The notes: generated from the letters alone by a model not told the origin. A stretch of DNA of 64,000 nucleotides from Candidatus Nitrosocosmicus oleophilus (GCF_000802205.1 NZ_CP012850.1:2294001-2358000); one strand, 5' to 3'. Positions 1 to 64,000 are shown, counted from the first letter of the stretch. Made by a program: numbers and translations.

Positions 1-362
1 AAGTATTGATAACTTTTGATCTCGTTATTGAAAGAGTTTACTAGGCTGTCCTTTGCAGAATCAAAGGCAGCTGGTGATTCCGTTTGGTTAAAATCATTCA
101 TCTGTTTTGTAAAATTTACCAAGTAGGTATTGGTCAAATCCGCCATCGTTTCATTGGATATTGTCCCCAATTCCCAGTGCCCTATTTCATCTTGAAAAGC
201 CCTGGTTAGATTCGCTGAACCTTGGGTGTAAGTGGCAAAATAGTTTGCGTAGTCATTCTGTGTAGTTTGAACTGATGCCACATTAACATAGAATAATAAG
301 ATAAGGGCCACTGAGCATAAAGAAATCAAGAATATGGTCTTTGTTCTATTAGATTTGTTCAT
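1..362 (-). CDS. Partial membrane-anchored extracytoplasmic protein, C-terminus cut by window edge
   Basis: The frame opens with an ATG at 362 and stays open to base 1, so only about 120 N-terminal residues are visible. A basic start (MNKSNRTKT) is followed by a hydrophobic segment at about residues 9-28 (IFLISLCSVALILLFYVNVA), which reads as a signal anchor or signal peptide. The rest is polar and aromatic-rich and is probably outside the cell. I recognise no family. The next gene upstream, cysS, ends at 450 on the same strand, leaving 87 bases that can hold a promoter for this gene. The function is unknown. The coding call rests on the uninterrupted frame and the typical anchor. Confidence 0.6.
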   Translation of the reverse strand, partial: MNKSNRTKTIFLISLCSVALILLFYVNVASVQTTQNDYANYFATYTQGSANLTRAFQDEIGHWELGTISNETMADLTNTYLVNFTKQMNDFNQTESPAAFDSAKDSLVNSFNNEIKSYQY

Positions 363-449
363 ACAATTAAAAGGAATTACTTAGTTAAAAATTCTTGCGA
401 GGTTCCTCGATTTCCAAACATTCTATTCAAATTTCAAAAGTTTCTATTC

Positions 450-1871
450 TTATTTTTGGGCATCAATTGATCGCGTCTTCCACAACGTAAATCCCTTATG
501 ATCTATCAGTTCGACATTGAATTTTTTTGTAAGTTCCGATCTTATTTTATCTGATTCCTCATAGTTTTTCTGAGAGCGAAACAAGTTTCTTTGATATATT
601 TGTTCCTCTATTTCATCAATCTCTTGCTGAGATATCTGCGGCATACGTAACCCACTTATGAACATGAATTTTTTTAACAAGCCAAAAGTCGTGGTCAAGA
701 ATTCAACATCTACTGGAGTATCAACGGAAAAAAAATTATTAATCCTACTGGTGAATTTTAGAAAAACAGTCAATGCATTTGCAAAATTCAAATCATTACT
801 GAGATATTCTGCAAACAAGTCTAGATAACTTATCAGTTCTTGAAGCAGGGGTCGTTGGATTGAGTCACATTTCTCATAAATAAATGAGTTTCTAGTTCGA
901 AACTCTAATTCATAGTAGGCATTAGAAATCTGACTCCATTTCCTCTTTGTTTCATTAATTATATCCTGAGTATAATCTAGTGGTTTCGTATAATGAGATG
1001 AGAGGCAAAAGAGCCTAATCACGTTAGGGCCGACTTCTTTTAATAGTTCTGAAATCTTAATTGTATTTCCCATAGATTTTGACATTTTTTCAGAGTTAAT
1101 TGTTACCATTCCCACGTGCATCCATAATTTTGAGAATTGGGTTTCAAATAACCCTTCAGATTGAGCTATCTCATTTTCATGATGAGGAAAAATTAGATCC
1201 TGGCCTCCTCCGTGAATATCGATATTAGGCCCTAGGTATTTTGAAGCCATAACTGAACACTCAATATGCCATCCTGGCCTCCCTTTTCCCCAGGGACTAT
1301 TCCAGGTTGGTTTAGTGGAACTAAATTTCCACAATGCAAAGTCTCTTGGGTCGTCTTTAGTTTCATCAATCTCGATTCTTGCACCAGAAATTATTGAATC
1401 TCTGTCCTTTTTGGAAAGCTTACCATATCCTGGGTATGATCTAACCCTAAAATATATTCCATTTAATCCCACATACGCTTTATTTTTTTCAACTAACCTG
1501 CCAATGAATTCAATGATATCTGGAATATGGTTTGTTACCTTTGGATAAGAAGTGGCCTTTAACACATTTAGGGCATCAAAATCTCTGAAGTAACTTTCTG
1601 TATACATTTGAGAAATCTTTTCTGCATCAGTATGTTCGCTAATAGCTCTAGCTATTATTTTGTCATCTATGTCGGTAAAATTTTGTATGAATATCACCTT
1701 TGACCCCTGAACTTCTAGGAGCCGCCTTAATACGTCAAAAACTATTATGGTCCTGGCATGTCCAATATGACAGTCGTCGTAGACGGTAACACCACAAAGA
1801 TATATTCTTACTACACCATGGGTAGTATTAATTTCTTCTAAGTTGTTTGTTAATGTATTAGTTAGTTTCAT
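450..1871 (-). CDS. cysS: Cysteinyl-tRNA synthetase
   Basis: Class I aminoacyl-tRNA synthetase that charges tRNA-Cys with cysteine in the cytoplasm. The signature HIGH is at residues 35-38 and KMSKS at 262-266. The zinc site that selects cysteine is complete: C26, C205 (in GWHIECS), H230 and E234 (in HHENEIAQSEG). At 473 residues it has the usual family length, with the Rossmann core first and the helical anticodon-binding part from about 300 on. The ATG at 1871 gives a normal N-terminus. A Rieske protein lies 25 bases upstream on the same strand, so the two may be co-transcribed. Identification is secure. Confidence 0.97.
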   Translation of the reverse strand: MKLTNTLTNNLEEINTTHGVVRIYLCGVTVYDDCHIGHARTIIVFDVLRRLLEVQGSKVIFIQNFTDIDDKIIARAISEHTDAEKISQMYTESYFRDFDALNVLKATSYPKVTNHIPDIIEFIGRLVEKNKAYVGLNGIYFRVRSYPGYGKLSKKDRDSIISGARIEIDETKDDPRDFALWKFSSTKPTWNSPWGKGRPGWHIECSVMASKYLGPNIDIHGGGQDLIFPHHENEIAQSEGLFETQFSKLWMHVGMVTINSEKMSKSMGNTIKISELLKEVGPNVIRLFCLSSHYTKPLDYTQDIINETKRKWSQISNAYYELEFRTRNSFIYEKCDSIQRPLLQELISYLDLFAEYLSNDLNFANALTVFLKFTSRINNFFSVDTPVDVEFLTTTFGLLKKFMFISGLRMPQISQQEIDEIEEQIYQRNLFRSQKNYEESDKIRSELTKKFNVELIDHKGFTLWKTRSIDAQK

Positions 1872-1896
1872 TTTGAAAGGAATCTTGATAGAAATA

Positions 1897-2202
1897 CTAG
1901 ATGTCTAGATAAATTTCATTTTTTCTAATCTGAACAGGGAAGGTGGTCAACTTTATACCTTCCATATAGTCTAGGAGCTCGCCCGTTCTAATATTGTAAT
2001 GCCAAAAGTGTAGAGGGCATTCGACGATTTCGCCATTAACTTTTCCTGGTGCTAAAGAACCATCCTGATGCCTACAAAGGGCCTCAATAGCATAATACTT
2101 GTTTTTTGATAAAAACAAGGCAATTCTTTGCCCATTAATATTAAGTTCCTTACCATTACCTTCTTGAATGTCGTCTTTACTGGCTACTTTTATCCATGTC
2201 AT
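1897..2202 (-). CDS. Rieske-type [2Fe-2S] ferredoxin
   Basis: Small soluble electron carrier or oxygenase-type ferredoxin. The Rieske signature is complete: C43-R-H45, 16 residues, C62-P-L-H65, so two Cys and two His can hold a [2Fe-2S] cluster. At 101 residues it is the size of a free-standing Rieske domain. It has no signal peptide or membrane anchor, which sets it apart from bc1-complex Rieske subunits. Its redox partner is not evident; no oxygenase or reductase is adjacent. It lies just upstream of cysS on the same strand and is divergent from metG, with 110 bases between the starts that must hold both promoters. Confidence 0.9.
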   Translation of the reverse strand: MTWIKVASKDDIQEGNGKELNINGQRIALFLSKNKYYAIEALCRHQDGSLAPGKVNGEIVECPLHFWHYNIRTGELLDYMEGIKLTTFPVQIRKNEIYLDI

Positions 2203-2312
2203 CTAACATTGCTTAATACTTTATTAAAAATTATAAATGTTTTTTTTAAATTATTTGATTCATATACAGTTAAATTAAATTCAATAATTAGAGGAGTACA
2301 AGTTAGGCGCAA

Positions 2313-4139
2313 ATGAACGATCTGTCTGGAAACACCAAACATAACCCGAATAATACTCATTCAGATTCTGATATTGTGGATATTAATATGAATGATATCC
2401 ATGATAAATCAACAGAGTATGAAACATACAAAGGGCCTAAAATTGTCATAGAAAAAGATCTAGTAGTTACTTCTGCTTTACCTTATGCGAATGGTCAAAT
2501 CCATTTGGGACATATCGCATCAACTTATCTACCAGCCGATATATTCACGAGATTCGTCCGATTGACAGGTACAAAGATTTATCACATATGTGCTACTGAT
2601 GATTTTGGGACTCCTATCCTAATAAGAGCCGAAAACGAGGGCAAAACACCCGAAGATTATGTCAGAGAATGGAATGAAAAGGACAAGAAGGATTTTGCAT
2701 CTGTAGACATTAATTTTGATTATTTCTCAAAGACCAGTTCTCAACAAAATATAAAGTTTGTACAGGATGTATTTATGGAACTTTACAAGAATAATCACAT
2801 AAAGGAAGAAATTGTAGTTCAATTTTTTTGCGCATTTGATGATAAATACTTGCCTGACAGGTACGTAATCGGCAGGTGCCCATTCTGCAACTCAGATAAC
2901 CAATATTCTGACTTATGCGAGTCATGTGGCAGGGTCCCCGAACAAATTCTTGACCCAAAATGTGTTTTGTGTGGAAGGCCACCTGTAATGAGAGAAAGTC
3001 TACATTATTTTTTTAAATTATCTGATTTTGAGAATTCACTTAAAATCTGGCTTTCTAATAATGAGAATTTACAAGAAGACGTAACAAAATATGTTTTAAA
3101 TTGGATAAGTACCGGTTTGCAGGATTGGGATATCACTAGAGATTTAACCTGGGGAGTGCCTATTCCAAAAATTGATGGCACCCAGAATTACAAAGATAAA
3201 GTATTTTATGGCTGGTTTGACAATCACCTGTGTTATATTTCATCTTTTAATACCTTTGCAGAGACCGTTCTTAAGAAAGATGGTAAGAAACTTTGGAATG
3301 AATCCGAAATTATTCATTTTATAGGAAAAGATATTATCTACCATCATTACCTCTTTCTCCCAGCGATTAGATTAGGTATCAAAAACCAATATAAATTACC
3401 TGACAGAATAGTCACAAGGGGACATTTGCTATTTCAAAATAGAAAGTTATCAAAGAGTAAAAATTGGTCAATAACTTTAGGAGGATTTACAAAGTCGTTT
3501 AACCCGGATTACCTTAGATTCTACTTTTCTACGATTATCCCATACTCACAATCTGATATTAATTTTGATTGGGATAGTTTTTATGAAAAAATTAATAATG
3601 AGCTGATATCAAATATAGGAAATTTTATCAATCGTACTCTTTCCTTTACCAAGAAACATTTTGATGGAAAAATTCCTCCAAAGACTACTTTGGATGGTCT
3701 AGATGAACAAGCCTTAACTGAGATTAGGCAAGTCGCTTATGCTGTAGGGGAATTGATTTTTGGAAATGAAATAGACAAGGCCATGAAGAGGATTTTGCAG
3801 TTTAGCTCCTTTTTTAACCAGTATTTTCAGTCCAAAGAACCCTGGAAACAACATGCTGATTCTAATAATTCTATATGGATTTCAGCCAATGCGGTAAGAT
3901 CAATTGCAATATTGTTATTCCCTTTCATTCCCTCCTCCGCCCAGAAAATCTGGAAACAATTAGGAATCCCAGATTATTTACAAGCCCAAGATTGGTATTC
4001 AGCATCTGAATTCAGAATTCTTCAAGGTCATAAAATTGACAACGATATCACTCCTATTTTTAAGAGGATTGAAAGAACCGAAATTGAAAACCAAAAGACC
4101 GGATTCAAAGTTACTGAATCAACAAACCCTAGGACTTGA
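2313..4139 (+). CDS. metG: Methionyl-tRNA synthetase
   Basis: Class I synthetase that charges tRNA-Met. The HIGH motif appears as HLGH (64-67) in ALPYANGQIHLGH, and KMSKS as KLSKS (378-382). The zinc-knuckle domain carries C189/C192/C202/C205 followed by C217 and C220, a two-knuckle arrangement. At 608 residues it ends after the anticodon-binding helices and lacks the C-terminal EMAP-like tRNA-binding domain. The first ~45 residues are a polar extension rich in N, D and S that the family normally lacks; a later ATG at codon 26 or 29 could be the true start. A GAGGAG-like site lies about 20 bases before the chosen ATG. nadM follows 33 bases downstream. Confidence 0.96.
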   Translation: MNDLSGNTKHNPNNTHSDSDIVDINMNDIHDKSTEYETYKGPKIVIEKDLVVTSALPYANGQIHLGHIASTYLPADIFTRFVRLTGTKIYHICATDDFGTPILIRAENEGKTPEDYVREWNEKDKKDFASVDINFDYFSKTSSQQNIKFVQDVFMELYKNNHIKEEIVVQFFCAFDDKYLPDRYVIGRCPFCNSDNQYSDLCESCGRVPEQILDPKCVLCGRPPVMRESLHYFFKLSDFENSLKIWLSNNENLQEDVTKYVLNWISTGLQDWDITRDLTWGVPIPKIDGTQNYKDKVFYGWFDNHLCYISSFNTFAETVLKKDGKKLWNESEIIHFIGKDIIYHHYLFLPAIRLGIKNQYKLPDRIVTRGHLLFQNRKLSKSKNWSITLGGFTKSFNPDYLRFYFSTIIPYSQSDINFDWDSFYEKINNELISNIGNFINRTLSFTKKHFDGKIPPKTTLDGLDEQALTEIRQVAYAVGELIFGNEIDKAMKRILQFSSFFNQYFQSKEPWKQHADSNNSIWISANAVRSIAILLFPFIPSSAQKIWKQLGIPDYLQAQDWYSASEFRILQGHKIDNDITPIFKRIERTEIENQKTGFKVTESTNPRT

Positions 4140-4172
4140 GATAAAATTTTATTATTTTCTTCTTAGATCAGG

Positions 4173-4733
4173 ATGACAACTAGCTTGGAGGCAGCCGCTA
4201 TGATTGGACGATTTCAACCCTTCCATCTAGGACACTTGGAATTAGTTCGTCAGATATTGAATGAAAAGGAAGAAATAATTATTCTCGTAGGTAGTTCTCA
4301 GGCTAATTACACGCCAAAAAACCCATTCACGGCCGGAGAAAGGCTTTGGATGATTAGAGATACTCTTATAGAATCAAAAATTGACATGTCAAGAGTATTC
4401 TTGGTTAACGTGACTGATGATGAAAATAATTCAAGATGGTTTAGCAATATTAAGTCAATGAGTCCGCCATTTAAGGTTCTTTATACCGGAAATAATTTTG
4501 TCATAAACTTACTTAAAAGCGAAACCGTACTAATCAGAGAACCAAAGCTATTTCAAGAAAATATATTAAAAGGCTCTGTAATTAGGAAGTTGATCCTTGA
4601 GAACAGCCCCAAATGGCAAGAATTAGTTTCTAAATCGGTAAGAAAAATCTTTGTAGAGATTAACGCAGTAGAGCGGATTAGAAATATTTATCAAACTTGG
4701 ACCGATTCTCCTTTTTCAGGAGCAAATAAATAA
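4173..4733 (+). CDS. nadM: Nicotinamide-nucleotide adenylyltransferase, archaeal type
   Basis: Joins ATP and NMN to make NAD+. The nucleotidyltransferase motif H18-L-G-H21 sits in IGRFQPFHLGH, the hallmark of archaeal NMNAT, followed by the conserved region VGSSQANYTPKNPFTAGER and a C-terminal S-x-x-R element (GSVIRKL). The length, 186 residues, is usual for the family. A second ATG at codon 10 would start the protein directly before the motif, but the longer form matches the common MxxxFxIGRFQPFH layout less exactly, so the start is not fixed. It follows metG closely on the same strand. NAD synthetase (nadE) is about 19 kb away in this window, so two NAD synthesis steps are present but not linked. 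Confidence 0.93.
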   Translation: MTTSLEAAAMIGRFQPFHLGHLELVRQILNEKEEIIILVGSSQANYTPKNPFTAGERLWMIRDTLIESKIDMSRVFLVNVTDDENNSRWFSNIKSMSPPFKVLYTGNNFVINLLKSETVLIREPKLFQENILKGSVIRKLILENSPKWQELVSKSVRKIFVEINAVERIRNIYQTWTDSPFSGANK

Positions 4734-5151
4734 ACCAAAGTACTATCGCCAAGTCTTACTTTATAATAAGTTTTGCTCACCTATGCCAAATAATAAAATC
4801 TTTGAGACTAAATAAATGGAATGTAAAATCCTTTTAGATCAGAGAAATCTATTTGAAAAGGTTTCAGACGATTTGATACTTGCTGGCTAGAGATGAGTAG
4901 ACAATACTATCATATTCGATCTAAACGTTTCTCATCACATACTTTCCCTCTTCATAATTATGTCTCTAATGACGCAATATTTCAATGATCCATATAGTTG
5001 TGACAAAAAATTATTACTATTTGCATCAATAGAATAATAATCTTGTCACGGTATTGGACAATTCTTAGTCAATCGGTCTTGAGCAATGATTAACATCTAA
5101 TTAATCTAATAGTTCCTTGAATCTATATAAGACCAGGAGAATGTTAAAACC
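4734..5151. other. Convergent intergenic gap with hairpin
   Basis: This 418-base stretch lies between the ends of nadM and the egtD-like gene. I see no supported gene and no tRNA. It is AT-rich and contains one long imperfect inverted repeat (5000-5049), listed separately. Confidence 0.6.
5000..5049. other. Long imperfect hairpin between convergent genes
   Basis: GTGACAA at 5000-5006 pairs perfectly with TTGTCAC at 5043-5049. Inside, ATTATTACTATT pairs with AATAGAATAATAAT across a 6-base loop with small bulges, for about 19 pairs in all. It lies between two convergent genes, so a bidirectional transcription end or RNA-stability element is a reasonable guess. A small RNA cannot be excluded. 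Confidence 0.4.
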
Positions 5152-6132
5152 TCAAGACGGTTTTAGCAAGACAAGATTGAACCAATTATTGTTATCAGAG
5201 AAAATCTTCTCCAGGGAAAAGCCCGATCTAGTTGCTAATTTTTGGATCTTGTCCCTACTATATTTGTACGAGCTTTCTGTATGAATGGTTTCATCCTTAG
5301 ATAGTTGAAATATTTTGTTACAACCTGATATTCTAACTTCTTGATCCGATTTAGATTTAATATGCATTTCGATGCGATCTTTTTCTTTGTTGAAAAAGGC
5401 ATAGTGCAAATATTGATGAAGATCAAAATTACTCCCTAACTCTCTGTTCATTCGGGTTAACAGGTTCAAATTAAATTGAGCCGTGAAACCGGCTTTATCG
5501 TTATAAGCCGGTTCAATCAGAAATTCATCCTTTATCATATCAAACCCAACGAGCAAAAAGTCCTTATCATTCATATTGAGTCGCACATCTTTCAAAAAGT
5601 CTCTAGCTTCATTAATTTCAAAATTTCCAATACTAGAACCAAAGAAAACTATTAGTCTAGAAAATGAATCAAACTTAAAATTATTCTCAAACAGTATACT
5701 ATTACAGTCTTTGATACCATTTATATAATCATTTGGGATCCCTTTGATCCTTATTTTCTCATTCTGTGTTTCCAGTTCGGTTACTACAGAATCCAAAAAA
5801 TTGAATGAAATATCAATTGGAAAGTAGTATAGTTTATCTTGTCTTTTCAAAATTGTGTCAAAGAGATGTTTGGTCTTTTTTGAACTACCACTTCCCATTT
5901 CTATTAAGATGATTTCTTTCGGAATATTTTCTAATATCATGTGAGAATATTCTTCTAGTATACCATTTTCAATTCTAGTTGGATAATATTCAGGTTGAAC
6001 CGTAATTTGTTCGAACAAGTAAGAACCTTTATGGTCGTATAAATATTTTGAGGGTATTGATTTCTGGATGGGATTAGACAGTCCTCTCAAGATATCGGTT
6101 CTAAATTCTTCGCTATTATCGTCAAAATGCAA
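5152..6132 (-). CDS. egtD: EgtD-like histidine N-alpha-methyltransferase
   Basis: Family of the SAM-dependent enzyme that trimethylates the histidine amino group to hercynine, first step of ergothioneine synthesis. The N-terminal substrate-site block is clear (SKYLYDHKGSYLFEQI, then PEYYPTRIE), the SAM loop reads EMGSGSSKKT, and the C-terminal E-x-S element that holds the histidine amino group in characterised EgtD is present in HTESSYKYS. Length 326 fits. No EgtB-type sulfoxide synthase or EgtE is adjacent, so hercynine itself, ergothioneine by another route, or another N-methylated amino acid are all possible products. It stands alone between a hairpin gap and cofH on the same strand. Confidence 0.85.
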   Translation of the reverse strand: MHFDDNSEEFRTDILRGLSNPIQKSIPSKYLYDHKGSYLFEQITVQPEYYPTRIENGILEEYSHMILENIPKEIILIEMGSGSSKKTKHLFDTILKRQDKLYYFPIDISFNFLDSVVTELETQNEKIRIKGIPNDYINGIKDCNSILFENNFKFDSFSRLIVFFGSSIGNFEINEARDFLKDVRLNMNDKDFLLVGFDMIKDEFLIEPAYNDKAGFTAQFNLNLLTRMNRELGSNFDLHQYLHYAFFNKEKDRIEMHIKSKSDQEVRISGCNKIFQLSKDETIHTESSYKYSRDKIQKLATRSGFSLEKIFSDNNNWFNLVLLKPS

Positions 6133-6238
6133 ATTTTACTTTATGTTTAGAAGTAAGACATAAATATTTTTGTTATCTTCGCATATCCATTACGGTAGAG
6201 ACAGGCATCTATATCAACCAAAATTTCATAACCTGTTT

Positions 6239-7486
6239 TTAGCCTTTCTTGAACCTAAAGCTATTTAGTTTTATCAATTCATTGTATGAACCGAATCTAT
6301 CAGGATCGATTTTGTCAAGGGAATTCTCTGATTCAATTTCCTCACTAGTCCTAAAATCTTTTATTATCTCATATTTTGATGTTCTCTGTGCGGGTATCTT
6401 ACCTGCTGCCTTTATGATTTTACGCATATCCACTGGCCTCATAAATTGTCCATATTGCGATCCTGCAGAAGTTGAAATACTCTCGTTAATCAGACAACCA
6501 CCCAAGTCATTTGCACCCGAATTAAGCAAAATTTGCGACAATTTAGGTCCTTCTTTAACCCATGAAACCTGAAGGTTATTAATAAAATTATTAAAGAAAA
6601 TTCGCGAAATTGCGTGTATTTTCAAAATTTCCAGACCATCTGCACCGGGCCTTATATCTTTGACTAAATGATGGTTAGACATCGGGGCATCATAGTGCAC
6701 ATAACTCAAAGGAACAAATTCGGTGAATTTCCCGGTTTGTCTCTGGATGTTTCTTATTATCTCCAGATGAGATACAATATCGCTACTGCTTTCAATGTGT
6801 CCGTACATTATTGTTGAAGTGGTCGGGATGTCAAGCTTGTGTGCCGTGGAAATAATATCTATCCATTGCTCTATACTAATACGGCCGGGGGAAATTTTGT
6901 CCCTAATCTCTTTGACAAGAATTTCGGCGGAAGTGCCAGGCAAACTACCTAGGCCCGCTTCCTTTAGCATTCCCAGATAATCATGAACTTTGTTATTAGA
7001 CAATTTCGATCCATACAATATCTCCTCTGGGGAAAAAGCGTGAATATGAATCTCGGGCAATTCCTTCTTTATGGCTCTGCATAAATCTATATAAAAAAAT
7101 CCATCCATTTTAGGAGGTAACCCTGCCTGGATGCATATTTCAGTGGCCCCAAATTGCCATGCTTCCTTAGCCCTTCTTACTATCTCTTCAATTGGTAAAA
7201 GATAACCCTCTTCGACCCTAAAATCTCTGCTAAACGCACAAAAACCACATTGTTTTATACAGACATTTGTAAAGTTAATATTTCTATTAATGACATAAGA
7301 GACAATTTCACCATTTGCCCGTCTTCTCAACTCATCAGCAACTAGAGTGATTACAGACAAACTTTGTCCAGTAGCATTTAAAAGCTTTAGCGTATCTGGT
7401 GAGGAAATTTCCTTTCCGTCTAAGGCTCTTCCAAGGATCGAAGAGATTTCCGGATCGATGTTTCTAAAAATACTGTCAATATTCAT
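6239..7486 (-). CDS. cofH: FO synthase subunit 2 (radical SAM)
   Basis: Couples 5-amino-6-ribitylaminouracil with the tyrosine-derived radical in synthesis of FO, the chromophore of coenzyme F420. The radical-SAM cluster motif CxxxCxxC is at C76, C80 and C83 (CIKQCGFC), followed by AFSRDF as is typical of CofH and MqnC relatives. Length 415 is normal. It overlaps the end of cofG by 11 bases on the same strand, so the two halves of FO synthase are translationally coupled; separate subunits are the archaeal arrangement, unlike the actinobacterial fused FbiC. MqnC/MqnE-type menaquinone enzymes are relatives, but the cofG partner settles the assignment. Confidence 0.95.
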   Translation of the reverse strand: MNIDSIFRNIDPEISSILGRALDGKEISSPDTLKLLNATGQSLSVITLVADELRRRANGEIVSYVINRNINFTNVCIKQCGFCAFSRDFRVEEGYLLPIEEIVRRAKEAWQFGATEICIQAGLPPKMDGFFYIDLCRAIKKELPEIHIHAFSPEEILYGSKLSNNKVHDYLGMLKEAGLGSLPGTSAEILVKEIRDKISPGRISIEQWIDIISTAHKLDIPTTSTIMYGHIESSSDIVSHLEIIRNIQRQTGKFTEFVPLSYVHYDAPMSNHHLVKDIRPGADGLEILKIHAISRIFFNNFINNLQVSWVKEGPKLSQILLNSGANDLGGCLINESISTSAGSQYGQFMRPVDMRKIIKAAGKIPAQRTSKYEIIKDFRTSEEIESENSLDKIDPDRFGSYNELIKLNSFRFKKG

Positions 7487-8705
7487 TGTTAATAAACTCC
7501 TCTTTGACCAAGCCGTATTTATCTATCAACGGTTCTATATAGTCTTTAAGGTCTTTGTGGACGAATTTCCCTGATAATTCCGAGTTAATTATGTATTTTG
7601 GATACACCGGCAGACGTGCCCTTAATACAAAGCCTTTTTCTCTAGTTACAACACCAACATTTTCAATAGTCGGCCAAGGTGATTCTGGATTGACGTGATC
7701 AGGTGTAATCGGTGAAATCCCACCCCAATCATTGATTCCCGCATCAAGGTAATTAGAATATACGTTAGGGCTTAGGTTCGGTGGGACTTGTAGACTAATA
7801 TCTTGTAAAATTATTCGAGCTGCTGCGATACATCTTAAAAAGTAAGGATATGATGGTGATTTTGCATACTCCATCATGGTCCCTTTCTTTGGTATGAAAT
7901 TTTGCATAATTACTTCTTGAATGTGGCCGTATTTCTTATTAACATCATTTATTAGTAACAATGATTCAATGATTTCACTAAAACTTTCATCTATGCCTAC
8001 CAATAATCCTGTAGTTATTGGAAAATTAAGCTCACCTGCAGAGATTAAAGATCTTAATCTTACTTTAGGATTCTTGCTTGGAGCTTTTTCATGAGCTTGC
8101 CCTTTTTCAGTCAATCGGTAACTCGAATTTTCTAACATCATACCCAAACTCGCATTTGTAGATCTTAGCATAGACATCTCTTTCTTTGTTAAACTGCCAG
8201 CATTAGTATGTGGTAACATTCCAGTCTGTGATACTATTTTTTCACTCAAATCTGCTAATAATTCAGACAAATTCCGATGTCCAAGTAATGTAAGCCACCT
8301 TTTAGCCTCGCTATATCTTGTCTCTGGTCTCTCACCGGTTACAATCAGTGCTTCTGTACATCTTGCCTTCCTTCCAAGCTTAGCAATTGCTATTGCTTGA
8401 GAAGGGTTCAGCATCACAGCTTCATGGTTCGTTGGCTCCTTCTTATAGGTACAATAAGAGCATGAATCTTTGCACAAATTTATCAAATTGATAAAAACCT
8501 TTCTTGAATAAGTTACAACCTTGTTTTCTTGCCTATTGCGAAGAAATGCGGCCAAAAGGTTAAGATCCTTAATCTCAGCGTTAATCAACAAATCCTTTAA
8601 TTCGTGACTGTCAACAACTCTTTTTTCGATTATCTTATAAATGATTTCGTTGGAATAGAAATTTCTTGAAAAATGTTGATAGTTTTGAATCCCATTTACA
8701 GTCAT
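7476..8705 (-). CDS. cofG: FO synthase subunit 1 (radical SAM)
   Basis: Second half of FO synthase, which forms the deazaflavin ring of F420. C78, C82 and C85 (CKDSCSYC) form the CxxxCxxC radical-SAM motif. The family blocks TGERPETRY, HTNAGSLT and GIDESF are visible. Length is 409 residues. It is the upstream gene of the pair, and its stop lies inside the first codons of cofH. About 230 bases of AT-rich DNA separate its ATG from the divergent mutase gene, and that region should contain both promoters. Confidence 0.95.
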   Translation of the reverse strand: MTVNGIQNYQHFSRNFYSNEIIYKIIEKRVVDSHELKDLLINAEIKDLNLLAAFLRNRQENKVVTYSRKVFINLINLCKDSCSYCTYKKEPTNHEAVMLNPSQAIAIAKLGRKARCTEALIVTGERPETRYSEAKRWLTLLGHRNLSELLADLSEKIVSQTGMLPHTNAGSLTKKEMSMLRSTNASLGMMLENSSYRLTEKGQAHEKAPSKNPKVRLRSLISAGELNFPITTGLLVGIDESFSEIIESLLLINDVNKKYGHIQEVIMQNFIPKKGTMMEYAKSPSYPYFLRCIAAARIILQDISLQVPPNLSPNVYSNYLDAGINDWGGISPITPDHVNPESPWPTIENVGVVTREKGFVLRARLPVYPKYIINSELSGKFVHKDLKDYIEPLIDKYGLVKEEFINNEY

Positions 8706-8855
8706 TTATTTTTAGTGAATCTACATAGTAGATCTTTACATTAAAGCCTTACTATGATAAAGTTCAAATTGATATTATTACCGTCTAATAATATTGATGA
8801 TAACAAATCATCTAATTAGGATAAAAAATATTTTAAGCTCTGGATATGTGTTATC

Positions 8856-8865
8856 ATAATATATA
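8856..8865 (+). promoter_or_regulatory. Candidate TATA element before the B12-domain gene
   Basis: ATAATATATA lies about 80 bases before the TTG at 8937. An archaeal start would be expected near 8885, which is too far upstream for a leaderless message from that TTG. This supports a 5' coding part beyond the annotated start. Confidence 0.35.
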
Positions 8866-8936
8866 GGCACTTCATTGATAAAGGGGACTGCAGAGAAGGA
8901 TAATTTAAGGACCTATCTCAAAAGAAAATTAGGATT

Positions 8937-9308
8937 TTGGTTACAAAGCTGGGTTTGGATGGTCACGATCGAGGAGCTTTGGTAATCTGTAGAGCGCTCA
9001 GGGGTTCGGGCATGGAGGTAATTTATTCGGGATTATTTTGTACACCCCAACAAGTTGCAAAGACAGCAATTGAGGAGGATGTAGATGTAATTGCCATGAG
9101 TTTACCTAACGGTGCGCACTTAACTTTGTTTCCTAAAGTATCTCGATTATTAGAGGAACAGAACGTTCAGGACATTTTGTTGGTGGGCGGAGTGGTAATA
9201 CCCGAATCAGATAAGAATGAATTAGAAAAGGCAGGGATTACCGGAAATTTTGGACCTGGCACATCCCTAGATAAAATTATCGAACATATTGTAAAAAATG
9301 TAAAATAG
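8937..9308 (+). CDS. mcmA2: Methylmalonyl-CoA mutase small subunit, B12-binding domain
   Basis: Adenosylcobalamin-binding subunit that works with a separate catalytic chain to interconvert methylmalonyl-CoA and succinyl-CoA, a step of the 3HP/4HB carbon cycle. The cobalamin loop D-x-H-x-x-G is at D8, H10 and G13 in LGLDGHDRG; SLPNGAH and the GGVVIP strand follow. The listed start is TTG. The in-frame codons just before it read KKIRIL, which completes the first beta strand of the domain (IRILVTK), so the listed start truncates the fold. No ATG, GTG or TTG precedes it in frame before a TAA at 8901. One extra A in the run at 8920-8923 would join a frame opening at TTG 8875. The 5' end is therefore unresolved. 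Confidence 0.85.
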   Translation: MVTKLGLDGHDRGALVICRALRGSGMEVIYSGLFCTPQQVAKTAIEEDVDVIAMSLPNGAHLTLFPKVSRLLEEQNVQDILLVGGVVIPESDKNELEKAGITGNFGPGTSLDKIIEHIVKNVK

Positions 9309-9348
9309 AAATAGTTTATTTGTAACGCTAAATGATGAGTCTTGACTA

Positions 9349-10353
9349 TTACTCTACCTTTTCTTGCGGCCACATCATTTTCCTTAGATCCTTGCCGACT
9401 TTTTCAATCTCATGATTTTCCAACTCCTGCAACATCCCTCTAAAAGCCAATTTCTTTTCCTTCTTGTAATTGTTGACCCACTCGTTTGCAAACTGTCCTG
9501 ATTGGATCTCTGCTAATACTTCCTTCATTTTTGCCTTAGAGTCTGTGTCAATTACGCGTTTACCCCGGGTAAGCCCACCATATCTTGCTGTTTCACTGAC
9601 CCTGGTATACATACCTGTAATACCATACTTTTGAACCAAGTCTACAATTAATTTTAGCTCGTGCAAGCATTCAAAATAGGCAATTTCTGGTTGATAACCT
9701 GCTTCTACCAGTGTCTCAAATGATTTAAGGATCATTTGGTGTACCCCTCCACACAAATCTACTTGCTCCCCAAACCAATCTGTTTCTACTTCTTCTTTGA
9801 ATGTGGTCTCCAAAACCCCAGGTTTTGTACTTCCTATTGATTTGGCGAGTGCCAATGTTTTTTCCCAAGCTTTTTTTGTATAGTCTTGATGTACAGCAAC
9901 AAGAGAAGGTGTCCCGAATCCGTCTAAGTACAATTCACGGACTCTTTGACCTGGTCCTTTCGGTGCAATCATTATGACATCAATATTTTTAGGAGGATCG
10001 ATCCACTTCCAATGTATAGCAGCACCATGTGAAAAACTGATCGTCTTATTTTCAGTCAAATATGGTGCGATTTCAGTCTTAAAAGTTTCTTCTTGTTCCA
10101 TATCTGGAATTAAAATATGTATAATATCAGAGTCTTTAACTGCATCACTAACAACTTTTACTTCGTGATTATCATTTTCTGCTTTTGCCCACGTCTTCCC
10201 TCCTGGACGCAAACCAACACAAACATTTAGACCGGAATCTTTCATATTAGATGCCTGTGCCGCACCTTGAATACCATAACCAATGACAGCAATCTTTAGA
10301 TTCCTTAATGGATCCAAAGAGACTTCATTGTCAAGCCATCTCCTTATTGTCAT
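9349..10353 (-). CDS. ilvC: Ketol-acid reductoisomerase
   Basis: Converts acetolactate or acetohydroxybutyrate to the dihydroxy acid in valine and isoleucine synthesis, using NAD(P)H and Mg. The N-terminal Rossmann motif is GYGIQGAAQ, the APKGPG block follows, and the knotted C-terminal domain contains E-x-x-x-E metal ligands (KEEVETDWFGEQ and YFECLHELKLIVDL). At 334 residues it is the short class I form. It is the most downstream gene of the long minus-strand amino-acid array, 62 bases after tyrA, and is the only branched-chain gene here; the other ilv genes must be elsewhere. Confidence 0.97.
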   Translation of the reverse strand: MTIRRWLDNEVSLDPLRNLKIAVIGYGIQGAAQASNMKDSGLNVCVGLRPGGKTWAKAENDNHEVKVVSDAVKDSDIIHILIPDMEQEETFKTEIAPYLTENKTISFSHGAAIHWKWIDPPKNIDVIMIAPKGPGQRVRELYLDGFGTPSLVAVHQDYTKKAWEKTLALAKSIGSTKPGVLETTFKEEVETDWFGEQVDLCGGVHQMILKSFETLVEAGYQPEIAYFECLHELKLIVDLVQKYGITGMYTRVSETARYGGLTRGKRVIDTDSKAKMKEVLAEIQSGQFANEWVNNYKKEKKLAFRGMLQELENHEIEKVGKDLRKMMWPQEKVE

Positions 10354-10415
10354 GCTTTAAAATGAAAATGAAATCATATATGTTCTTATTGATCCATATA
10401 TATCCATTGACTAGT

Positions 10416-11375
10416 TTAATTATTTAAAAACCGGTAAAGCAAATCATACGAATAATCTATATCTATTTGCTTCTTAATTTTTTTTCTCGTATTGATTACA
10501 AGGTTTTGCAAGTACTTTTCGTCTTTTTGTTCTACTTTCTTTGATACCCTCTCATAAATCTTGCCATACTTGTTAATTATCTCGATTGATTTGTCGCTAC
10601 CTAGAAATAGATTCAAATAAAGTGGTACTTCATCAGTTAATATACTCTCACTTAGTAACGATTGAATCCTATATGAGCTTCCCGATAACTGTTTTAACAG
10701 TTTTAACAAATCTTTTTCGTTTTTGAATGTCTTACTAGTTGAAATTTCAATCAAAAGTCTCGAGAAAACAAGATTAATAAAGTAAACTAAACTTATAAGA
10801 ATAGCAATAAGAGTATCGTGTTTTTCTGACGTACTTATTAAGAATCTTTTGAATCTTGGAAACAACTTACCAAGTATTCTTGATTCCCTGTTTACATCAG
10901 ATAAACCTAGTGGCACATACATTATTATATTCTTTGAAGATTTTATTTGAGCTCCTGGTCCAAACATAGGATGGATACAAAGAAATTTCATAGAATTATA
11001 TTTCTGGGATAAGTTTGAAATATAATTATGAATAGGATTTTTGACAGAAGATATTTCTATAACAATTGTTCCTGGTCTTAGCATCATTGTAATTTTATCA
11101 AGGATTTTAAGCGTTTCCTTGATAGGAGTACATAAAATGATTATGTTTGAATCTTTAACAAACTTGCTAATACTCTTTGAAACAAAAACATTCACGGTCT
11201 CTGAGATATTTAAGTAATCTGCCCTACTAATGTCAACTAAGAAAATCTTTTCTACTTTAATAGTTTTTTTGCTTAAATGTTGATCTTCAGATTGTTCTTT
11301 ACGTAAATTAATAAGATAATCAAAAAACCATTTTCCCATTCTTCCGGCGGCTCCAACTATTAGGATATTTGCCAT
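10416..11375 (-). CDS. tyrA: Prephenate dehydrogenase family protein
   Basis: NAD(P)-dependent oxidative decarboxylation of prephenate (or arogenate) towards tyrosine. The N-terminus carries the dinucleotide fold (NILIVGAAGRMGKWF), and the substrate-domain block CIHPMFGPGAQ matches the TyrA histidine region. Length 319, with a helical C-terminal half. It follows 48 bases after the chorismate mutase-aminotransferase gene, consistent with a chorismate to prephenate to tyrosine segment. The choice of prephenate or arogenate cannot be read from sequence. The GAAGRMG form is looser than the usual GxGxxG. Confidence 0.88.
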   Translation of the reverse strand: MANILIVGAAGRMGKWFFDYLINLRKEQSEDQHLSKKTIKVEKIFLVDISRADYLNISETVNVFVSKSISKFVKDSNIIILCTPIKETLKILDKITMMLRPGTIVIEISSVKNPIHNYISNLSQKYNSMKFLCIHPMFGPGAQIKSSKNIIMYVPLGLSDVNRESRILGKLFPRFKRFLISTSEKHDTLIAILISLVYFINLVFSRLLIEISTSKTFKNEKDLLKLLKQLSGSSYRIQSLLSESILTDEVPLYLNLFLGSDKSIEIINKYGKIYERVSKKVEQKDEKYLQNLVINTRKKIKKQIDIDYSYDLLYRFLNN

Positions 11376-11423
11376 TTCAGTTATTTCAGGTCAAAGTAAA
11401 GATTATCGTAGAAAAAATAATAC

Positions 11424-12938
11424 TTAAAGTTTACCAACCAAATCACTAATGATTTCCAATCCTTTGATCATTTTCGTTTCCTCTAGACACGTAGATAATC
11501 TTATGTAATTAGAATAATTTGATCCGAATCCACTTCCCGGTGCTACGGCAACTCCATGGTTTAACAATAATTCCACTAACTTCAAGTCTGTCAAATCTAG
11601 ATCACGCCTGATCCTTGCAAAGACATACATTGCCCCATCTGGGAATACATATTCAAATGGTAATTTTTTCAAATGCTCACACATTATTTCTAAACGCTTC
11701 TTCATTATTTTGTTATTTCTCTCAGGATCGGAATTTAGTGCTAGCAAGGCACAAGATTGCATTGGCTCTGCCACTGATGTTAAAGCCAATGCTTGTATTT
11801 TGATGAGCTTGTTGATTAATGAGGCATTTCTAGAATACACATAGCCGACCCTAAATCCCGTCATCGCAAATGTTTTTGAAAAAGAGCCCAATAGTATTGA
11901 TTTGTCATAGTCAAAATTAATAACACTTCGATAAGGTTCATAAGCATAGTTAGAATAAACTTCATCACTGAGTAAATAAATTCCATTCTTGCGAGCTAAT
12001 TCTACTATTTTGTCGTAAGATTTTTTGTTCAGTATTTTACCAGTTGGATTATTAGGATAATTTAGACAGATTATTTTTGTATTAATATTAATTTGATTTT
12101 CTATTTCAGAAATGTCAGGCTCCCAGTTCTGTTCCAAACTAGTCTTTACTACCCTATTTTTTACACCAAGGTAATTTGCACAATCAAAGCAAGCCGGCCA
12201 AGCTGGTTCAATGGTAATAATTTCATCACCCGGTCTCAAAAGTGCGGAAAACGAACAAAATATCCCGAACCGGCCTCCGGGGGTAACAATAATCTTGTCA
12301 GGACTTATTGGTTCAAAAATATCAAATCCATTTTTAGCTGAGATATTAGCAAGATGATTGGACAAACCTTTCCGCAAATCTCTGATACCCGCAGTCTGAG
12401 TATAATGAAACCTGCGCATTTCATAAATCCTGGTTAATTCATTCTTAACTTCAACCGGTGGTAGAAAATCAGGTTCTCCAACCTCCATGTGTATTATCTT
12501 AAATCCTTGTAGTTCTAGATTTTTTGCTGCATTAAAGACATCCAAATGAGATTTGATTTCAAATTTATGGATCTTATGTTCGTCCTTCGTAGGAGGGGAT
12601 TTAGTAGGCTGAACCGAAGAATTTGTTTTATGTTCAATTATTTCTTGCTTACCATTGAGTTTATTTTTTTCCAAATTCTGAATTCTAATTGATTCGTTAA
12701 TTAGCATATTGACAATCCTTCCAGAAAATTCTGGATCCAAATTCAAATATTCAGGGTTACTAAACAAATAGCTCTTGATACCTAATTCTACCTTATCGTC
12801 AATAATCTCAAGGTCCAAATTGGTCTTTATCGCTCCGATTTTCCTCGCAATCTCCATCCTTTGATTGACTAGTTGCATGATTTGCTTTGTAATTTCTTTC
12901 ATGTCATTCCTCAAAATACTAACTTCTTCTATCGTCAT
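11424..12938 (-). CDS. Chorismate mutase - aromatic aminotransferase fusion
   Basis: Two enzymes in one 504-residue chain. Residues 1-90 are an AroQ-type all-helical chorismate mutase: R10, R27, K38, E51 and Q87 line up with catalytic residues R11, R28, K39, E52 and Q88 of the E. coli mutase. A polar linker of about 35 residues follows. From about 130 on there is a class I/II PLP aminotransferase: NYPNNPTG at 293-300, SDEVYSNY, PLP lysine K355 in GSFSKTFAMTGFRVGY, and a C-terminal substrate arginine in YIRLSTC. The fusion probably makes prephenate and transaminates an aromatic keto acid or prephenate itself. It sits between aroC and tyrA, the expected metabolic position. Confidence 0.92.
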   Translation of the reverse strand: MTIEEVSILRNDMKEITKQIMQLVNQRMEIARKIGAIKTNLDLEIIDDKVELGIKSYLFSNPEYLNLDPEFSGRIVNMLINESIRIQNLEKNKLNGKQEIIEHKTNSSVQPTKSPPTKDEHKIHKFEIKSHLDVFNAAKNLELQGFKIIHMEVGEPDFLPPVEVKNELTRIYEMRRFHYTQTAGIRDLRKGLSNHLANISAKNGFDIFEPISPDKIIVTPGGRFGIFCSFSALLRPGDEIITIEPAWPACFDCANYLGVKNRVVKTSLEQNWEPDISEIENQININTKIICLNYPNNPTGKILNKKSYDKIVELARKNGIYLLSDEVYSNYAYEPYRSVINFDYDKSILLGSFSKTFAMTGFRVGYVYSRNASLINKLIKIQALALTSVAEPMQSCALLALNSDPERNNKIMKKRLEIMCEHLKKLPFEYVFPDGAMYVFARIRRDLDLTDLKLVELLLNHGVAVAPGSGFGSNYSNYIRLSTCLEETKMIKGLEIISDLVGKL

Positions 12939-12948
12939 CTTCGAATCC

Positions 12949-14058
12949 CTAACGTATTACCCTTGGCACAAGATTAGATTTTAGACAAAAATCTAGCAAC
13001 ACGATTGCTGTAATGCTATCTACTACAGGCGGGGCCCTGGGGACTACACACGGATCATGTCTACCGGATACAATTAATTGAGATTCCGTCATATCCTTCA
13101 AATCTACTGTCTTCTGAGGTTTTGGGATGGATGCAGCCGGTTTGAAAGCAACTCTAAATACTATTGGCATTCCATCTGTAATCCCACCCAATATTCCTCC
13201 TGATTTATTTGTATCAGTAATTATTTTGCCAGTGGATTTATCAATAGAGAATGAATCATTATTCTCAGACCCCCTCATAGCCGAACCGCTAAATCCAGAT
13301 CCAAATTCAAGTCCTTTAACCGCAGGAATGCTGAAAATACCTTTTGATATCTCAGACTCTATTGATTCAAAAATTGGTTCGCCTAATCCTACTGGCACTC
13401 CTTGTGCTACGCACTCGATTACACCTCCCAATGAATCACCTTCTCTTCTAGCGGACAATATCAAATCCCTCATTCTCATTGCTATATCCTGGTCAGGGCA
13501 ACGAACATCATTAAGATATCTGTTTTTAGAAAGCGTGTCAAATGGTATGTCAGCAGTATCCATTGTTATATCTCCAATAGATTTTGTATAACTTATTATT
13601 TCAATATTTAAATAATTCTTTAATATTTTCAACGCTACGGCTCCTCCCATCGCTATAGTCGCAGTTAACCTGCCTGAAAATCGTCCACTTCCCCTAAAGT
13701 CATTGAATCCTCCATATTTTGAAAAAGCAGTATAGTCTGCATGACCAGGTCTTGGCTTTGATACGAAATCATCATATGAACGAGAATCAGAGTCCTTGTT
13801 CCAAATAATCATGCTGATGGGAGCACCAGTTGTGAATCCATTGAAAACACCTGAAAGTATTTCCACTGTATCAGTTTCCCTCCTCTGGGTTGTAATGATT
13901 GATTGTCCGGGCTTCCTTAAATCAAGTAATGGCTGAACATCTGCCTCCGAGAGACGTAGTCCTGCTGGACACCCATCTATTATAGCTCCTATGCATTGGC
14001 CATGGCTCTCACCAAAACTTGATAACGTGAAGCAATCCCCAAGCGTATTTGAAGGCAT
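12949..14058 (-). CDS. aroC: Chorismate synthase
   Basis: Last step to chorismate: 1,4-elimination of phosphate from EPSP, needing reduced FMN. The family blocks GESHG near the start, RPGHADY, GRFSGRLTA and the C-terminal SGRHDPC are all visible. Length 369 is usual. The stop is 11 bases from the start of the mutase-aminotransferase gene, so the genes are tightly coupled. About 100 bases separate it from aroA upstream. Confidence 0.97.
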   Translation of the reverse strand: MPSNTLGDCFTLSSFGESHGQCIGAIIDGCPAGLRLSEADVQPLLDLRKPGQSIITTQRRETDTVEILSGVFNGFTTGAPISMIIWNKDSDSRSYDDFVSKPRPGHADYTAFSKYGGFNDFRGSGRFSGRLTATIAMGGAVALKILKNYLNIEIISYTKSIGDITMDTADIPFDTLSKNRYLNDVRCPDQDIAMRMRDLILSARREGDSLGGVIECVAQGVPVGLGEPIFESIESEISKGIFSIPAVKGLEFGSGFSGSAMRGSENNDSFSIDKSTGKIITDTNKSGGILGGITDGMPIVFRVAFKPAASIPKPQKTVDLKDMTESQLIVSGRHDPCVVPRAPPVVDSITAIVLLDFCLKSNLVPRVIR

Positions 14059-14159
14059 GAATAAATTTTTAGTTGTAATTCTGATATATTATTATTTTTA
14101 ATATTTAATCTACATCTTACAAGTTATGCTTGGATGTTCACAAATCATAGTCAACAATT

Positions 14160-15638
14160 TCACGTTACCAAATACTCAATTTGGGCGCCTATCCCTTTCA
14201 ACTCACTTATGAAATTTGGAAAGGATACATCAACGGAATCTGCACTATCGATAATGGAATAGTCTGTAGATAAACCAGCTATCGTAAAGGCCATAAAGAG
14301 TCTGTGATCGTCAAATGAATTGATTACCGCATTTTTTAATTTGTCTGGAGGGTATATAGTTATTGAATCGTTTTCTTCTTTTATTTGAGCCCCAAATTTT
14401 GCTAGTTGAGAGGAAATAATAGAGACACGGTCAGTTTCCTTATATCTTGCATGCGACACACCAGTTATGATAGTCTTTTCTTTAGCCTTTAGTGACAAAA
14501 TTGCTACTACCGGAAGTAAATCTGGGGTAGCAACCAAATTAAAGTCTCCGCCTTCTAATTTATCCGATCCATCTATTTTAGCCACTCCTTTGCTCTTGTC
14601 GGTTTCAATTCTACCCCCCATTCTCTTGATTATATTAATTATTTCCATATCTCCCTGAGGCATCGTAAAATCCAAATTCTTTATTACCAGAACACCTTCT
14701 GACATAATGGCTGCGGACAATAGCAATGCAGCAGTAGAAAAATCACCAGGCACTCGAAAGGTTTGGGCTTTGTAATCACATTTTATAGGTAGTCTATATT
14801 CCTCTGAGATATTTAGAATTGGTTTGGACTCTTTTGAATCATCTGAACCATCTCTCAAATTCTGAAGAAATTCCCTATTTGAAGAATTCTCCACTTCAAC
14901 ACCAAATTTTTTCATAATAAAAATAGTTGAGTCAATATATGGTTTGGAAACTTGGTTGCCTAAGACTTGGATCGTAGTTGGAGTTTGAGAATATATTCCG
15001 GAGAGAAGGATTGATGATATGAATTGGCTAGAAATATCTCCTCTAATCTTAGCCGTTCCTCCTTTAAAACCACCACCCTTTACGACAAGTGGAGGAAAGT
15101 TTTTGCTATTTGTGGAAAAGCAACTGACGCCCAATTGATTTAACGCGTTGATCAGATCACCCATGGGTCTTTTTCGAAGACTCTTATCACCAGTTAGAAT
15201 ACTATAACCATCATTTACCAAAGAACACATGGATGTAGCAATTCTAATGGTCGTACCTGAATTGTCAGCATTTAACACATCATCCGGTGTTTTAAAACCT
15301 CTCCTTCCTCCGTTGCTTTCAACTGTGAGATCCTGCATACCGGATAAACTAACTTTATCATACCTGGGCCCACTAACAAGATATGCTTGATAATTTTCCA
15401 GGTTATCAAATTTAGAAGTCTCTGAATAATTGGACTCTTTATTTAAAGGATTAACGATGACACCTAACATTTTGACACAGTCAATCGATGCAAGCGTGTC
15501 TCTAGAGATTAGGACATTTTCTATGTGGGATTTGCCACAAGAAAGGCTAGATATCAATATGGCCCGGTGACTATAACTTTTGCTTGGAGGACAATTGATC
15601 TCCCCGCATAGTTGGGATTTTTTTACTTTTATTTCCAC
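14160..15638 (-). CDS. aroA: EPSP synthase (3-phosphoshikimate 1-carboxyvinyltransferase)
   Basis: Transfers the enolpyruvyl group of PEP to shikimate 3-phosphate. The N-terminal phosphate site reads CPPSKSYSHRAIL, the central block NADNSGTT is typical, and the C-terminal half has ARYKETDR and DDHRLFMAF. Length 492 is longer than the ~430 of most members: polar insertions at about residues 60-100 (NKESNYSETSKFDNLE and after) and 255-275 account for this, and similar loops occur in other proteins here. It follows a 543-base gap and probably starts a transcription unit with aroC, the fusion gene and tyrA. Confidence 0.96.
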   Translation of the reverse strand: MEIKVKKSQLCGEINCPPSKSYSHRAILISSLSCGKSHIENVLISRDTLASIDCVKMLGVIVNPLNKESNYSETSKFDNLENYQAYLVSGPRYDKVSLSGMQDLTVESNGGRRGFKTPDDVLNADNSGTTIRIATSMCSLVNDGYSILTGDKSLRKRPMGDLINALNQLGVSCFSTNSKNFPPLVVKGGGFKGGTAKIRGDISSQFISSILLSGIYSQTPTTIQVLGNQVSKPYIDSTIFIMKKFGVEVENSSNREFLQNLRDGSDDSKESKPILNISEEYRLPIKCDYKAQTFRVPGDFSTAALLLSAAIMSEGVLVIKNLDFTMPQGDMEIINIIKRMGGRIETDKSKGVAKIDGSDKLEGGDFNLVATPDLLPVVAILSLKAKEKTIITGVSHARYKETDRVSIISSQLAKFGAQIKEENDSITIYPPDKLKNAVINSFDDHRLFMAFTIAGLSTDYSIIDSADSVDVSFPNFISELKGIGAQIEYLVT

Positions 15639-16181
15639 GTAGATGACCTGCTATATTATTCACAGAAAATTAATATCAATATTGCTATTCTCAATAGCCC
15701 ACATAAAACCTACTTTAAGTCAAATAGGATTTGTTATGAGGATTTATGAAACAAATTAACAATATCTTTTCTTTCTTCTCGCGGGCCTTGAAGGTCATTG
15801 AATGTGGAGATTCATCTGACTTACAAGTAATCTCTGTATTGAATCTAAAGCTGACCGAATAATCTTCTCAAATACCTTTTCTTTTCAAAAGTAGTGATTA
15901 GAATAACCGTTAAACTTATTCATAGGCAAAATTCATTAAGAGAATCAGCCTCTCTATCTTTCTAACTGTTTTCTCTGTAGAATTCTTGCTCTCATTGATT
16001 GATATAATATTGTAGTTTACCTTGTTGTTTGATAGATCCATTTTTATCAATTATCTGGTTATTTAGGCATTCCTGCAAAATATCAACAGGCATATTTATG
16101 ATGACTAAGATTTCGAATCTCATTTAGTTGCGATATCAAATGCTAAATAAATTGGATTTGAAACCGGCTCATCTTGTGTAT
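15639..16181. other. Intergenic gap upstream of aroA
   Basis: This 543-base gap interrupts the aro array. It is AT-rich except for a short patch near 15780-15860 where a 38-codon plus-strand frame opens (ATG 15746, stop 15862). That frame has no recognisable product and I do not call it a gene. No tRNA or strong hairpin was seen. Confidence 0.55.
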
Positions 16182-17027
16182 TTATTCAACGGTTGCTTTA
16201 GTGTTATTAACTTTAGCCGAGATTATTTTTCCGTCAAATTTTTCCATAGAATTCACGAAATTTTCTACATTGTCTTTATACAAAACCGCTGCAATAGCTG
16301 GTCCATTTCCTGAATGACTAATACTCAAACAATGATTTTCGAATGCATTAATCATGGGTGCGTAATTATTATATAAAATTGAGTTTATCAGGACACCGTT
16401 GAGATTCATCGCCTTCCAATAATCTCCTTTTAGGGCTAGTCTAAAAGCATGGTTGAACAGGTCCTTATGAATTCGTAGTTTAGGAACTTCACCTCTGGCA
16501 ACTCCTGTAGGCAGAAATATAACAACAGCAAGATCGTTATTCACCACATCTCTTTTTATTATTTTCTTATAGTGGTTATCAGTTAATATTACTCCACCAT
16601 AATAACATGCACAAGCATCATCAAAAGCCCCAGTCATGCTCACCTTTGCCCATAAAGAAGAATTGACCGCTGTGCTTAGGACTGCTCTGTCATAGATTTG
16701 ATCATCCAATAATTTGTAGCATGCAAGTGAAATTGCATTTGAAACCGCACTCGAACTCTTGAGACCCCAACCTGCTGGTATTTCAGATGTCAGACTAATA
16801 GATAAGAAATGATTTTTCAAAACACTACCAGGCAATATGCTCCTGATTATCTTATTTACCAGTTTATCATTCACAAAATTTCTGGATATCCCTTGATGTC
16901 CTTTCTCAAGTGATAATTTTACCTTGACCTTTTGCGAAATTCCAAAAGTACACCCCTTGCCTGTTGCGATGGCATTTACTATAGATATGGCACCAAACAT
17001 AGTAACAGAAGCAGAAGAATTTTTCAT
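16182..17027 (-). CDS. aroK: Shikimate kinase, archaeal GHMP type
   Basis: ATP-dependent phosphorylation of shikimate. This is the archaeal GHMP-superfamily enzyme, not the P-loop kinase of bacteria. The ATP loop is at about 84-94 (PAGWGLKSSSA), and the C-terminal glycine-rich motif HSGNGPAIAAV is present. Length 281 fits. The ATG follows the aroE stop immediately, giving direct translational coupling. The homoserine kinase relative is unlikely because of the aroE partner and the lengths of the conserved blocks. Confidence 0.93.
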   Translation of the reverse strand: MKNSSASVTMFGAISIVNAIATGKGCTFGISQKVKVKLSLEKGHQGISRNFVNDKLVNKIIRSILPGSVLKNHFLSISLTSEIPAGWGLKSSSAVSNAISLACYKLLDDQIYDRAVLSTAVNSSLWAKVSMTGAFDDACACYYGGVILTDNHYKKIIKRDVVNNDLAVVIFLPTGVARGEVPKLRIHKDLFNHAFRLALKGDYWKAMNLNGVLINSILYNNYAPMINAFENHCLSISHSGNGPAIAAVLYKDNVENFVNSMEKFDGKIISAKVNNTKATVE

Positions 17028-17924
17028 TTATTTCGGTACCCCAAATATTCCAAGTAATGACTTTCGCATGACTTCCTTTGGTGCATTCAACCCTGTCCAT
17101 ATCTCAAATGATTTATAGCCTTGGTTTAGTAACATCTCGTATCCAAATATTACCTTTGCATTAGCGCTTCTTGCACGATCTAAGAAATCAGTCATAATTG
17201 GTTTGTAAATAATGTCAAAAACTATAGATTCGTTGCTCATGGAATCTGAGCTTAAAAGACTTTTTTCGTTATTAAGACCTACTGAAGTAGTATTGATAAT
17301 CAGTTTACAATGCGAGGAAACATGAGATAATTTCTCATGGTCTGAATACTCCATCGGAATACAATTTAGTCCCAAGGTATTGCCCAATTCAATTACTTTA
17401 GAGAGTTTTTGCCTATCTCTATTTACAACAAATACCGATTTTATACCTTTTTTTCTTGACAGTCCTACTAGCGCTGCTCTGCTTGATCCTCCTGCTCCAA
17501 GTATCAAAATTTCTAGGCCTTCAAATCTTGATATTCTTTCTTCAATTGGGGCCATCAATCCGTAAATATCTGTGTTATATCCAAAAAGGATTCCGTCTTC
17601 ATTTTTGACTGTATTGACTGCCCCTGCCAGAGAAGCCTCTTCAGTTAATTTGTCGACATATTTTGTCATTTCTACCTTATGCGGAATCGTGACGTTGAAC
17701 CCTGTTACATTAATTTGGCGCAACGATTCCACTGATTCCTCGAGTTCGTTTATCTTAACCTTAAAAGCAATGTATGAATAATTTAGATTTAGATACTTAA
17801 ACGCAGCATTATGCATCAAAGGGGATAATGAATGCTCAACGGGATCTCCTATAATACAAAAAGTCTTAGTAGATTTATCTGCGGCTACCTGTGGATTAGA
17901 TGTATCCTCACTAAAACTGCTCAT
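17028..17924 (-). CDS. aroE: Shikimate dehydrogenase
   Basis: NADP-dependent reduction of 3-dehydroshikimate to shikimate. The substrate domain shows HSLSPLMHNAAF and the catalytic lysine block TIPHKVEMTKYVD; the cofactor loop is GAGGSSRAAL, and the C-terminal segment GYEMLLNQGYKSFEIWTG is typical. Length 298 is slightly long owing to a polar N-terminal extension of about 20 residues. It sits directly before aroK. The 553 bases upstream should carry its promoter. Confidence 0.96.
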   Translation of the reverse strand: MSSFSEDTSNPQVAADKSTKTFCIIGDPVEHSLSPLMHNAAFKYLNLNYSYIAFKVKINELEESVESLRQINVTGFNVTIPHKVEMTKYVDKLTEEASLAGAVNTVKNEDGILFGYNTDIYGLMAPIEERISRFEGLEILILGAGGSSRAALVGLSRKKGIKSVFVVNRDRQKLSKVIELGNTLGLNCIPMEYSDHEKLSHVSSHCKLIINTTSVGLNNEKSLLSSDSMSNESIVFDIIYKPIMTDFLDRARSANAKVIFGYEMLLNQGYKSFEIWTGLNAPKEVMRKSLLGIFGVPK

Positions 17925-18477
17925 GACTATATTCAGAATAGTTTTTGAAGCATATTTATTCTAAAGCATCATAATTCCATTCACCATCTGACTAGTTTGA
18001 TTTAAAGAGTATTTTTTGTCTAGTTGTTTTTCATGTTAACATAGCTCGCCCTCCCTTCTCTGGGCTATTAAATGAAATGATATAATTCAATAAAAATTGA
18101 AATAAGCTTTTTTTGAGTTACAAAGTATTGTTAGCATGTTACTACAGTCTGCAATTTTATTTTCTCAAATGCAGTATTTGATTTGATCATGATGATCGAT
18201 TATTCTTCTCATCGTGATCATCAAAAAGTTGATAATGCAAGTCTGGAACAATATATAGTCATTGATACTCCTCTAAATTACAAGATTCATAATTTATTCT
18301 GATTTTAATTTGCTACGATAACTAATTGCATAATAAAATCATTTTAAAAGCTATAATAAATTGGGGAACGATATCCTTTGGTAATAAGGATAAGTTGATG
18401 CCCTAAAAATGGTAGAAAAGGTAATTGGTAAAGGAAGCAATCGGATCCATTTTAGATTTTTATCAAACGTATCTTCT
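17925..18477. other. Intergenic gap upstream of aroE
   Basis: No supported gene. The stretch contains the palindromic cluster TGATCATGATGATCGAT near 18184-18200 and its partner GATCATC at 18216-18222, giving a 7-base inverted repeat (GATGATC/GATCATC) with an 18-base loop. This could be a regulator site for the aroE-aroK unit, but nothing else supports it. Confidence 0.45.
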
Positions 18478-19185
18478 CTAAAACAAATCATAAATTGATT
18501 TCATTTGACCTATCGATAATTGACCTGGGGCTAGAGCTGCTCCAACCGATGCAAATGTAAATGGGGCTTTACCCACCACCGTACACAAAACTCTGCTTAA
18601 AACACCTGTTTCCCCCATTGCAAAAGCTATCAAATTAATGTGGGTATCAATTGATTGGTATATACTTAAGATCTTTATTGAATCATCTATTGACCTTGCG
18701 GTAGTAACTACCTTTACAAATGGGCTGTAAATTTGCATGTTTTTTACTTGTTCTAAAAGGCGATTTAATTCAGGAGTTTGAGAAAAATCATGCCAACTTA
18801 CAAGAATTCGGGTGTTTCCATTTTCAACCAGATCGGCGATAAAGTCGTTACTTGAAATCAAATTGTATTCGATATCTACGAAAAGTGGACTTTTACGAAT
18901 AAATTTGGCTATTATCTCAGCCCTTTTCTCGGAATCATTGGAAAATTTGCCACCTTCATTCTCAGGTCTGATTGTGTAAATGCATTTGTCCTGATATCTT
19001 GACAAAATATCTAAATAGAGATCGATATTTTCGAAACTACTAAGGTAATCAAATCGGCACTCAATTATATCTACTCCCCTACTTATTGCCTCGTCTATTT
19101 GATTCACGGTTAATACCAAACTTTTATCGTTATCAGTATCATTTATGACAGGAATTGATGCACATAATTTTCTATTGATAGACAA
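18478..19185 (-). CDS. aroD: 3-dehydroquinate dehydratase, type I
   Basis: Schiff-base enzyme that dehydrates 3-dehydroquinate. The general-base histidine is in LVSWHDFSQTP and the imine-forming lysine in PFVKVVTTA. The substrate-loop region ends FAMGETGVLSRV and SVGAALAPGQ, as in type I enzymes. Length 235 is usual for a free-standing archaeal AroD. It is 79 bases downstream of tatC and probably read with the tatC, methyltransferase and aroB'/aroA' genes. Confidence 0.95.
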   Translation of the reverse strand: MSINRKLCASIPVINDTDNDKSLVLTVNQIDEAISRGVDIIECRFDYLSSFENIDLYLDILSRYQDKCIYTIRPENEGGKFSNDSEKRAEIIAKFIRKSPLFVDIEYNLISSNDFIADLVENGNTRILVSWHDFSQTPELNRLLEQVKNMQIYSPFVKVVTTARSIDDSIKILSIYQSIDTHINLIAFAMGETGVLSRVLCTVVGKAPFTFASVGAALAPGQLSIGQMKSIYDLF

Positions 19186-19264
19186 GTTAGATAATTAAAG
19201 AACTAGCAAGGTTACTTTATGTCTTTCTTACTACTAAGGGTTTCAGTAAGATTTGAGTAATCTC

Positions 19265-20056
19265 TTACTTGTTCCCCTTTTCTTTTAATGTTATGATTGC
19301 TATCCCAATTAAATAAAGTGCCAACATTGGTATCGTAATACACCACATTGTTATTCCACTACCATCAGGAGTAATTATTGCACCAAAGATGATCATTATC
19401 AATAGTGCATATTTCAGATTCTTTATCCAAAATTGCAGACTGATAAGACCGCTAGCCGTTAGGATGAACATAACGAGTGGTAATTGAAAGGAGATCCCAA
19501 ATGCTATGAAAAACTGTAGTACGAAATTAATAAAGTCCGAGATGTTTAGAAATGTAAGGACGCCAATCGTTTGTCCGTACTCATACAAGAATGTTAGAGT
19601 GATTGGGATTGCCAGATAGAAGGAAAATGCCATTCCACTTATGAAAAGAATCGATGTGGGTAGCAGGTACATGAAAAAAGCCTTTTCTCGACTTTTAAAA
19701 GACATAGCAGGACTAACGAATCCAAAAACTTCCCTAACGATCAAAGGGATTGAACAAGAAACTGAAATCAGGATCGCTACATAAATTTGAGCATAAAGGG
19801 CTTGTCCGGGTGCTGTCTGAATCAAATCGACGCCATGTGGAATAAGATTATTACTTAGAAATATCGTCACCTGACTTGCGATATTATTATAGACCGTCGG
19901 AACAAGGAAATAAAATGAATAATTATTCACAGTCACCAGATGGATGCCAAAAACAGTACAAATAATCATTATTGCAATGGTAATAACTAATATCCTCAAA
20001 AATCGATTTCGTAATTCTTTTACGTGATCCATGAAAAGCATATCGCCAGGTGCCAT
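19265..20056 (-). CDS. tatC: Twin-arginine translocase subunit TatC
   Basis: Polytopic receptor of the Tat system, which exports folded proteins. The N-terminal signature FMDHVKELRNRFLRI is typical, and about six hydrophobic membrane segments follow, including the FIAFGISFQLPLVMF region. Length 263 fits. No tatA/tatB gene is adjacent. It sits inside the aromatic amino-acid array, between the DNA methyltransferase and aroD, with no functional link to either that I can see. Confidence 0.94.
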   Translation of the reverse strand: MAPGDMLFMDHVKELRNRFLRILVITIAIMIICTVFGIHLVTVNNYSFYFLVPTVYNNIASQVTIFLSNNLIPHGVDLIQTAPGQALYAQIYVAILISVSCSIPLIVREVFGFVSPAMSFKSREKAFFMYLLPTSILFISGMAFSFYLAIPITLTFLYEYGQTIGVLTFLNISDFINFVLQFFIAFGISFQLPLVMFILTASGLISLQFWIKNLKYALLIMIIFGAIITPDGSGITMWCITIPMLALYLIGIAIITLKEKGNK

Positions 20057-20156
20057 TTACCTTAGACTCTTGTACCAAAAAAAGTAAAAAATATAAACTA
20101 TGCTTAAACCGAACCTGTTGAAATGCCCTCTAAGATCTAACCCTTAGACCTTAAAT

Positions 20157-21032
20157 CTACACCGCATGAGACGCTATTTTTTTCCAATTTGCTATGAGTG
20201 CTTCAGGTCTAATGTGTAGATCCTCGTTCAAAATTCTTTTTTTTGCCAAATCAACGTATTCCTGTTTAATATCAATGCCAAGAAAATGTCGATCAAGATT
20301 GTAAGCTACCTTTGTAGTTTGACCGCTTCCATTAAATGGATCCAGTACAATATCCCCATTGTAAGAGTAAATTTTAAGTAAACGATAAGGTATTTCCTCG
20401 GGGAAAGGACATGGATGTTCGATATAACCTGGAGGTACTGGAGCTATATGCCACACAGAATTTGCTATTTCTTTGGTCCATTCCTCATGGGTAGCCGGTA
20501 GGATTTCTCTTCTTTGATTCCTTCCGGTCTTCACGTCACCCTTCCTTAATACTAAAATGAATTCATGCATAATATTTGCCCTGTAGTATTTGGGGTATGG
20601 GTTTATCACAAACGAACCGTACCTGTTGGTTCCTCCAGTTACTTTGTGCCAAATAATTTCTTCATGAAGACTCCAGTTTCCACCAGGTGTCACTAGTTTT
20701 GATAATAGCAAGTGGGGCAATGGAATTAATGTCCCATTCACAACCTCGTTGGCGATCACAATACAGCAATACCCCCCCTCCTTGGTTACACGATATACCT
20801 GATTATTAAAAATAGTAACCATGTTTTCTATATAATCATCCAAACTGACCTTCTGAATCCCTCTATAATTCTCTGTGTTTCTTTTTGAGGTGTGTAAATC
20901 ATAGTCTATGGCATTCCCATAAGGAGGTGAGGTCACAGTCAATTGGATACTTCTAGAAGGAACATTTTTTAATATCTTTTCACAGTTTCCTAATAAAATT
21001 TTATCGTATAGAGATTCGGACCTGATTAACAC
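20157..21032 (-). CDS. Orphan DNA methyltransferase, beta class (N4-cytosine or N6-adenine)
   Basis: SAM-dependent DNA amino-methyltransferase. The catalytic motif IV SPPY is at 35-38 (TSPPYGNAIDYD) and lies N-terminal to the SAM motif I, DPFNGSGQTT, near residue 230. That order defines the beta class. SPPY is more often seen in N4-cytosine enzymes, DPPY in N6-adenine ones. At 291 residues it is a lone catalytic domain. No restriction endonuclease, specificity subunit or repair gene is adjacent, so it looks like a housekeeping or epigenetic enzyme and not part of a restriction system. It is embedded between tatC and type II dehydroquinate synthase. Confidence 0.9.
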   Translation of the reverse strand: MLIRSESLYDKILLGNCEKILKNVPSRSIQLTVTSPPYGNAIDYDLHTSKRNTENYRGIQKVSLDDYIENMVTIFNNQVYRVTKEGGYCCIVIANEVVNGTLIPLPHLLLSKLVTPGGNWSLHEEIIWHKVTGGTNRYGSFVINPYPKYYRANIMHEFILVLRKGDVKTGRNQRREILPATHEEWTKEIANSVWHIAPVPPGYIEHPCPFPEEIPYRLLKIYSYNGDIVLDPFNGSGQTTKVAYNLDRHFLGIDIKQEYVDLAKKRILNEDLHIRPEALIANWKKIASHAV

Positions 21033-21124
21033 AAATTCAGTTTTTGGATAAGGTCCATAATCACATTACTCTAAAAATTTATACTCATTGATAAAAAGAT
21101 TTAACAAATTTTAGAATTGTTTTA

Positions 21125-22312
21125 TCATTTTTCTAGTATGTATTCGTTTGAAACCTCCATGCCAAAATGTCTACCTACCGATGGAATTGAATACACCAAT
21201 ATCTTATCACCACGTTTTGCATGAGTGACTGGCAATATTTGACCGCTCTCATCCAAAAATCTAATAGTTTCTGCATTTTGAACTATGATGGTTCCCATCT
21301 CACTATCATTAATTGCTGCTCTAAATAGTCGTAACGGTCGTGATTCTATTTTAGCTCTCCCAACGCCGACTATTCGAGCTTCGCCTTTGGTGTTTACTAT
21401 AAAGACCTGACTTCCAGATTCAAGTTCAGACAAATACTTTGTTGTTCCGTCTGGGGTTATAGTGTAACAATGGACTGCACCAGCGTTCACCCTGAAAGGA
21501 CGAGGTGATGTAAAAGATGATCCTATTGATTCGTTGTGTACTAGAAACAAAAAATTGGACTTGTTTCCAACTAGCATTCCCTCCCCTTCAGCCAACATAG
21601 ATACGGTATCTATACAAACTCTTTCTCCCATACCTACCTCTTGTACTTCTTTTATTTCTGCAATTTTTATTTGAAACAAAGATTTTCTAATGATCTTTCT
21701 TGCTCTGGCTATTTCCTCTTCACTATTTGTGGACATCAGTACTCCGTCCACACCCAATTCTAACACGGTGAACAGAGTTTCAACTTCCTCTATGGATTTT
21801 GCAACCGCGAATATCTCCGTACCGGTATTCTGGAGAGAAGCTATAACATTTTCAAGTGGTATTATCCTCCAATCATCCAAATCTATAATAACAAATGATA
21901 AATGAAATTTATCTATTAAGCGCTTCATTTCATCTATATCTTGATTACTGGTAACCTTTTTGTAAACTCCAGTTTTGGTCCCTGCAGTCAGATTTGTTGA
22001 GTTGATTTGGTCAAGCTGTTGTTCTGATTCAAAAATCACATAATCCGCATCCTTAGAATTAAAAATTGTTTTAATTTTAGTTGAATTCTTGTTCAGACCA
22101 TCAAGCTCCTCTGAAGGATCGATATAAATCAAATCAATTTGGTCTTTTATCCGTGTAATGAGACTAGCAAAATCAACAAATTTATTTTTGCCATGTAATT
22201 CAGGAATACTTGAAAGATCAGAATTAGAATAAGCTAATGGCTTTAGTATTATTTTCTTAGCTTTTTGGTTCTTTCTACTTTCTTCCGCTTTTCTTGGATT
22301 TGTTTCTGCCAT
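21125..22312 (-). CDS. aroB': 3-dehydroquinate synthase II (archaeal AroB')
   Basis: Archaeal NAD-dependent enzyme that turns 2-amino-3,7-dideoxy-D-threo-hept-6-ulosonate into 3-dehydroquinate, replacing bacterial AroB. Family blocks visible are GVDGVLMST, AEGEGMLVG, RPFRVNAGAVHCY and the C-terminal HAKRGDKILVY. Length 395, with an N-terminal basic extension (about 30 residues rich in K, R and E). Its ATG lies 38 bases inside the 3' end of the ADTH synthase gene, which supplies its substrate, so the two are coupled. There is no later in-frame start that would remove the overlap. Confidence 0.95.
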   Translation of the reverse strand: MAETNPRKAEESRKNQKAKKIILKPLAYSNSDLSSIPELHGKNKFVDFASLITRIKDQIDLIYIDPSEELDGLNKNSTKIKTIFNSKDADYVIFESEQQLDQINSTNLTAGTKTGVYKKVTSNQDIDEMKRLIDKFHLSFVIIDLDDWRIIPLENVIASLQNTGTEIFAVAKSIEEVETLFTVLELGVDGVLMSTNSEEEIARARKIIRKSLFQIKIAEIKEVQEVGMGERVCIDTVSMLAEGEGMLVGNKSNFLFLVHNESIGSSFTSPRPFRVNAGAVHCYTITPDGTTKYLSELESGSQVFIVNTKGEARIVGVGRAKIESRPLRLFRAAINDSEMGTIIVQNAETIRFLDESGQILPVTHAKRGDKILVYSIPSVGRHFGMEVSNEYILEK

Positions 22313-23066
22313 AGTGCTTGTTCTCTATGATAATAGCATGCAAGGCTTTTATTATTTCATTTGGATTATCATGTTGAAAAATATTTCTGCCAAAAGTTAC
22401 GCCAATAGCTCCTGCCTTCATTGCATCATTGCACATTTGTAATATTTCATGGTCGGTATTAGCCTTTGGTCCACCAGCAATTACAATCGGGACAGGGCAT
22501 GATTTTATGACCTCTCTAAATGAATCAACATCACCCGTGTAAACTGTCTTAACTATATCAGCGCCTGCTTCTGCACCTATTCGAGCTGTATGAGCGACTA
22601 TAGTCGGATCGTGTGGGTTTGTAATGTTGTCTCCACGAGGATACATCATCGCAATTAACGGGATATTCCATTCATTGCATTGATCGGACACTTGACCCAG
22701 CTTGTAAAGCATACTTGGCTCTTCTTTTGAACCTATATTAATATGCAAAGAAACAGCATCAGCCCCTAATCTTATCGCTTCTTTCACTGAACCCATCAAA
22801 ATCTTGTTGTTTGGATCGGGGCCAAGGGAGGTTGCAGCCGACATGTGGGCAATTAGTCCTATACGTGGAGGCGCCGGGAGAGATTTTATGATTCCTTTAT
22901 TTACTAGGAAACATGTTAAGCCGGAATCCTGAGTTTGGTTTATCAGTTCGGATATATTTTGAATGCCCCTCAATGGGCCACTGCTTATTCCGTGATCCAG
23001 CGGGATACATAACATTTTTCCCTTTTTTAATATACGATTGAGCCGAATTTCTTTCCCAAGGACCAT
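22275..23066 (-). CDS. aroA': ADTH synthase (2-amino-3,7-dideoxy-D-threo-hept-6-ulosonate synthase)
   Basis: Class I aldolase-like TIM barrel that begins the archaeal shikimate route from aspartate semialdehyde and a sugar phosphate. Diagnostic blocks are IPLDHGISSGP, MYPRGDN, the Schiff-base lysine in ADIVKTVYTGD, and PIVIAGGPKA. Length 263 fits. It is the first gene of the array and overlaps aroB' by 38 bases. The related fructose-bisphosphate aldolase of archaea is the alternative, but the overlap with aroB' decides for ADTH synthase. Confidence 0.93.
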   Translation of the reverse strand: MVLGKEIRLNRILKKGKMLCIPLDHGISSGPLRGIQNISELINQTQDSGLTCFLVNKGIIKSLPAPPRIGLIAHMSAATSLGPDPNNKILMGSVKEAIRLGADAVSLHINIGSKEEPSMLYKLGQVSDQCNEWNIPLIAMMYPRGDNITNPHDPTIVAHTARIGAEAGADIVKTVYTGDVDSFREVIKSCPVPIVIAGGPKANTDHEILQMCNDAMKAGAIGVTFGRNIFQHDNPNEIIKALHAIIIENKHYGRNKSKKSGRK

Positions 23067-23143
23067 AATACAAGAAAAATTGTAAACCTATTTAAAAGTG
23101 ATATGGTTAATTTATTAAAAATTATCAATCACCAATCCTGGTT

Positions 23144-23956
23144 TCATTTTGAAATTCTACAAATTGGTGGAGAAGTCAGTTTGTGCTGATTATTTCTTAT
23201 CCTTTGTTGAACCTCTTGTATAGCCTTCAAAGACAAACCTGGAAATTCACCAGCGATATCTTGTATGTCAAAGTGTAAGTTATTTTGTGACTCAAATAGT
23301 TGAAGCATATGATCGAGTTTAATGAATGGCAAACCTAATTCATCTTCGGTGAATTGGTCGGCCCATAACCTTGCGCTGCTTTTCTTGTCTATAACGGAAC
23401 TGGGAATTTCAAGATACTTTGCTAACCCTAATAATTGAGTCTTATACAAGTCACCTAGGGGTAGTAAATCGGCTGCACCGTCTCCGAATTTTGTAAAATA
23501 GCCAAGCATCAGTTCGGTCTTATTAGACGATCCTACTACCAGCCTTCCCATTAGGCCAGAATAATAATATAACACACACATTCTAATTCTAGCAACCAGG
23601 TTTCCAGTCAGCAGTATATTATCGGTGTCCTCTATTACTTCTATGAAACTATTTTTGGGTTTGTTTATGTAAATTTTTTCACTATCAATTTTCAATATTG
23701 AGCATATTCTAATAGCATCCTCGATATCACTTGACGGGGTTACAGTTTCATCTGGCATTATCAACCCTTTTACATTTTCTGGCCCAACCGCGTTTGCTGC
23801 CAGATAAGCAAGCACAGTGGAATCTATGCCCCCAGAGATTCCTAAAACTACTCCGTCTGATTTTCTGGATTCTGTTTCTTTCTTAATGAAATTCATAATT
23901 TCCTGGCTAATTAATTCAAAGTTCATCGAATTTAAAGTCCTTATTAGAAATATCAT
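23144..23956 (-). CDS. nadE: NAD+ synthetase
   Basis: Amidates nicotinic acid adenine dinucleotide to NAD+ with ATP. The PP-loop SGGIDST (in LGISGGIDSTVLAYLA), the GTGNKxE-like block SSNKTELMLGYFTKFGDG and PLGDLYKTQ are clear. At 270 residues it is the ammonia-dependent form without a glutaminase domain. The ATG at codon 11 (MNFELISQE, starting 23926) is the more natural N-terminus; the first ten residues are hydrophobic and atypical. It lies 77 bases upstream of ADTH synthase and may head the same transcript. Confidence 0.94.
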   Translation of the reverse strand: MIFLIRTLNSMNFELISQEIMNFIKKETESRKSDGVVLGISGGIDSTVLAYLAANAVGPENVKGLIMPDETVTPSSDIEDAIRICSILKIDSEKIYINKPKNSFIEVIEDTDNILLTGNLVARIRMCVLYYYSGLMGRLVVGSSNKTELMLGYFTKFGDGAADLLPLGDLYKTQLLGLAKYLEIPSSVIDKKSSARLWADQFTEDELGLPFIKLDHMLQLFESQNNLHFDIQDIAGEFPGLSLKAIQEVQQRIRNNQHKLTSPPICRISK

Positions 23957-24043
23957 ATTAATTTTGTCATGTTACAATGTTCAGATTAGACTAGCTATGA
24001 AATTTCATCAGAAAAGAGAGCTTGCTTTGAATTAATAGAATTA

Positions 24044-24053
24044 TTTTAATATG
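24044..24053 (+). promoter_or_regulatory. Candidate TATA box for citrate synthase
   Basis: TTTTAATATG lies about 30 bases before the TTG start at 24080. This spacing places the RNA start close to the start codon, as in leaderless archaeal messages. Confidence 0.4.
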
Positions 24054-24079
24054 CAGAATCAATATTAGAATTTAGGTCA

Positions 24080-25267
24080 TTGGATACACGCAATATAGGC
24101 TTAAGGAATATCGAAGTAGCGGACACAAAAATATGTTCCATCGACGGTGAAAACGGAAAATTGATTTATAGAGGTTATGACATTCTTGACCTGGCCAATC
24201 ATTCCACTTATGAGGAAACAGCATTCCTCCTGCTATTTGGAGATTTGCCTGTAAAAGAGGAACTTGATGTCTTCAACTCAAAATTGACTGAGGCACGAAG
24301 AATTCCTGAATCAGTTACCAAGAATATGAAAAATAAACCTGTTACAGCACATCCAATGGATGTATTGCAATCTTCCATATTAGAACTAGCAGATTACGAC
24401 CGGAACAGACAGGATGAAGGGAAAAATGCCAATATTGAAAGGGCCATATCTTTAATTGCAAAGATACCAACGATAGTTGCTGCATGGGATAGGATCAGAA
24501 ATAACAAAAATGTAGTTGAACCACTTGTTGAAAATTCACACGCACATAATTTTTTATATATGCTTAGAGGAGAACACCCAAAGCACGATATATCTAAAAT
24601 ATTTGATATCAGTTTAATACTACACGCTGAACATAGTTTTAATGCCTCAACTTTTGCGGCTCGTGAGATAGCATCAACACGAGCAAGCATCTATGCAAGC
24701 ATAGGCGGTGCAGTGGGTGCCTTGTCTGGGGAGCTCCATGGCGGAGCTAATATTCAAGTAATGAAGATGTTACTAGAAATTGGCGATATAAATAACGTTG
24801 AAAAATGGGTCCAAGATAGGCTGACAAAAGGTGCAAGAGTTATGGGGATGGGGCATGCGGTGTATAGAACTACCGATCCAAGATCAGAAGTCCTAGCGAC
24901 ATTATCTAGGGCTATTTCCAAAGAAAAAGATTCAAAATGGTATGACATAACTGAAAAAATTGAGGAAGTAACAAAGCGAATCATGTATCAGACAAAGAAA
25001 ATGCTGATTTACCCAAATGTTGATTTGTACAGTGCCTCATTATACTACAGTTTGGGGATTCCCATTGATCTAAATACACCAATCTTTGCTATATCAAGAA
25101 TAGCGGGATGGAACGCCCACATTATTGAAGAGAAATTCGCTGAAGCCGCTCCAAAACCAGCTCTCTATAGGCCAAAGGCAGTATATGTAGGGAGATACTG
25201 TGGCCCGATGGGTTGTGAATATATTAGTCTTATCAACAGAAAAAATCAGAATCCTCAAACATCATGA
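24080..25267 (+). CDS. gltA: Citrate synthase
   Basis: Condenses oxaloacetate with acetyl-CoA. The catalytic histidines are in LHAEHSFNAST and GMGHAVYRTTDPR, the middle block reads GELHGGANIQV, and the aspartate is in NVDLYSASLYY. Length 395 is that of the short archaeal/Gram-positive type. The start is TTG; the following residues align well with family N-termini, no ATG lies nearby, and a TATA-like element sits about 30 bases upstream. A 2-methylcitrate synthase role cannot be excluded from sequence alone. purM follows 71 bases later on the same strand. Confidence 0.95.
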   Translation: MDTRNIGLRNIEVADTKICSIDGENGKLIYRGYDILDLANHSTYEETAFLLLFGDLPVKEELDVFNSKLTEARRIPESVTKNMKNKPVTAHPMDVLQSSILELADYDRNRQDEGKNANIERAISLIAKIPTIVAAWDRIRNNKNVVEPLVENSHAHNFLYMLRGEHPKHDISKIFDISLILHAEHSFNASTFAAREIASTRASIYASIGGAVGALSGELHGGANIQVMKMLLEIGDINNVEKWVQDRLTKGARVMGMGHAVYRTTDPRSEVLATLSRAISKEKDSKWYDITEKIEEVTKRIMYQTKKMLIYPNVDLYSASLYYSLGIPIDLNTPIFAISRIAGWNAHIIEEKFAEAAPKPALYRPKAVYVGRYCGPMGCEYISLINRKNQNPQTS

Positions 25268-25300
25268 TACTAAATTTGATTAGAAAGTATCATCCTCTTA

Positions 25301-25310
25301 AATTTATAAG
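25301..25310 (+). promoter_or_regulatory. Candidate TATA box for purM
   Basis: AATTTATAAG is centred about 33 bases before the TTG start at 25339, giving an expected RNA start only a few bases before the codon. Confidence 0.45.
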
Positions 25311-25338
25311 GACCATCAAATTTCTCTAATTCATATCG

Positions 25339-26427
25339 TTGAAGTTCTCAAGCAAGAACAATATTAAATATAGTGATGTTGGAATAGACGTAGATAAGAT
25401 AAAGTCAATTCAAAATTCTATTGGAAAAAACATAAAGAGTACTCATCTATTACCAAAAATAGGTAAAGTAATTTCTGGATTTGGTCACTATGCAGGGCTC
25501 ATCGAATTCAATAGTAGAATAATGACATTGCACACTGATGGTGTTGGATCAAAGATTTTAGTGGCTCAAGCCATGAATAAGTACAATACAATCGGACTCG
25601 ACTGCATAGCTATGAATGTTAATGACACCGTTTGCTTAGGCGCTACCCCTGTAGGGTATCTTTCATACGTAGCTCTGGAAAAAACTAATGACAATTTATT
25701 AAAGGAGATTACTAAGGGCCTAGTCAAAGGAGCTAAAATTTCAAATATGGCAATAGTTGGAGGCGAAACAGCAATACTTCCAGATATAATTACAGGACAA
25801 AAAAAAGACCATAACTTTGACTTGGCAGGAATGGTTCTTGGAATATTAGAAAATAAGAAAAACATGATACTAGGGGATAAGGTTAGACCTGGTGACTTGA
25901 TAATAGGAATAAGGAGTTCTGGAATCCATTCGAATGGGTTAACTCTAGCAAGAGATGTCCTGCTTAAACAGCATGATATTAACGATAAACCAGATTTTGT
26001 TAATCAACCAATTGGATCTGAATTACTTAAACCCACTGCTATTTATTCAAATGTTATCCTTAGGATAGTTGAAATATTTGGAGCAAGAATACATGGACTT
26101 GCACATATTACAGGTGGTGCGTTTACAAAGCTAAAAAGATTGAATAAACGAGTTGATTATGTTTTAGATAATATGCCCGCTATTGAGGGTATATTTAAAC
26201 AAATTATGATAGACGGGAATATTTCAGAAAAAGAAATGTATAGGACTTTTAACATGGGTATAGGGTTTTGCGTTATTGCAGCACGAGAAACTGCTAATGA
26301 AATAATTGAAACCATTAATGATGAGAGAATGAAATCCACCATAATTGGAAATATCCGGAGAAACGGAACAGGTAATTCATTTATCAAATCATCAAATCAT
26401 AATAGGATAAAAGAAGTCCAGCTCTAG
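25339..26427 (+). CDS. purM: Phosphoribosylformylglycinamidine cyclo-ligase
   Basis: AIR synthetase of purine synthesis, closing the imidazole ring with ATP. Visible blocks are the N-terminal YSDVGIDVDKI, the HTDGVGSKILVA region, CIAMNVNDTVCLGA, AIVGGETAILPD and GIRSSGIHSNGLTLAR, then HITGGAFTKL near the C-terminus. Length 362 is typical. The start is TTG, chosen because the next residues precede the conserved YSDVGID block directly and a TATA element is well placed. No other pur gene is in the window. Confidence 0.96.
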   Translation: MKFSSKNNIKYSDVGIDVDKIKSIQNSIGKNIKSTHLLPKIGKVISGFGHYAGLIEFNSRIMTLHTDGVGSKILVAQAMNKYNTIGLDCIAMNVNDTVCLGATPVGYLSYVALEKTNDNLLKEITKGLVKGAKISNMAIVGGETAILPDIITGQKKDHNFDLAGMVLGILENKKNMILGDKVRPGDLIIGIRSSGIHSNGLTLARDVLLKQHDINDKPDFVNQPIGSELLKPTAIYSNVILRIVEIFGARIHGLAHITGGAFTKLKRLNKRVDYVLDNMPAIEGIFKQIMIDGNISEKEMYRTFNMGIGFCVIAARETANEIIETINDERMKSTIIGNIRRNGTGNSFIKSSNHNRIKEVQL

Positions 26428-26841
26428 CTAAGAAATTGTTATAATGCCATTCTAATTGTTAAATCTTAATTGAATTTGAAAATTGGTCTAGTGTACAGTA
26501 GTGAATTGAATAACAAGCAGCCAATACTGTCCTCCATATAGGCAAGTTTCATTTTGTTGTTTTGATATTTTTTCGATAATTTGCCTTTTTAGCATGTGAT
26601 TTGTGGTGTTTTTTTGGTTAACAGTAAATAGGACAGATAAATTTCCAAAGCTTTTTTAGTTAATTTTCAGATGGTTTAGTTTGGATATCTATTTGTAGCT
26701 CCGTTTCCGTCTCATTCCCCCTCATACCCTTCCTGCTATTCGCAGTTGATACCATCTAAATCAGAGTAATTTTTTTTAGAAAATTAGGAAGAGATATTTA
26801 GTCGGCATAATAGAATATTTTCAGAGGAGACAGTCACTAGA
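26428..26841. other. Intergenic gap between purM and elp3
   Basis: Mostly AT-rich. A distinctly GC-richer patch near 26695-26755 holds a 31-codon minus-strand frame, listed separately as a weak candidate. A GAGGAG element at 26825-26830 precedes the elp3 TTG by about 12 bases. Confidence 0.5.
26660..26755 (-). CDS. Possible mini-protein of 31 residues
   Basis: An ATG at 26755 opens a frame of 31 codons ending TAA at 26660. The product is very polar, rich in E, T, N, S and R, with no hydrophobic segment. The only support is its higher GC content than the flanking DNA and its balanced codon use. It may be non-coding RNA or a chance frame. Confidence 0.25.
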   Translation of the reverse strand: MVSTANSRKGMRGNETETELQIDIQTKPSEN

Positions 26842-28770
26842 TTGTTTGTAAAAGCGTCTCGTTATAATGATAAAGATGATAACAGATATCAGCAGATATG
26901 CAATGAAATAGCTAATGATATCTTGTCTAATAATACTAATGGCAATATGATGAATTTACGTGAGATCAATAGTCTCATAAAATCAAAATCTTCTCAGTAT
27001 AAACTTCCTAGTATCCCAAAATATGCTGAAATAAACCGTTTCATCCCAATCAATAGTCAATATAAAAGACTCTTAAGGAAAAAGCCTATGAAAACTCAAT
27101 CTGGTATAGCAGTCATTACAGTTATGCCAATGCCTTACGATTGTCCCCATGGGAAATGTATCTACTGTCCTGGTGGGAAGGAATACAACACACCTCTTAG
27201 TTATGTGGGTACTGAACCATCCACCAAATTCGCTCAAAGGGTAAAATATGATTCTTACGAACAGGTCCGTTATAAAATAATGCAATTGATGGAAGGCGGT
27301 CATGAGGTCAGTAAAGCAGAGTTAGTTGTAGTCGGAGGAACGTTTCCCTTCTATCCTAAGGATTACCAAATTTATTTTGTTAAAAGATGTTATGATGCTC
27401 TAAATTCAATCAAACATGTAGAATATCCGATCCAAGTACCTTATGAATATTCTAGTACCTTAGATAAGCATACTACGCTTTCAACAGGTAATAGTTCTCA
27501 AGAAGAAAGGATATCTAAATTGGATTCGCTTTTGCTTACACTCGAGAAAGCAAAGCAAAAAAATGAAACGGCTTTTGTAAGATGTGTTGGTCTCACCATA
27601 GAAACAAAACCTGACTATTGCAAAATGGATCATATCAATTTGATGTTAGAACTTGGAACAACCAGGATTGAACTAGGAGTCCAGTCACTTAATGATACTG
27701 TTTTTAAAATGGTCAATCGAGGTCATACTATCGAAGATGTTTATAAAGCTTTTTATCAGGCCCGCAATTCCGGTTATAAGATTGGTGCTCATATGATGCC
27801 TGGTTTACCCGGATCTTCTTTTGAGCAAGATTTGAATGATTCAAGGATCTTGTTTGAGGATGAAAGACTAAAACCAGATATGCTAAAAATCTACCCCACA
27901 CTCGTAGTACGAAATACAGGACTCTATAAATTATATAAAGATCAAAAGTACAAAAGTTACTCTACAAACCAGCTTGTGGAACTCCTGGTAGAAATAAAAA
28001 AATTTATTCCTCCATGGGTAAGAATAATGAGAATACAGAGAGAAATCGAAGCTCCTGACATCATCTCGGGCCCTAAAATGGGAAACATTAGACAGAAGGT
28101 GCTAGAAGAATTAAAAAGACAAGGAATAAAGTGTAAATGTATACGCTGTAGAGAAATAGGACTATATGAAAACAAAGTAGAATTTTCAAACGATGATGTT
28201 TTGTTATTTAGAACAGAGTATAATGCAGCTAATGGAAAGGAAATTTTCTTATCTTTTGAGTTAAAGGATAGGATGCTCCTCTTTGGTTTCCTCCGACTGC
28301 GGATCATGTCTGATCCTCTTAGAAAAGAATTGCAGTCAGGGTTTGACTTTATAACAGGATCCAGTAACAACAATATCTCTGATTCGACAGACAAATCATT
28401 TACCTCTGCAATTGTACGAGAACTACATGTCTATGGCACTGTCGCAAAAATAGGAGAACAGGTTAATAAGAAACAATCTACAACTGATAATAAAAAATCT
28501 AGTATGATGTTCAGAATTGGTGACAACTCTTATGATAATTATTCCACTATTTTTAATCCCATTGCTAATGATAGTGGTTTGGTTGGTAATAATCAAGTCA
28601 AATATCAACATAAGGGTCTAGGTAAGGGTTTGTTAGCTGAAGCCGAAAAAATCTGCAGGGAAGAATACGGTTTAAAAAAAATTTCAGTTATAAGTGCAGT
28701 AGGTACCAGAGATTATTATAGAAAATTTGGATATACTAATAATGGTCCGTATGTTACAAAATTATTATAG
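26842..28770 (+). CDS. elp3: Elp3 tRNA uridine(34) acetyltransferase, radical SAM
   Basis: Builds the carboxymethyl side chain on wobble uridine 34 of tRNA from acetyl-CoA. The radical-SAM motif has the Elp3-specific spacing CxxxxCxxC: C101, C106 and C109 in CPHGKCIYCPGG. Family blocks TFPFYP, IETKPDYC and RIELGVQS follow, and a zinc-type cysteine cluster (KCKCIRC) precedes the C-terminal GNAT domain, where HKGLGKGLLAEAE binds acetyl-CoA. At 642 residues it is ~90 longer than compact archaeal Elp3 because of polar loops near 220-235 and 545-600. The start is TTG. lysS follows five bases after the stop. Confidence 0.95.
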   Translation: MFVKASRYNDKDDNRYQQICNEIANDILSNNTNGNMMNLREINSLIKSKSSQYKLPSIPKYAEINRFIPINSQYKRLLRKKPMKTQSGIAVITVMPMPYDCPHGKCIYCPGGKEYNTPLSYVGTEPSTKFAQRVKYDSYEQVRYKIMQLMEGGHEVSKAELVVVGGTFPFYPKDYQIYFVKRCYDALNSIKHVEYPIQVPYEYSSTLDKHTTLSTGNSSQEERISKLDSLLLTLEKAKQKNETAFVRCVGLTIETKPDYCKMDHINLMLELGTTRIELGVQSLNDTVFKMVNRGHTIEDVYKAFYQARNSGYKIGAHMMPGLPGSSFEQDLNDSRILFEDERLKPDMLKIYPTLVVRNTGLYKLYKDQKYKSYSTNQLVELLVEIKKFIPPWVRIMRIQREIEAPDIISGPKMGNIRQKVLEELKRQGIKCKCIRCREIGLYENKVEFSNDDVLLFRTEYNAANGKEIFLSFELKDRMLLFGFLRLRIMSDPLRKELQSGFDFITGSSNNNISDSTDKSFTSAIVRELHVYGTVAKIGEQVNKKQSTTDNKKSSMMFRIGDNSYDNYSTIFNPIANDSGLVGNNQVKYQHKGLGKGLLAEAEKICREEYGLKKISVISAVGTRDYYRKFGYTNNGPYVTKLL

Positions 28771-28775
28771 GACAA

Positions 28776-30485
28776 ATGAGTAGTTCTCCTGAAAATATAA
28801 TTGGCAAAGGAACCTGGATTGATAAGATTGCATACACAATAATTGAACGGGAAAAAAAACTCGGCAGGTCAACGGCAAACATCAAGGTTGAAAGTGGTTT
28901 AGGAGCATCCGGGATCCCTCATATTGGAAGCATGGGGGACGCTGTGAGAGCGTATGGGATTTCTTTGGCCTTGAAGAATCTCGGTTATTCATCAGAATTA
29001 ATAGCATTCTCAGATGACCTAGATGGATTAAGGAAGGTACCGGCTGGGCTGCCCAAATGGCTGGAAAATCACATTTGTAAGCCAGTATCTACCATTCCCG
29101 ACCCATATGGTGATTGCCATGACTCCTACGGACAACATATGAGTAGTTTGCTTTTAGAAGGGTTAGACTCGGCAGGAATAAAGTACACCTTTAGGAGCGG
29201 TACCCAAACTTACAAAAGTGGTATACTAACAGAGCAAACTCACAAAATTCTATTAAATAGCAAATTGATTGGAGACAAGATTGCAGAATCTACGGGTCAA
29301 CAAAAATACCTCAAATTTCTACCTTATTTTCCTATTTGTGAAAAATGTAGCAGACTTTATGTCGCTAACTCAATTGACTATTTAGAAAATGAGAGAGCTG
29401 TGACATATTCATGTACCGGTAACACAATTGGAAAGAAATTAATTCAAGGGTGCGGACATTCCGGTCAAGTCAAAATTGACAGTGGAAATGGAAAATTAGC
29501 CTGGAAAGTTGAATTTGCAGCACGTTGGCAAGCCTTTGACATCAAATTCGAGGCCTTTGGCAAAGACATTATGGATTCTGTAAGAATTAATGATTGGATA
29601 TCTGATGAAGTCTTGAAATTTAGTCATCCTTTGCACGCAAAGTATGAAATGTTTTTAGACAAAGGTGGTAAGAAAATAAGCAAATCCGCTGGAAATGTCT
29701 TGACTCCACAGATGTGGCTAAAGTACGGATCACCTGAATCTCTTTTATTATTGCTCTACAAAAGAATTTCAGGTACCAGACATGTTGGCATTGACGATAT
29801 TCCTTTACTCATGGATGAGTACGATTTATTTGAAGATATTTTCTATGGAAAAATAAGTGAACCAAATGATAGCAAACGACTGAAAATGAATGGAGTTTAC
29901 GAGTATATTAATCACCTTCGTCCAGCAGCAGACGATTCCTCGTCAATACACATACCCTATAGGATACTAATACAGCAGGCAAATCTGTTTAATAACCAAA
30001 TCCAGGATTCAGAACTGCTGTTAAATGCTATATTTGATAGGCTCAAGAAATATAGGTTGGTAAAGGCAGAAGACATCAAGAAAAAGGATTTGATTAACAA
30101 AATAACTCTTGCTACAAGCTGGGTAAGAGAATTCAGTGACTCGACAGGAGGTGAAGGCGAAGCCGAAGGTGGTAGAGCCGATGAAAAAGTTGAAATGAGC
30201 AGTATTCAGAAAGAAGTAATATCCGAAATAGGAAATCAGTTATCTAGCTTGGCATCAAACGTAGCTAAAAAGAGAGATAATTCTAAAACTCCAGATGAAG
30301 ATTTAGCCCAAGAAGTACAAACCATAATTTTCAATAATGCTAAAGGCAACAATCTTCAGCCCAAAGAGATATTCAAACTATTATATAAGATTTTGATAAA
30401 CACAGAAAAGGGTCCAAGGCTTGGTAACTATATTGTGGACCTTGGAATAGATAATGTGGTAAAAGTGATAGAAAAGAGAATCTGA
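28776..30485 (+). CDS. lysS: Lysyl-tRNA synthetase, class I
   Basis: Charges tRNA-Lys; the class I form is the one most archaea use in place of the class II enzyme. The HIGH variant is HIGS at 49-52 (SGIPHIGS) and KMSKS appears as KISKS in GGKKISKSAGN. Length 569 is near normal. A low-complexity acidic insert (GGEGEAEGGRADEK) near residue 455 is unusual. It starts five bases after elp3, so a tRNA-modification gene and a tRNA-charging gene are probably on one transcript. Confidence 0.95.
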   Translation: MSSSPENIIGKGTWIDKIAYTIIEREKKLGRSTANIKVESGLGASGIPHIGSMGDAVRAYGISLALKNLGYSSELIAFSDDLDGLRKVPAGLPKWLENHICKPVSTIPDPYGDCHDSYGQHMSSLLLEGLDSAGIKYTFRSGTQTYKSGILTEQTHKILLNSKLIGDKIAESTGQQKYLKFLPYFPICEKCSRLYVANSIDYLENERAVTYSCTGNTIGKKLIQGCGHSGQVKIDSGNGKLAWKVEFAARWQAFDIKFEAFGKDIMDSVRINDWISDEVLKFSHPLHAKYEMFLDKGGKKISKSAGNVLTPQMWLKYGSPESLLLLLYKRISGTRHVGIDDIPLLMDEYDLFEDIFYGKISEPNDSKRLKMNGVYEYINHLRPAADDSSSIHIPYRILIQQANLFNNQIQDSELLLNAIFDRLKKYRLVKAEDIKKKDLINKITLATSWVREFSDSTGGEGEAEGGRADEKVEMSSIQKEVISEIGNQLSSLASNVAKKRDNSKTPDEDLAQEVQTIIFNNAKGNNLQPKEIFKLLYKILINTEKGPRLGNYIVDLGIDNVVKVIEKRI

Positions 30486-30541
30486 CTTTGTAGGAACGAG
30501 TTGGTCACATTTCAATATTTTAGGTGAACAGATGATTAACA

Positions 30542-31837
30542 ATGTCGATCATTTCACTCCAGGCCTTTAGTGATATTCTTTATAGATATCAAAATTTAAT
30601 CATCATTTCTGGACTAATTATCTCATTTTCGGGAGGCAGCTGGGATATAACGTACCATATTTTGAGCCAGCCTGAAAGTTTCTTTTCATATCCACATACC
30701 TTAGTTTATACTGGAATTTTTATTGTAATTAGTACATTTTTTATTAATTTAAGAAAAAATATTTCAAATAAAAATCCACACAGAAAAGCCAATATCCTCA
30801 TATTATTAGGGACTATTTTGATTCTGTCAGCAGGACCATTTGATTTCTCTTGGCATCTAAAATTTGGACTAGATGGTCTTCTCAGCCCACCTCACGTTAC
30901 TTTATTGATTGGGTGGATGTTAGTAGGATCGGGAAACCTTTGGATTACAAATAATTTGATTGATTCAATCCTCTTACAGAACAAAAAATCCAACAACCGC
31001 AAATCTGCCGATGAAGGAGATACAAACTATCGTGATCTTGATAATTTAAGCACTCTAGATCACTCAAATAGCCTACTAGATAAGAATGAACAAACTATTC
31101 TTAAAATTCAACTCATTCTCAATCTTTCTTTTATTTTGGTGATTTTGTCTGGATTTATTTATTTTTTCTCGCTACCATTTTCAGAAACTCAATTTTATAA
31201 TTACAACCCTAATCCACTAGTTGCTTTGTTAGTTTATGGTTTTGGGTTCCCATTTTTGCTTTCGAGCTTTTTTATTAACATATTGAAAAATTATCCGGGT
31301 TTCAAAGAAGTGATCCTATTGGTGGGAAGTTTCTATATAATAATCATGCTTTTAACCCAAATCATCTCTAACCCATTCTTGATTGGGTTATCATGGTACT
31401 ATATTTTAAACATAATCCCATTTGCAATTATTTATCTACTTGACAAAAAACAATCAAGAAAAACATTTACTGAAATAAATCTTCCACCACTATCATCGTC
31501 AGGGAATTTAAAAAACAAGACAAAAAAATGTACACATCCAAAAATCTATATTTTCTATGCATTGATACTAGCGATTTTTTCATTTACAATTTGTTTCCCA
31601 CTAAATACCTACATATTAAACGAAGAACTTTATGGATATTTGGTATATCAGAATTTGGTATTCAAAGTGTATGCTCAACTATTCGCAGACTATTTCATTA
31701 TAATTATGAGTATGTCTATAGTTGGCGGGCTTTTAGGATATGGTCTGGTGACGACTGGTGGAATAGTCGGACCATCGAAACATATGGTAATTCAAATGCA
31801 TCATTATCTTTCAGAGCTTAGACATAGAGACCGATAA
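30542..31837 (+). CDS. Uncharacterised polytopic membrane protein
   Basis: A 431-residue protein with about ten hydrophobic segments (for example near 17-35, 45-63, 78-96, 105-125, 190-215, 225-245, 255-280, 285-300, 340-360 and 380-400) and one polar loop near 140-185. The segment FSWHLKFGLDGLLSPPH between helices contains several histidines and resembles no signature I can name. It follows lysS by 56 bases on the same strand. I do not recognise the family. Transport or electron-transfer roles are equally open. Confidence 0.75.
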   Translation: MSIISLQAFSDILYRYQNLIIISGLIISFSGGSWDITYHILSQPESFFSYPHTLVYTGIFIVISTFFINLRKNISNKNPHRKANILILLGTILILSAGPFDFSWHLKFGLDGLLSPPHVTLLIGWMLVGSGNLWITNNLIDSILLQNKKSNNRKSADEGDTNYRDLDNLSTLDHSNSLLDKNEQTILKIQLILNLSFILVILSGFIYFFSLPFSETQFYNYNPNPLVALLVYGFGFPFLLSSFFINILKNYPGFKEVILLVGSFYIIIMLLTQIISNPFLIGLSWYYILNIIPFAIIYLLDKKQSRKTFTEINLPPLSSSGNLKNKTKKCTHPKIYIFYALILAIFSFTICFPLNTYILNEELYGYLVYQNLVFKVYAQLFADYFIIIMSMSIVGGLLGYGLVTTGGIVGPSKHMVIQMHHYLSELRHRDR

Positions 31838-31904
31838 TTCCTTTCTAAACCCTACAGAATCAGAAAATACAGCTTATGCTGAAACTGATGAAAAAATATA
31901 TCTT

Positions 31905-32264
31905 GTGCGCCTCTTATATCCGAACATGAGAAACAACAGGATGCCGTCCATTTCTAATATCGTCTCAGAATCTAAAGAAGAAAGGGTTATACTCTATAGA
32001 AAATTCTTCGCTGAACTGAGATTAAATAGGTTACATTTTCAATTAATAATCCTAAATTATTTCTCTAATTTGGATACACCAGATAATAGACAATCTTTTA
32101 TAAAGGAGCTTGAAAACTATATTTCTTTCTTTAGAAAAATGGATAGTTGGCTTGTGGCTTTAAAACAGGAAGGATTGTACCCCGAGTTTCAAGAACAATG
32201 CTTAGATGAAATAAAAGCCATAGAACAGATTATCCAGAGTTACGAAGGCAAAATGAAAACCTAA
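31905..32264 (+). CDS. Small helical protein, unknown
   Basis: Predicted 119 residues from a GTG start; an ATG at codon 8 (31926) is an alternative. The sequence is rich in charged and aromatic residues with regular hydrophobic spacing (FFAELRLNRLHFQLIILNYF), suggesting a helical bundle, and it has no signal peptide. The stop overlaps the end of the convergent gene at 32261 by four bases. It follows the membrane protein at 30542 by 67 bases. Family not recognised. Confidence 0.55.
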   Translation: MRLLYPNMRNNRMPSISNIVSESKEERVILYRKFFAELRLNRLHFQLIILNYFSNLDTPDNRQSFIKELENYISFFRKMDSWLVALKQEGLYPEFQEQCLDEIKAIEQIIQSYEGKMKT

Positions 32265-32659
32265 ACAGTTGGCTTTTGATCAAATTCACTAATATACGCA
32301 AGGACGGCATTAACTATTTTTTCGTGATCTGCTTCTTTCTCTAGTGATAGTCTAATTATGTGACCATTGATTGGAAAAGAAAGCATTTTAATCTTTCTTC
32401 TGACAGTTAAAGAATAAACTACCTCCCCTAATTTAGAGTCAAAATCGGTATGTAATTTTGAAATTAAGGCAAATTCCATGTAAATTTTTACAGATTCAGT
32501 TTCAGATTCTAGTGAAATTTTTCCAGATCTCATTCCACCATACACCAATCTTCCCATATCATCTATCAATCCAACAAATCTGATGGTTGGGTCTAATCCC
32601 ATAATAAAATCATAAATGGTCTTATAGTCTAATCTATCATGTTTTATCAATACTTTCAC
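32261..32659 (-). CDS. Roadblock/profilin-like small protein
   Basis: A 132-residue soluble protein with a mixed alpha/beta pattern: FVGLIDDMGRLVYGGMRSG reads like the strand-turn-strand core of roadblock/LC7 or profilin-like folds, and the later KIKMLSFPINGHIIRLSLE continues the sheet. Similar proteins of about this size are common in ammonia-oxidising archaea and remain without assigned function. The fold assignment is my inference from pattern. It converges on the gene ending at 32264 with a four-base overlap of the 3' ends. Confidence 0.7.
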   Translation of the reverse strand: MKVLIKHDRLDYKTIYDFIMGLDPTIRFVGLIDDMGRLVYGGMRSGKISLESETESVKIYMEFALISKLHTDFDSKLGEVVYSLTVRRKIKMLSFPINGHIIRLSLEKEADHEKIVNAVLAYISEFDQKPTV

Positions 32660-33241
32660 CGACTAATTTCAAATGCCAGACCAACATATTTATCTTTGGA
32701 AATAATTGTCGTGAATCTGCTCTTAGATACCAGATCAAATACTTTGAACTGATCTGACCAGTCTTGAAATTAATGTTTCTCCAAGGATTGAATCCATGCT
32801 ATAACAATAAGCCAACAATAGCGATTATCTAACTTGAGAGCAAAGATCAAAAAAACATAGCCTTTTGAATTAATAGTATCTGCTCTTGATACCTCAGATA
32901 AAAAAAACAGGATTACAATTAATGAGTAACCTTTTCGTTTCCCCTATACTTGTAGATGAAGTTGCGGTCAATCTTATTCTTCTTATCAGAAACTAATCGT
33001 AACATTTTATTAAAACTGAAAAGTAAAAGTGAGGTTTGCTGACTATGGATTGAAGCATTACCCCACTTTTACTGATGCGTGCCGATCCTTCAAGACCAGT
33101 TCGTATTTTAGAATAATTATTAAACTATAAATACAGTGATCATACATTCTGCAGTTTACAAAATTCGTTAAATGCCAACATTTCATAAATAGATTTGATG
33201 ACTAGACTTTTTTTTATTACTTCATACCAACATATAATTGA
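32660..33241. other. Intergenic gap with two inverted repeats
   Basis: No supported gene in about 580 bases. It holds a perfect 7-base inverted repeat CAGATCA/TGATCTG at 32731-32756 (12-base loop) and the longer hairpin at 33023-33072. A 24-codon frame near 32920 is too weak to call. Confidence 0.5.
33023..33072. other. 12-base inverted repeat, possible structured RNA
   Basis: GTAAAAGTGAGG (33023-33034) pairs with CCCCACTTTTAC (33061-33072), with nine perfect outer pairs and one inner mismatch, around a 26-base loop. A TGATG element just 3' of the hairpin is reminiscent of a C box, but no convincing C/D pair is seen. It could be a small RNA, a terminator or a binding site. Confidence 0.4.
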
Positions 33242-33478
33242 TTGATCATGTTAAAATTGGTTAAAACACTAGTCCAATCAGACTATAGTATATCGAAGTT
33301 CTTTGCTAAAGTAGAAATCAAAACCAATACAAGAATAATTTTCTGCGCTCCACGTGCTGCAATTTTAGTCAATAAATATTTGGGAGATGAGAATTTTGTT
33401 AGCCTGGAATTGACTTGTATATCAAAGCAGGTGAATTTGGCAATCCACTACAGATTATATTTAAGGATCATTCAATGA
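33242..33478 (+). CDS. Doubtful small ORF
   Basis: A 78-codon frame from TTG (ATG two codons later at 33248). A TATA-like CATATAATTG is about ten bases before, too close for a normal promoter. The product has no signal peptide and no recognisable motif. It lies 12 bases before the better-supported membrane protein at 33491, and could be a leader or a chance frame. Confidence 0.3.
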   Translation: MIMLKLVKTLVQSDYSISKFFAKVEIKTNTRIIFCAPRAAILVNKYLGDENFVSLELTCISKQVNLAIHYRLYLRIIQ

Positions 33479-33490
33479 AATACAATTCAA

Positions 33491-34057
33491 ATGCAAAGAG
33501 GATTTAAGGTGCTAATTATAAGTGGTGCTCTCTTTTTAACTTCAATAATAGTGTTCTTTATGTGGGGGCTGTCTTTTAGCGGCATGTTTATTCAGAACAA
33601 TCCAAGCCTCTCTACGAACCAAATAACACTTGATCCCCTAACGGCCTATAATTCTAGTATTTTCATTAATTCTACTGACAAGCTGCTTACTATTACCATT
33701 GATTCTACAGACAATGCTCAGACAGTGCTAAATGAATTGGTAACTGCTCCTAATGGAAAAATAGTGTCCAATTCTACTTTTCAAAAGACCTATTTTTCTA
33801 CTATAACTCCAAATTCAACTGGAAGATATGATATTTCGGTGTTTAACATGGATCAAAACAATAAAGCTTCAGTTTATCTATTTTTCGGAAATTTACCATT
33901 CCTAAAGGATAATGGTGAAATAGACCTAAGCAGTTTTGGAGGCTTAGTTTTGGGAGTAATTTTGTTTATTGCAGGATTAGTAAGTTTTGTTATTGGTATA
34001 GTTTTATATCTTAAAGATAGGAACAAAGAAAAATACCGTGGTTTTATACCAAGGTAG
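33491..34057 (+). CDS. Membrane protein with an extracytoplasmic beta-rich domain
   Basis: 188 residues with a hydrophobic segment at 9-28 and a second at about 149-175, so both ends are in the membrane. The middle (about 30-148) is rich in N, S and T and has alternating hydrophobics, typical of a secreted beta sandwich such as the emp24/GOLD-like domain. The C-terminal tail is basic (KDRNKEKYRGFIPR) and likely cytoplasmic. Family not certain. It starts from ATG shortly after a weak ORF on the same strand. Confidence 0.7.
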   Translation: MQRGFKVLIISGALFLTSIIVFFMWGLSFSGMFIQNNPSLSTNQITLDPLTAYNSSIFINSTDKLLTITIDSTDNAQTVLNELVTAPNGKIVSNSTFQKTYFSTITPNSTGRYDISVFNMDQNNKASVYLFFGNLPFLKDNGEIDLSSFGGLVLGVILFIAGLVSFVIGIVLYLKDRNKEKYRGFIPR

Positions 34058-34388
34058 AATTTTCACATTTAAAACTCGCTATTCTACTTGTTTCGTGGTG
34101 GCACAATATGGAGAAAAATTTAGATTTAAAGAGCTTTGTTAGGACACATTCCAGCAGACTCAAAATGTAGATGCATAGTCAAGTACTGAAAATGATTTTG
34201 ATTTGTTGTTTGGTATAAGATGATTATTGCCAAAACAAGGTCCTACTATGAAATAAGACAAGTGCTAAAAGTTACTTAGGTATTCTATATTAAATTCCGA
34301 AATGGCAATTTATTTAGTAAAAGGCTAAAGAGGTATTTATTTGCTCAAGAAAATGTCTAATGCTATTTGAAATTACAAAAAAAGGAAT
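34058..34388. other. Intergenic gap, nothing seen
   Basis: About 330 bases between convergent genes at 34057 and 34389. I see no open frame of note, no tRNA and no strong repeat. Confidence 0.5.
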
Positions 34389-34661
34389 TTAGTCGCTTTG
34401 ACCTAAAACGTTGGAACCGAAGTTTTGTTGGTTTTGGAGGTTGATATTGTTACCAGATAAGATATTACCGCCACCGCCTATTGATTGGCTGCTTTGATGT
34501 GATGATTGATGTTGAGTAATGCTTTGTTTTGCTTTATTCTTTGCGAATGCATCTTCAGACATTGCCAATGGAGCTACGATTAATGCGAATGCGATTATGA
34601 CTGCACTACATGCTAGAACTGTTTTTGTGTTCAGGTGTATCTTATTTAGAATCAGACACAA
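34389..34661 (-). CDS. Small secreted Q/N/S-rich repeat protein
   Basis: 90 residues. A hydrophobic segment at about 14-32 (TVLACSAVIIAFALIVAPLA) is followed by SEDAFAK, a plausible signal-peptide cut. The mature part is short and made of Q, S, N and G (HQSSHQSSQSIGGGGNILSG, then NNINLQNQQNFGSNVLGQ). The pattern NxNxQNQxNxGxNxLxQ matches the repeat units of the proteins at 50980 and 51631, so these are one family. The layout resembles curlin-type amyloid repeats. The true start may be an ATG further in, since the first 11 residues precede a better signal start. Confidence 0.75.
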   Translation of the reverse strand: MCLILNKIHLNTKTVLACSAVIIAFALIVAPLAMSEDAFAKNKAKQSITQHQSSHQSSQSIGGGGNILSGNNINLQNQQNFGSNVLGQSD

Positions 34662-34971
34662 ATATAAGGTTTCTCTTATTGGAAATCAAACCCAAATCAA
34701 AGCAAGTTCATTTTCTTAGGAAACAAAATAGAAAATACTACCTGTAGAAGTTACTATTACAAAATAGGTAAATCTTTAAGATACATTTGATTATTTAAAT
34801 TATATGCAAAATTTTATCATTTCTTTTAAATAGAACTTTGTTCCATATAGGTCTAAAATAACTTGAACTATATAAATTAAATTAATAAAATAAAAATAAT
34901 GTTGAATAATAAAACTAGACTTATTTTTTCAATCTATAATCTTTTTTAATGACGCTTATCTATTATGGATA
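34662..34971. other. Divergent promoter region, AT-rich
   Basis: 310 bases between divergent starts at 34661 and 34972, very AT-rich, with several TATA-like stretches (for example ACTATATAAATT near 34868). No gene seen. Confidence 0.45.
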
Positions 34972-35589
34972 TTGGAAGATAATCGAATTTTAGAAAGTAT
35001 GTTCCCTTCTGACATACTTCCAAAAGTTTATCCAAAAGAACCCACTCCACAGGAGAAGTCCGAAATTGACGACGTGTTGGGTAGTAATATTTTTAATGTT
35101 ATGCTAAATAGGCGTTCGCAGAGAAAATTTGAGGAAAGAGAATTAGAAGATTGGAAAATCGATATTATTTTTGCTGCTGCTGACACGGCCCCCACGGCTG
35201 GAGGGTTCCAAGGTTTTGAAATTTATCATATCAAAAACACCCAATTAAAACAGAACTTGATAAAAGCTGCCAATAACCAACCTTACGTAAATGCACCCTT
35301 AGTTTTGGTATTTTGCTCTAATCCCTCACGGATTAAATTAAATTTTGATCCAGAGGTAATAAATAAATTTTCCATTCAAGACGCTACCCTTGCAGCTGGT
35401 TATGCCCAATTAGCTGCTCATGCATTAGGATTGAGCTCCATTTGGATAGGCATGTTTAATGAACACTTACTGAAAGAAGTAGTTGGTACTGATTTAGCCC
35501 CATCCTCGATCTTATGCATAGGATATCCAAAGAAAATGCTAATTCCCAAACCAAAGAGAAATCTTACAGATTTGATACATACTGTCTAA
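34972..35589 (+). CDS. Nitroreductase family FMN protein
   Basis: FMN-dependent oxidoreductase of the nitroreductase fold. The N-terminal flavin-binding block NRRSQRKFEERELEDWKI and the AADTAPTAGGFQGFEIYHI region are typical, as are YAQLAAHALGLSSIWIGMF and the C-terminal CIGYPKK. Length 205 fits. The substrate cannot be deduced; members reduce nitro compounds, quinones or flavins or act in cofactor chemistry. The start is TTG, since the nearby ATG at 34965 is out of frame and soon stops. Confidence 0.9.
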   Translation: MEDNRILESMFPSDILPKVYPKEPTPQEKSEIDDVLGSNIFNVMLNRRSQRKFEERELEDWKIDIIFAAADTAPTAGGFQGFEIYHIKNTQLKQNLIKAANNQPYVNAPLVLVFCSNPSRIKLNFDPEVINKFSIQDATLAAGYAQLAAHALGLSSIWIGMFNEHLLKEVVGTDLAPSSILCIGYPKKMLIPKPKRNLTDLIHTV

Positions 35590-35855
35590 TTGTATTATTC
35601 TAAAATAATACATATTTGGTGGTCTAGATATGTATGACATTTATTTTCTGATAGCTACTATTACTATGAATCCCATCATATCAATTTAGGATTTCTGTTT
35701 CACAAATCATTTTTGATATCAGGTTAATGACATAGGTAACATGAGTTCAAGAACAAATGTTCAAGAACAAATTATTATCTAATTTAATCAATTCACTATA
35801 CTATCAATAATTAATCAAAAAAAATGGTTATAAAAAAAGTAAGGTATGCGGCAGT

Positions 35856-36425
35856 TTATTGGTTTTTGTATATTGCGGTATAGGGCAAATCAAATGATTG
35901 GTATAATTCTGAAACACCACTATTTGTATTTCTGTCAAATTGGTGGCTCAAATCCAATTCATCTTGAAATATTTGTTTAGGTGAGGATTCGATTGATTTT
36001 TTGTTCTTATCTGCGTTTGTTTTTAGTGGCTCATCTGACTCTGTGCCCTTATTTAGGTTGATTGGTTTAATGATGTGATCATCTGATGATGCTACCGCAG
36101 GACCTGCTGTGAGAACACTGTCGGCTTTACTTTCCACACCATTACTTTTATCAGCATCTTCATCATCGATTGAAGATGCAGAATCTTCACTTTCAGTTTT
36201 CAACCCCGAATTCTTTGATACTTTATCCACTTTTTCATCACACGACTTTATATCCTTCGTGTTAAGATCATTAGATCCATCTGCAACTTCTTTACAATTC
36301 AAAATGTCGTCAAGGGCCATTGCCGTAGACACTTGACTAAGTCCAATTGAGATGGCTATGGAAAATACTGCTACTAGAACACCTGCGTTTTTTGTAGAAA
36401 AACTTTTAGTACTGGTCATAGACAC
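35856..36425 (-). CDS. Secreted acidic low-complexity protein
   Basis: 189 residues with a signal segment at about 13-36 (AGVLVAVFSIAISIGLSQVS, then TAMALDD). The mature part is rich in D, S, K, E and N, with two cysteines near the start (NCKEV and SCDEKV) and no recognisable domain. It is likely exported and disordered, in keeping with other small exported proteins in this region. Flanked by gaps on both sides; function unknown. Confidence 0.65.
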   Translation of the reverse strand: MSMTSTKSFSTKNAGVLVAVFSIAISIGLSQVSTAMALDDILNCKEVADGSNDLNTKDIKSCDEKVDKVSKNSGLKTESEDSASSIDDEDADKSNGVESKADSVLTAGPAVASSDDHIIKPINLNKGTESDEPLKTNADKNKKSIESSPKQIFQDELDLSHQFDRNTNSGVSELYQSFDLPYTAIYKNQ

Positions 36426-36789
36426 TAAGGATTTGATTTTTATAATTTATATCAAATTTGAAGAATGTAGCAGTAAAAAATTGCTAACTAAATTTACTTA
36501 GTAATTCCTATTATGAAATCAATCATTTCGAAATAAACTTGAAAGAAAGTTCAGATTTGAATTCGGATGGATTCAGAATGCTTCTGTATATGCATATAAT
36601 TATTAACAACATGAGATTGGATTCCTCATCTTTATCCAAAAATAATTATATGGAAAAAATCCTAATAGCACTATCCCCAGTAAAATGTATTCTCAATCGA
36701 AATTGTGATATTTTAATGGTTTGACCCATATAATCGTTATATAAATTTACCTGGATTAGGATAAATACCAAATAGAATACAAGAATTAG
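36426..36789. other. Intergenic gap
   Basis: 364 bases. A 61-codon plus-strand frame (36539-36724) starts from a TTG and has no features supporting translation. TATAATTT near 36440 may serve the minus-strand gene at 36425. Confidence 0.45.
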
Positions 36790-37041
36790 ATGACACAACG
36801 CGCAAACATAAGCATTAGTATGGAGGAAGAAAAGGTAACCAAATTGAAAACGATAATCAATGACCTGTTTGAATCTGGATCAATTAATTCAAATGAGATG
36901 GAAGATTTTATTAAATTTACACTATTTATTGTTTTTGATGAATATGAAAAGAACATATCTTCATTGAAAAAATTCTATTCAATGAATTTAACAAAGTATC
37001 TAGAATATAAAAAACCCTGGCCTCAGACCGGGTCCAAATGA
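36790..37041 (+). CDS. Small helical protein, possibly ribbon-helix-helix
   Basis: 83 residues. The N-terminus ANISISMEEEKVTKLKTIINDLF reads as a short strand followed by a helix, as in ribbon-helix-helix DNA-binding proteins, and a second long helix follows (EMEDFIKFTLFIVFDEYEKN). The C-terminus ends PWPQTG. The ATG is preceded by an AT-rich promoter-like tract. The family is not confirmed. Confidence 0.55.
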   Translation: MTQRANISISMEEEKVTKLKTIINDLFESGSINSNEMEDFIKFTLFIVFDEYEKNISSLKKFYSMNLTKYLEYKKPWPQTGSK

Positions 37042-37105
37042 TGTTTCAATTAAAATAGATTTAGCAATAAACGCTATTTTTTCTTTATAAAATTTGGAGG
37101 AAAAT

Positions 37106-37189
37106 ATGTCTTTGGCATCCCTAAATAAAAAAATAAAGAAGATAAAAGCGACAATCTACTCTAGTAATGGAACACTGTATCGCCTATAG
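37106..37189 (+). CDS. Possible 27-residue peptide with strong ribosome site
   Basis: An ATG at 37106 lies six bases behind TTGGAGG, an unusually strong ribosome-binding site for this DNA. The frame runs 27 codons, basic at the N-terminal half (NKKIKKIKA), and overlaps the 3' end of trxB antisense. It is listed only because of that site. Confidence 0.25.
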   Translation: MSLASLNKKIKKIKATIYSSNGTLYRL

Positions 37190-38150
37190 TTTTCTTCCAA
37201 TCTGAACGGATACCCGGCTTTCCTTTTAATTTTTCAACGTAATTAAATGCAGAAATCCCTGCAGCTGCCCCGTCACCGCATGCAGCTACGATCTGCTTAT
37301 AAGGAATGTTAGTTGCATCGCCAGAAGCAAAAATAGCAGGGTGAGAGGTCTTTCCTCCATCACTAACCTCGATTTCACCTTTGGTGTTAAGTTTTATAAG
37401 ATGCTTTACAAAATCTAGATTTATCTTTGATCCCATTTCAACAAATAAACCATCAACATTTATCATTTTTTCTACACCAGCATTGTCTTTGATTTGAATT
37501 TGCTGCAACGAGTTGTTACCTGAAACTAGAGTCACCATGCTATTAGGGATTAGTTCCACGTTATTTTTCTTCTTGATTGATTCAATCATATCCCTATCTC
37601 CTCCAAGCTGACCACCTCGGTAAATTAGGTAAACTTTTGATGCCATTCTAGACAACAAGATTCCTGATTCTAAAAGGTATCCACCGACTCCTACAGTCGC
37701 GGTAGTTCTACCTTGATAAAATGGAGCGTCACATTTTGTACAATAATGAACACCTTTGTTTTGAAATTGGATTTCATTCTCGACACCTAAATTATTTGGA
37801 ACTTTACCAGGGGCAAGAATTAATGATTTTGTAAGATATTCAGAACGCCCAGTTTTTACCCTCAAGTCAGTACTTCCTTCGACTTGATCGACCTTTTCCA
37901 CAGTATCGAAAGTCATCTCCCCATTGAACGTCAAATATTGATTTTCCAATGTTTTAGCAAGTAGAGGGCCGCTTGACATCATGGTTCCTGGATAATTCTC
38001 GAGTTTAGGAATCAAATTCATTTGTCCGCCTAAATCCTTTGAAATCACAAGGCATTTCGTCCTCTGTCTTGCCACAAATATGCCCGCTGAAAGTCCAGAG
38101 GGACCTGCCCCTACTATTATAACTTCATACTCTTCTACTGACAATTTCAA
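37161..38150 (-). CDS. trxB: Thioredoxin reductase-like flavoprotein with atypical pyridine-nucleotide site
   Basis: Low-molecular-weight thioredoxin reductase fold: FAD loop GAGPSGLSAG near residue 15, redox pair C137-T-K-C140, second FAD block ASGDATNIPYKQI near the C-terminus. Length 329 fits. The NADPH motifs are degraded: the usual GGGDSAxEE is GVGGYLLESG, and the phosphate-binding HRRxxxR is YRGGQLGGDRD. NADPH use is therefore doubtful; some archaeal relatives use other donors, including F420H2, and F420 genes occur in this window. A stand-alone RAM-domain protein lies 46 bases upstream on the same strand. No thioredoxin gene is adjacent. Confidence 0.9.
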   Translation of the reverse strand: MKLSVEEYEVIIVGAGPSGLSAGIFVARQRTKCLVISKDLGGQMNLIPKLENYPGTMMSSGPLLAKTLENQYLTFNGEMTFDTVEKVDQVEGSTDLRVKTGRSEYLTKSLILAPGKVPNNLGVENEIQFQNKGVHYCTKCDAPFYQGRTTATVGVGGYLLESGILLSRMASKVYLIYRGGQLGGDRDMIESIKKKNNVELIPNSMVTLVSGNNSLQQIQIKDNAGVEKMINVDGLFVEMGSKINLDFVKHLIKLNTKGEIEVSDGGKTSHPAIFASGDATNIPYKQIVAACGDGAAAGISAFNYVEKLKGKPGIRSDWKKTIGDTVFHY

Positions 38151-38195
38151 TCAATACTCCATATTTTATCTTAAGCATACATTCCTTGTTTTCTC

Positions 38196-38426
38196 TTATG
38201 AAACAGATATCAATGTTGTCATGTTATCTACTCCGTCAATAAGTGGTAACTTTTCGTCTATTTCGCTCTTCACTTGTTGCAAATTATCCGATTCAAAAAT
38301 GATCACTAGATCATAAATTCCGTATACAGATTTAACTGCCTTTACTGTAGATAACTGTTTTATATGATCTATTACACTGGATTGTTTCTTATAATTAACA
38401 TTCAATAATACATAGGCTTCACTCAA
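38196..38426 (-). CDS. Stand-alone Lrp/AsnC RAM-domain protein
   Basis: 76 residues matching only the C-terminal ligand-binding/oligomerisation (RAM) domain of Lrp/AsnC regulators: AYVLLNVNYKKQSSVIDHI, GIYDLVIIFES and VDNMTTLISVS give the beta-alpha-beta-beta-alpha-beta order. There is no helix-turn-helix. Such single-domain proteins bind amino acids or modulate full-length Lrp partners. It is probably co-transcribed with trxB, 46 bases downstream. Confidence 0.85.
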   Translation of the reverse strand: MSEAYVLLNVNYKKQSSVIDHIKQLSTVKAVKSVYGIYDLVIIFESDNLQQVKSEIDEKLPLIDGVDNMTTLISVS

Positions 38427-38524
38427 AATAATCTGTAAGTATGCTATTGCCTTTATTAATAAAGATTGATGTCTTACGAAATATTTTCAATATGACCAAT
38501 TATTATTTCAGAATTTTTATATAT

Positions 38525-39361
38525 TTAATATTTCAAATCAAGTTTTTTTACATGCTCTAATCCAAAATTAACAGCAGGAAAGTAATTTTTGTTTGAGATT
38601 GTGGGTTCAAAACTAATCTTGCCCTTATATGAAATTTTTTTTAAGGTTTTTACAATTATATCAAAATCAATATGGCCAAATCCTGGCATTTTCCTGTTAT
38701 TATCAGCAAAGTGCATATGAGAAAGAATATGCTGTGAATTTAGAATTGTATCCTCAAAAGAATCTTCCTCTATGTTCATATGAAAAGTATCTAGCATGAG
38801 TTCTAAATCATTACATTTTTCGATTAGCGGTGTTGCGTCTAAATAAGTACTACAGTAGGGTGTTGAATATCGATTAAGTGGTTCTACCATCAAAGAGACA
38901 TCTACATCTCTAGCAATTTTTAAAAGCCGGTTCAATAAAGGGACACAACTAGACAACACAGTAGTCTTGTGATTTGGTTTAACGTTCCTATGAGTTACGT
39001 CAAAAGAATAAATTGGATCTGAAAACAAACACAGATTAATTCGATTTCCTCCAAAATAATTACATAATTTAATGCACTTTAGCACATAATCTTCAGAATA
39101 TTTCAGTATTGATTTATCGTTACTTAGAAGACGCCTTTTCCAACCGTTTGAACTCGACCTACCCCACATCCCAGTAACTCCTATTACTTTTATGTCAAAT
39201 GAATTTAGAAGATCCTTAAGATGATCCCAATCCATATCATCTGGTTCTCCATACACTTCCACTTCAGTCAAACCTAATCGGCAAAGGTTTTCTAAGGTTT
39301 CTATCTCGTTTTTTTGTATATTCAGAAACGAAGATAAAGTAATAGAGTATGAAAATGTCAT
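38525..39361 (-). CDS. Sugar phosphate isomerase/epimerase, TIM barrel (EboE-like role possible)
   Basis: Xylose-isomerase-like TIM barrel of 278 residues. The four metal ligands of the epimerase subgroup are all visible: E160 (LMVEPLNRY), D191 (LMLDTFHMN), H217 (SHMHFADNN) and E252 (ISFEP). The GFGHIDF block is also conserved. Members act on ketoses, inosose or similar polyols. It lies 64 bases downstream of an alkaline-phosphatase-type hydrolase on the same strand; that pairing is the EboE/EboF arrangement of the bacterial ebo cluster. EboE proteins are usually longer (about 400), so the link is inference. Confidence 0.88.
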   Translation of the reverse strand: MTFSYSITLSSFLNIQKNEIETLENLCRLGLTEVEVYGEPDDMDWDHLKDLLNSFDIKVIGVTGMWGRSSSNGWKRRLLSNDKSILKYSEDYVLKCIKLCNYFGGNRINLCLFSDPIYSFDVTHRNVKPNHKTTVLSSCVPLLNRLLKIARDVDVSLMVEPLNRYSTPYCSTYLDATPLIEKCNDLELMLDTFHMNIEEDSFEDTILNSQHILSHMHFADNNRKMPGFGHIDFDIIVKTLKKISYKGKISFEPTISNKNYFPAVNFGLEHVKKLDLKY

Positions 39362-39425
39362 TTTATTGTTGATCTAACTAACGAAATTTTTTTCGCATAA
39401 AATGCTATCTAATTCTTGTATCCTC

Positions 39426-40880
39426 TTAAACAAAGTTCTTTCTTACTATTTCAAAAATATCCAAACAATTGATTACAGGATGTCCGTCGAAAATTTCTTT
39501 ATCAATATGTTCTATTTTCTTGTTTGATACGAATGCAGACAAGCCCTCCCCTGATTCAATGCTGAATGGTCTTCCATGGGATCCTCTGATCAGGCTAGTA
39601 TCTGTCGAGATGCATTTTCTTTTAGGGTCGATGAATAAATCTAGAGGGTCATATCCTGGTTTTCTGTGAATATCAACTGTTTTAGTAAAGCTAGGTGCTT
39701 TTTCAATTTCATTATTTTTAGTATCATCAGGATTTGAGTTCTTGATTTTCTGGTCATCATACCACCAGTAGTAACTAAACCATTTGTCCTTTTCCGCTAT
39801 GGCAATGAGTTCTCCACTCCTTGCATGATCTATGTGAAGGTTTTGTTTTTCTTTCTCATCACAAACCATATGGATTCCGTTGATATCTTCTATCGCAATT
39901 TTAATCTTCTGTTTATCTATCTTGTTACTTGTATTCATGTAAACATGTGCTACTTGATGATCTACCATTGCAAAGGCTTCACTATATTCATAGTCGATAT
40001 ATTCTTTTCCGTTAATGGTTCTTACTTGGAGCAATCCCTTCTCTCTTAAAATTCTATTTATTGGTATCGCATTTTTTACATCATTAAATCCATACTCAGA
40101 AATCAAGAGAAAATGAGTTTCATCAAAAATACCTGCTTCCTTAACCTTTTCTATAATATTACCGACGCAATTATCGATTTGCTTTAAATCATCTGTTACT
40201 TGGGGGCTAGAATAACCAAATTTCTGAGCAGTATAATCAAGTTGTGGAAAGTAAGCGTACAACAAGTTTGGGCGATGGTTTTTGATGGTGTATTGAACAG
40301 ATTTCGTTATCCATTCAGAGGACTTTATAGAAGAAAACGGACCCCAATAATTCATCAGATTAAATCCGCCAATTTCTTTGCTTATTTCCTCATAATAGTT
40401 TACTGGTTTAGAATAACACCACATGTCCATCTGTCCGTTTTCTAAATGGATAGGACGAGGGGTAACAACGTAGTCATTATTTGAATACATAGAGTTTTGC
40501 CAGAATAAAAGGGCTGTCTTGAGGACATCATTTTTGGCTTTTATAGTATCCCAAATTTTTTCAGCCTGAACAAGATTAGTAGATTGCTCCCAGAATAAGG
40601 TCTGTAAGTTTTCTCTATCAAAAAAACCATTTGAAATAATTCCATGTTCCTTTGGATATTTTCCAGTCAAAATACTTGCCTGGACGGAACATGTTACAGA
40701 CGGAAACACAGGCTTCATATATCCATATTCACCGTCGTTCCCAAGCAAACTTGAGATATTAGGATAATCCTGAGATGCCGAAGAAATATGTGAAACCCCT
40801 AATCCTACAATATCTAAAATAACAAAATATTTTGAACTTTTATTATTGTTGTTTGTCAAACAAGTGAATATATTGGTCAT
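39426..40880 (-). CDS. Alkaline-phosphatase-superfamily hydrolase, nucleotide pyrophosphatase type (EboF-like)
   Basis: 484-residue metal-dependent phosphodiesterase/phosphatase fold. D23 (ILDIVGLG) and the nucleophile T63 (FPSVTCSVQASILTG) form the first metal site; LDYTAQKFG, SEYGFND and DHQVAHVY supply further ligands. GKYPKEHGIISNGFFDR is typical of nucleotide pyrophosphatases. It has no signal peptide, so it is probably cytoplasmic. It is directly upstream of a TIM-barrel isomerase. In bacteria this family member accompanies EboE in the ebo cluster. Substrate unknown; a polar insert near 385-400 is specific to this protein. Confidence 0.88.
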   Translation of the reverse strand: MTNIFTCLTNNNNKSSKYFVILDIVGLGVSHISSASQDYPNISSLLGNDGEYGYMKPVFPSVTCSVQASILTGKYPKEHGIISNGFFDRENLQTLFWEQSTNLVQAEKIWDTIKAKNDVLKTALLFWQNSMYSNNDYVVTPRPIHLENGQMDMWCYSKPVNYYEEISKEIGGFNLMNYWGPFSSIKSSEWITKSVQYTIKNHRPNLLYAYFPQLDYTAQKFGYSSPQVTDDLKQIDNCVGNIIEKVKEAGIFDETHFLLISEYGFNDVKNAIPINRILREKGLLQVRTINGKEYIDYEYSEAFAMVDHQVAHVYMNTSNKIDKQKIKIAIEDINGIHMVCDEKEKQNLHIDHARSGELIAIAEKDKWFSYYWWYDDQKIKNSNPDDTKNNEIEKAPSFTKTVDIHRKPGYDPLDLFIDPKRKCISTDTSLIRGSHGRPFSIESGEGLSAFVSNKKIEHIDKEIFDGHPVINCLDIFEIVRKNFV

Positions 40881-41116
40881 AGTATTTATTAATCAATAGA
40901 AAATTCTGCTTTATCCGTGGATAAAATTAACTAGCATACATTTGGCCTGTCTAGTAGAGCTTCCTCGTTTTCATCTTTTTGAAAATACCAAATAACTCAC
41001 CCTAATAGAATCTACTTTAATTCCATGTTTTGTACAATAGAAAAAATAAATGATTAACTAAAATAGATGTACCCGATTGCAAATCTCAAATTAGTTAGTT
41101 ATTGATTAAGTGTGTA

Positions 41117-41263
41117 TTAATCAATCTTTTGTATTTTTAATAGTATCTCGCATTTGGGACAACTCAAGCCCAAGAACTTGAATAACAAATCCCCATCTTC
41201 GAATTCCTCCGTTATGAGTTGACTTAAATTTATTGCTTCCTTACAAAATGGACATTTTGCCAT
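41117..41263 (-). CDS. Zinc-ribbon mini-protein
   Basis: A 48-residue frame from ATG at 41263. Two CPxC knuckles, C4-P-F-C7 and C35-P-K-C38, are separated by 27 residues, enough for one zinc ribbon. The remaining residues are acidic in the middle (ITEEFEDGDLL) and lysine-rich at the end. Free-standing zinc ribbons of this size are common in archaea and usually bind nucleic acid or protein partners. It lies between the phosphatase gene and a small membrane protein, with its own AT-rich upstream region. Below the usual length cut-off, so easily missed. Confidence 0.75.
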   Translation of the reverse strand: MAKCPFCKEAINLSQLITEEFEDGDLLFKFLGLSCPKCEILLKIQKID

Positions 41264-41745
41264 ATGTATGAGATATCCAAAGTTCTTATTTAAAACTAGT
41301 GAATGCTATGTTATTTATGGTAAAGCCAACCTTTCTTGCTTAAAACTATAAATTCAATCGGTTTTTTGATGATATTCTTACATCCGATAATCAAGAAATT
41401 GTTTATATTATAGTTAGGTGCACCTAATATTGCATCTAATAAAGCATTGTTGTCAAGCAAAAACAACATCCAAATCCCTTGTTTGATGTCCAAATGTCTT
41501 ACCTTCAAACCAATACACGTCTGGAAAATCTGGAAGTTGTTGAAAGGGTTGGCATCACATTATACCACGATTGGCAGTATGGCGGAAAAAAGGATGGCAT
41601 TTTAAATGTCACCCAATTTTCAACTTTCAATAAAAGTCTTTGGATTTATTCATGTTTAGCAATTGTTAATACTAGAAACACTTGTCAAAATTAAATAAAG
41701 AAAAATAGGATCATGACTTAATTACTTTTCTTAACATATACTATT
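41264..41745. other. Intergenic gap with two weak opposed frames
   Basis: 482 bases. A 65-codon minus frame (41311-41508) and a 71-codon plus frame (41479-41694, TTG start) partly face each other. Neither shows a motif, a signal or a good start, and I leave both out as genes. Confidence 0.45.
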
Positions 41746-42114
41746 ATGAAAGGCTACCAGAAGCTAACCATTATCACAGCTATTTTAGGACTCATTATTC
41801 CCTTTATTGGGCTCTTTTTGTATTTTTTGATAAATAGCTTTGTTGGAATCCCGATTTTGGCACTTTTTGTTGGTTGGGCATTGCTAATAGCAATAGCTAT
41901 AATAGGAATAAACGTAGGAGCCATTATTGCTGCATTTAAAATTAAAAATAATAAAATTGTTGGAGGCATCTTAATCGCGTGTGGAGTAATGCTTTTCGCT
42001 CTGATTCAATGGTTTGCAGTGCCTGCATTGGCATTATTTGTTATTGCGGGGATATTGGCCCTTAGAGAAAAGAACACTCTTAGCAATCTTAAAAGTGACA
42101 ATTTAGCACCTTAG
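41746..42114 (+). CDS. Small membrane protein with four helices
   Basis: 122 residues with about four hydrophobic segments: 8-30, 35-63, 72-90 and 92-107. The ends are polar, and the C-terminus (REKNTLSNLKSDNLAP) is probably cytoplasmic. Composition is that of a DUF-type inner membrane protein. No motif that would name a function. It stands alone between AT-rich gaps, with a TATA-like TATACTAT just before the ATG. Confidence 0.65.
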   Translation: MKGYQKLTIITAILGLIIPFIGLFLYFLINSFVGIPILALFVGWALLIAIAIIGINVGAIIAAFKIKNNKIVGGILIACGVMLFALIQWFAVPALALFVIAGILALREKNTLSNLKSDNLAP

Positions 42115-42286
42115 CAAGATAGTCTACTAATTAGTATTTTGCAAACTTTCGCCTTTATTTTTTGGAAATATGCAAGAAAAAAGTATGTTCCACAAGATTC
42201 AACTAAGCCAGGATAAAGATAAAAAATAATATCTAGGTTTAGGACTAAACTCCTCTCAATTCACTTCAAAAAAACTCTGATCTTTT

Positions 42287-42829
42287 TTACTCTTCACTCA
42301 TTTCCTTAGCAGCATCTTCACATTCAGACATATCTCCAATACCTGATGATCCCTTCTTTTCGCTGCAATTGTTGATATTGTAATAATGTATGCCATTATT
42401 ATCAGTTAGATATTCGCCTCTTTGTTGAGAATCTGATATGGTATCATTGTTTGTAGCTTCACTGCTAACATTAGCCTTTATAGTATCATTAGAGGAATCC
42501 AAATCACTTTGATCTTTCACTACTCCTGTACTTGTATTAGTTGATGACAAAGAATTTAGTAGTGGAACACTTTGCATAGGTACATTAGTAACATTCTCGC
42601 TACTACTAGAATTTTCATTTAACCTGGAATTTTCATTTGGAATGATAATTGTAGTTACAGGATTACTTTCAAAACTGCTTACTGAAGAATTTGAAAGTGT
42701 CGAATTCTTTTCAGGTACAAAAGAAGATGCACTACTGGATTGAATATCTGGTGACCAAATAATGATAAAAGCTGATGCTACGAAGCAACCTAAACTTACG
42801 AGTAAAGCCAAATTAATAGATTTATTCAT
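42287..42829 (-). CDS. Secreted or anchored S/N-rich protein with C-terminal two-cysteine motif
   Basis: 180 residues. An N-terminal hydrophobic segment at 7-25 (LALLVSLGCFVASAFIIIW) is followed by about 100 residues dominated by S, N, T and V, likely disordered and perhaps glycosylated. The C-terminus is compact: GIHYYNINNCSEKKG and DMSECEDAAKEMSEE contain the only two cysteines after the anchor, which may form a disulfide. No known domain. It fits the general pattern of exported proteins here. Confidence 0.65.
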   Translation of the reverse strand: MNKSINLALLVSLGCFVASAFIIIWSPDIQSSSASSFVPEKNSTLSNSSVSSFESNPVTTIIIPNENSRLNENSSSSENVTNVPMQSVPLLNSLSSTNTSTGVVKDQSDLDSSNDTIKANVSSEATNNDTISDSQQRGEYLTDNNGIHYYNINNCSEKKGSSGIGDMSECEDAAKEMSEE

Positions 42830-42970
42830 GTCATATACACATCATGAAAACCCATTTAAAAAAATTTGTAATACAAACCGTCTAGTTTGCATGTATATGA
42901 CTTACCTTGTTAATTCATATTTTTGGATTAATAAAATAGTGAAAATTATCTCCTAATCTAAGGGACTTAA

Positions 42971-43939
42971 TTATGTCATGCTTATCCATCTACCGAGTAC
43001 TATGCACGGAATTGTAAGTAATGCTACAATTGACCCCGGCAGCAGGCCAACTTCGCCTGCTATAAATGCTGAATCTAGCATTATGAGGAGAATTAGCATG
43101 TATTTGACCAAGAATCTCATCATAAACTCACCCCGGCTGCGATCCATTTTGGAGGCTTTACCGAAAAGTAAATTGATCAAGAACAAGAATAATAAAATAA
43201 AAATTAGAAAATCCAATTTTAATGGGACCAAAATAATTGCTAAAGATAAAGTGATAAGCAAAAAGATAAGATACGTAATTTGGATTCTTTGAATATTTAG
43301 GGCATTTTTGACTATTAAGAATTCTCTGGTTGTTTCGTTTTTGCTAAGAGAGGTAAGGACAAAGACATGAAAATATACAGCAAAGGATGCCAAGGCAAGT
43401 AATAGAGAAGAGTTAAAACCTGTATTAGACATCAAAAGACTTCCGTTTTCAACTGTGCTATTGCTTGACAAATCAAAAACAAAGCTTGCACCATACAGAA
43501 CGTTTAATGCTCGTATTCCCGCCATCAAATATGGTCTGAAAAAGCCATTCTTGATTCGATAGTTATATGATAATATGCCTATAATAAGTAACATCGAGAT
43601 TCCAACAGCCGAAAGATTTACAAATGATGCTAGGATTATTCCCAGGCTAAACATGAGGATGGCAAGTAATAGTGCATTTGTTTTTCTTATTTTGCCTGAG
43701 GGTAAAGGTCTAGTTGGTCGCTCAAGTCTATCTACCCTGATATCAAATAGATCATTTGAGACCATACCACCAAGGTATAAAAATATGGATGAAAAAATCA
43801 GGATCACGAGATCTGAAATATTGTAACCTATTGATGGATTTATGCTAAGGGCAACTGCTAAAAAACCTACGATAATATCTGGTGGAATTGTAAAAACATT
43901 AGAAATACGGAAGAGTTTTAGATAAGGATTTTGTAACAT
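42971..43939 (-). CDS. UbiA-family prenyltransferase, EboC-like
   Basis: Polytopic intramembrane prenyltransferase fold, 322 residues, with about eight to nine helices. The first aspartate motif NDxxDxxxD is at 62-70 (NDLFDIRVD), followed by RLERPTRPLPSGKI. The second motif is not the normal DxxxD: the region reads LSKNETTREF, with glutamates instead. The wording around both sites resembles EboC proteins more than geranylgeranylglyceryl-phosphate geranylgeranyltransferase, the main alternative in an archaeon. A TIM-barrel isomerase gene lies 34 bases upstream on the same strand, supporting the ebo-like reading. Confidence 0.85.
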   Translation of the reverse strand: MLQNPYLKLFRISNVFTIPPDIIVGFLAVALSINPSIGYNISDLVILIFSSIFLYLGGMVSNDLFDIRVDRLERPTRPLPSGKIRKTNALLLAILMFSLGIILASFVNLSAVGISMLLIIGILSYNYRIKNGFFRPYLMAGIRALNVLYGASFVFDLSSNSTVENGSLLMSNTGFNSSLLLALASFAVYFHVFVLTSLSKNETTREFLIVKNALNIQRIQITYLIFLLITLSLAIILVPLKLDFLIFILLFLFLINLLFGKASKMDRSRGEFMMRFLVKYMLILLIMLDSAFIAGEVGLLPGSIVALLTIPCIVLGRWISMT

Positions 43940-43973
43940 GATAATTCAGTCAAATATTTGGAGTAACATGTGT

Positions 43974-44792
43974 CTAAATTGAATTAATGTAGTTCATTGA
44001 TTCTAAAGCAGCACCAATGGGGTTTTCCTTATAAGGATATAGTTCAACAGTAACATAACCATCATAGCCTATTTCGTCCATTTTTGCAAAAGCGGTTCTA
44101 AAATCAATCGATCCATGTCCAGGGATCAGATGGAAATGCTTTCGGTTTTTTATATCGGCCATATGAAAATGTTCAATAAAGTTTTGCAACTTGAGAATCA
44201 AAGCGCTAGGATCCTCATTAACACAGTAAAAATGACCAATATCAAAATTTAATTTCAAATATTCAGAATCAAATTCCTTCATAAAATCCATAAATTCAGT
44301 TGAAGATTCTAGCAACAATTCTGGTTCTGGTTCAATCAAAACTTTTATTTGTTTTTTCTCTGCTTGTGGGAGGACAGACCTTATACCGCTCGCAAAAAGT
44401 TCCAAATACTTGTTTCTGCTTGTAGACATTTCAATCGGTCCTCCTGGTTCCACTGAAATATTTTTTGCGCCAAGTTTTTCAGCTAGATTAATGCAATCTA
44501 TTGTATGTTTTATGCGGAGCTCGCGAGCATCTTTATCATTTTCTATCCAAGAAGGATGATAGGTATCGCCTAATCCAAATAAAGTAAAAGCATTTAGGTT
44601 TGAAATTTGTAACTTATTGCGACTTAATGAATTCTTAATCTCATTAATTTTATTTTCATTCAAATTTGGCGGGTAGGCATGGGGCACGTCACACATTATT
44701 TCGACACCTTGATAGCCTATTTTGGAGATTTCCTCTATCGATCGGGTTAGTGAATAATTGGTAAAGGCATTAGTACTAAAGGCAAACTTCAC
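43974..44792 (-). CDS. Sugar phosphate isomerase/epimerase, TIM barrel (second copy type)
   Basis: 272-residue xylose-isomerase-like barrel. Metal ligands E154 (VLIEPEPEL), D184 (LNFDIGHFYC), H210 (EHFHMADI) and E250 (VTVELYPY) are present, with LIPGHGSIDF. It is only distantly similar to the protein at 38525, so it is not a recent duplicate. It precedes the EboC-like gene by 34 bases and is probably co-translated with it. Possible substrates are polyols or keto sugars; none can be picked from sequence. Confidence 0.9.
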   Translation of the reverse strand: MKFAFSTNAFTNYSLTRSIEEISKIGYQGVEIMCDVPHAYPPNLNENKINEIKNSLSRNKLQISNLNAFTLFGLGDTYHPSWIENDKDARELRIKHTIDCINLAEKLGAKNISVEPGGPIEMSTSRNKYLELFASGIRSVLPQAEKKQIKVLIEPEPELLLESSTEFMDFMKEFDSEYLKLNFDIGHFYCVNEDPSALILKLQNFIEHFHMADIKNRKHFHLIPGHGSIDFRTAFAKMDEIGYDGYVTVELYPYKENPIGAALESMNYINSI

Positions 44793-44974
44793 AAAAAAAA
44801 TTATTTTCTTTGGGTTAAATAGTTATGTAGTAATTAAGATAAAGTAATCGTTGATTAATTTAACTGCAATTACTATGCCTAGAGTAGATTTATCTACGCT
44901 TAAAAAATATTGAAACCCTAATCTCTGCAAGTCAATGGAAAATAGAATCTAACTAAAAAAAATTGTAAAAAATA

Positions 44975-46195
44975 TCATGATACCACGATGCTATGAGGAT
45001 CAAGAAATTGATCATTATTACTTCCTTGGGATCCCCAAGTCGACAAGAATTCACCATTGCTATCAAACTTTTGAACTCTGTAATTCAGCTGCTCAACCAC
45101 GTAAACGTTCCCATCAGAATCTACGGCAACATCATGCGGACTTGCCAATTGCCCATTCCCTGGTCCTTTAGATCCCCATGCTGATAGAAAGTTACCTTCG
45201 GTATCAAACTTTTGAATCCGACTATTGCCAGCATCTACTACGTAAATATTATCATTTTTATCTATATCCAACCCAGCTGGCTTCTTGAATTGACCTTCAT
45301 TTTCACCAGTAATACCCCATTTGGAGATAAAGTTACCTTCGCTATCAAACTTTTGAACGTTATTGTTATCAGTATCTGTGACGTATATATTGTCCAAAGA
45401 ATCTATGGCAACGCCTTCGGGAGCATTGAATTGACCATCACCAGTACCCATTGAACCCCATTTAAACAGAAAGTTACCTTCGCTATCAAACTTTTGAATA
45501 TTAAAGTTTGCCATGTCACTTACGTAGGAGTTACCTACAGAATCCAATTTTATAGTATGAGGATGCATGAATTGACCATCACCAGTACCCATTGAACCCC
45601 ATTTAAACAGAAAGTTACCTTCGCTATCAAACTTTTGAACGTTATTGTTATCCATATCAACAACATAAACATTCCCATCTTTGTCTACATCTACTCCATG
45701 AGGTACTCCGAACTGACCGTCTGCCTTACCTTTTGCACCCCACTTTGAGATAAAGTCACCTTGAGTATCAAATTTCTGGATTCTAATATTGCTGTAATCT
45801 ACTACATATACATCGCCAGCACCGCCACCACTACCACTGGTAGTAGTAGGAGTAGGAGTAGGTGTATCAAGGTCATTGCCACCAATTCCAGTCTCGGTTT
45901 CCTGATTCGCAGGTGAGCCTTCATCTTGATTATCCTTGGTTTCAGATTTTTCTATCGGGTTCTGAAACGTTGGTTTTATTATTTCGTTAACCTGAGAATC
46001 TACCTCTTCATCAATATCACCAAGTTCTGAAAGTGAATTCTGCATGTTTGTTGGCATATCAGAATATGGATTATTAAAGGATAAAGAAGGTAGTTGAAAA
46101 TCCGTACTTTGAGCATAAATATCATCATAATCAGATAAGATCAAACTTCCACCTACTGCAGGAATAAGAAGAACCAATAAAACCAGACTATTCAC
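44975..46195 (-). CDS. Secreted NHL-repeat beta-propeller protein
   Basis: 406 residues. A short hydrophobic N-terminus (about 2-20) acts as signal or anchor, then a disordered acidic linker to about 125 ending in a PTPTPT/SGSGGG tract. From about 128 there are six repeats of about 47 residues with the NHL pattern (GNVYVVDxxNNxVQKFDSEG, then FLxKWGxxGxxxGQFxxPxGV), enough for a six-bladed propeller. Two neighbouring blades are nearly identical at DNA level (see repeat). It is probably exposed at the cell surface and binds protein or sugar; enzymatic lyase activity has been shown for some relatives but no catalytic site is evident. Confidence 0.88.
   Translation of the reverse strand: MNSLVLLVLLIPAVGGSLILSDYDDIYAQSTDFQLPSLSFNNPYSDMPTNMQNSLSELGDIDEEVDSQVNEIIKPTFQNPIEKSETKDNQDEGSPANQETETGIGGNDLDTPTPTPTTTSGSGGGAGDVYVVDYSNIRIQKFDTQGDFISKWGAKGKADGQFGVPHGVDVDKDGNVYVVDMDNNNVQKFDSEGNFLFKWGSMGTGDGQFMHPHTIKLDSVGNSYVSDMANFNIQKFDSEGNFLFKWGSMGTGDGQFNAPEGVAIDSLDNIYVTDTDNNNVQKFDSEGNFISKWGITGENEGQFKKPAGLDIDKNDNIYVVDAGNSRIQKFDTEGNFLSAWGSKGPGNGQLASPHDVAVDSDGNVYVVEQLNYRVQKFDSNGEFLSTWGSQGSNNDQFLDPHSIVVS
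45428..45498 (-). repeat. Near-perfect intragenic repeat, copy 1 (NHL blades)
   Basis: This 71-base segment is identical to 45569-45639, 141 bases away, which is one blade of 47 codons. It indicates a recent tandem duplication or gene conversion between neighbouring blades. Confidence 0.85.
45569..45639 (-). repeat. Near-perfect intragenic repeat, copy 2 (NHL blades)
   Basis: Second copy of the 71-base identical segment in the propeller gene; see the copy at 45428. Confidence 0.85.
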
Positions 46196-46664
46196 AAGAT
46201 TTTATTGTTAAATTTATTATTATGTGATTGGGAATAAAAGACAATTATTATCCATATGACAAATTTTTGATGAAATGGATTATCTGAAGGTTTTAGGACA
46301 ATTTACAATAACATTTAGCTGTCATTGATTTGATGACTATGATCTTGCCGTATTTTCCCATTTTTTTACGATTCGGGTTTTCGAATATCTATTCAAACTT
46401 GGTTAAGCTCTAGGTGGCAATAAGATGAAACTTACACCGCACCGAAGAATGATGATTGTTTTGTCGTGGAGGATATGGAAATCTACTAAAGGATTAAATT
46501 TTGATATATAAATGTAAATTTTTTAACCTATCTTATGAACAGAATTAAAAAGCAATAGTCTAGAGTTATCAACAAAGTTTGGTTTAAGAAACAAAACTTG
46601 ATCAATAGGCATTATTCATGTAGCTTTATCAACAGAGATTGAGAAATTGGTAAAAAAATCAAAA
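46196..46664. other. Intergenic gap
   Basis: 469 bases. A GC-richer patch near 46400-46480 holds a 28-codon basic frame (ATG near 46424) that I do not call. TATATAAATG near 46504 is TATA-like. No repeat or RNA recognised. Confidence 0.45.
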
Positions 46665-47264
46665 CTAGACAAGAAAATAGATTGAAAATAGTTCTTGATG
46701 GTTGTAATTGTAATTGACATTTGCTGTAGTCTGAACGAAGTTTTGTATGGTATCAGGTGCGATCAAATGAGCAGAAATATTTCCGGTTCCTCCACTTGCA
46801 AGAATATTTAACATAAATAGCGTTAAAATAAAGCCAACTACTACAGCAACAAGAATTATTATCTTAAATTTCATTGTACCAAGTGTCATCTTACCTTTCG
46901 GATCAGCGGGTGACGATGCAGAGACAGGAGCACTAACTGTTCCATTATTGGCTGGATTAGAATCCTTTAATTCCTCTTCCAGAACTCGCATTCTTTCCGC
47001 ATGTTTGGACGTATTAAGTACGGGGACTCTTTTGATTGTAGATCCATCTATTTTTGATTTGTGTACTTCATATAATATTAGATTTTTACCCTCTTTTGAC
47101 CTCTGATTAAACAATTCTAAGGCATCTTCATAATTTGGAAGTTCTATAGTAGAAGTATTTTTAAATTTCCCAACAATCTCTATCAAGTATTTTTTTGTTA
47201 TCTCCGTATCACCATTAGAGTCCAAATTGGAATCACCATTATTCTTATCATCGATCCCTTCCAT
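46665..47264 (-). CDS. Single-pass membrane protein with a cytoplasmic alpha/beta domain
   Basis: 199 residues. The acidic N-terminus is followed by a compact domain (about 24-95: KYLIEIVGKFKNTSTIELPN, ILYEVHKSKIDGS), then a proline/serine/alanine linker, one membrane helix at about 132-152 (FKIIILVAVVVGFILTLFML) and a short external tail. The orientation follows from the basic residues before the helix. No family recognised. It stands alone. Confidence 0.6.
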   Translation of the reverse strand: MEGIDDKNNGDSNLDSNGDTEITKKYLIEIVGKFKNTSTIELPNYEDALELFNQRSKEGKNLILYEVHKSKIDGSTIKRVPVLNTSKHAERMRVLEEELKDSNPANNGTVSAPVSASSPADPKGKMTLGTMKFKIIILVAVVVGFILTLFMLNILASGGTGNISAHLIAPDTIQNFVQTTANVNYNYNHQELFSIYFLV

Positions 47265-47726
47265 TTTTCATTTTCCTACCTTGTCTAATATAAAACTAAA
47301 TATATCTAGTATTTACGCTATTTGGATTAAAAAAATTGATAAATGTAATCTTGTGTAAGATTGGGAAGATTGAGAACGAAACAAGCTAAAGATCGTTCAA
47401 TTATGGAAGAGGGTATATCTGAAATCACCAAAAAATCGTTTTTGGTATTTAAACAGAACTGGCCAACTAAGAATGTCTTGAAGCTCACACATTTCAACCT
47501 GGAGATTGTAATCATTATGAGCGCTCCGTTCTAAATGGACTAGTCAGAACGGCAAAATAAGGTGTAATTTTTGCTTATAGAAGCAAAGTTATACTCAAAA
47601 GATACCATATGTCGAGGATCATTAGACCTAGAATAGTATGTAAATCATACTTATTCAGATGTAGGACATCTGTTCTTAAGCAACACGTTTAATGCTTATA
47701 TTTACATTTGCTGTATAGTTATTGAT
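47265..47726. other. Intergenic gap with overlapping small frames
   Basis: 462 bases before the zinc-finger mini-gene. A plus-strand frame (47361-47534) and a 62-codon minus frame (47327-47515) occupy the same DNA; the plus frame reads more like protein and is listed as a weak candidate. Nothing else seen. Confidence 0.4.
47361..47534 (+). CDS. Possible small protein, 57 residues
   Basis: TTG start at 47361, or ATG at 47403 for 43 residues. The part after the ATG (MEEGISEITKKSFLVFKQNW) reads as an amphipathic helix and the rest is mixed. No homologue known to me. The opposing minus-strand frame is the alternative. Confidence 0.3.
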   Translation: MGRLRTKQAKDRSIMEEGISEITKKSFLVFKQNWPTKNVLKLTHFNLEIVIIMSAPF

Positions 47727-47873
47727 ATGGGGACATCAGCTGAACCAAGTAGCAAGCCGTCTACTGATAACACATGCCACCTATGCGGAATTACATTTAG
47801 AAACAAAGATGAAAAAGAAGAGCACATAAAGCTTGAGCATTCAGAACATAAACAGCCTAGTGGAGTTTCTTAA
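47727..47873 (+). CDS. C2H2 zinc-finger mini-protein
   Basis: 48 residues from ATG at 47727. It contains one classic C2H2 finger: C17-H-L-C20, 12 residues, H33-x4-H38 (CHLCGITFRNKDEKEEHIKL then EH). The N-terminus is a disordered S/P/T tail and the C-terminus is short. Single-finger proteins of this size are known in several archaeal groups and probably bind DNA or RNA or serve as protein adaptors. It has its own upstream AT-rich region with GTATAGTT near 47713. Too short for ordinary gene cut-offs. Confidence 0.8.
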   Translation: MGTSAEPSSKPSTDNTCHLCGITFRNKDEKEEHIKLEHSEHKQPSGVS

Positions 47874-48110
47874 ACTTCATTATATTTTGAATTTTGGAAT
47901 AATTTACTTTCTTCATTTTAAGAAGGATTTTAGTTTCATAGTATCTGAATGAAATGACTGGATTATGACTAAAACTATGGCATTGATATGGAATTATTAG
48001 ATCACCTCGAGGATTAGGTAGTTTAACTATAATTATTCTACGTAGTCAAATGATTTTTATATAATAATAAAAAAGTAACCTGTTTTATAGTTTATTGGCC
48101 TAAAACGAGC

Positions 48111-48284
48111 ATGAAAAAGGATAGACACAAAACCGAAATCGGTACAGTAGAAAGTGGATTAAAATCTTCACAACTAAGGCCACTTTTTAATAGACAGGAA
48201 TCAAATTCAGCCCAAGGTAAAAAGCGCGAACTACAAACAGCCGATAGAATATTACTATTAATGCAAGAAGAGGAAAAATACTAG
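48111..48284 (+). CDS. Small charged protein, 57 residues
   Basis: ATG at 48111, stop at 48284. The product is basic at the start (MKKDRHKTE), rich in Q, S, K and E, and ends in an amphipathic helix (LQTADRILLLMQEEEKY). A TATA-like ATATAATAATAA lies about 50 bases upstream. Its composition differs from the surrounding AT-rich gap, which favours coding, but no family is recognised. Confidence 0.45.
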   Translation: MKKDRHKTEIGTVESGLKSSQLRPLFNRQESNSAQGKKRELQTADRILLLMQEEEKY

Positions 48285-48602
48285 GCAAAATTTTTACTAG
48301 GTTTTTATATAATATTCCCTAACATTTGAAGGATAGAATGTCTTTGATTACGCTTGCAGCCTTCCTTTTTTATGAAATATAATTTTTTAAGCAGGATAAT
48401 GGTTGAATGATAATCAAATTTTTTGGGTAGTTTGTGCAGATAAATCCCATAATAATCTAACAAAGTATCATTTTTGAAGGAGCAAATACCAAAAAGAAAA
48501 GCAAATCTTGGCAGAACATTCTCGCGTATAAGTTATCAAGATTATTATTTTTTTCTACTGAATAAAAAAGGACAAATCTCAAGACTAGGACAAATAATTC
48601 AT
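48285..48602. other. Intergenic gap
   Basis: 318 bases of AT-rich DNA. A 60-codon plus-strand frame from 48474 gets its hydrophobic tail by running antisense to the acidic C-terminus of the next gene, so I do not accept it. Confidence 0.5.
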
Positions 48603-49775
48603 CTACTTGTCATCGTTGTTTTCTCTATTGTCATATTCCTCGTCCCTGTTATTTAGTATCAGTAGATTAATAATTAGTGGATTTAGTCGATGAGAAGTTG
48701 ATAATCTTTTATCTATTTCTTGATGGATCTGTCTTGCCGCATTCATCGAATAAGTTATTTGATAAACTATATGATTCAGATTTGCTATCGCATCTGAGCA
48801 GGTCTTTTCCAATTCCTGTTTTTGACGATCTAACATCTCGACTTCCTTTTTTAGATTGTTTAAAATGGCTAAGCTCTGTTCAATTGCCACATGAATATTT
48901 TTTAAGCTCCTTAATTTTTCTATATACCGTGTCCAGAATTCATTCTTACTGACGGTGTCATTTCTTATAGGACTGTTACCATCCATATTTAATGAAAGGT
49001 CATCGACAAAACCGGTATTTTTAAGAGACGTTACCAAATTATAAATATTAATAATATCCTCGTTTGTTACACCGCTATGATTAAGATGGACTATCTGAAG
49101 GTTCAAAATCCCCTGTAATTGCAAATACATTTTATATTCTGGAACTTCTTCTTGCAGTTTCTCTTTTTCTGTCTTGAGACTTTTTATTATACTTTCAAAT
49201 CCGAGTTTATTGTCGTATTGTTTTTCTACAATGTTGAGAAATTGAGGAAGTGCTTCATTATCAGGCAAACTGTTAGCTCTTGAGATTTCTACTAATCTGC
49301 TCAATAACCGTTTGAGTTCTTTAAGTCCAAGCCCTCTTTTCTGTAATTCCTCAAAAGTATTCGTGCTTTGTATATAATAGCTTCGTTTTTCTTCGAGAAA
49401 TTCAATTTCTTTCAATAGTTTATCCCTTGCGGGTCTGTTCATTTCGAGCATGCTCTGGATTATCTGTATCTCTTCCCTTACTGATTTGAGCTCTTTATAA
49501 TCATTGATTATATCGAGAACATTATAGTCATAACCATTAAAATCATTAATAGCCTTTGCAAAAGTACTAAATTCCTCTCTGATATCTAACCCATATTCGT
49601 CTCTCAATTCTCGAGTTAGGGACTTGTACCATGAATAATATTTCATGATACTTCGCTCTCTCTTTATTGCTTTATCTAAATCAGAGTCAATAGCATTCTT
49701 TAGCCCCTTTGCCCTTTCTATATCTCTCAAAAGTAAAGTATGGGCTTGTTGCAGACTTTGAAATTTCATCTTCAT
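48603..49775 (-). CDS. Coiled-coil protein, probably the 3' part of a frame-disrupted gene
   Basis: 390 residues, nearly all predicted coiled coil with long heptad-like stretches (for example EEIQIIQSMLEMNRPARDKL, EFLEEKRSYYIQ, LAILNNLKKEVEMLDRQKQE) and a very acidic, asparagine-rich C-terminus. It has no membrane segment. The ATG overlaps the stop of the upstream gene by four bases (ATGA). The same frame is open for another ~23 codons upstream (KKQILFVSKIDGYLEQ) before its ATG, which suggests it once continued from the upstream gene. Proteins with an N-terminal small domain and a long coiled coil in one chain are common in this group of archaea. Confidence 0.75.
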   Translation of the reverse strand: MKMKFQSLQQAHTLLLRDIERAKGLKNAIDSDLDKAIKRERSIMKYYSWYKSLTRELRDEYGLDIREEFSTFAKAINDFNGYDYNVLDIINDYKELKSVREEIQIIQSMLEMNRPARDKLLKEIEFLEEKRSYYIQSTNTFEELQKRGLGLKELKRLLSRLVEISRANSLPDNEALPQFLNIVEKQYDNKLGFESIIKSLKTEKEKLQEEVPEYKMYLQLQGILNLQIVHLNHSGVTNEDIINIYNLVTSLKNTGFVDDLSLNMDGNSPIRNDTVSKNEFWTRYIEKLRSLKNIHVAIEQSLAILNNLKKEVEMLDRQKQELEKTCSDAIANLNHIVYQITYSMNAARQIHQEIDKRLSTSHRLNPLIINLLILNNRDEEYDNRENNDDK

Positions 49776-50248
49776 TTGCTCAAGATAACCGTCAATTTTA
49801 GAAACAAAAAGTATTTGTTTTTTGTATTTTTTACGAAACTATTTTTAGGTAAATCAATCGCATCCTCATTAATTGGATCTCTAGCTCTGGCATCAATGGT
49901 ATTAGAAAGGAAGTCGGAAGAGCCAAATTCTAACAAGTCATTAATCCATCTTATTATTATAGAGGGATCGATACCGTGAATCTTGCATTGATTATACAGA
50001 CTACCTACAAACATATAAAAACTGTTTCTGCGAGTTGGGGGAGCCCTGCCACGACTTTTTCCAAGTTTTCCATCTGCGATCCCTCCAGTTTCATCGAGGT
50101 GTGAATATTTAATTGGAGTCTTATCATCTGGACTGAGGGAGACATCTATTTCCGATTCATCCGTAATTCCAAACTTGGATAAAATTTTGATAAATCTAAA
50201 ACCTTGAGCACATTGCTCAACGGTCAAGCCTGATTTGTTGACAAGCAC
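49772..50248 (-). CDS. Conserved small helical domain, probably the 5' part of the same disrupted gene
   Basis: 158 residues from GTG. The core SGLTVEQCAQGFRFIKILSK plus FGI, then SFYMFVGSLYNQCKIHGIDP and IIRWINDLLEF, forms a helical domain I associate with a multicopy archaeal family that normally runs on into a coiled coil. The last ~20 residues (KNTKNKYFLFLKLTVILSK) look out of frame: adding one base in either T6 run at 49818-49823 or 49827-49832 joins the frame of the downstream coiled-coil gene. Upstream codons also read as protein (DQIAVPNIDSLREFS) but have no start codon; an ATG at 50309 is in another frame. Confidence 0.6.
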   Translation of the reverse strand: MLVNKSGLTVEQCAQGFRFIKILSKFGITDESEIDVSLSPDDKTPIKYSHLDETGGIADGKLGKSRGRAPPTRRNSFYMFVGSLYNQCKIHGIDPSIIIRWINDLLEFGSSDFLSNTIDARARDPINEDAIDLPKNSFVKNTKNKYFLFLKLTVILSK

Positions 50249-50309
50249 CGAAAATTCTCTTAAAGAATCAATGTTTGGAACTGCGATTTGGTCCTTCCAA
50301 CTCTATCAT

Positions 50310-50979
50310 ATTAAACACGGTACCCTTTGAGATTTGATTCTCTACGGATATTGTTTCATATGAATTTCCATTAGTTAATCCTCTATTACCGATTTTCCTG
50401 CCCCTTTCAAATCTACCTTGCGAGCGCTAAACTCAAATTTATACTATTCAAAGATATGTTCATTTTGTTCATATTTTTGTTCAACTCGTTCAAAAAATAT
50501 GATTAGATGAAGAAATCTTATCTGAGGAGTATTATAGGTGGAAAATCACCTCCGTGAGATTAGTAGAGGCGAACGGGTAGGTCGTTTTTGGCTCCACTAT
50601 CTATTAATATGCTGTTAGATTCTCTAGGGACGATATAGAAGCGGCTTTCTAATGACATTTTTGTCTTTCAGGGTTTGCTTTTTGTATCTAAGTGGATCAT
50701 ACTCACTGTACCTGTCACCCTGTTGACGTAGACCAAATAAGACTAACCCGGTAATTCGATGATGTGGTTTAAATCAAAAAGATTAAAGCTGTTAAATATA
50801 GTCAGATAAAAATAATCTGAGATCAACGACTATGAGATGATTAAATTGACGAGAGCTGGGATAAAATCCTACTCTTTATCCTGTTTATTTTAGCTGAAAC
50901 ATATGGAAATTAATTATAGTAAGATTATTTCAGAATCTGATTAAACAATTCACTTATACAATACTAGGAACCTATACAC
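50310..50979. other. Gap with possible decayed coding sequence
   Basis: 670 bases. Between about 50500 and 50775 base composition is richer in GC and several short frames read like protein on the minus strand (a 50-codon frame 50624-50773 without start, and a 32-codon ATG frame 50560-50658). The plus strand has AGGTG-GAAAAT-CACCT, a small hairpin at about 50536-50551. This looks like remnants of a lost gene or a structured RNA. The rest is AT-rich and empty. Confidence 0.4.
50560..50658 (-). pseudogene. Possible coding remnant, 32 codons
   Basis: ATG at 50658 to TAA at 50560. The peptide (MSLESRFYIVPRESNSILID, then SGAKNDLPVRLY) has a natural composition, and an overlapping frame upstream (50624-50773, GLRQQGDRYSEYDPLRY and on) is also protein-like but lacks a start. 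Two protein-like frames in one place suggest a frame-shifted remnant. No family recognised. Confidence 0.25.
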
Positions 50980-51237
50980 ATGAATAAAAAAATTCAATTG
51001 TCAATCTTGTCAATCTTTATTGCAGCAGCTTTGGTAGGTTCAGCGGTCACATTTGGAGATAATATGGCATTTGCAACAAAGAAGAGTAGCAACGATTTAG
51101 CACAATTTTTAGGCCAATCATCAGAAACAGGCCAATTTTCAGAATGTGCAACAGACAACAATACACTCGCTTCATGTAACAATGTAGGCTTATCCATTAA
51201 CGCACAAGACGGTAACAACGCCGCAGGTCAACAATAA
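50980..51237 (+). CDS. Small secreted N/Q-rich protein, curlin-like family
   Basis: 85 residues. A signal peptide spans about 6-32 (LSILSIFIAAALVGSAVTFG, then DNMAFA as cut site), the same MAFA/DAFA ending as in the protein at 34389. The mature part is Q, S, N and G-rich (LAQFLGQSSETGQFSECATD) with C56 and C66, and ends SINAQDGNNAAGQQ. The N-x-A-x-x-Q pattern relates it to the repeats at 51631. Likely an exported filament or matrix component. ATG start about 40 bases after a TATA-like TTATACAATA. Confidence 0.75.
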   Translation: MNKKIQLSILSIFIAAALVGSAVTFGDNMAFATKKSSNDLAQFLGQSSETGQFSECATDNNTLASCNNVGLSINAQDGNNAAGQQ

Positions 51238-51630
51238 ACACTATTCAAAATAGTATTGCCACATCCTTTTTTTTAAACAAGATTTTTATATCGAATTAAA
51301 ATCCTCAAAAATAGAAATTCAAGCCCTGCATATGGAATTTTGAAAATTAAATTAATTAATGTTTATCTGGTAAATCATACTAACCGCCTATTGTAGTTGT
51401 CTATTGCAAACTCTCCAGCTTGACAAATAACTAGTGAAAAGTTACAATTTTTCCTTTTGATTACTCACTTTAGACTTTGGGGGCTAATTGGCTATTATTT
51501 TTTAGATATATAAAGAAATTCTAAAACAATACCATAACAAATTAATGAATATTTTAAACAGAAATTATTACTCTGAAAATCTTAACAAATTGTTATATCA
51601 TATTTTCATAATATAGAATTTAAGACTAAA
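51238..51630. other. Intergenic gap, AT-rich
   Basis: 393 bases between two secreted repeat-protein genes of the same family and strand. Contains poly-T tracts after 51237 that may end transcription and TATA-like TATATAAAG near 51510. No gene seen. Confidence 0.45.
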
Positions 51631-52149
51631 ATGTTAAGGTCAAACCATACAAAAAAAACTGCACTATTAGTTGTAGCAGTATTAGCGACAGTAATGATTA
51701 TGGGTCCATCAATATCAGGCATAAATAGCGTACTAGCAAAGCAAAAGTACAATGATTGGGAAGATTGTAGGGATGATCATAGTAAAAACTGGTGCAAGAA
51801 TTACTTTAGACACCACAATGATAACGATAATGGTAATGGTAACAGAGCATCACAAGCAATAGGTCAATCACAATCCTCCAGCCAGAATTCTCAATGTGTT
51901 TCTGGTGGTAGTACTAGCGGATCATGTAACAACTTTAATTTCCAAAACCAAAAGAACAGTGGAAACAATGCACTAGCACAAGATGGGAATGGAAAGGGTG
52001 GTAACAAAGCTAGTCAAGGAATAGGTCAATCACAGTCCTCCAGTCAAAATAGCCAAGTAGTATCAGGTGGAGACACAATAGGTTCTGGTAACAACTTTAA
52101 TTTCCAAAACCAAGTTAATACCGGCAATAATGCCTTAGCACAAAGATAA
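51631..52149 (+). CDS. Secreted curlin-like repeat protein
   Basis: 172 residues. Signal peptide about 9-36 (ALLVVAVLATVMIMGPSISG, ending VLAKQ). Residues 40-60 form a small cysteine-containing segment (DCRDDHSKNWCKNYF). Then come two 47-residue units, each of the form ASQxIGQSQSSSQNSQ, a GG turn, NNFNFQNQ, NxGNNALAQ. The first unit carries two cysteines (QCVSGG, GSCNN), replaced by V and G in the second. The unit resembles the S-x5-Q-x-G-x2-N-x-A-x3-Q pattern of bacterial curli subunits, though the spacing is not identical. Likely an extracellular beta-solenoid or amyloid-forming matrix protein. Confidence 0.8.
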   Translation: MLRSNHTKKTALLVVAVLATVMIMGPSISGINSVLAKQKYNDWEDCRDDHSKNWCKNYFRHHNDNDNGNGNRASQAIGQSQSSSQNSQCVSGGSTSGSCNNFNFQNQKNSGNNALAQDGNGKGGNKASQGIGQSQSSSQNSQVVSGGDTIGSGNNFNFQNQVNTGNNALAQR

Positions 52150-52689
52150 CCTATCTTATTTTCTTTTTTACAAATACTGTTTGTATCTCGATAACAAAAT
52201 ATAATGTTTCGGCTAATTGCATTAATACACCAAATCAACTAATTAAAAATATTATGGGATAAATCTTACCAAATTTGATAATGAGGTAAGAAGTTCTAAA
52301 TCAATTTACTATGTAAAAAAAATGAAACTTCATTCTTTTGTTTAAAAATCTTATACATCAAATTTTGAATCGATCTAAATTTGTAATTCAGTAAGGGTAT
52401 TTGATTCTTTTCAAGTTAAATGATTTTGCAATAAAATTACTAAATTTTGCTAGCCAAAAGATTTATAAAAATATGAAATTGAGATTTAATGAATTTGATT
52501 TCTTCCCAAGTCGCTTTCTTCTTCGCAAATCACATGTATTCAAATCAGATCACAGCAGCCGATAGGATAATTTTATATCTGCCAATTACTTGGAGGTTCT
52601 ATTTACTTTTTTGTTCACAAAAGGGATCAAGTTATCGAATAAACTAAGGCGGCTTAAAAAAATTCTTTGCTAGGCCATATGCGAGAATT

Positions 52690-52803
52690 ATGAATACCGG
52701 TTTGCAAGGTTTGAAAATTACTCTTGATAAACAAGTTCAAACTAATTTAGTTTTAGAGCGGTTTCAAGACATGATCGAGCAAGTGTATGAACAGTTTGCA
52801 TAA
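52690..52803 (+). CDS. Possible small protein, 37 residues
   Basis: ATG at 52690, stop at 52803. Sequence is polar and helix-prone (ITLDKQVQTNLVLERFQDMI then EQVYEQFA), resembling the start of ribbon-helix-helix-like proteins. Reading in frame upstream is also open but has no ATG. Composition stands out from the surrounding DNA. Confidence 0.35.
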   Translation: MNTGLQGLKITLDKQVQTNLVLERFQDMIEQVYEQFA

Positions 52804-53339
52804 ATGGTTCTCGTATTAAGGTTTCAAATACAATGGATATAGCAAAGCAAGTCCAATGAAATTAACCTCACTGTTTGTTTGTAACGAATAAGAACCCCTA
52901 TCTTTTGATAATTCATCGTTAATTGTGGGCGAAAATCATTAATTGTATTATTGGTCTTATTTTGTATATTCTTATCATCTTAGGTAAGAAAAGAGGCATA
53001 CATATTATTTCAATTCACCCCAAGTCAGTTTTATAAATATAAACAATAATTTTGAAATCCTCGAAATAGTTAATATTAGTATTAGATATGCAATACCATC
53101 ATCTGATGTTTCTTGGGAATAACTAATTAAATATATTAGGGCTGTATAGAAATATTTTTGCAATTCAATCTATTCATTTGCAATATCCGAACTCAAGCTA
53201 ATGAATTTTGATTCTCAGTTAACGCAATAAAATAATTAGTCATATTTTAGAGCCGAAACTTTCCTTTCTATCATTTATTTATCATTATAGTGTTTTTTTA
53301 TATTGATTTAAATATATAACCTTATATGGATAAAATAAC

Positions 53340-53432
53340 ATGATACCTAAAACGACTGCTACGTTCAGTTTTAGCACTTTTGTAATAATATCATATTTAT
53401 TCACCGTCGTCGCCCATACCTCTACATATTGA
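53340..53432 (+). CDS. Possible truncated signal-peptide ORF, 30 residues
   Basis: ATG at 53340 follows TTAAATATATAACC by about 25 bases, a good leaderless arrangement. The product is a typical signal peptide (TFVIISYLFTVVAHTS) and ends right after it. It may be the start of a secreted-protein gene whose body has been lost, or a bona fide small membrane peptide. Confidence 0.3.
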   Translation: MIPKTTATFSFSTFVIISYLFTVVAHTSTY

Positions 53433-53494
53433 TTTCAGCGAATTAATTTGTGTTCATCGATCGGCCAAAGTAAAAGTCGATCATTATTAAATGC

Positions 53495-53620
53495 TTAATT
53501 AAAACTAATTAGGTCCTCCACTACACAAGAGAACTCATGCTTTCCTGTTGAACCAGATTCAGTCACAATGATTGGTACAGAGGGTCCATCCACTGCAGCT
53601 CCCGATTCAAACTCAACGTC
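53495..53620 (-). pseudogene. Possible C-terminal remnant of a surface protein
   Basis: A minus-strand frame without start reads DVEFESGAAVDGPSVPIIVT, then ESGSTGKHEF and a stop. The alternating pattern with VxxTESGxTGxF resembles Ig-like or S-layer repeats of exported archaeal proteins. A second protein-like frame continues upstream to about 53735 in another phase. I infer a decayed gene end; support is sequence feel only. Confidence 0.25.
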
Positions 53621-53894
53621 TTAAAGTTTTTGATCGTAAAATGGCGGTTGTCTTTGATTATATTCCAGGTATTTGATGATCTGTAATTCCCTACAAATCC
53701 TAATATAACATTTCAATCTTGGTAATACTTGATCCATTTTATAATTTCTCATAAATCTGTTCCCATTAAAAGAAAGATCTATCACACTTCTGCTCAAAAA
53801 GGATATTTAAATATTCATATTAACAATAGTCAAATTAATTCAAAACATAAGCCTGCTCAAAAAATGCGATTCATTCGTTTATTTATTTAGTAAT

Positions 53895-54917
53895 CTATGC
53901 ACTAATGAGCGATGAAGATGAGTATGCTCTCACAAAACTTTCTAACCCATCTTGGAGATTTATTTTTGGATTATACGCTAATAAGTTTCGCGCCCTTGAT
54001 ATATCTGAAAGACTTTGTAGAATATCTCCAGCACGAGCATCAGTGAACGTAGGATTAATTTCATCCTTACCGACGGTGTTCCTTGCAATTTGAACTAGAT
54101 CTAGAATTGATGTAGGGATTCCGGTTCCAACATTAAAAATTTCACCCACAGCGTTGTTAGATTCCATTGATAGCATATTGGCATAAACCACGTCTTGGAT
54201 ATTAACAAAATCCCTTGTCTGGGATCCATCTCCGTAAATAATAGGGGATTGATTGTTTATCAACCTGTCGATAAAAATTGTTATTACTCCACTATACTCA
54301 TTATTGCTTTGTCTAGGACCATATACATTGAAATAACGTAAGGAAACGCATTTTAAACCATAAGTTTTCCAATAACTATGAAGGTAGTTTTCGACAGATA
54401 ACTTTGAAGCGCCATAAGGAGAAGTCGGTTTGCACGCTAAATCCTCATTTAATACGTCATTAGACAAATCGCCATAGACTGCCGAGGATGAAGCAAAAAT
54501 AATCTTTTTTACACCAGAATTCAGACAGAAATCGATTACCTTCATTGTGGATCGTACGTTTGAATAAAATACTTTTTCAGGATTTCGAACTGATTCCGTG
54601 ACACTCGCTATTGCAGCTTCATGAAATACAACATCTATTTCCTCAATATCTTTCATAATGTTATGAATTTGGGAAATATCTCCAGGCAGAACATGCAATC
54701 TTGGGTTTAATAGATTATTTTTCAAATTATATAATTTGCCGCTAGAAAAATCATCAATGACAAAAGTTTCAAAACCTCTTTTTAGTAATTCATCTACAAT
54801 GTGGCTTCCGATGAATCCGGCGCCCCCAGTTACAAGAACTCGTTGAACAGATCTCAAAGCTATAATTAGCCAATTCGAATTATAAAAACGTTCCTTAATA
54901 GAGTAAAAACTGTTCAA
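53895..54917 (-). CDS. NAD-dependent sugar-nucleotide epimerase/dehydratase (GalE/WbpP-like)
   Basis: Extended short-chain dehydrogenase acting on UDP-sugars. Cofactor loop TGGAGFIGSH at about 31-40, then DDFSSGK, the catalytic SSAVYGD and YGASK pair, and RYFNVYGPRQ. UDP-glucose 4-epimerase or UDP-GlcNAc 4-epimerase/dehydratase are the likely activities. The first 20 residues (MNSFYSIKERFYNSNWLIIA) precede the usual N-terminus; a TTG at codon 21 (54857) gives a standard start. It opens the surface-glycan region with glycosyltransferases a few kb away. Confidence 0.92.
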   Translation of the reverse strand: MNSFYSIKERFYNSNWLIIALRSVQRVLVTGGAGFIGSHIVDELLKRGFETFVIDDFSSGKLYNLKNNLLNPRLHVLPGDISQIHNIMKDIEEIDVVFHEAAIASVTESVRNPEKVFYSNVRSTMKVIDFCLNSGVKKIIFASSSAVYGDLSNDVLNEDLACKPTSPYGASKLSVENYLHSYWKTYGLKCVSLRYFNVYGPRQSNNEYSGVITIFIDRLINNQSPIIYGDGSQTRDFVNIQDVVYANMLSMESNNAVGEIFNVGTGIPTSILDLVQIARNTVGKDEINPTFTDARAGDILQSLSDISRARNLLAYNPKINLQDGLESFVRAYSSSSLISA

Positions 54918-55161
54918 ATGTTTTGTTGTTTTTTCATTTTTGTTTTATGATTCAACATAATTTTATTGATAATGATAATAACTTATAATTCAAGAAAAAT
55001 TGATTAAATCTTTTTTGTAACAGACTAGTAAAACTATCCCTAGGTATTTGATTTTTATTCTTGTATTAAAGTACGTTTCTGATATTTGAATTTGAGCAAA
55101 AAAACAGATTCTGGGGTCGTCTATCACAAAGATAATACGCAGTTTTTAGACGTAAAAGAGA

Positions 55162-55971
55162 TCATGGCACCCATGTAAATTTCTCTGATTGTCTATAAAA
55201 TTCAAATGCATTAAGGAAAGTAACTTTTTCGATATCCGTGGGAGAACAGCCATTTTTTCGCATTTCTTTCGCGGTCAAAGGCACACTCAATGGGTCAGAC
55301 ACACCCCAGTCTGCTGCACTATTAACCATTATTTTGTCACTTCCATACTCTTTTACAATATTAATCACGCGATCAGGTGAAAGCTTCGTAACTGGATAGA
55401 CTGAGAGTCCGGCCCAGGCACCCAGATCTAACGTCTTTTTTATTGTCTCCTCAGTATTATGATCAATAAGGATCTTATTGTAATCATAGTTACCGTTCTC
55501 AAAGATCTTTTCCATCCTTCTCATCCCCTCCGTTTTATTTTGATGTGGTAAGTGAATCATTGCCAATAAATTATCCTTTTGACAAATTTCCAATTGCTTA
55601 ACAAAAATCTCCTCCTCAAGAACATTAATTAAGTTATAACCAATTTCACCAAGTGCAACAACCCGTTCTCTTTTTAAGAATTTATTATCTATCATTGCAT
55701 TTAATGCGTCAATAGCTAAAGGTCTCTCTACTGATTCTTTAGGGTTGACAGAAATGCATGTAAAATGCTCTATGCCATGCTCTTTAGCTCTTTTTGTTTC
55801 AAAAGAAATCATGTGCTCCCAATAATCAATAAATGTGCCCACGTGAGTACGCGGGGCCCCTAGCCAAAATGAAGGCTGTACTATGACTTCGATACCGGCG
55901 ATTGACATCCTCTCGTAATCATCTGTCGTCCTTGAATACATATGAATATGTGGATCGAAAAATCGGGTCAT
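55162..55971 (-). CDS. TatD-family metal-dependent hydrolase, EboB-like
   Basis: 269-residue amidohydrolase-type TIM barrel. The N-terminal H8-x-H10 (FFDPHIHMYSRT), GEIGYN, MIHLPHQNKT, LIDHNTEE and NSAADWGVSD supply the expected metal ligands. It differs from nuclease TatD by the long MSIAGIEVIVQPSFWLGAPR block, which is like the EboB proteins of the bacterial ebo cluster as I remember them. It is divergent from a zinc alcohol dehydrogenase, with 69 bases between the starts. The deoxyribonuclease role of TatD should not be assumed. Confidence 0.85.
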   Translation of the reverse strand: MTRFFDPHIHMYSRTTDDYERMSIAGIEVIVQPSFWLGAPRTHVGTFIDYWEHMISFETKRAKEHGIEHFTCISVNPKESVERPLAIDALNAMIDNKFLKRERVVALGEIGYNLINVLEEEIFVKQLEICQKDNLLAMIHLPHQNKTEGMRRMEKIFENGNYDYNKILIDHNTEETIKKTLDLGAWAGLSVYPVTKLSPDRVINIVKEYGSDKIMVNSAADWGVSDPLSVPLTAKEMRKNGCSPTDIEKVTFLNAFEFYRQSEKFTWVP

Positions 55972-56040
55972 AATTCATCTATTTACAAATTAAATATATA
56001 TACACTAACGACTGAAATATCTTTAAAAATTGAGACTTTG

Positions 56041-57111
56041 ATGAAAGCTGCCTTCTTCTATGGACCTAATGATATAAGGATTAAGAATATAGACACTGAA
56101 ATCAGAACTGATGGGGAAAGCAAGTTAAGGGTATTGGCCTGCTCGGTCTGCAGCTATGATGTAAGAACATTTAGAAACGGGAGCTTTAAAGTAACTCCTC
56201 CAGTTATCCTTGGTCACGAAATTTGTGCTCAGACTATAACAGATTATAAGGGGAAAAACTTTAGCATCAAATCAGGCACTAGAGTTTCAATTTATCCTGT
56301 TATTCCTTGTTTTGAATGTTGGTATTGTAACAATAATAAGTATAATTTATGCTCTAATCTAAAAGAAATAGGATCCACTGTTAACGGAGGCTTTGCGGAA
56401 TTCATAAGGATTCCTAATCGGTTGTTTGAAATTGGTGGTATTGTTCCCGTATCAGACAAAATATCAAATGAGGAAGCAGCCCTCATTGAGCCCTTGGCCT
56501 GTTGTATAAATGGAATAAATCAAATCAGGAGAGGGGACTTTCAATCTATTGTAATTATAGGTGATGGACCCATTGGCCTTATGCAATTGATTTTATTAAG
56601 AAGATTATTTCCAGAAACAAACGTAACTGTGATAGGTAAAATAAAGCATAGATTAGAATCAGCTCGCAAATTAGGGGCACATAGGACCCTTGAAGTTACT
56701 GATAATGATTTCAATCCAATAATAGATGCCTTAAAGAAGTCTGACGAAGATCGTGCTCCAAATTTGATTTTTATTTCAAACAATAGCTCTACATCGATTG
56801 ATCTAGCACTCAAGATAATTACCAAAAACGGAAAATTGGTTATTTTTTCAGGAATAAAGAATCAACATAATAATTCAAATACTGGGACGACAAGATTAGA
56901 TCCTAATTTTATACATTACAATCAGATTACAATTTTTGGTAGTTTCAGTTCAAATCCTGAAAATCTAATAGAGGCAATGGATTTAGTTGATTCAGGAGAA
57001 ATCAAATTATCTGATTTTATAACTGGTACATACCATCTGAAGGATCTTACTAATGCTTTCGCATTCTCGGAATCATTTAAAGGCTTAAAATCGGTGATCA
57101 ATAAATTTTAG
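56041..57111 (+). CDS. Zinc-dependent alcohol (polyol) dehydrogenase
   Basis: Medium-chain dehydrogenase, 356 residues. Catalytic zinc ligands C37 (ACSVCSYD) and the H59-E60 pair (ILGHEI); the structural zinc lobe has C90, C93, C96 and C104 (CFECWYCNNNKYNLC). The NAD loop is IGDGPIGLMQL. Relatives include sorbitol and threonine dehydrogenases. An upstream TTG-type start at 55942 would overlap the TatD-like gene, so I use the ATG at 56041, which begins the conserved MKAAFFYGPND. Divergent partner of the EboB-like gene, perhaps sharing a control region. Confidence 0.9.
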   Translation: MKAAFFYGPNDIRIKNIDTEIRTDGESKLRVLACSVCSYDVRTFRNGSFKVTPPVILGHEICAQTITDYKGKNFSIKSGTRVSIYPVIPCFECWYCNNNKYNLCSNLKEIGSTVNGGFAEFIRIPNRLFEIGGIVPVSDKISNEEAALIEPLACCINGINQIRRGDFQSIVIIGDGPIGLMQLILLRRLFPETNVTVIGKIKHRLESARKLGAHRTLEVTDNDFNPIIDALKKSDEDRAPNLIFISNNSSTSIDLALKIITKNGKLVIFSGIKNQHNNSNTGTTRLDPNFIHYNQITIFGSFSSNPENLIEAMDLVDSGEIKLSDFITGTYHLKDLTNAFAFSESFKGLKSVINKF

Positions 57112-57193
57112 AAAAATTATAATATTAACTATATAGTCGATTGTTTGTATTGTGAATTCTCTTGAGATCTATGATAAGGATGCTTCAAAAAAA

Positions 57194-58447
57194 TTAATTG
57201 AAGCTAAATCCGGATCCTAGAGAACCTTGAATTCGGTATTTAGCTTGAGTTATTGCGTCATCCAGTTGTCCCTGTGCTCTATCCAAGCTGCTATCTACTC
57301 TGTCTAACACTGCAGGGAATCCCTGTAAGAATGGAGTATATATTGCTCTTGCGTTATCGATTTGACCTATACCAATGCTCCTAGCTAAATCCAAGAAGCT
57401 GGTTGGATTGAAATTTGGAGTTGCACTTGCAGAAGCCTCTGGGTCTGTTGCTGGGGTGTTAATGAATGATGTTGGATTAATACCGCCAAATCTGTTTAAG
57501 ATGTCACTAATTCCATTTTGTTGTGGGTTGTTGTCACCAACTAAACTTTGACTAGATGGGTTTGTATCTTCAGTGTTAGAGGGAGCATCTCTGTTAGTAA
57601 ACTTGCTTATAATGTCGTTAATTCCATTTTGTTGTGGGTTGTTGTCACCAACTAGGCTTTGACTAGATGGGTTTGTATCTTCAGTGTTAGAGGGAGCATC
57701 TCTGTTAGTAAACTTGCTTATAATGTCGTTAATTCCATTTTGTTGTGGGTTGTTGTCACCAACTAGGCTTTGACTAGATGGGTTTGTATCTTCAGTGTTA
57801 GAGGGAGCATCTCTGTTAGTAAACTTGCTTATAATGTCGTTTACATTGTTTGTTTGTTCATTATCATCACTGCTTGTTTGTTCATTTTCGCCTGGGTTTG
57901 TTTGTTCTTCATTTTCGGTATTAGTATTTTCAGTGTTAGAGGAAGCATCTCTGTTAGTAAACTTGCTTATAATGTCGTTTACATTGTTTGTTTGTTCATT
58001 ATCATCACTGCTTGTTTGTTCATTATCATCACTGCTTGTTTGTTCATTATCATCACTGCTTGTTTGTTCATTATCATCACTGCTTGTTTGTTCATTATCA
58101 TCACTGCTTGTTTGTTCATTATCATCACTGCTTGTTTGTTCATTATCATCACTGCTTGTTTGTTCATTATTGCCGTTGTCATTGCCGTTGTCATTGCCGT
58201 TGTCATTGCCGTTGTCATTGCCGTTGTCATTGCCGTTGTCATTGCCGTTGTCATTGCCGTTGTCATTGCCGTTGTCATTGCCACCTCTATCGGTAAATTT
58301 CTTTATTGCATCTGAGACAGAATCTGCAGAAGTTTGCTGAAGACTCATATTGTTGATGGGAACAACGTATAACAGTAGTGTGAAAGCTACTACTACTAAT
58401 GCTATTTGGTATTTATATTTTTTTAGATCTGTATCGCGATATTTCAC
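57194..58447 (-). CDS. Secreted protein built of three repeat classes
   Basis: 417 residues from GTG. A hydrophobic segment at 13-31 (YQIALVVVAFTLLLYVVPIN) is a signal or anchor. After it come about nine GNDN units, then seven EQTSSDDN octads, a lone octad copy between divergent FTNRDA segments, then three 37-residue units around INDIISKFTNRDAPSNTEDT, and a non-repetitive C-terminal helix region (about 330-417) with several amphipathic helices. The repeats are acidic and disordered, rich in D, N, S and Q. It is probably a surface or matrix protein of variable length. The GTG lies 17 bases below a 77-base duplicated promoter; the RNA start is expected at the codon itself. Confidence 0.8.
   Translation of the reverse strand: MKYRDTDLKKYKYQIALVVVAFTLLLYVVPINNMSLQQTSADSVSDAIKKFTDRGGNDNGNDNGNDNGNDNGNDNGNDNGNDNGNDNGNDNGNNEQTSSDDNEQTSSDDNEQTSSDDNEQTSSDDNEQTSSDDNEQTSSDDNEQTSSDDNEQTNNVNDIISKFTNRDASSNTENTNTENEEQTNPGENEQTSSDDNEQTNNVNDIISKFTNRDAPSNTEDTNPSSQSLVGDNNPQQNGINDIISKFTNRDAPSNTEDTNPSSQSLVGDNNPQQNGINDIISKFTNRDAPSNTEDTNPSSQSLVGDNNPQQNGISDILNRFGGINPTSFINTPATDPEASASATPNFNPTSFLDLARSIGIGQIDNARAIYTPFLQGFPAVLDRVDSSLDRAQGQLDDAITQAKYRIQGSLGSGFSFN
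57511..57843 (-). repeat. Three 111-base tandem repeats inside the secreted protein gene
   Basis: Units begin at 57511, 57622 and 57733 with a constant 111-base period (37 codons). The copies are almost identical, with a few silent changes (for example ACTAAACTTTG against ACTAGGCTTTG). They encode the FTNRDAPSNTEDTNPSSQS units. Confidence 0.9.
57995..58168 (-). repeat. 24-base tandem repeats, about seven units
   Basis: TTCATTATCATCACTGCTTG plus TTTG repeats without visible variation and codes for EQTSSDDN octads. Identical copies suggest active slippage or recombination. One extra copy lies near 57860-57885. Confidence 0.9.
58171..58282 (-). repeat. 12-base tandem repeats, about nine units
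   Basis: TGCCGTTGTCAT repeats for 112 bases and codes for GNDN units. All units look identical. Length is probably variable between strains. Confidence 0.9.
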
Positions 58448-58463
58448 TAGATATTATGAATAT

Positions 58464-58540
58464 AACAATATATAAAAAGATATCTCTGTTGATATCGGTA
58501 CTCTCTCCAACCTATAGTAACAAAATTGAAATATTTGAAA
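58464..58540 (-). repeat. 77-base duplicated promoter, copy 1
   Basis: Identical over 77 bases to 59737-59813. Read on the minus strand it contains TTTTTATATA (58469-58478), a TATA box whose expected RNA start falls at the GTG (58447) of the repetitive secreted protein. This copy ends exactly 17 bases before that codon. Confidence 0.85.
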
Positions 58541-58690
58541 ATCATTTAATCCTCCACACCTATATTCCAAAACCAATTTACTTTCTATTATTTTGGAATT
58601 AATTGAATTTATCAAAAAAAATTTTAATTGTATAGCCTTGTTATACTCTTTAATTTCATACTAACATCATTAAAGGAGGAATTTTTAAGA

Positions 58691-59620
58691 TCATATTTCT
58701 CTCAATCTTCCTTTGAACAAGGTAATCAAAGTATATACAATTGCGGAAGTAGCCAGTAATAATATTCCCATAATTGCAAAACCGAGAGATAGTATTATCA
58801 TATTGGTTGAAACAAAACGTGTCGTAGAAAACAAGTCAAGGGCACTATACATGAATATCGATGATATAATTAGTAATAATAATCCCGGAATACCATAGAA
58901 TATCAGAGGCTTCCTGAATGATAGATATCTAAATAAATGGTTAAAAACCGCTAATCCATGCGCTATCGGATTATGTGTGGAACCATTACCATTGTACGTT
59001 ACGGTAATTGGTACTTCTGCCACTCTCAAATTATGTTCATTAGCTTTTAACAAGATTTCAGTAGATATCGCCATACCGTCTTCATACAATTTTAGATTAT
59101 CAAGGGCATTCAGATTATACGCTCTGAAGCCACTTTGAGCGTCTGTTATCTTATTATAAGAAACTACCTGAGTAAATTTTGTAATTGCTCTTATTCCAAA
59201 ATTCCTATATGAAGGAACATGCTGCATATCTTCTTTTTTTAAGAACCGAGATCCGATTACAATATCTGCCTCATTTTTCATGAGCGGGTCGATTATCTCA
59301 GGTATCTGATCAGGGTCGTGTTGACCATCAGAATCAAGTGTTATCATAATATCCGCGTTTCTTTTCAAGGCAAATTTGAATAATTCACTCAGGGCCTTTC
59401 CATACCCTTTATTTCGAGAGTTTCGGATCACTACAGCACCTACTTCTTTAGCAATTTCTGAAGTTCGATCTATAGATCCATCATCATATACAATTACCTC
59501 ACTAGCATGGGTTTTTGCTTTTGTTATTATTTCTCTAATATTATCTTCCTCATTATAAGCAGGAATACATACAATTATATGTTTAGACGTAGATTCATTT
59601 GAAACCAAATCCAAAGTCAT
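58691..59620 (-). CDS. Family 2 glycosyltransferase with two C-terminal membrane helices (DPM-like)
   Basis: 309 residues. GT-A fold: IIVCIPAYNEEDNI at the start, D46-D47 (VYDDGSIDRTS), and the D96-x-D98 metal motif in LDSDGQHDPDQI; GSRF and DAQSGFRAYN follow, as in polyprenyl-phosphate sugar synthases. Two hydrophobic segments near 235-258 and 270-298 anchor it to the membrane. It probably loads a sugar on a polyprenol carrier for protein or polysaccharide glycosylation. A 30-codon leader ORF ends seven bases before its ATG, downstream of a duplicated promoter. Confidence 0.92.
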   Translation of the reverse strand: MTLDLVSNESTSKHIIVCIPAYNEEDNIREIITKAKTHASEVIVYDDGSIDRTSEIAKEVGAVVIRNSRNKGYGKALSELFKFALKRNADIMITLDSDGQHDPDQIPEIIDPLMKNEADIVIGSRFLKKEDMQHVPSYRNFGIRAITKFTQVVSYNKITDAQSGFRAYNLNALDNLKLYEDGMAISTEILLKANEHNLRVAEVPITVTYNGNGSTHNPIAHGLAVFNHLFRYLSFRKPLIFYGIPGLLLLIISSIFMYSALDLFSTTRFVSTNMIILSLGFAIMGILLLATSAIVYTLITLFKGRLREI

Positions 59621-59627
59621 TTTTTCA

Positions 59628-59720
59628 TCACCCGATTAATTCCAAATTACTCCAATTCACCACATACACTACACTCGAAGGATAAGGATCTTTAGGTCCT
59701 ATGTTAAACTGAAAATTCAA
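59628..59720 (-). CDS. Candidate 30-residue leader ORF before the GT2 gene
   Basis: A TTG at 59720 lies exactly 17 bases below copy 2 of the duplicated promoter, the same spacing as the GTG of the repetitive protein below copy 1, so a leaderless start is expected here. The frame encodes about 30 residues (NFQFNIGPKDPYPSSVVYVV and on) and stops at 59628, seven bases before the GT2 ATG. It may be a leader peptide, a remnant left by the duplication, or chance. Confidence 0.4.
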   Translation of the reverse strand: MNFQFNIGPKDPYPSSVVYVVNWSNLELIG

Positions 59721-59736
59721 TATTTTGTATTGATAC

Positions 59737-59813
59737 AACAATATATAAAAAGATATCTCTGTTGATATCGGTACTCTCTCCAACCTATAGTAACAAAATT
59801 GAAATATTTGAAA
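59737..59813 (-). repeat. 77-base duplicated promoter, copy 2
   Basis: Identical to 58464-58540. The TATA box (59742-59751) predicts an RNA start near 59720, about 100 bases before the GT2 start codon. The copies are 1,273 bases apart in the same orientation. Confidence 0.85.
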
Positions 59814-60057
59814 TTTGATTATTTGTTCAAAAACCGTTAGATTTGTTATAAATAATTTAATAAATGTGATACTATGTCTAATCTCCAATCAAGTATTATC
59901 CATTCAAGAAATTATTTAACGCAGAATATTAAATAAGTTTATTGAATGATTTTATTAGATTCAACATAAATATAAATTATGGAATGGATTATTTTGCATG
60001 AAAGATCGAATTGAAAGTATTAGAGAGAAATCATAATTTTACTCCCTAGAGAGTATA

Positions 60058-61113
60058 CTATTTACCTGTAGCCAAAGCTTCATAAAGTGTCAAATATTTT
60101 TTCATAACCTTCTCATGGGCAAACATATTTATAGCAAATTCCTTATTTTTTAAACCCATTTCTTTGAATTTCTTATTATTAAATACAATATCATGTAATA
60201 ATTTTTTCAGTCCATCATTAATGGAATCCTGATCAAGTTCCACTATGTAATTGTTATTGGAATCCATCATTTCTAATACTCCATCTAGTTGATTGCAAAA
60301 GATAACCTTTTCATTCATCATGGCTTCCATTATTACATAGGGTTGGTTATCTAATCCTGAGATATGCAAGTAAGCATCTGCATCTTTTAGGTAGTCATTA
60401 AAAATCCCACTAAATCCCATAAACTTGATATTCTTGATATAACCATATTTTTTTTTAAATTTCTCTAGATGTTTTCCATTCCCGAAAACTAGTAATTTAA
60501 TATCTCTCGAAGGTATTGACACTTTTTCTATAACTCTCAAGAGGTAATTTAGCCCCTCAGCCTTCTTCTCAATCTTGAATGTGGTTGCAGTCAATAGAAG
60601 AATGTCTGCTATTTTTGGAAAAGCAGATTCGTGGTTAACAGTCTTTTTAGGAATGTAAGGATTGGGAATAATGGTATAATTTGTCCTAATCTTAAGCTCA
60701 TTCAACAAATACTTGTTGAGGGATACTAATCGGTCTGAGATTAATCTAGATATTTTATCTGTGATTAGGAAAAGAAGGTATTGTATAGGTTGCCTAAATT
60801 TGGATATCTCTTTAGTATAAATTCCATGGTAGGTTATAATAATTTTCTTTTTTTTGAGTCTTGCAATAATCATGAATGGTAAAATGTATGGCGATAATAC
60901 TACGAAGTGGATGATTTCAATTTTTGGTTGCAAACTTAAAAATTCTCTGAATAAGCCTAAGTAGCTCAAAAATAATCCATTTTCCCGATTCCAAAAAAGT
61001 TGGTACGATTTGATAGGTATGGTTTTAGCCCCCTCCGTAATTTCTCGTGCAAATCGTTGAACACCAGATTTTGAATTATTTGCAAAGGGACAAAAATACA
61101 ATACTGATATCAT
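60058..61113 (-). CDS. Family 4 glycosyltransferase
   Basis: 351 residues, GT-B fold. The N-terminal nucleotide-free domain ends near ITYHGIYTKEI; the C-terminal donor domain shows a variant of the GT4 E-x7-E region (ISGLDNQPYVIMEAMMNEKV), where the first glutamate of the usual motif is not conserved, so donor binding may differ. The start VLYFCPFANNSKSGVQRFAR is typical of GT4 enzymes with a G-G-x-R-like loop. Likely adds a sugar to a cell-surface or extracellular polysaccharide. It lies 104 bases from the next GT4 gene on the same strand. Confidence 0.88.
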   Translation of the reverse strand: MISVLYFCPFANNSKSGVQRFAREITEGAKTIPIKSYQLFWNRENGLFLSYLGLFREFLSLQPKIEIIHFVVLSPYILPFMIIARLKKKKIIITYHGIYTKEISKFRQPIQYLLFLITDKISRLISDRLVSLNKYLLNELKIRTNYTIIPNPYIPKKTVNHESAFPKIADILLLTATTFKIEKKAEGLNYLLRVIEKVSIPSRDIKLLVFGNGKHLEKFKKKYGYIKNIKFMGFSGIFNDYLKDADAYLHISGLDNQPYVIMEAMMNEKVIFCNQLDGVLEMMDSNNNYIVELDQDSINDGLKKLLHDIVFNNKKFKEMGLKNKEFAINMFAHEKVMKKYLTLYEALATGK

Positions 61114-61217
61114 TATATTAAAGCAGCAAAAGAACTAACCAGATAATTGATATATAAACCCATTCTAACCTCAATCCTAGCATTAGTCCGAGCTACAACA
61201 TAAAGAGCGAATCTCTC

Positions 61218-62408
61218 TTATTGCAAATGATCTTGATTTATTGTCTGTCGATAGGCAAATTCAACTTGTCTTGTTATATTCCTCCAGTCAAATCTTTCCA
61301 TATAGTTCATTACCTTCTTTTCATTAGTGGAAATGACCTCAAAGTTATTCAAGAGGCCTTCTATAGTTCTATAGATTTCATCTGCAGTACAACTTTTGAT
61401 CATAGACTTCATCGGGTACTTTTCCAAGACTTCGGGCATACTTCCAACAGGCGTATATACGATGTGCATTGAAGCAGCCATGGCCTCAAGTAGGACTATT
61501 GGTAATCCTTCAAATTTTGAAGGGATTACAAAAATATCTGACATTATATAATATTTAATTAATTCTTCATGTGACTGCCAGTTTATTAAGATAATGTTTG
61601 GTTCATCCCTTATAATAGAAACTATCTGCTCCTTTAGAGATCCATTTCCTATCATTATCACTTTAATCATTTGGAAATTGCTTGCTAATTGTCTTGAAGC
61701 TTCAGCAAATTCTAATATCCCCTTCACATCTTCAAATCTCCCACAGAAAAGTATGATTGGAGTATTGTTACTAAGACCGTGGGCTTCTCGGAATGGAACT
61801 CTTTTGTTACTATTTTCATAATAAAGCTGGTTATTGATCCCGTTAGAAATTTGATAATAATACTTGTCACCTTTGGCATATAGTTTTGCATAGCTAATAT
61901 TATTTGCAGTCAACCCTATTATCCCAGTAGTCTTACCAAGGATTCTTGCGAAAACAAGTTTGTTAAAATATTCTTCAATTTTTGTTTTTCCCCCTAGTCT
62001 TTTTGGATTTAGTGCGAAATTAGTATGGATGGTTAAAATACAAGGAACCCCATATTTTTTGGAAGATCTTATGGCCAGCCATGACGTTGGATAGTGCTGA
62101 CCATGTGTATGTACCAGGTCAAAATTTCCATTCTTTATTATTTTATCGATTCGCATACCCAGGTCTACCGGAAAACTAAAATTTTTTAGCGTAGAATACG
62201 GCCAGGGCAATAAGTACAACGAAGGAATTTTGATCAATTTGTTAATATCGTTTGCATTATTTCTCTCAGTAATTTTATGCGGAGCTATGATAGTAACATC
62301 ATGGCCATCTAATTGTAGATTCTTAGAAATGGCATATACATGGTCCGAAATTCCACCTATGTCTGGAGGGAAAAAGGGTGTAACTTGTAGAATTTTCAAA
62401 ATAAACAA
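61218..62408 (-). CDS. Family 4 glycosyltransferase
   Basis: 396 residues, GT-B fold. The acceptor loop PFFPPDIGGISDHV at the start, HTHGQHYPT and LTIHTNFAL in the first domain, then LFCGRFEDVKG and the E-x7-E pair in SKFEGLPIVLLEAMAA, followed by GSMPEVL. It resembles archaeal and bacterial phosphatidylinositol-type and exopolysaccharide mannosyl/glucosyltransferases. The first three residues are unusual; a TTG at codon 4 (LKILQVTPFFPP) is a good alternative start. It and the GT4 gene at 60058 form a pair. Confidence 0.92.
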   Translation of the reverse strand: MFILKILQVTPFFPPDIGGISDHVYAISKNLQLDGHDVTIIAPHKITERNNANDINKLIKIPSLYLLPWPYSTLKNFSFPVDLGMRIDKIIKNGNFDLVHTHGQHYPTSWLAIRSSKKYGVPCILTIHTNFALNPKRLGGKTKIEEYFNKLVFARILGKTTGIIGLTANNISYAKLYAKGDKYYYQISNGINNQLYYENSNKRVPFREAHGLSNNTPIILFCGRFEDVKGILEFAEASRQLASNFQMIKVIMIGNGSLKEQIVSIIRDEPNIILINWQSHEELIKYYIMSDIFVIPSKFEGLPIVLLEAMAASMHIVYTPVGSMPEVLEKYPMKSMIKSCTADEIYRTIEGLLNNFEVISTNEKKVMNYMERFDWRNITRQVEFAYRQTINQDHLQ

Positions 62409-62505
62409 TTAATTTAGAATACCAGACAGATTTATGGCTTATGTTGGTAACAACACAGTCAAATCTTGCAAGTCCCCAGAATATGTTTGGTTGAGAAAGA
62501 TAAAA

Positions 62506-64000
62506 TTATTGGCCAGGATAAAAATGAAAATTCATTACTGTCCTTACTGATACTGTGATCAAACTAATACAAATGAACAGGAGTAAAAGATTTCCGTTGT
62601 ACCTTATTATTCTTGAAAGTCCTATGGCAGCGGGGATCTGTAATGGTATTTCATAAATTAGCCTGGTCAAAATTTCCGTTTCCCCAAATAATATGGGAAA
62701 TAAGGTCAGAGAAGAAAAAATGAGGAAGAAGATAGTCCCTGTTTCCCTTGTCGAGCAATATATAATCCAATAGACTACAAGTGAGAGTATTATAGGATTC
62801 CCAATTTGGCCAGCCATGTATATTTGGGTGGTGTCAACCAAGTTGTGCCAAATTGTATAAATATCATTAACGCCGAGTCCTTGATTGTTCGCAAATGTGA
62901 AATTTTCAGTAACTCCAGAGTTATTAGTTAAAATCATTTTCGAAGTATCTATGGCTATAGATGGAATAAGCGCCAAAAATAGGAAGAGAATGAGTTTTCT
63001 CTGTTTACTATGGGAAAAAAGTAATGTTGTAAGGAAAATTAACAGAACAAGACAAAAAATGGTCCATGTAGGAGCATGACTAAAATGCACAAGAACTAAT
63101 AACAATGAAAAAATTACTATGTAGCGAATTGATTTTTTCCTTAGTGATTTAAACAAGAAATATATGGCCAGGTAACCGAAAATTAGAGAAAACCAATTTG
63201 CATATAGTCCAGCATAAATCCCAATAAGAACTTGGAAAGGTATTGTAAATAATGCAGCTATTAATGCAGTCCTATAACTTGAAGTCAGTTCTACAGTAAG
63301 GAAATAGACGCTAAGTATAAGTAAAGGTCCTAACAGTAGAGGTAATAGTTCTAAAGTGGTACCATAGCCATTGGTATTTAGTATGTTAGAAATAGAATAG
63401 AAAACTAGCAGGGAAACAGCCCTATCTCCGCTTGACTGGTTATGAAATACTTGATAAAGAATTTCAGGAATCGAAGTTGACTCAGATTGAGTGTTGTTTA
63501 AAAATCTAATGTAATCAAGCGTATCATCACCAATAAACTGTGCGTCTGGATTTATTGTTATTAAATGAGGGATCAAAGAAATACTGGTCGAAATACAGAT
63601 AATGATAAGCAGATAAATTACCCTATCCTTAAGGTTTGGTTGTGGACCAGAAATACAAAATTGCTTCGCCTGATCTTGATGAGGATCAATATGAGGTCTA
63701 AATATTTTTGAGATTGCCATCTTTATTGGAATAGCTAAAGCGATGAGGAATAACATAATCGGCGTAAGAACTGTAAATAACAAATAACCATAATAAAAAA
63801 AGTTCATTGGCGGAAATAACAAATCTGGGTCAAATACTAATGGAATGGTAATAGCCAGACTGAGGAGCGCTAAAGCAATACCCATGATCGAGATATAATT
63901 AATGCAAAGTTTTTCATCTATTAGTAACAAATTTCTTTTTGAAATCCGGTTGAATATAATAAGGGATACGATTGATGGTGGGATTATTAGAGATAGATAC
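62506..64000 (-). CDS. Polytopic membrane protein, probably GT-C-like, cut by right edge
   Basis: From a TTG at 63930 the product is 474 residues, but the frame stays open upstream to base 64000 (SLIIPPSIVSLIIFNRISKR), adding another hydrophobic segment, so the gene very likely starts outside the window. About eleven membrane helices are visible. A long first external loop carries DAQFIGDDTLDYIRFLNN, and acidic pairs at that position are typical of GT-C glycosyltransferases that use lipid-linked sugars. I cannot name the family. It follows the direction of the glycosyltransferases and probably belongs to the same surface-polysaccharide region. Confidence 0.75.
   Translation of the reverse strand, partial: YLSLIIPPSIVSLIIFNRISKRNLLLIDEKLCINYISIMGIALALLSLAITIPLVFDPDLLFPPMNFFYYGYLLFTVLTPIMLFLIALAIPIKMAISKIFRPHIDPHQDQAKQFCISGPQPNLKDRVIYLLIIICISTSISLIPHLITINPDAQFIGDDTLDYIRFLNNTQSESTSIPEILYQVFHNQSSGDRAVSLLVFYSISNILNTNGYGTTLELLPLLLGPLLILSVYFLTVELTSSYRTALIAALFTIPFQVLIGIYAGLYANWFSLIFGYLAIYFLFKSLRKKSIRYIVIFSLLLVLVHFSHAPTWTIFCLVLLIFLTTLLFSHSKQRKLILFLFLALIPSIAIDTSKMILTNNSGVTENFTFANNQGLGVNDIYTIWHNLVDTTQIYMAGQIGNPIILSLVVYWIIYCSTRETGTIFFLIFSSLTLFPILFGETEILTRLIYEIPLQIPAAIGLSRIIRYNGNLLLLFICISLITVSVRTVMNFHFYPGQ

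Follow-up and report, generated by a model that had tools for sequence, protein, structure and literature searches.

Gene content of the locus

The window analysed here is a stretch of 64,000 nucleotides from Candidatus Nitrosocosmicus oleophilus (Nitrososphaerales), whose replicon is a single contig representing a complete archaeal genome of 3.43 Mb. Over 18 kb of it lie six genes (Table 1), five of which had been likened in an earlier note to the bacterial ebo cluster for metabolite traffic. These five open reading frames are intact and all on the minus strand, and the folds ascribed to them are borne out by Pfam: AP_endonuc_2 for both TIM barrels (38525 and 43974), Phosphodiest for 39426, UbiA for 42971 and TatD_DNase for 55162. 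Two tight gene pairs had also been described; their intergenic gaps are 64 bp (38525/39426) and 34 bp (42971/43974), but the label EboE does not fit the isomerase at 38525 (see below). The sixth gene, for a dehydrogenase, was listed as an open reading frame beginning at 55942; its likely start is Met34. No Rfam elements were found in the region of the set.

Table 1. Members of the gene set, in positions of the window.
Gene	Position	Strand	Description
TIM2	38525..39361	-	IolO / ketose-3-epimerase-like TIM barrel of the xylose-isomerase type; not EboE
EboF	39426..40880	-	alkaline-phosphatase-superfamily protein; EboF-type altered metal site
EboC-like	42971..43939	-	UbiA-family membrane prenyltransferase; motif 2 = (S/A)(R/K)xE
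TIM1	43974..44792	-	short xylose-isomerase-type TIM barrel beside eboC; GTG start
EboB	55162..55971	-	TatD-like metal-dependent hydrolase without C-terminal (N/S)(S/T)xxRG tail
Dehydrogenase	56041..57111	+	medium-chain Zn/NAD(P) polyol dehydrogenase, divergent from eboB; probable sixth member

Several neighbouring genes deserve mention in their own right. Short tandem repeats (NDNG, NEQTSSDD) make up most of a protein at 57194-58447, whose relatives nearby in the genus are only partial. A secreted-looking NHL-repeat protein (44975-46195) beside TIM1 is conserved in several members of the genus. Its best NCBIfam profile is ScyF; a link to scytonemin by this route was ruled out, as several other NHL-repeat proteins of the genome score similarly. 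In the same genus, a small protein with an Lrp/AsnC ligand-binding domain is encoded between the thioredoxin reductase gene and TIM2 (L100, 8299-8529, and equivalents). The gene at 5152-6132 encodes the ergothioneine methyltransferase EgtD, scoring above its own cut-off; in several relatives (L084, L085, L086, L091, L092) egtD lies directly beside the ebo operon, with egtB adjoining. EgtB and EgtD of ammonia-oxidising archaea have been reported previously (PMC7554672).

Relationship to Ebo protein families

The TatD-type protein at 55162 shares 38-43% identity with EboB of annotated bacterial ebo clusters (blastp; up to 46% by tblastn). The motif HxHMxSRTTDDY is common to 20 of 21 aligned sequences; the exception, haloarchaeal L110, is truncated at its start and reads SRSSNDY instead, but keeps the core of the motif. 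In the tree (all trees here were built by a quick method and have long branches), a generic TatD protein that this genome encodes at another locus falls far outside as an outgroup. By identity, motif and tree the protein at 55162 is an EboB and no generic TatD nuclease. Its relatives on bacterial plasmids are annotated as TatD family hydrolases, and several overlap or adjoin genes for EboA-domain proteins. A scan of GTDB genomes returned many more loci, of which the best 80 were kept; among those with enough flank, many contain other ebo genes. TatD-like proteins of other Thermoproteota (L211-L231) were set aside, the EboB motif being missing where readable.

Bacterial EboB proteins often end in a short tail, (N/S)(S/T)xxRG. 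Among the EboB C-termini of L106-L193, every one of the 62 bacterial loci that have EboA shows it, against one of the 26 loci lacking EboA, as counted with a relaxed pattern (a strict first form missed many true tails) and with the last three assigned by eye. The tail may serve to dock EboA; its association with EboA is not independent evidence for this, because the EboA-type EboBs form one clade. In three loci of PVC-group bacteria that lack EboA (L121, L126, L158), a conserved gene of 260-270 aa stands before eboB, with a UVR motif in L126; a TIM-barrel identity was ruled out for the gene upstream of PVC-type EboB (261 aa). One relative carries a second copy of eboB and the dehydrogenase gene (L102, G074:C6, 7445-9528), and the same locus encodes at 4486-6051 a homologue of L078:5443-7191, itself weakly similar to the ScyD/ScyE family.

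For the UbiA protein at 42971, the best NCBIfam profile is EboC (NF035940), matched over the full length at 131.5 bits, against 57.7-72.7 bits for models of archaeal lipid synthases. The curated cut-off of 250 bits is reached neither here nor by other archaeal copies (150.7 and 201.9 bits). UbiA proteins of Nitrososphaeria form one clade (97%) that lies among EboC/SCO3242 proteins and away from DGGGP and heme O synthases; the split of the EboC side from these synthases has an SH-aLRT of 90, with the long-branch UbiA paralogue L003 on the EboC side. Rows L115 and L117 of this tree are labelled bacterial and are in fact thaumarchaeal. Profile and tree thus agree with the EboC-like character suggested earlier, and the protein is not best matched by archaeal GGGP geranylgeranyltransferase. 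Its AlphaFold model has the UbiA fold, with DGGGP synthase as the nearest solved structure.

The first aspartate motif, NDxxDxxxD, is intact in this protein. The second, DxxxD, is absent, as had been noticed, and the position reads SKNE. Where canonical UbiA proteins have motif 2, nearly all of the EboC proteins compared, from bacteria and archaea alike, carry (S/A)(R/K)xE or something close to it, with Glu202 invariant across an alignment of 15 sequences; the missing motif is thus a trait of the EboC family. A bacterial EboC nevertheless farnesylates aromatic acceptors in vitro with FPP and Mg2+; bacterial Ubi-297 and two homologues are the only members for which prenyl transfer is known (PMC9235831).

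The third protein with an Ebo counterpart, at 39426, belongs to the Phosphodiest family, is 34-39% identical to annotated phosphodiesterases of ebo clusters (EboF) and shares with bacterial EboF the signature PAVTC, LDYxxQ, SEYG, DHxRSG and GSHG, as expected of the EboF relative proposed before. Aligned with autotaxin, LDYxxQ takes the place of DFSGH and SEYG that of GDHG, and these two motifs set EboF apart from nucleotide pyrophosphatases. Thr63, Asp215, Gln219, Tyr263 and His435 are invariant in an alignment of nine sequences. EboF thus retains the nucleophile, and its metal ligands are altered. A structure search with a model of moderate quality returned the general phosphodiesterase fold only.

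Neither TIM barrel is EboE, contrary to the first assignment. Against the EboE profile NF035939 (cut-off 250) TIM1 scores 38.3 bits and TIM2 gives no match, and EboE forms a clade separate from both. TIM2 matches IolO best among NCBIfam profiles (127 bits, far below the equivalog cut-off), and its nearest solved relative is TM_0416. The metal ligands are fully conserved in both proteins: E160, D191, H217 and E252 for TIM2 (16 of 16 sequences), and E154, D184, H210 and E250 for TIM1 (19 of 19). Orthologues of TIM1 are present in all Nitrososphaeria carriers, and Haladaptatus has one too (40% identity). TIM2 is confined to operons of the Nitrososphaeraceae type and one f9 genome (G361); in other f9 carriers and in haloarchaea a second TIM1-like protein takes its place. 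It was not found in G104, where the locus lies at a contig edge. (The handles f1 and f9 are taken as Nitrososphaeraceae and Nitrosopumilaceae, respectively.)

The dehydrogenase is counted in the set because, in most of the archaeal loci, its gene has eboB or eboF as a neighbour. It lies beside eboB in most g1 genomes and in G049, G119, G361 and L118, near eboB in G113, after eboF in G034, G058 and G289, and after TIM2 in L115; in G032, G089, G116 and G107, eboB is flanked instead by PyrD or by a small ORF adjoining PyrD. The best profile of its relatives is IolM (scyllo-inosose 3-dehydrogenase) or threonine dehydrogenase; that of L232 matches IolM best, far below the equivalog cut-off.

Distribution and operon structure

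In a survey of 121 genomes of the order, counted genome by genome, the UbiA protein (present if above 75 bits), TIM1 and EboB occur in exactly the same 18 genomes. EboF is found in these 18 and in one further genome, G095, whose copy begins at the edge of a contig. Each member of the genera f1/g4 and f1/g6 has either all of UbiA, TIM1, EboB and EboF or none. These four genes co-occur all-or-none, and they are contiguous in several relatives: the five genes are adjacent in G049, G069, G089, G063 and G119, and the order in G361 is adh | eboB-TIM1-eboC-eboF-TIM2, where adh denotes the alcohol dehydrogenase that usually lies close to such operons. Such operons are compact, with gaps of 0-90 bp or short overlaps.

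The set had been called dispersed. This holds for the genus of the window; elsewhere the genes form a contiguous operon in several relatives. Within the genus, eboB-TIM1-eboC is kept together in G104 and G113, and eboB lies apart in the other members; in G032 and G116 the set is split in another way. Because these three genes are still together in G104 and G113 and several relatives have one operon, the scatter is secondary. Taken jointly with the homology described above, it is very probable that the ancestral arrangement was one operon, adh | eboB-TIM1-eboC-eboF-TIM2, later broken up in this genus, whose scattered genes need not still be co-regulated.

As the earlier note had remarked, EboA and EboD are not seen. 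The EboA profile NF035938 gave no match over its cut-off in six archaeal carrier genomes (two chance-level matches only), and a custom HMM found no EboA in the archaeal loci. EboD (PF01761, a DHQ-synthase-like cyclase) was found in none of five carriers, and the same search was positive in 11 of 14 control genomes. A single-sequence profile for EboG matched only its Deinococcus original among the surveyed loci, and between the genes of the compact archaeal operons there is no space for EboG. There is no conserved transporter in the set. Inositol-3-phosphate synthase (Ino1, searched by PF07994 only) gave weak, partial matches in some genomes and none in the genome of the window, with no convincing match in the Nitrososphaeria carriers tested.

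The same set is present on four haloarchaeal plasmids, from Haladaptatus (L110), Natronococcus (L234), Halocatena (L235) and Halobaculum (L236). Like the Nitrososphaeria operons, these have the order EboB-TIM1-EboC-TIM plus EboF, with TIM1 40% identical and no EboA or EboE annotated. They differ in that inositol-3-phosphate synthase adjoins EboF in three of the four and that the second TIM barrel is TIM1-like, not IolO-like. Actinobacterial ebo clusters with an SCO3242-family prenyltransferase (L108, L113) also have EboB, EboF and an EboC-type prenyltransferase followed by a short TIM barrel, as in archaea, although this barrel is distant from TIM1 (24% identity). Unlike the Nitrososphaeria carriers tested, they contain EboA, EboE and inositol-3-phosphate synthase; EboD is absent from the stretches seen.

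Classification and possible function

With the six-gene operon ABCDEF of Bacteroidota and Cyanobacteria (PMC5133447, PMC6282210), the archaeal set shares clustered and co-occurring genes for EboB, an EboC-family protein and EboF, and an EboC devoid of the second aspartate motif. Unlike that operon, the archaeal carriers tested yielded no EboA, EboD or EboE; two short TIM barrels and a medium-chain dehydrogenase are present instead, and archaeal EboB has no (N/S)(S/T)xxRG tail. Because its proteins stay below the curated cut-offs for EboC and EboE, the set is classed as a variant related to ebo, not as the bacterial six-gene operon or its equivalogs. The identity and motif of EboB, the EboF signature, the profile, tree position and motif-2 loss of EboC, the co-occurrence and the operons all support this assignment. 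The overall resemblance to ebo is thereby upheld, and the outcomes that the earlier note had named against it did not occur. We are highly confident that the window carries an archaeal ebo variant without EboA, EboD and EboE, comprising EboB, an EboC-like prenyltransferase, EboF, two short TIM-barrel sugar/cyclitol isomerases and a polyol dehydrogenase.

For substrate class, order of steps, product and export role, the following scheme is proposed. A cyclitol or ketose head group would be oxidised and isomerised at a keto carbon by the dehydrogenase and the two isomerases, EboF would remove or exchange a phosphate, and EboC would couple that head group, within the membrane, with a prenyl diphosphate (for archaea presumably the geranylgeranyl form). 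EboB may hydrolyse an intermediate. The prenylated polyol could then act as lipid carrier or export product, with a small metabolite crossing the membrane. Cyclitol or ketose chemistry is supported by inositol-3-phosphate synthase in the haloarchaeal and actinobacterial clusters, by the best matches of the TIM and dehydrogenase proteins to inosose and ketose families, and by the retention of all TIM metal ligands. Together, the synthase and the inosose-type helper enzymes suggest a prenylated cyclitol- or ketose-derived lipid that aids small-molecule export. Several points count against the proposal: neither an EboD (PF01761) nor an Ino1 (PF07994) cyclase was convincingly found in the Nitrososphaeria carriers tested; none of the EboC, TIM and dehydrogenase proteins scores as high as the curated equivalog cut-offs; there is no transporter; the scattered genes of this genus may have lost co-regulation; and the EboC studied in vitro prenylated quinolines, polyols not being named among acceptors in the accessible part of the report (PMC9235831). 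The prenylated-polyol chemistry has roughly an even chance of being correct, and the statement as a whole, from archaeal ebo variant and ancestral operon to carrier or export mechanism, is slightly favoured.

A role in metabolite traffic is extrapolated from the cyanobacterium Nostoc, in which export of the scytonemin monomer, a sunscreen precursor, depends on every ebo gene tested (PMC6282210). Instead, a secreted prenylated (terpenoid) cyclitol or sugar might itself be the end product of a specialised-metabolite pathway (signal, antioxidant or protectant), with no carrier or export role and only an indirect effect in Nostoc. All recognised parts are enzymes, a cyclitol synthase accompanies the haloarchaeal and actinobacterial versions, and indoles that repel nematodes have been linked to the EDB cluster of P. 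fluorescens, which includes a full ebo cluster (PMC6282210, PMC9655573). However, every Nostoc ebo mutant retained finished monomer in the cytoplasm, an effect better explained by a carrier than by an unrelated end product (PMC6282210), and this reading is rather unlikely, if still to be reckoned with.

A catabolic operon for inositol or other polyols, with the UbiA protein incidental, is considerably less probable. TIM2 and the L232 dehydrogenase do match IolO and IolM best, and the Haladaptatus copy is flanked by Gfo/Idh/MocA oxidoreductase genes, but those matches fall far short of equivalog level, EboB, EboC and EboF are invariant, the membrane prenyltransferase is never missing in carriers, and the hosts are presumed ammonia-oxidising autotrophs. 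Chance proximity of unrelated housekeeping genes (DGGGP-type synthase, TatD nuclease, phosphodiesterase, sugar isomerases), for which the size of the families, the 18-kb spread and the structure nearest the UbiA protein might speak, is most improbable, as the all-or-none co-occurrence, the compact operons of other genera and haloarchaea, and the family signatures and trees already contradict it.

The 2016 description of ebo listed hits in bacteria and eustigmatophyte plastids only (PMC5133447), and no report of archaeal ebo under Ebo names was found in literature mostly outside subscription journals. The archaeal ebo variant offers clues to the ebo product. The cluster is widespread, and we know of no description of its product or of the reactions of most of its enzymes. 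With EboA, EboD and EboE missing from the archaeal version, the shared core shrinks to EboB, EboC and EboF plus polyol chemistry, and a particular class of substrate is indicated by inositol-3-phosphate synthase at the place of EboD in haloarchaeal and actinobacterial clusters. Tentatively, two distant archaeal lineages, the ammonia-oxidising Nitrososphaeria and the haloarchaea, may share such a variant, one that makes a prenylated cyclitol-type lipid, with inositol-3-phosphate synthase replacing EboD in haloarchaea and actinobacteria; if so, an inositol-like cyclitol would be the ebo head group across the whole system. As the haloarchaeal copies sit in a genetically workable lineage, the product could be sought there by gene deletion and lipidomics.
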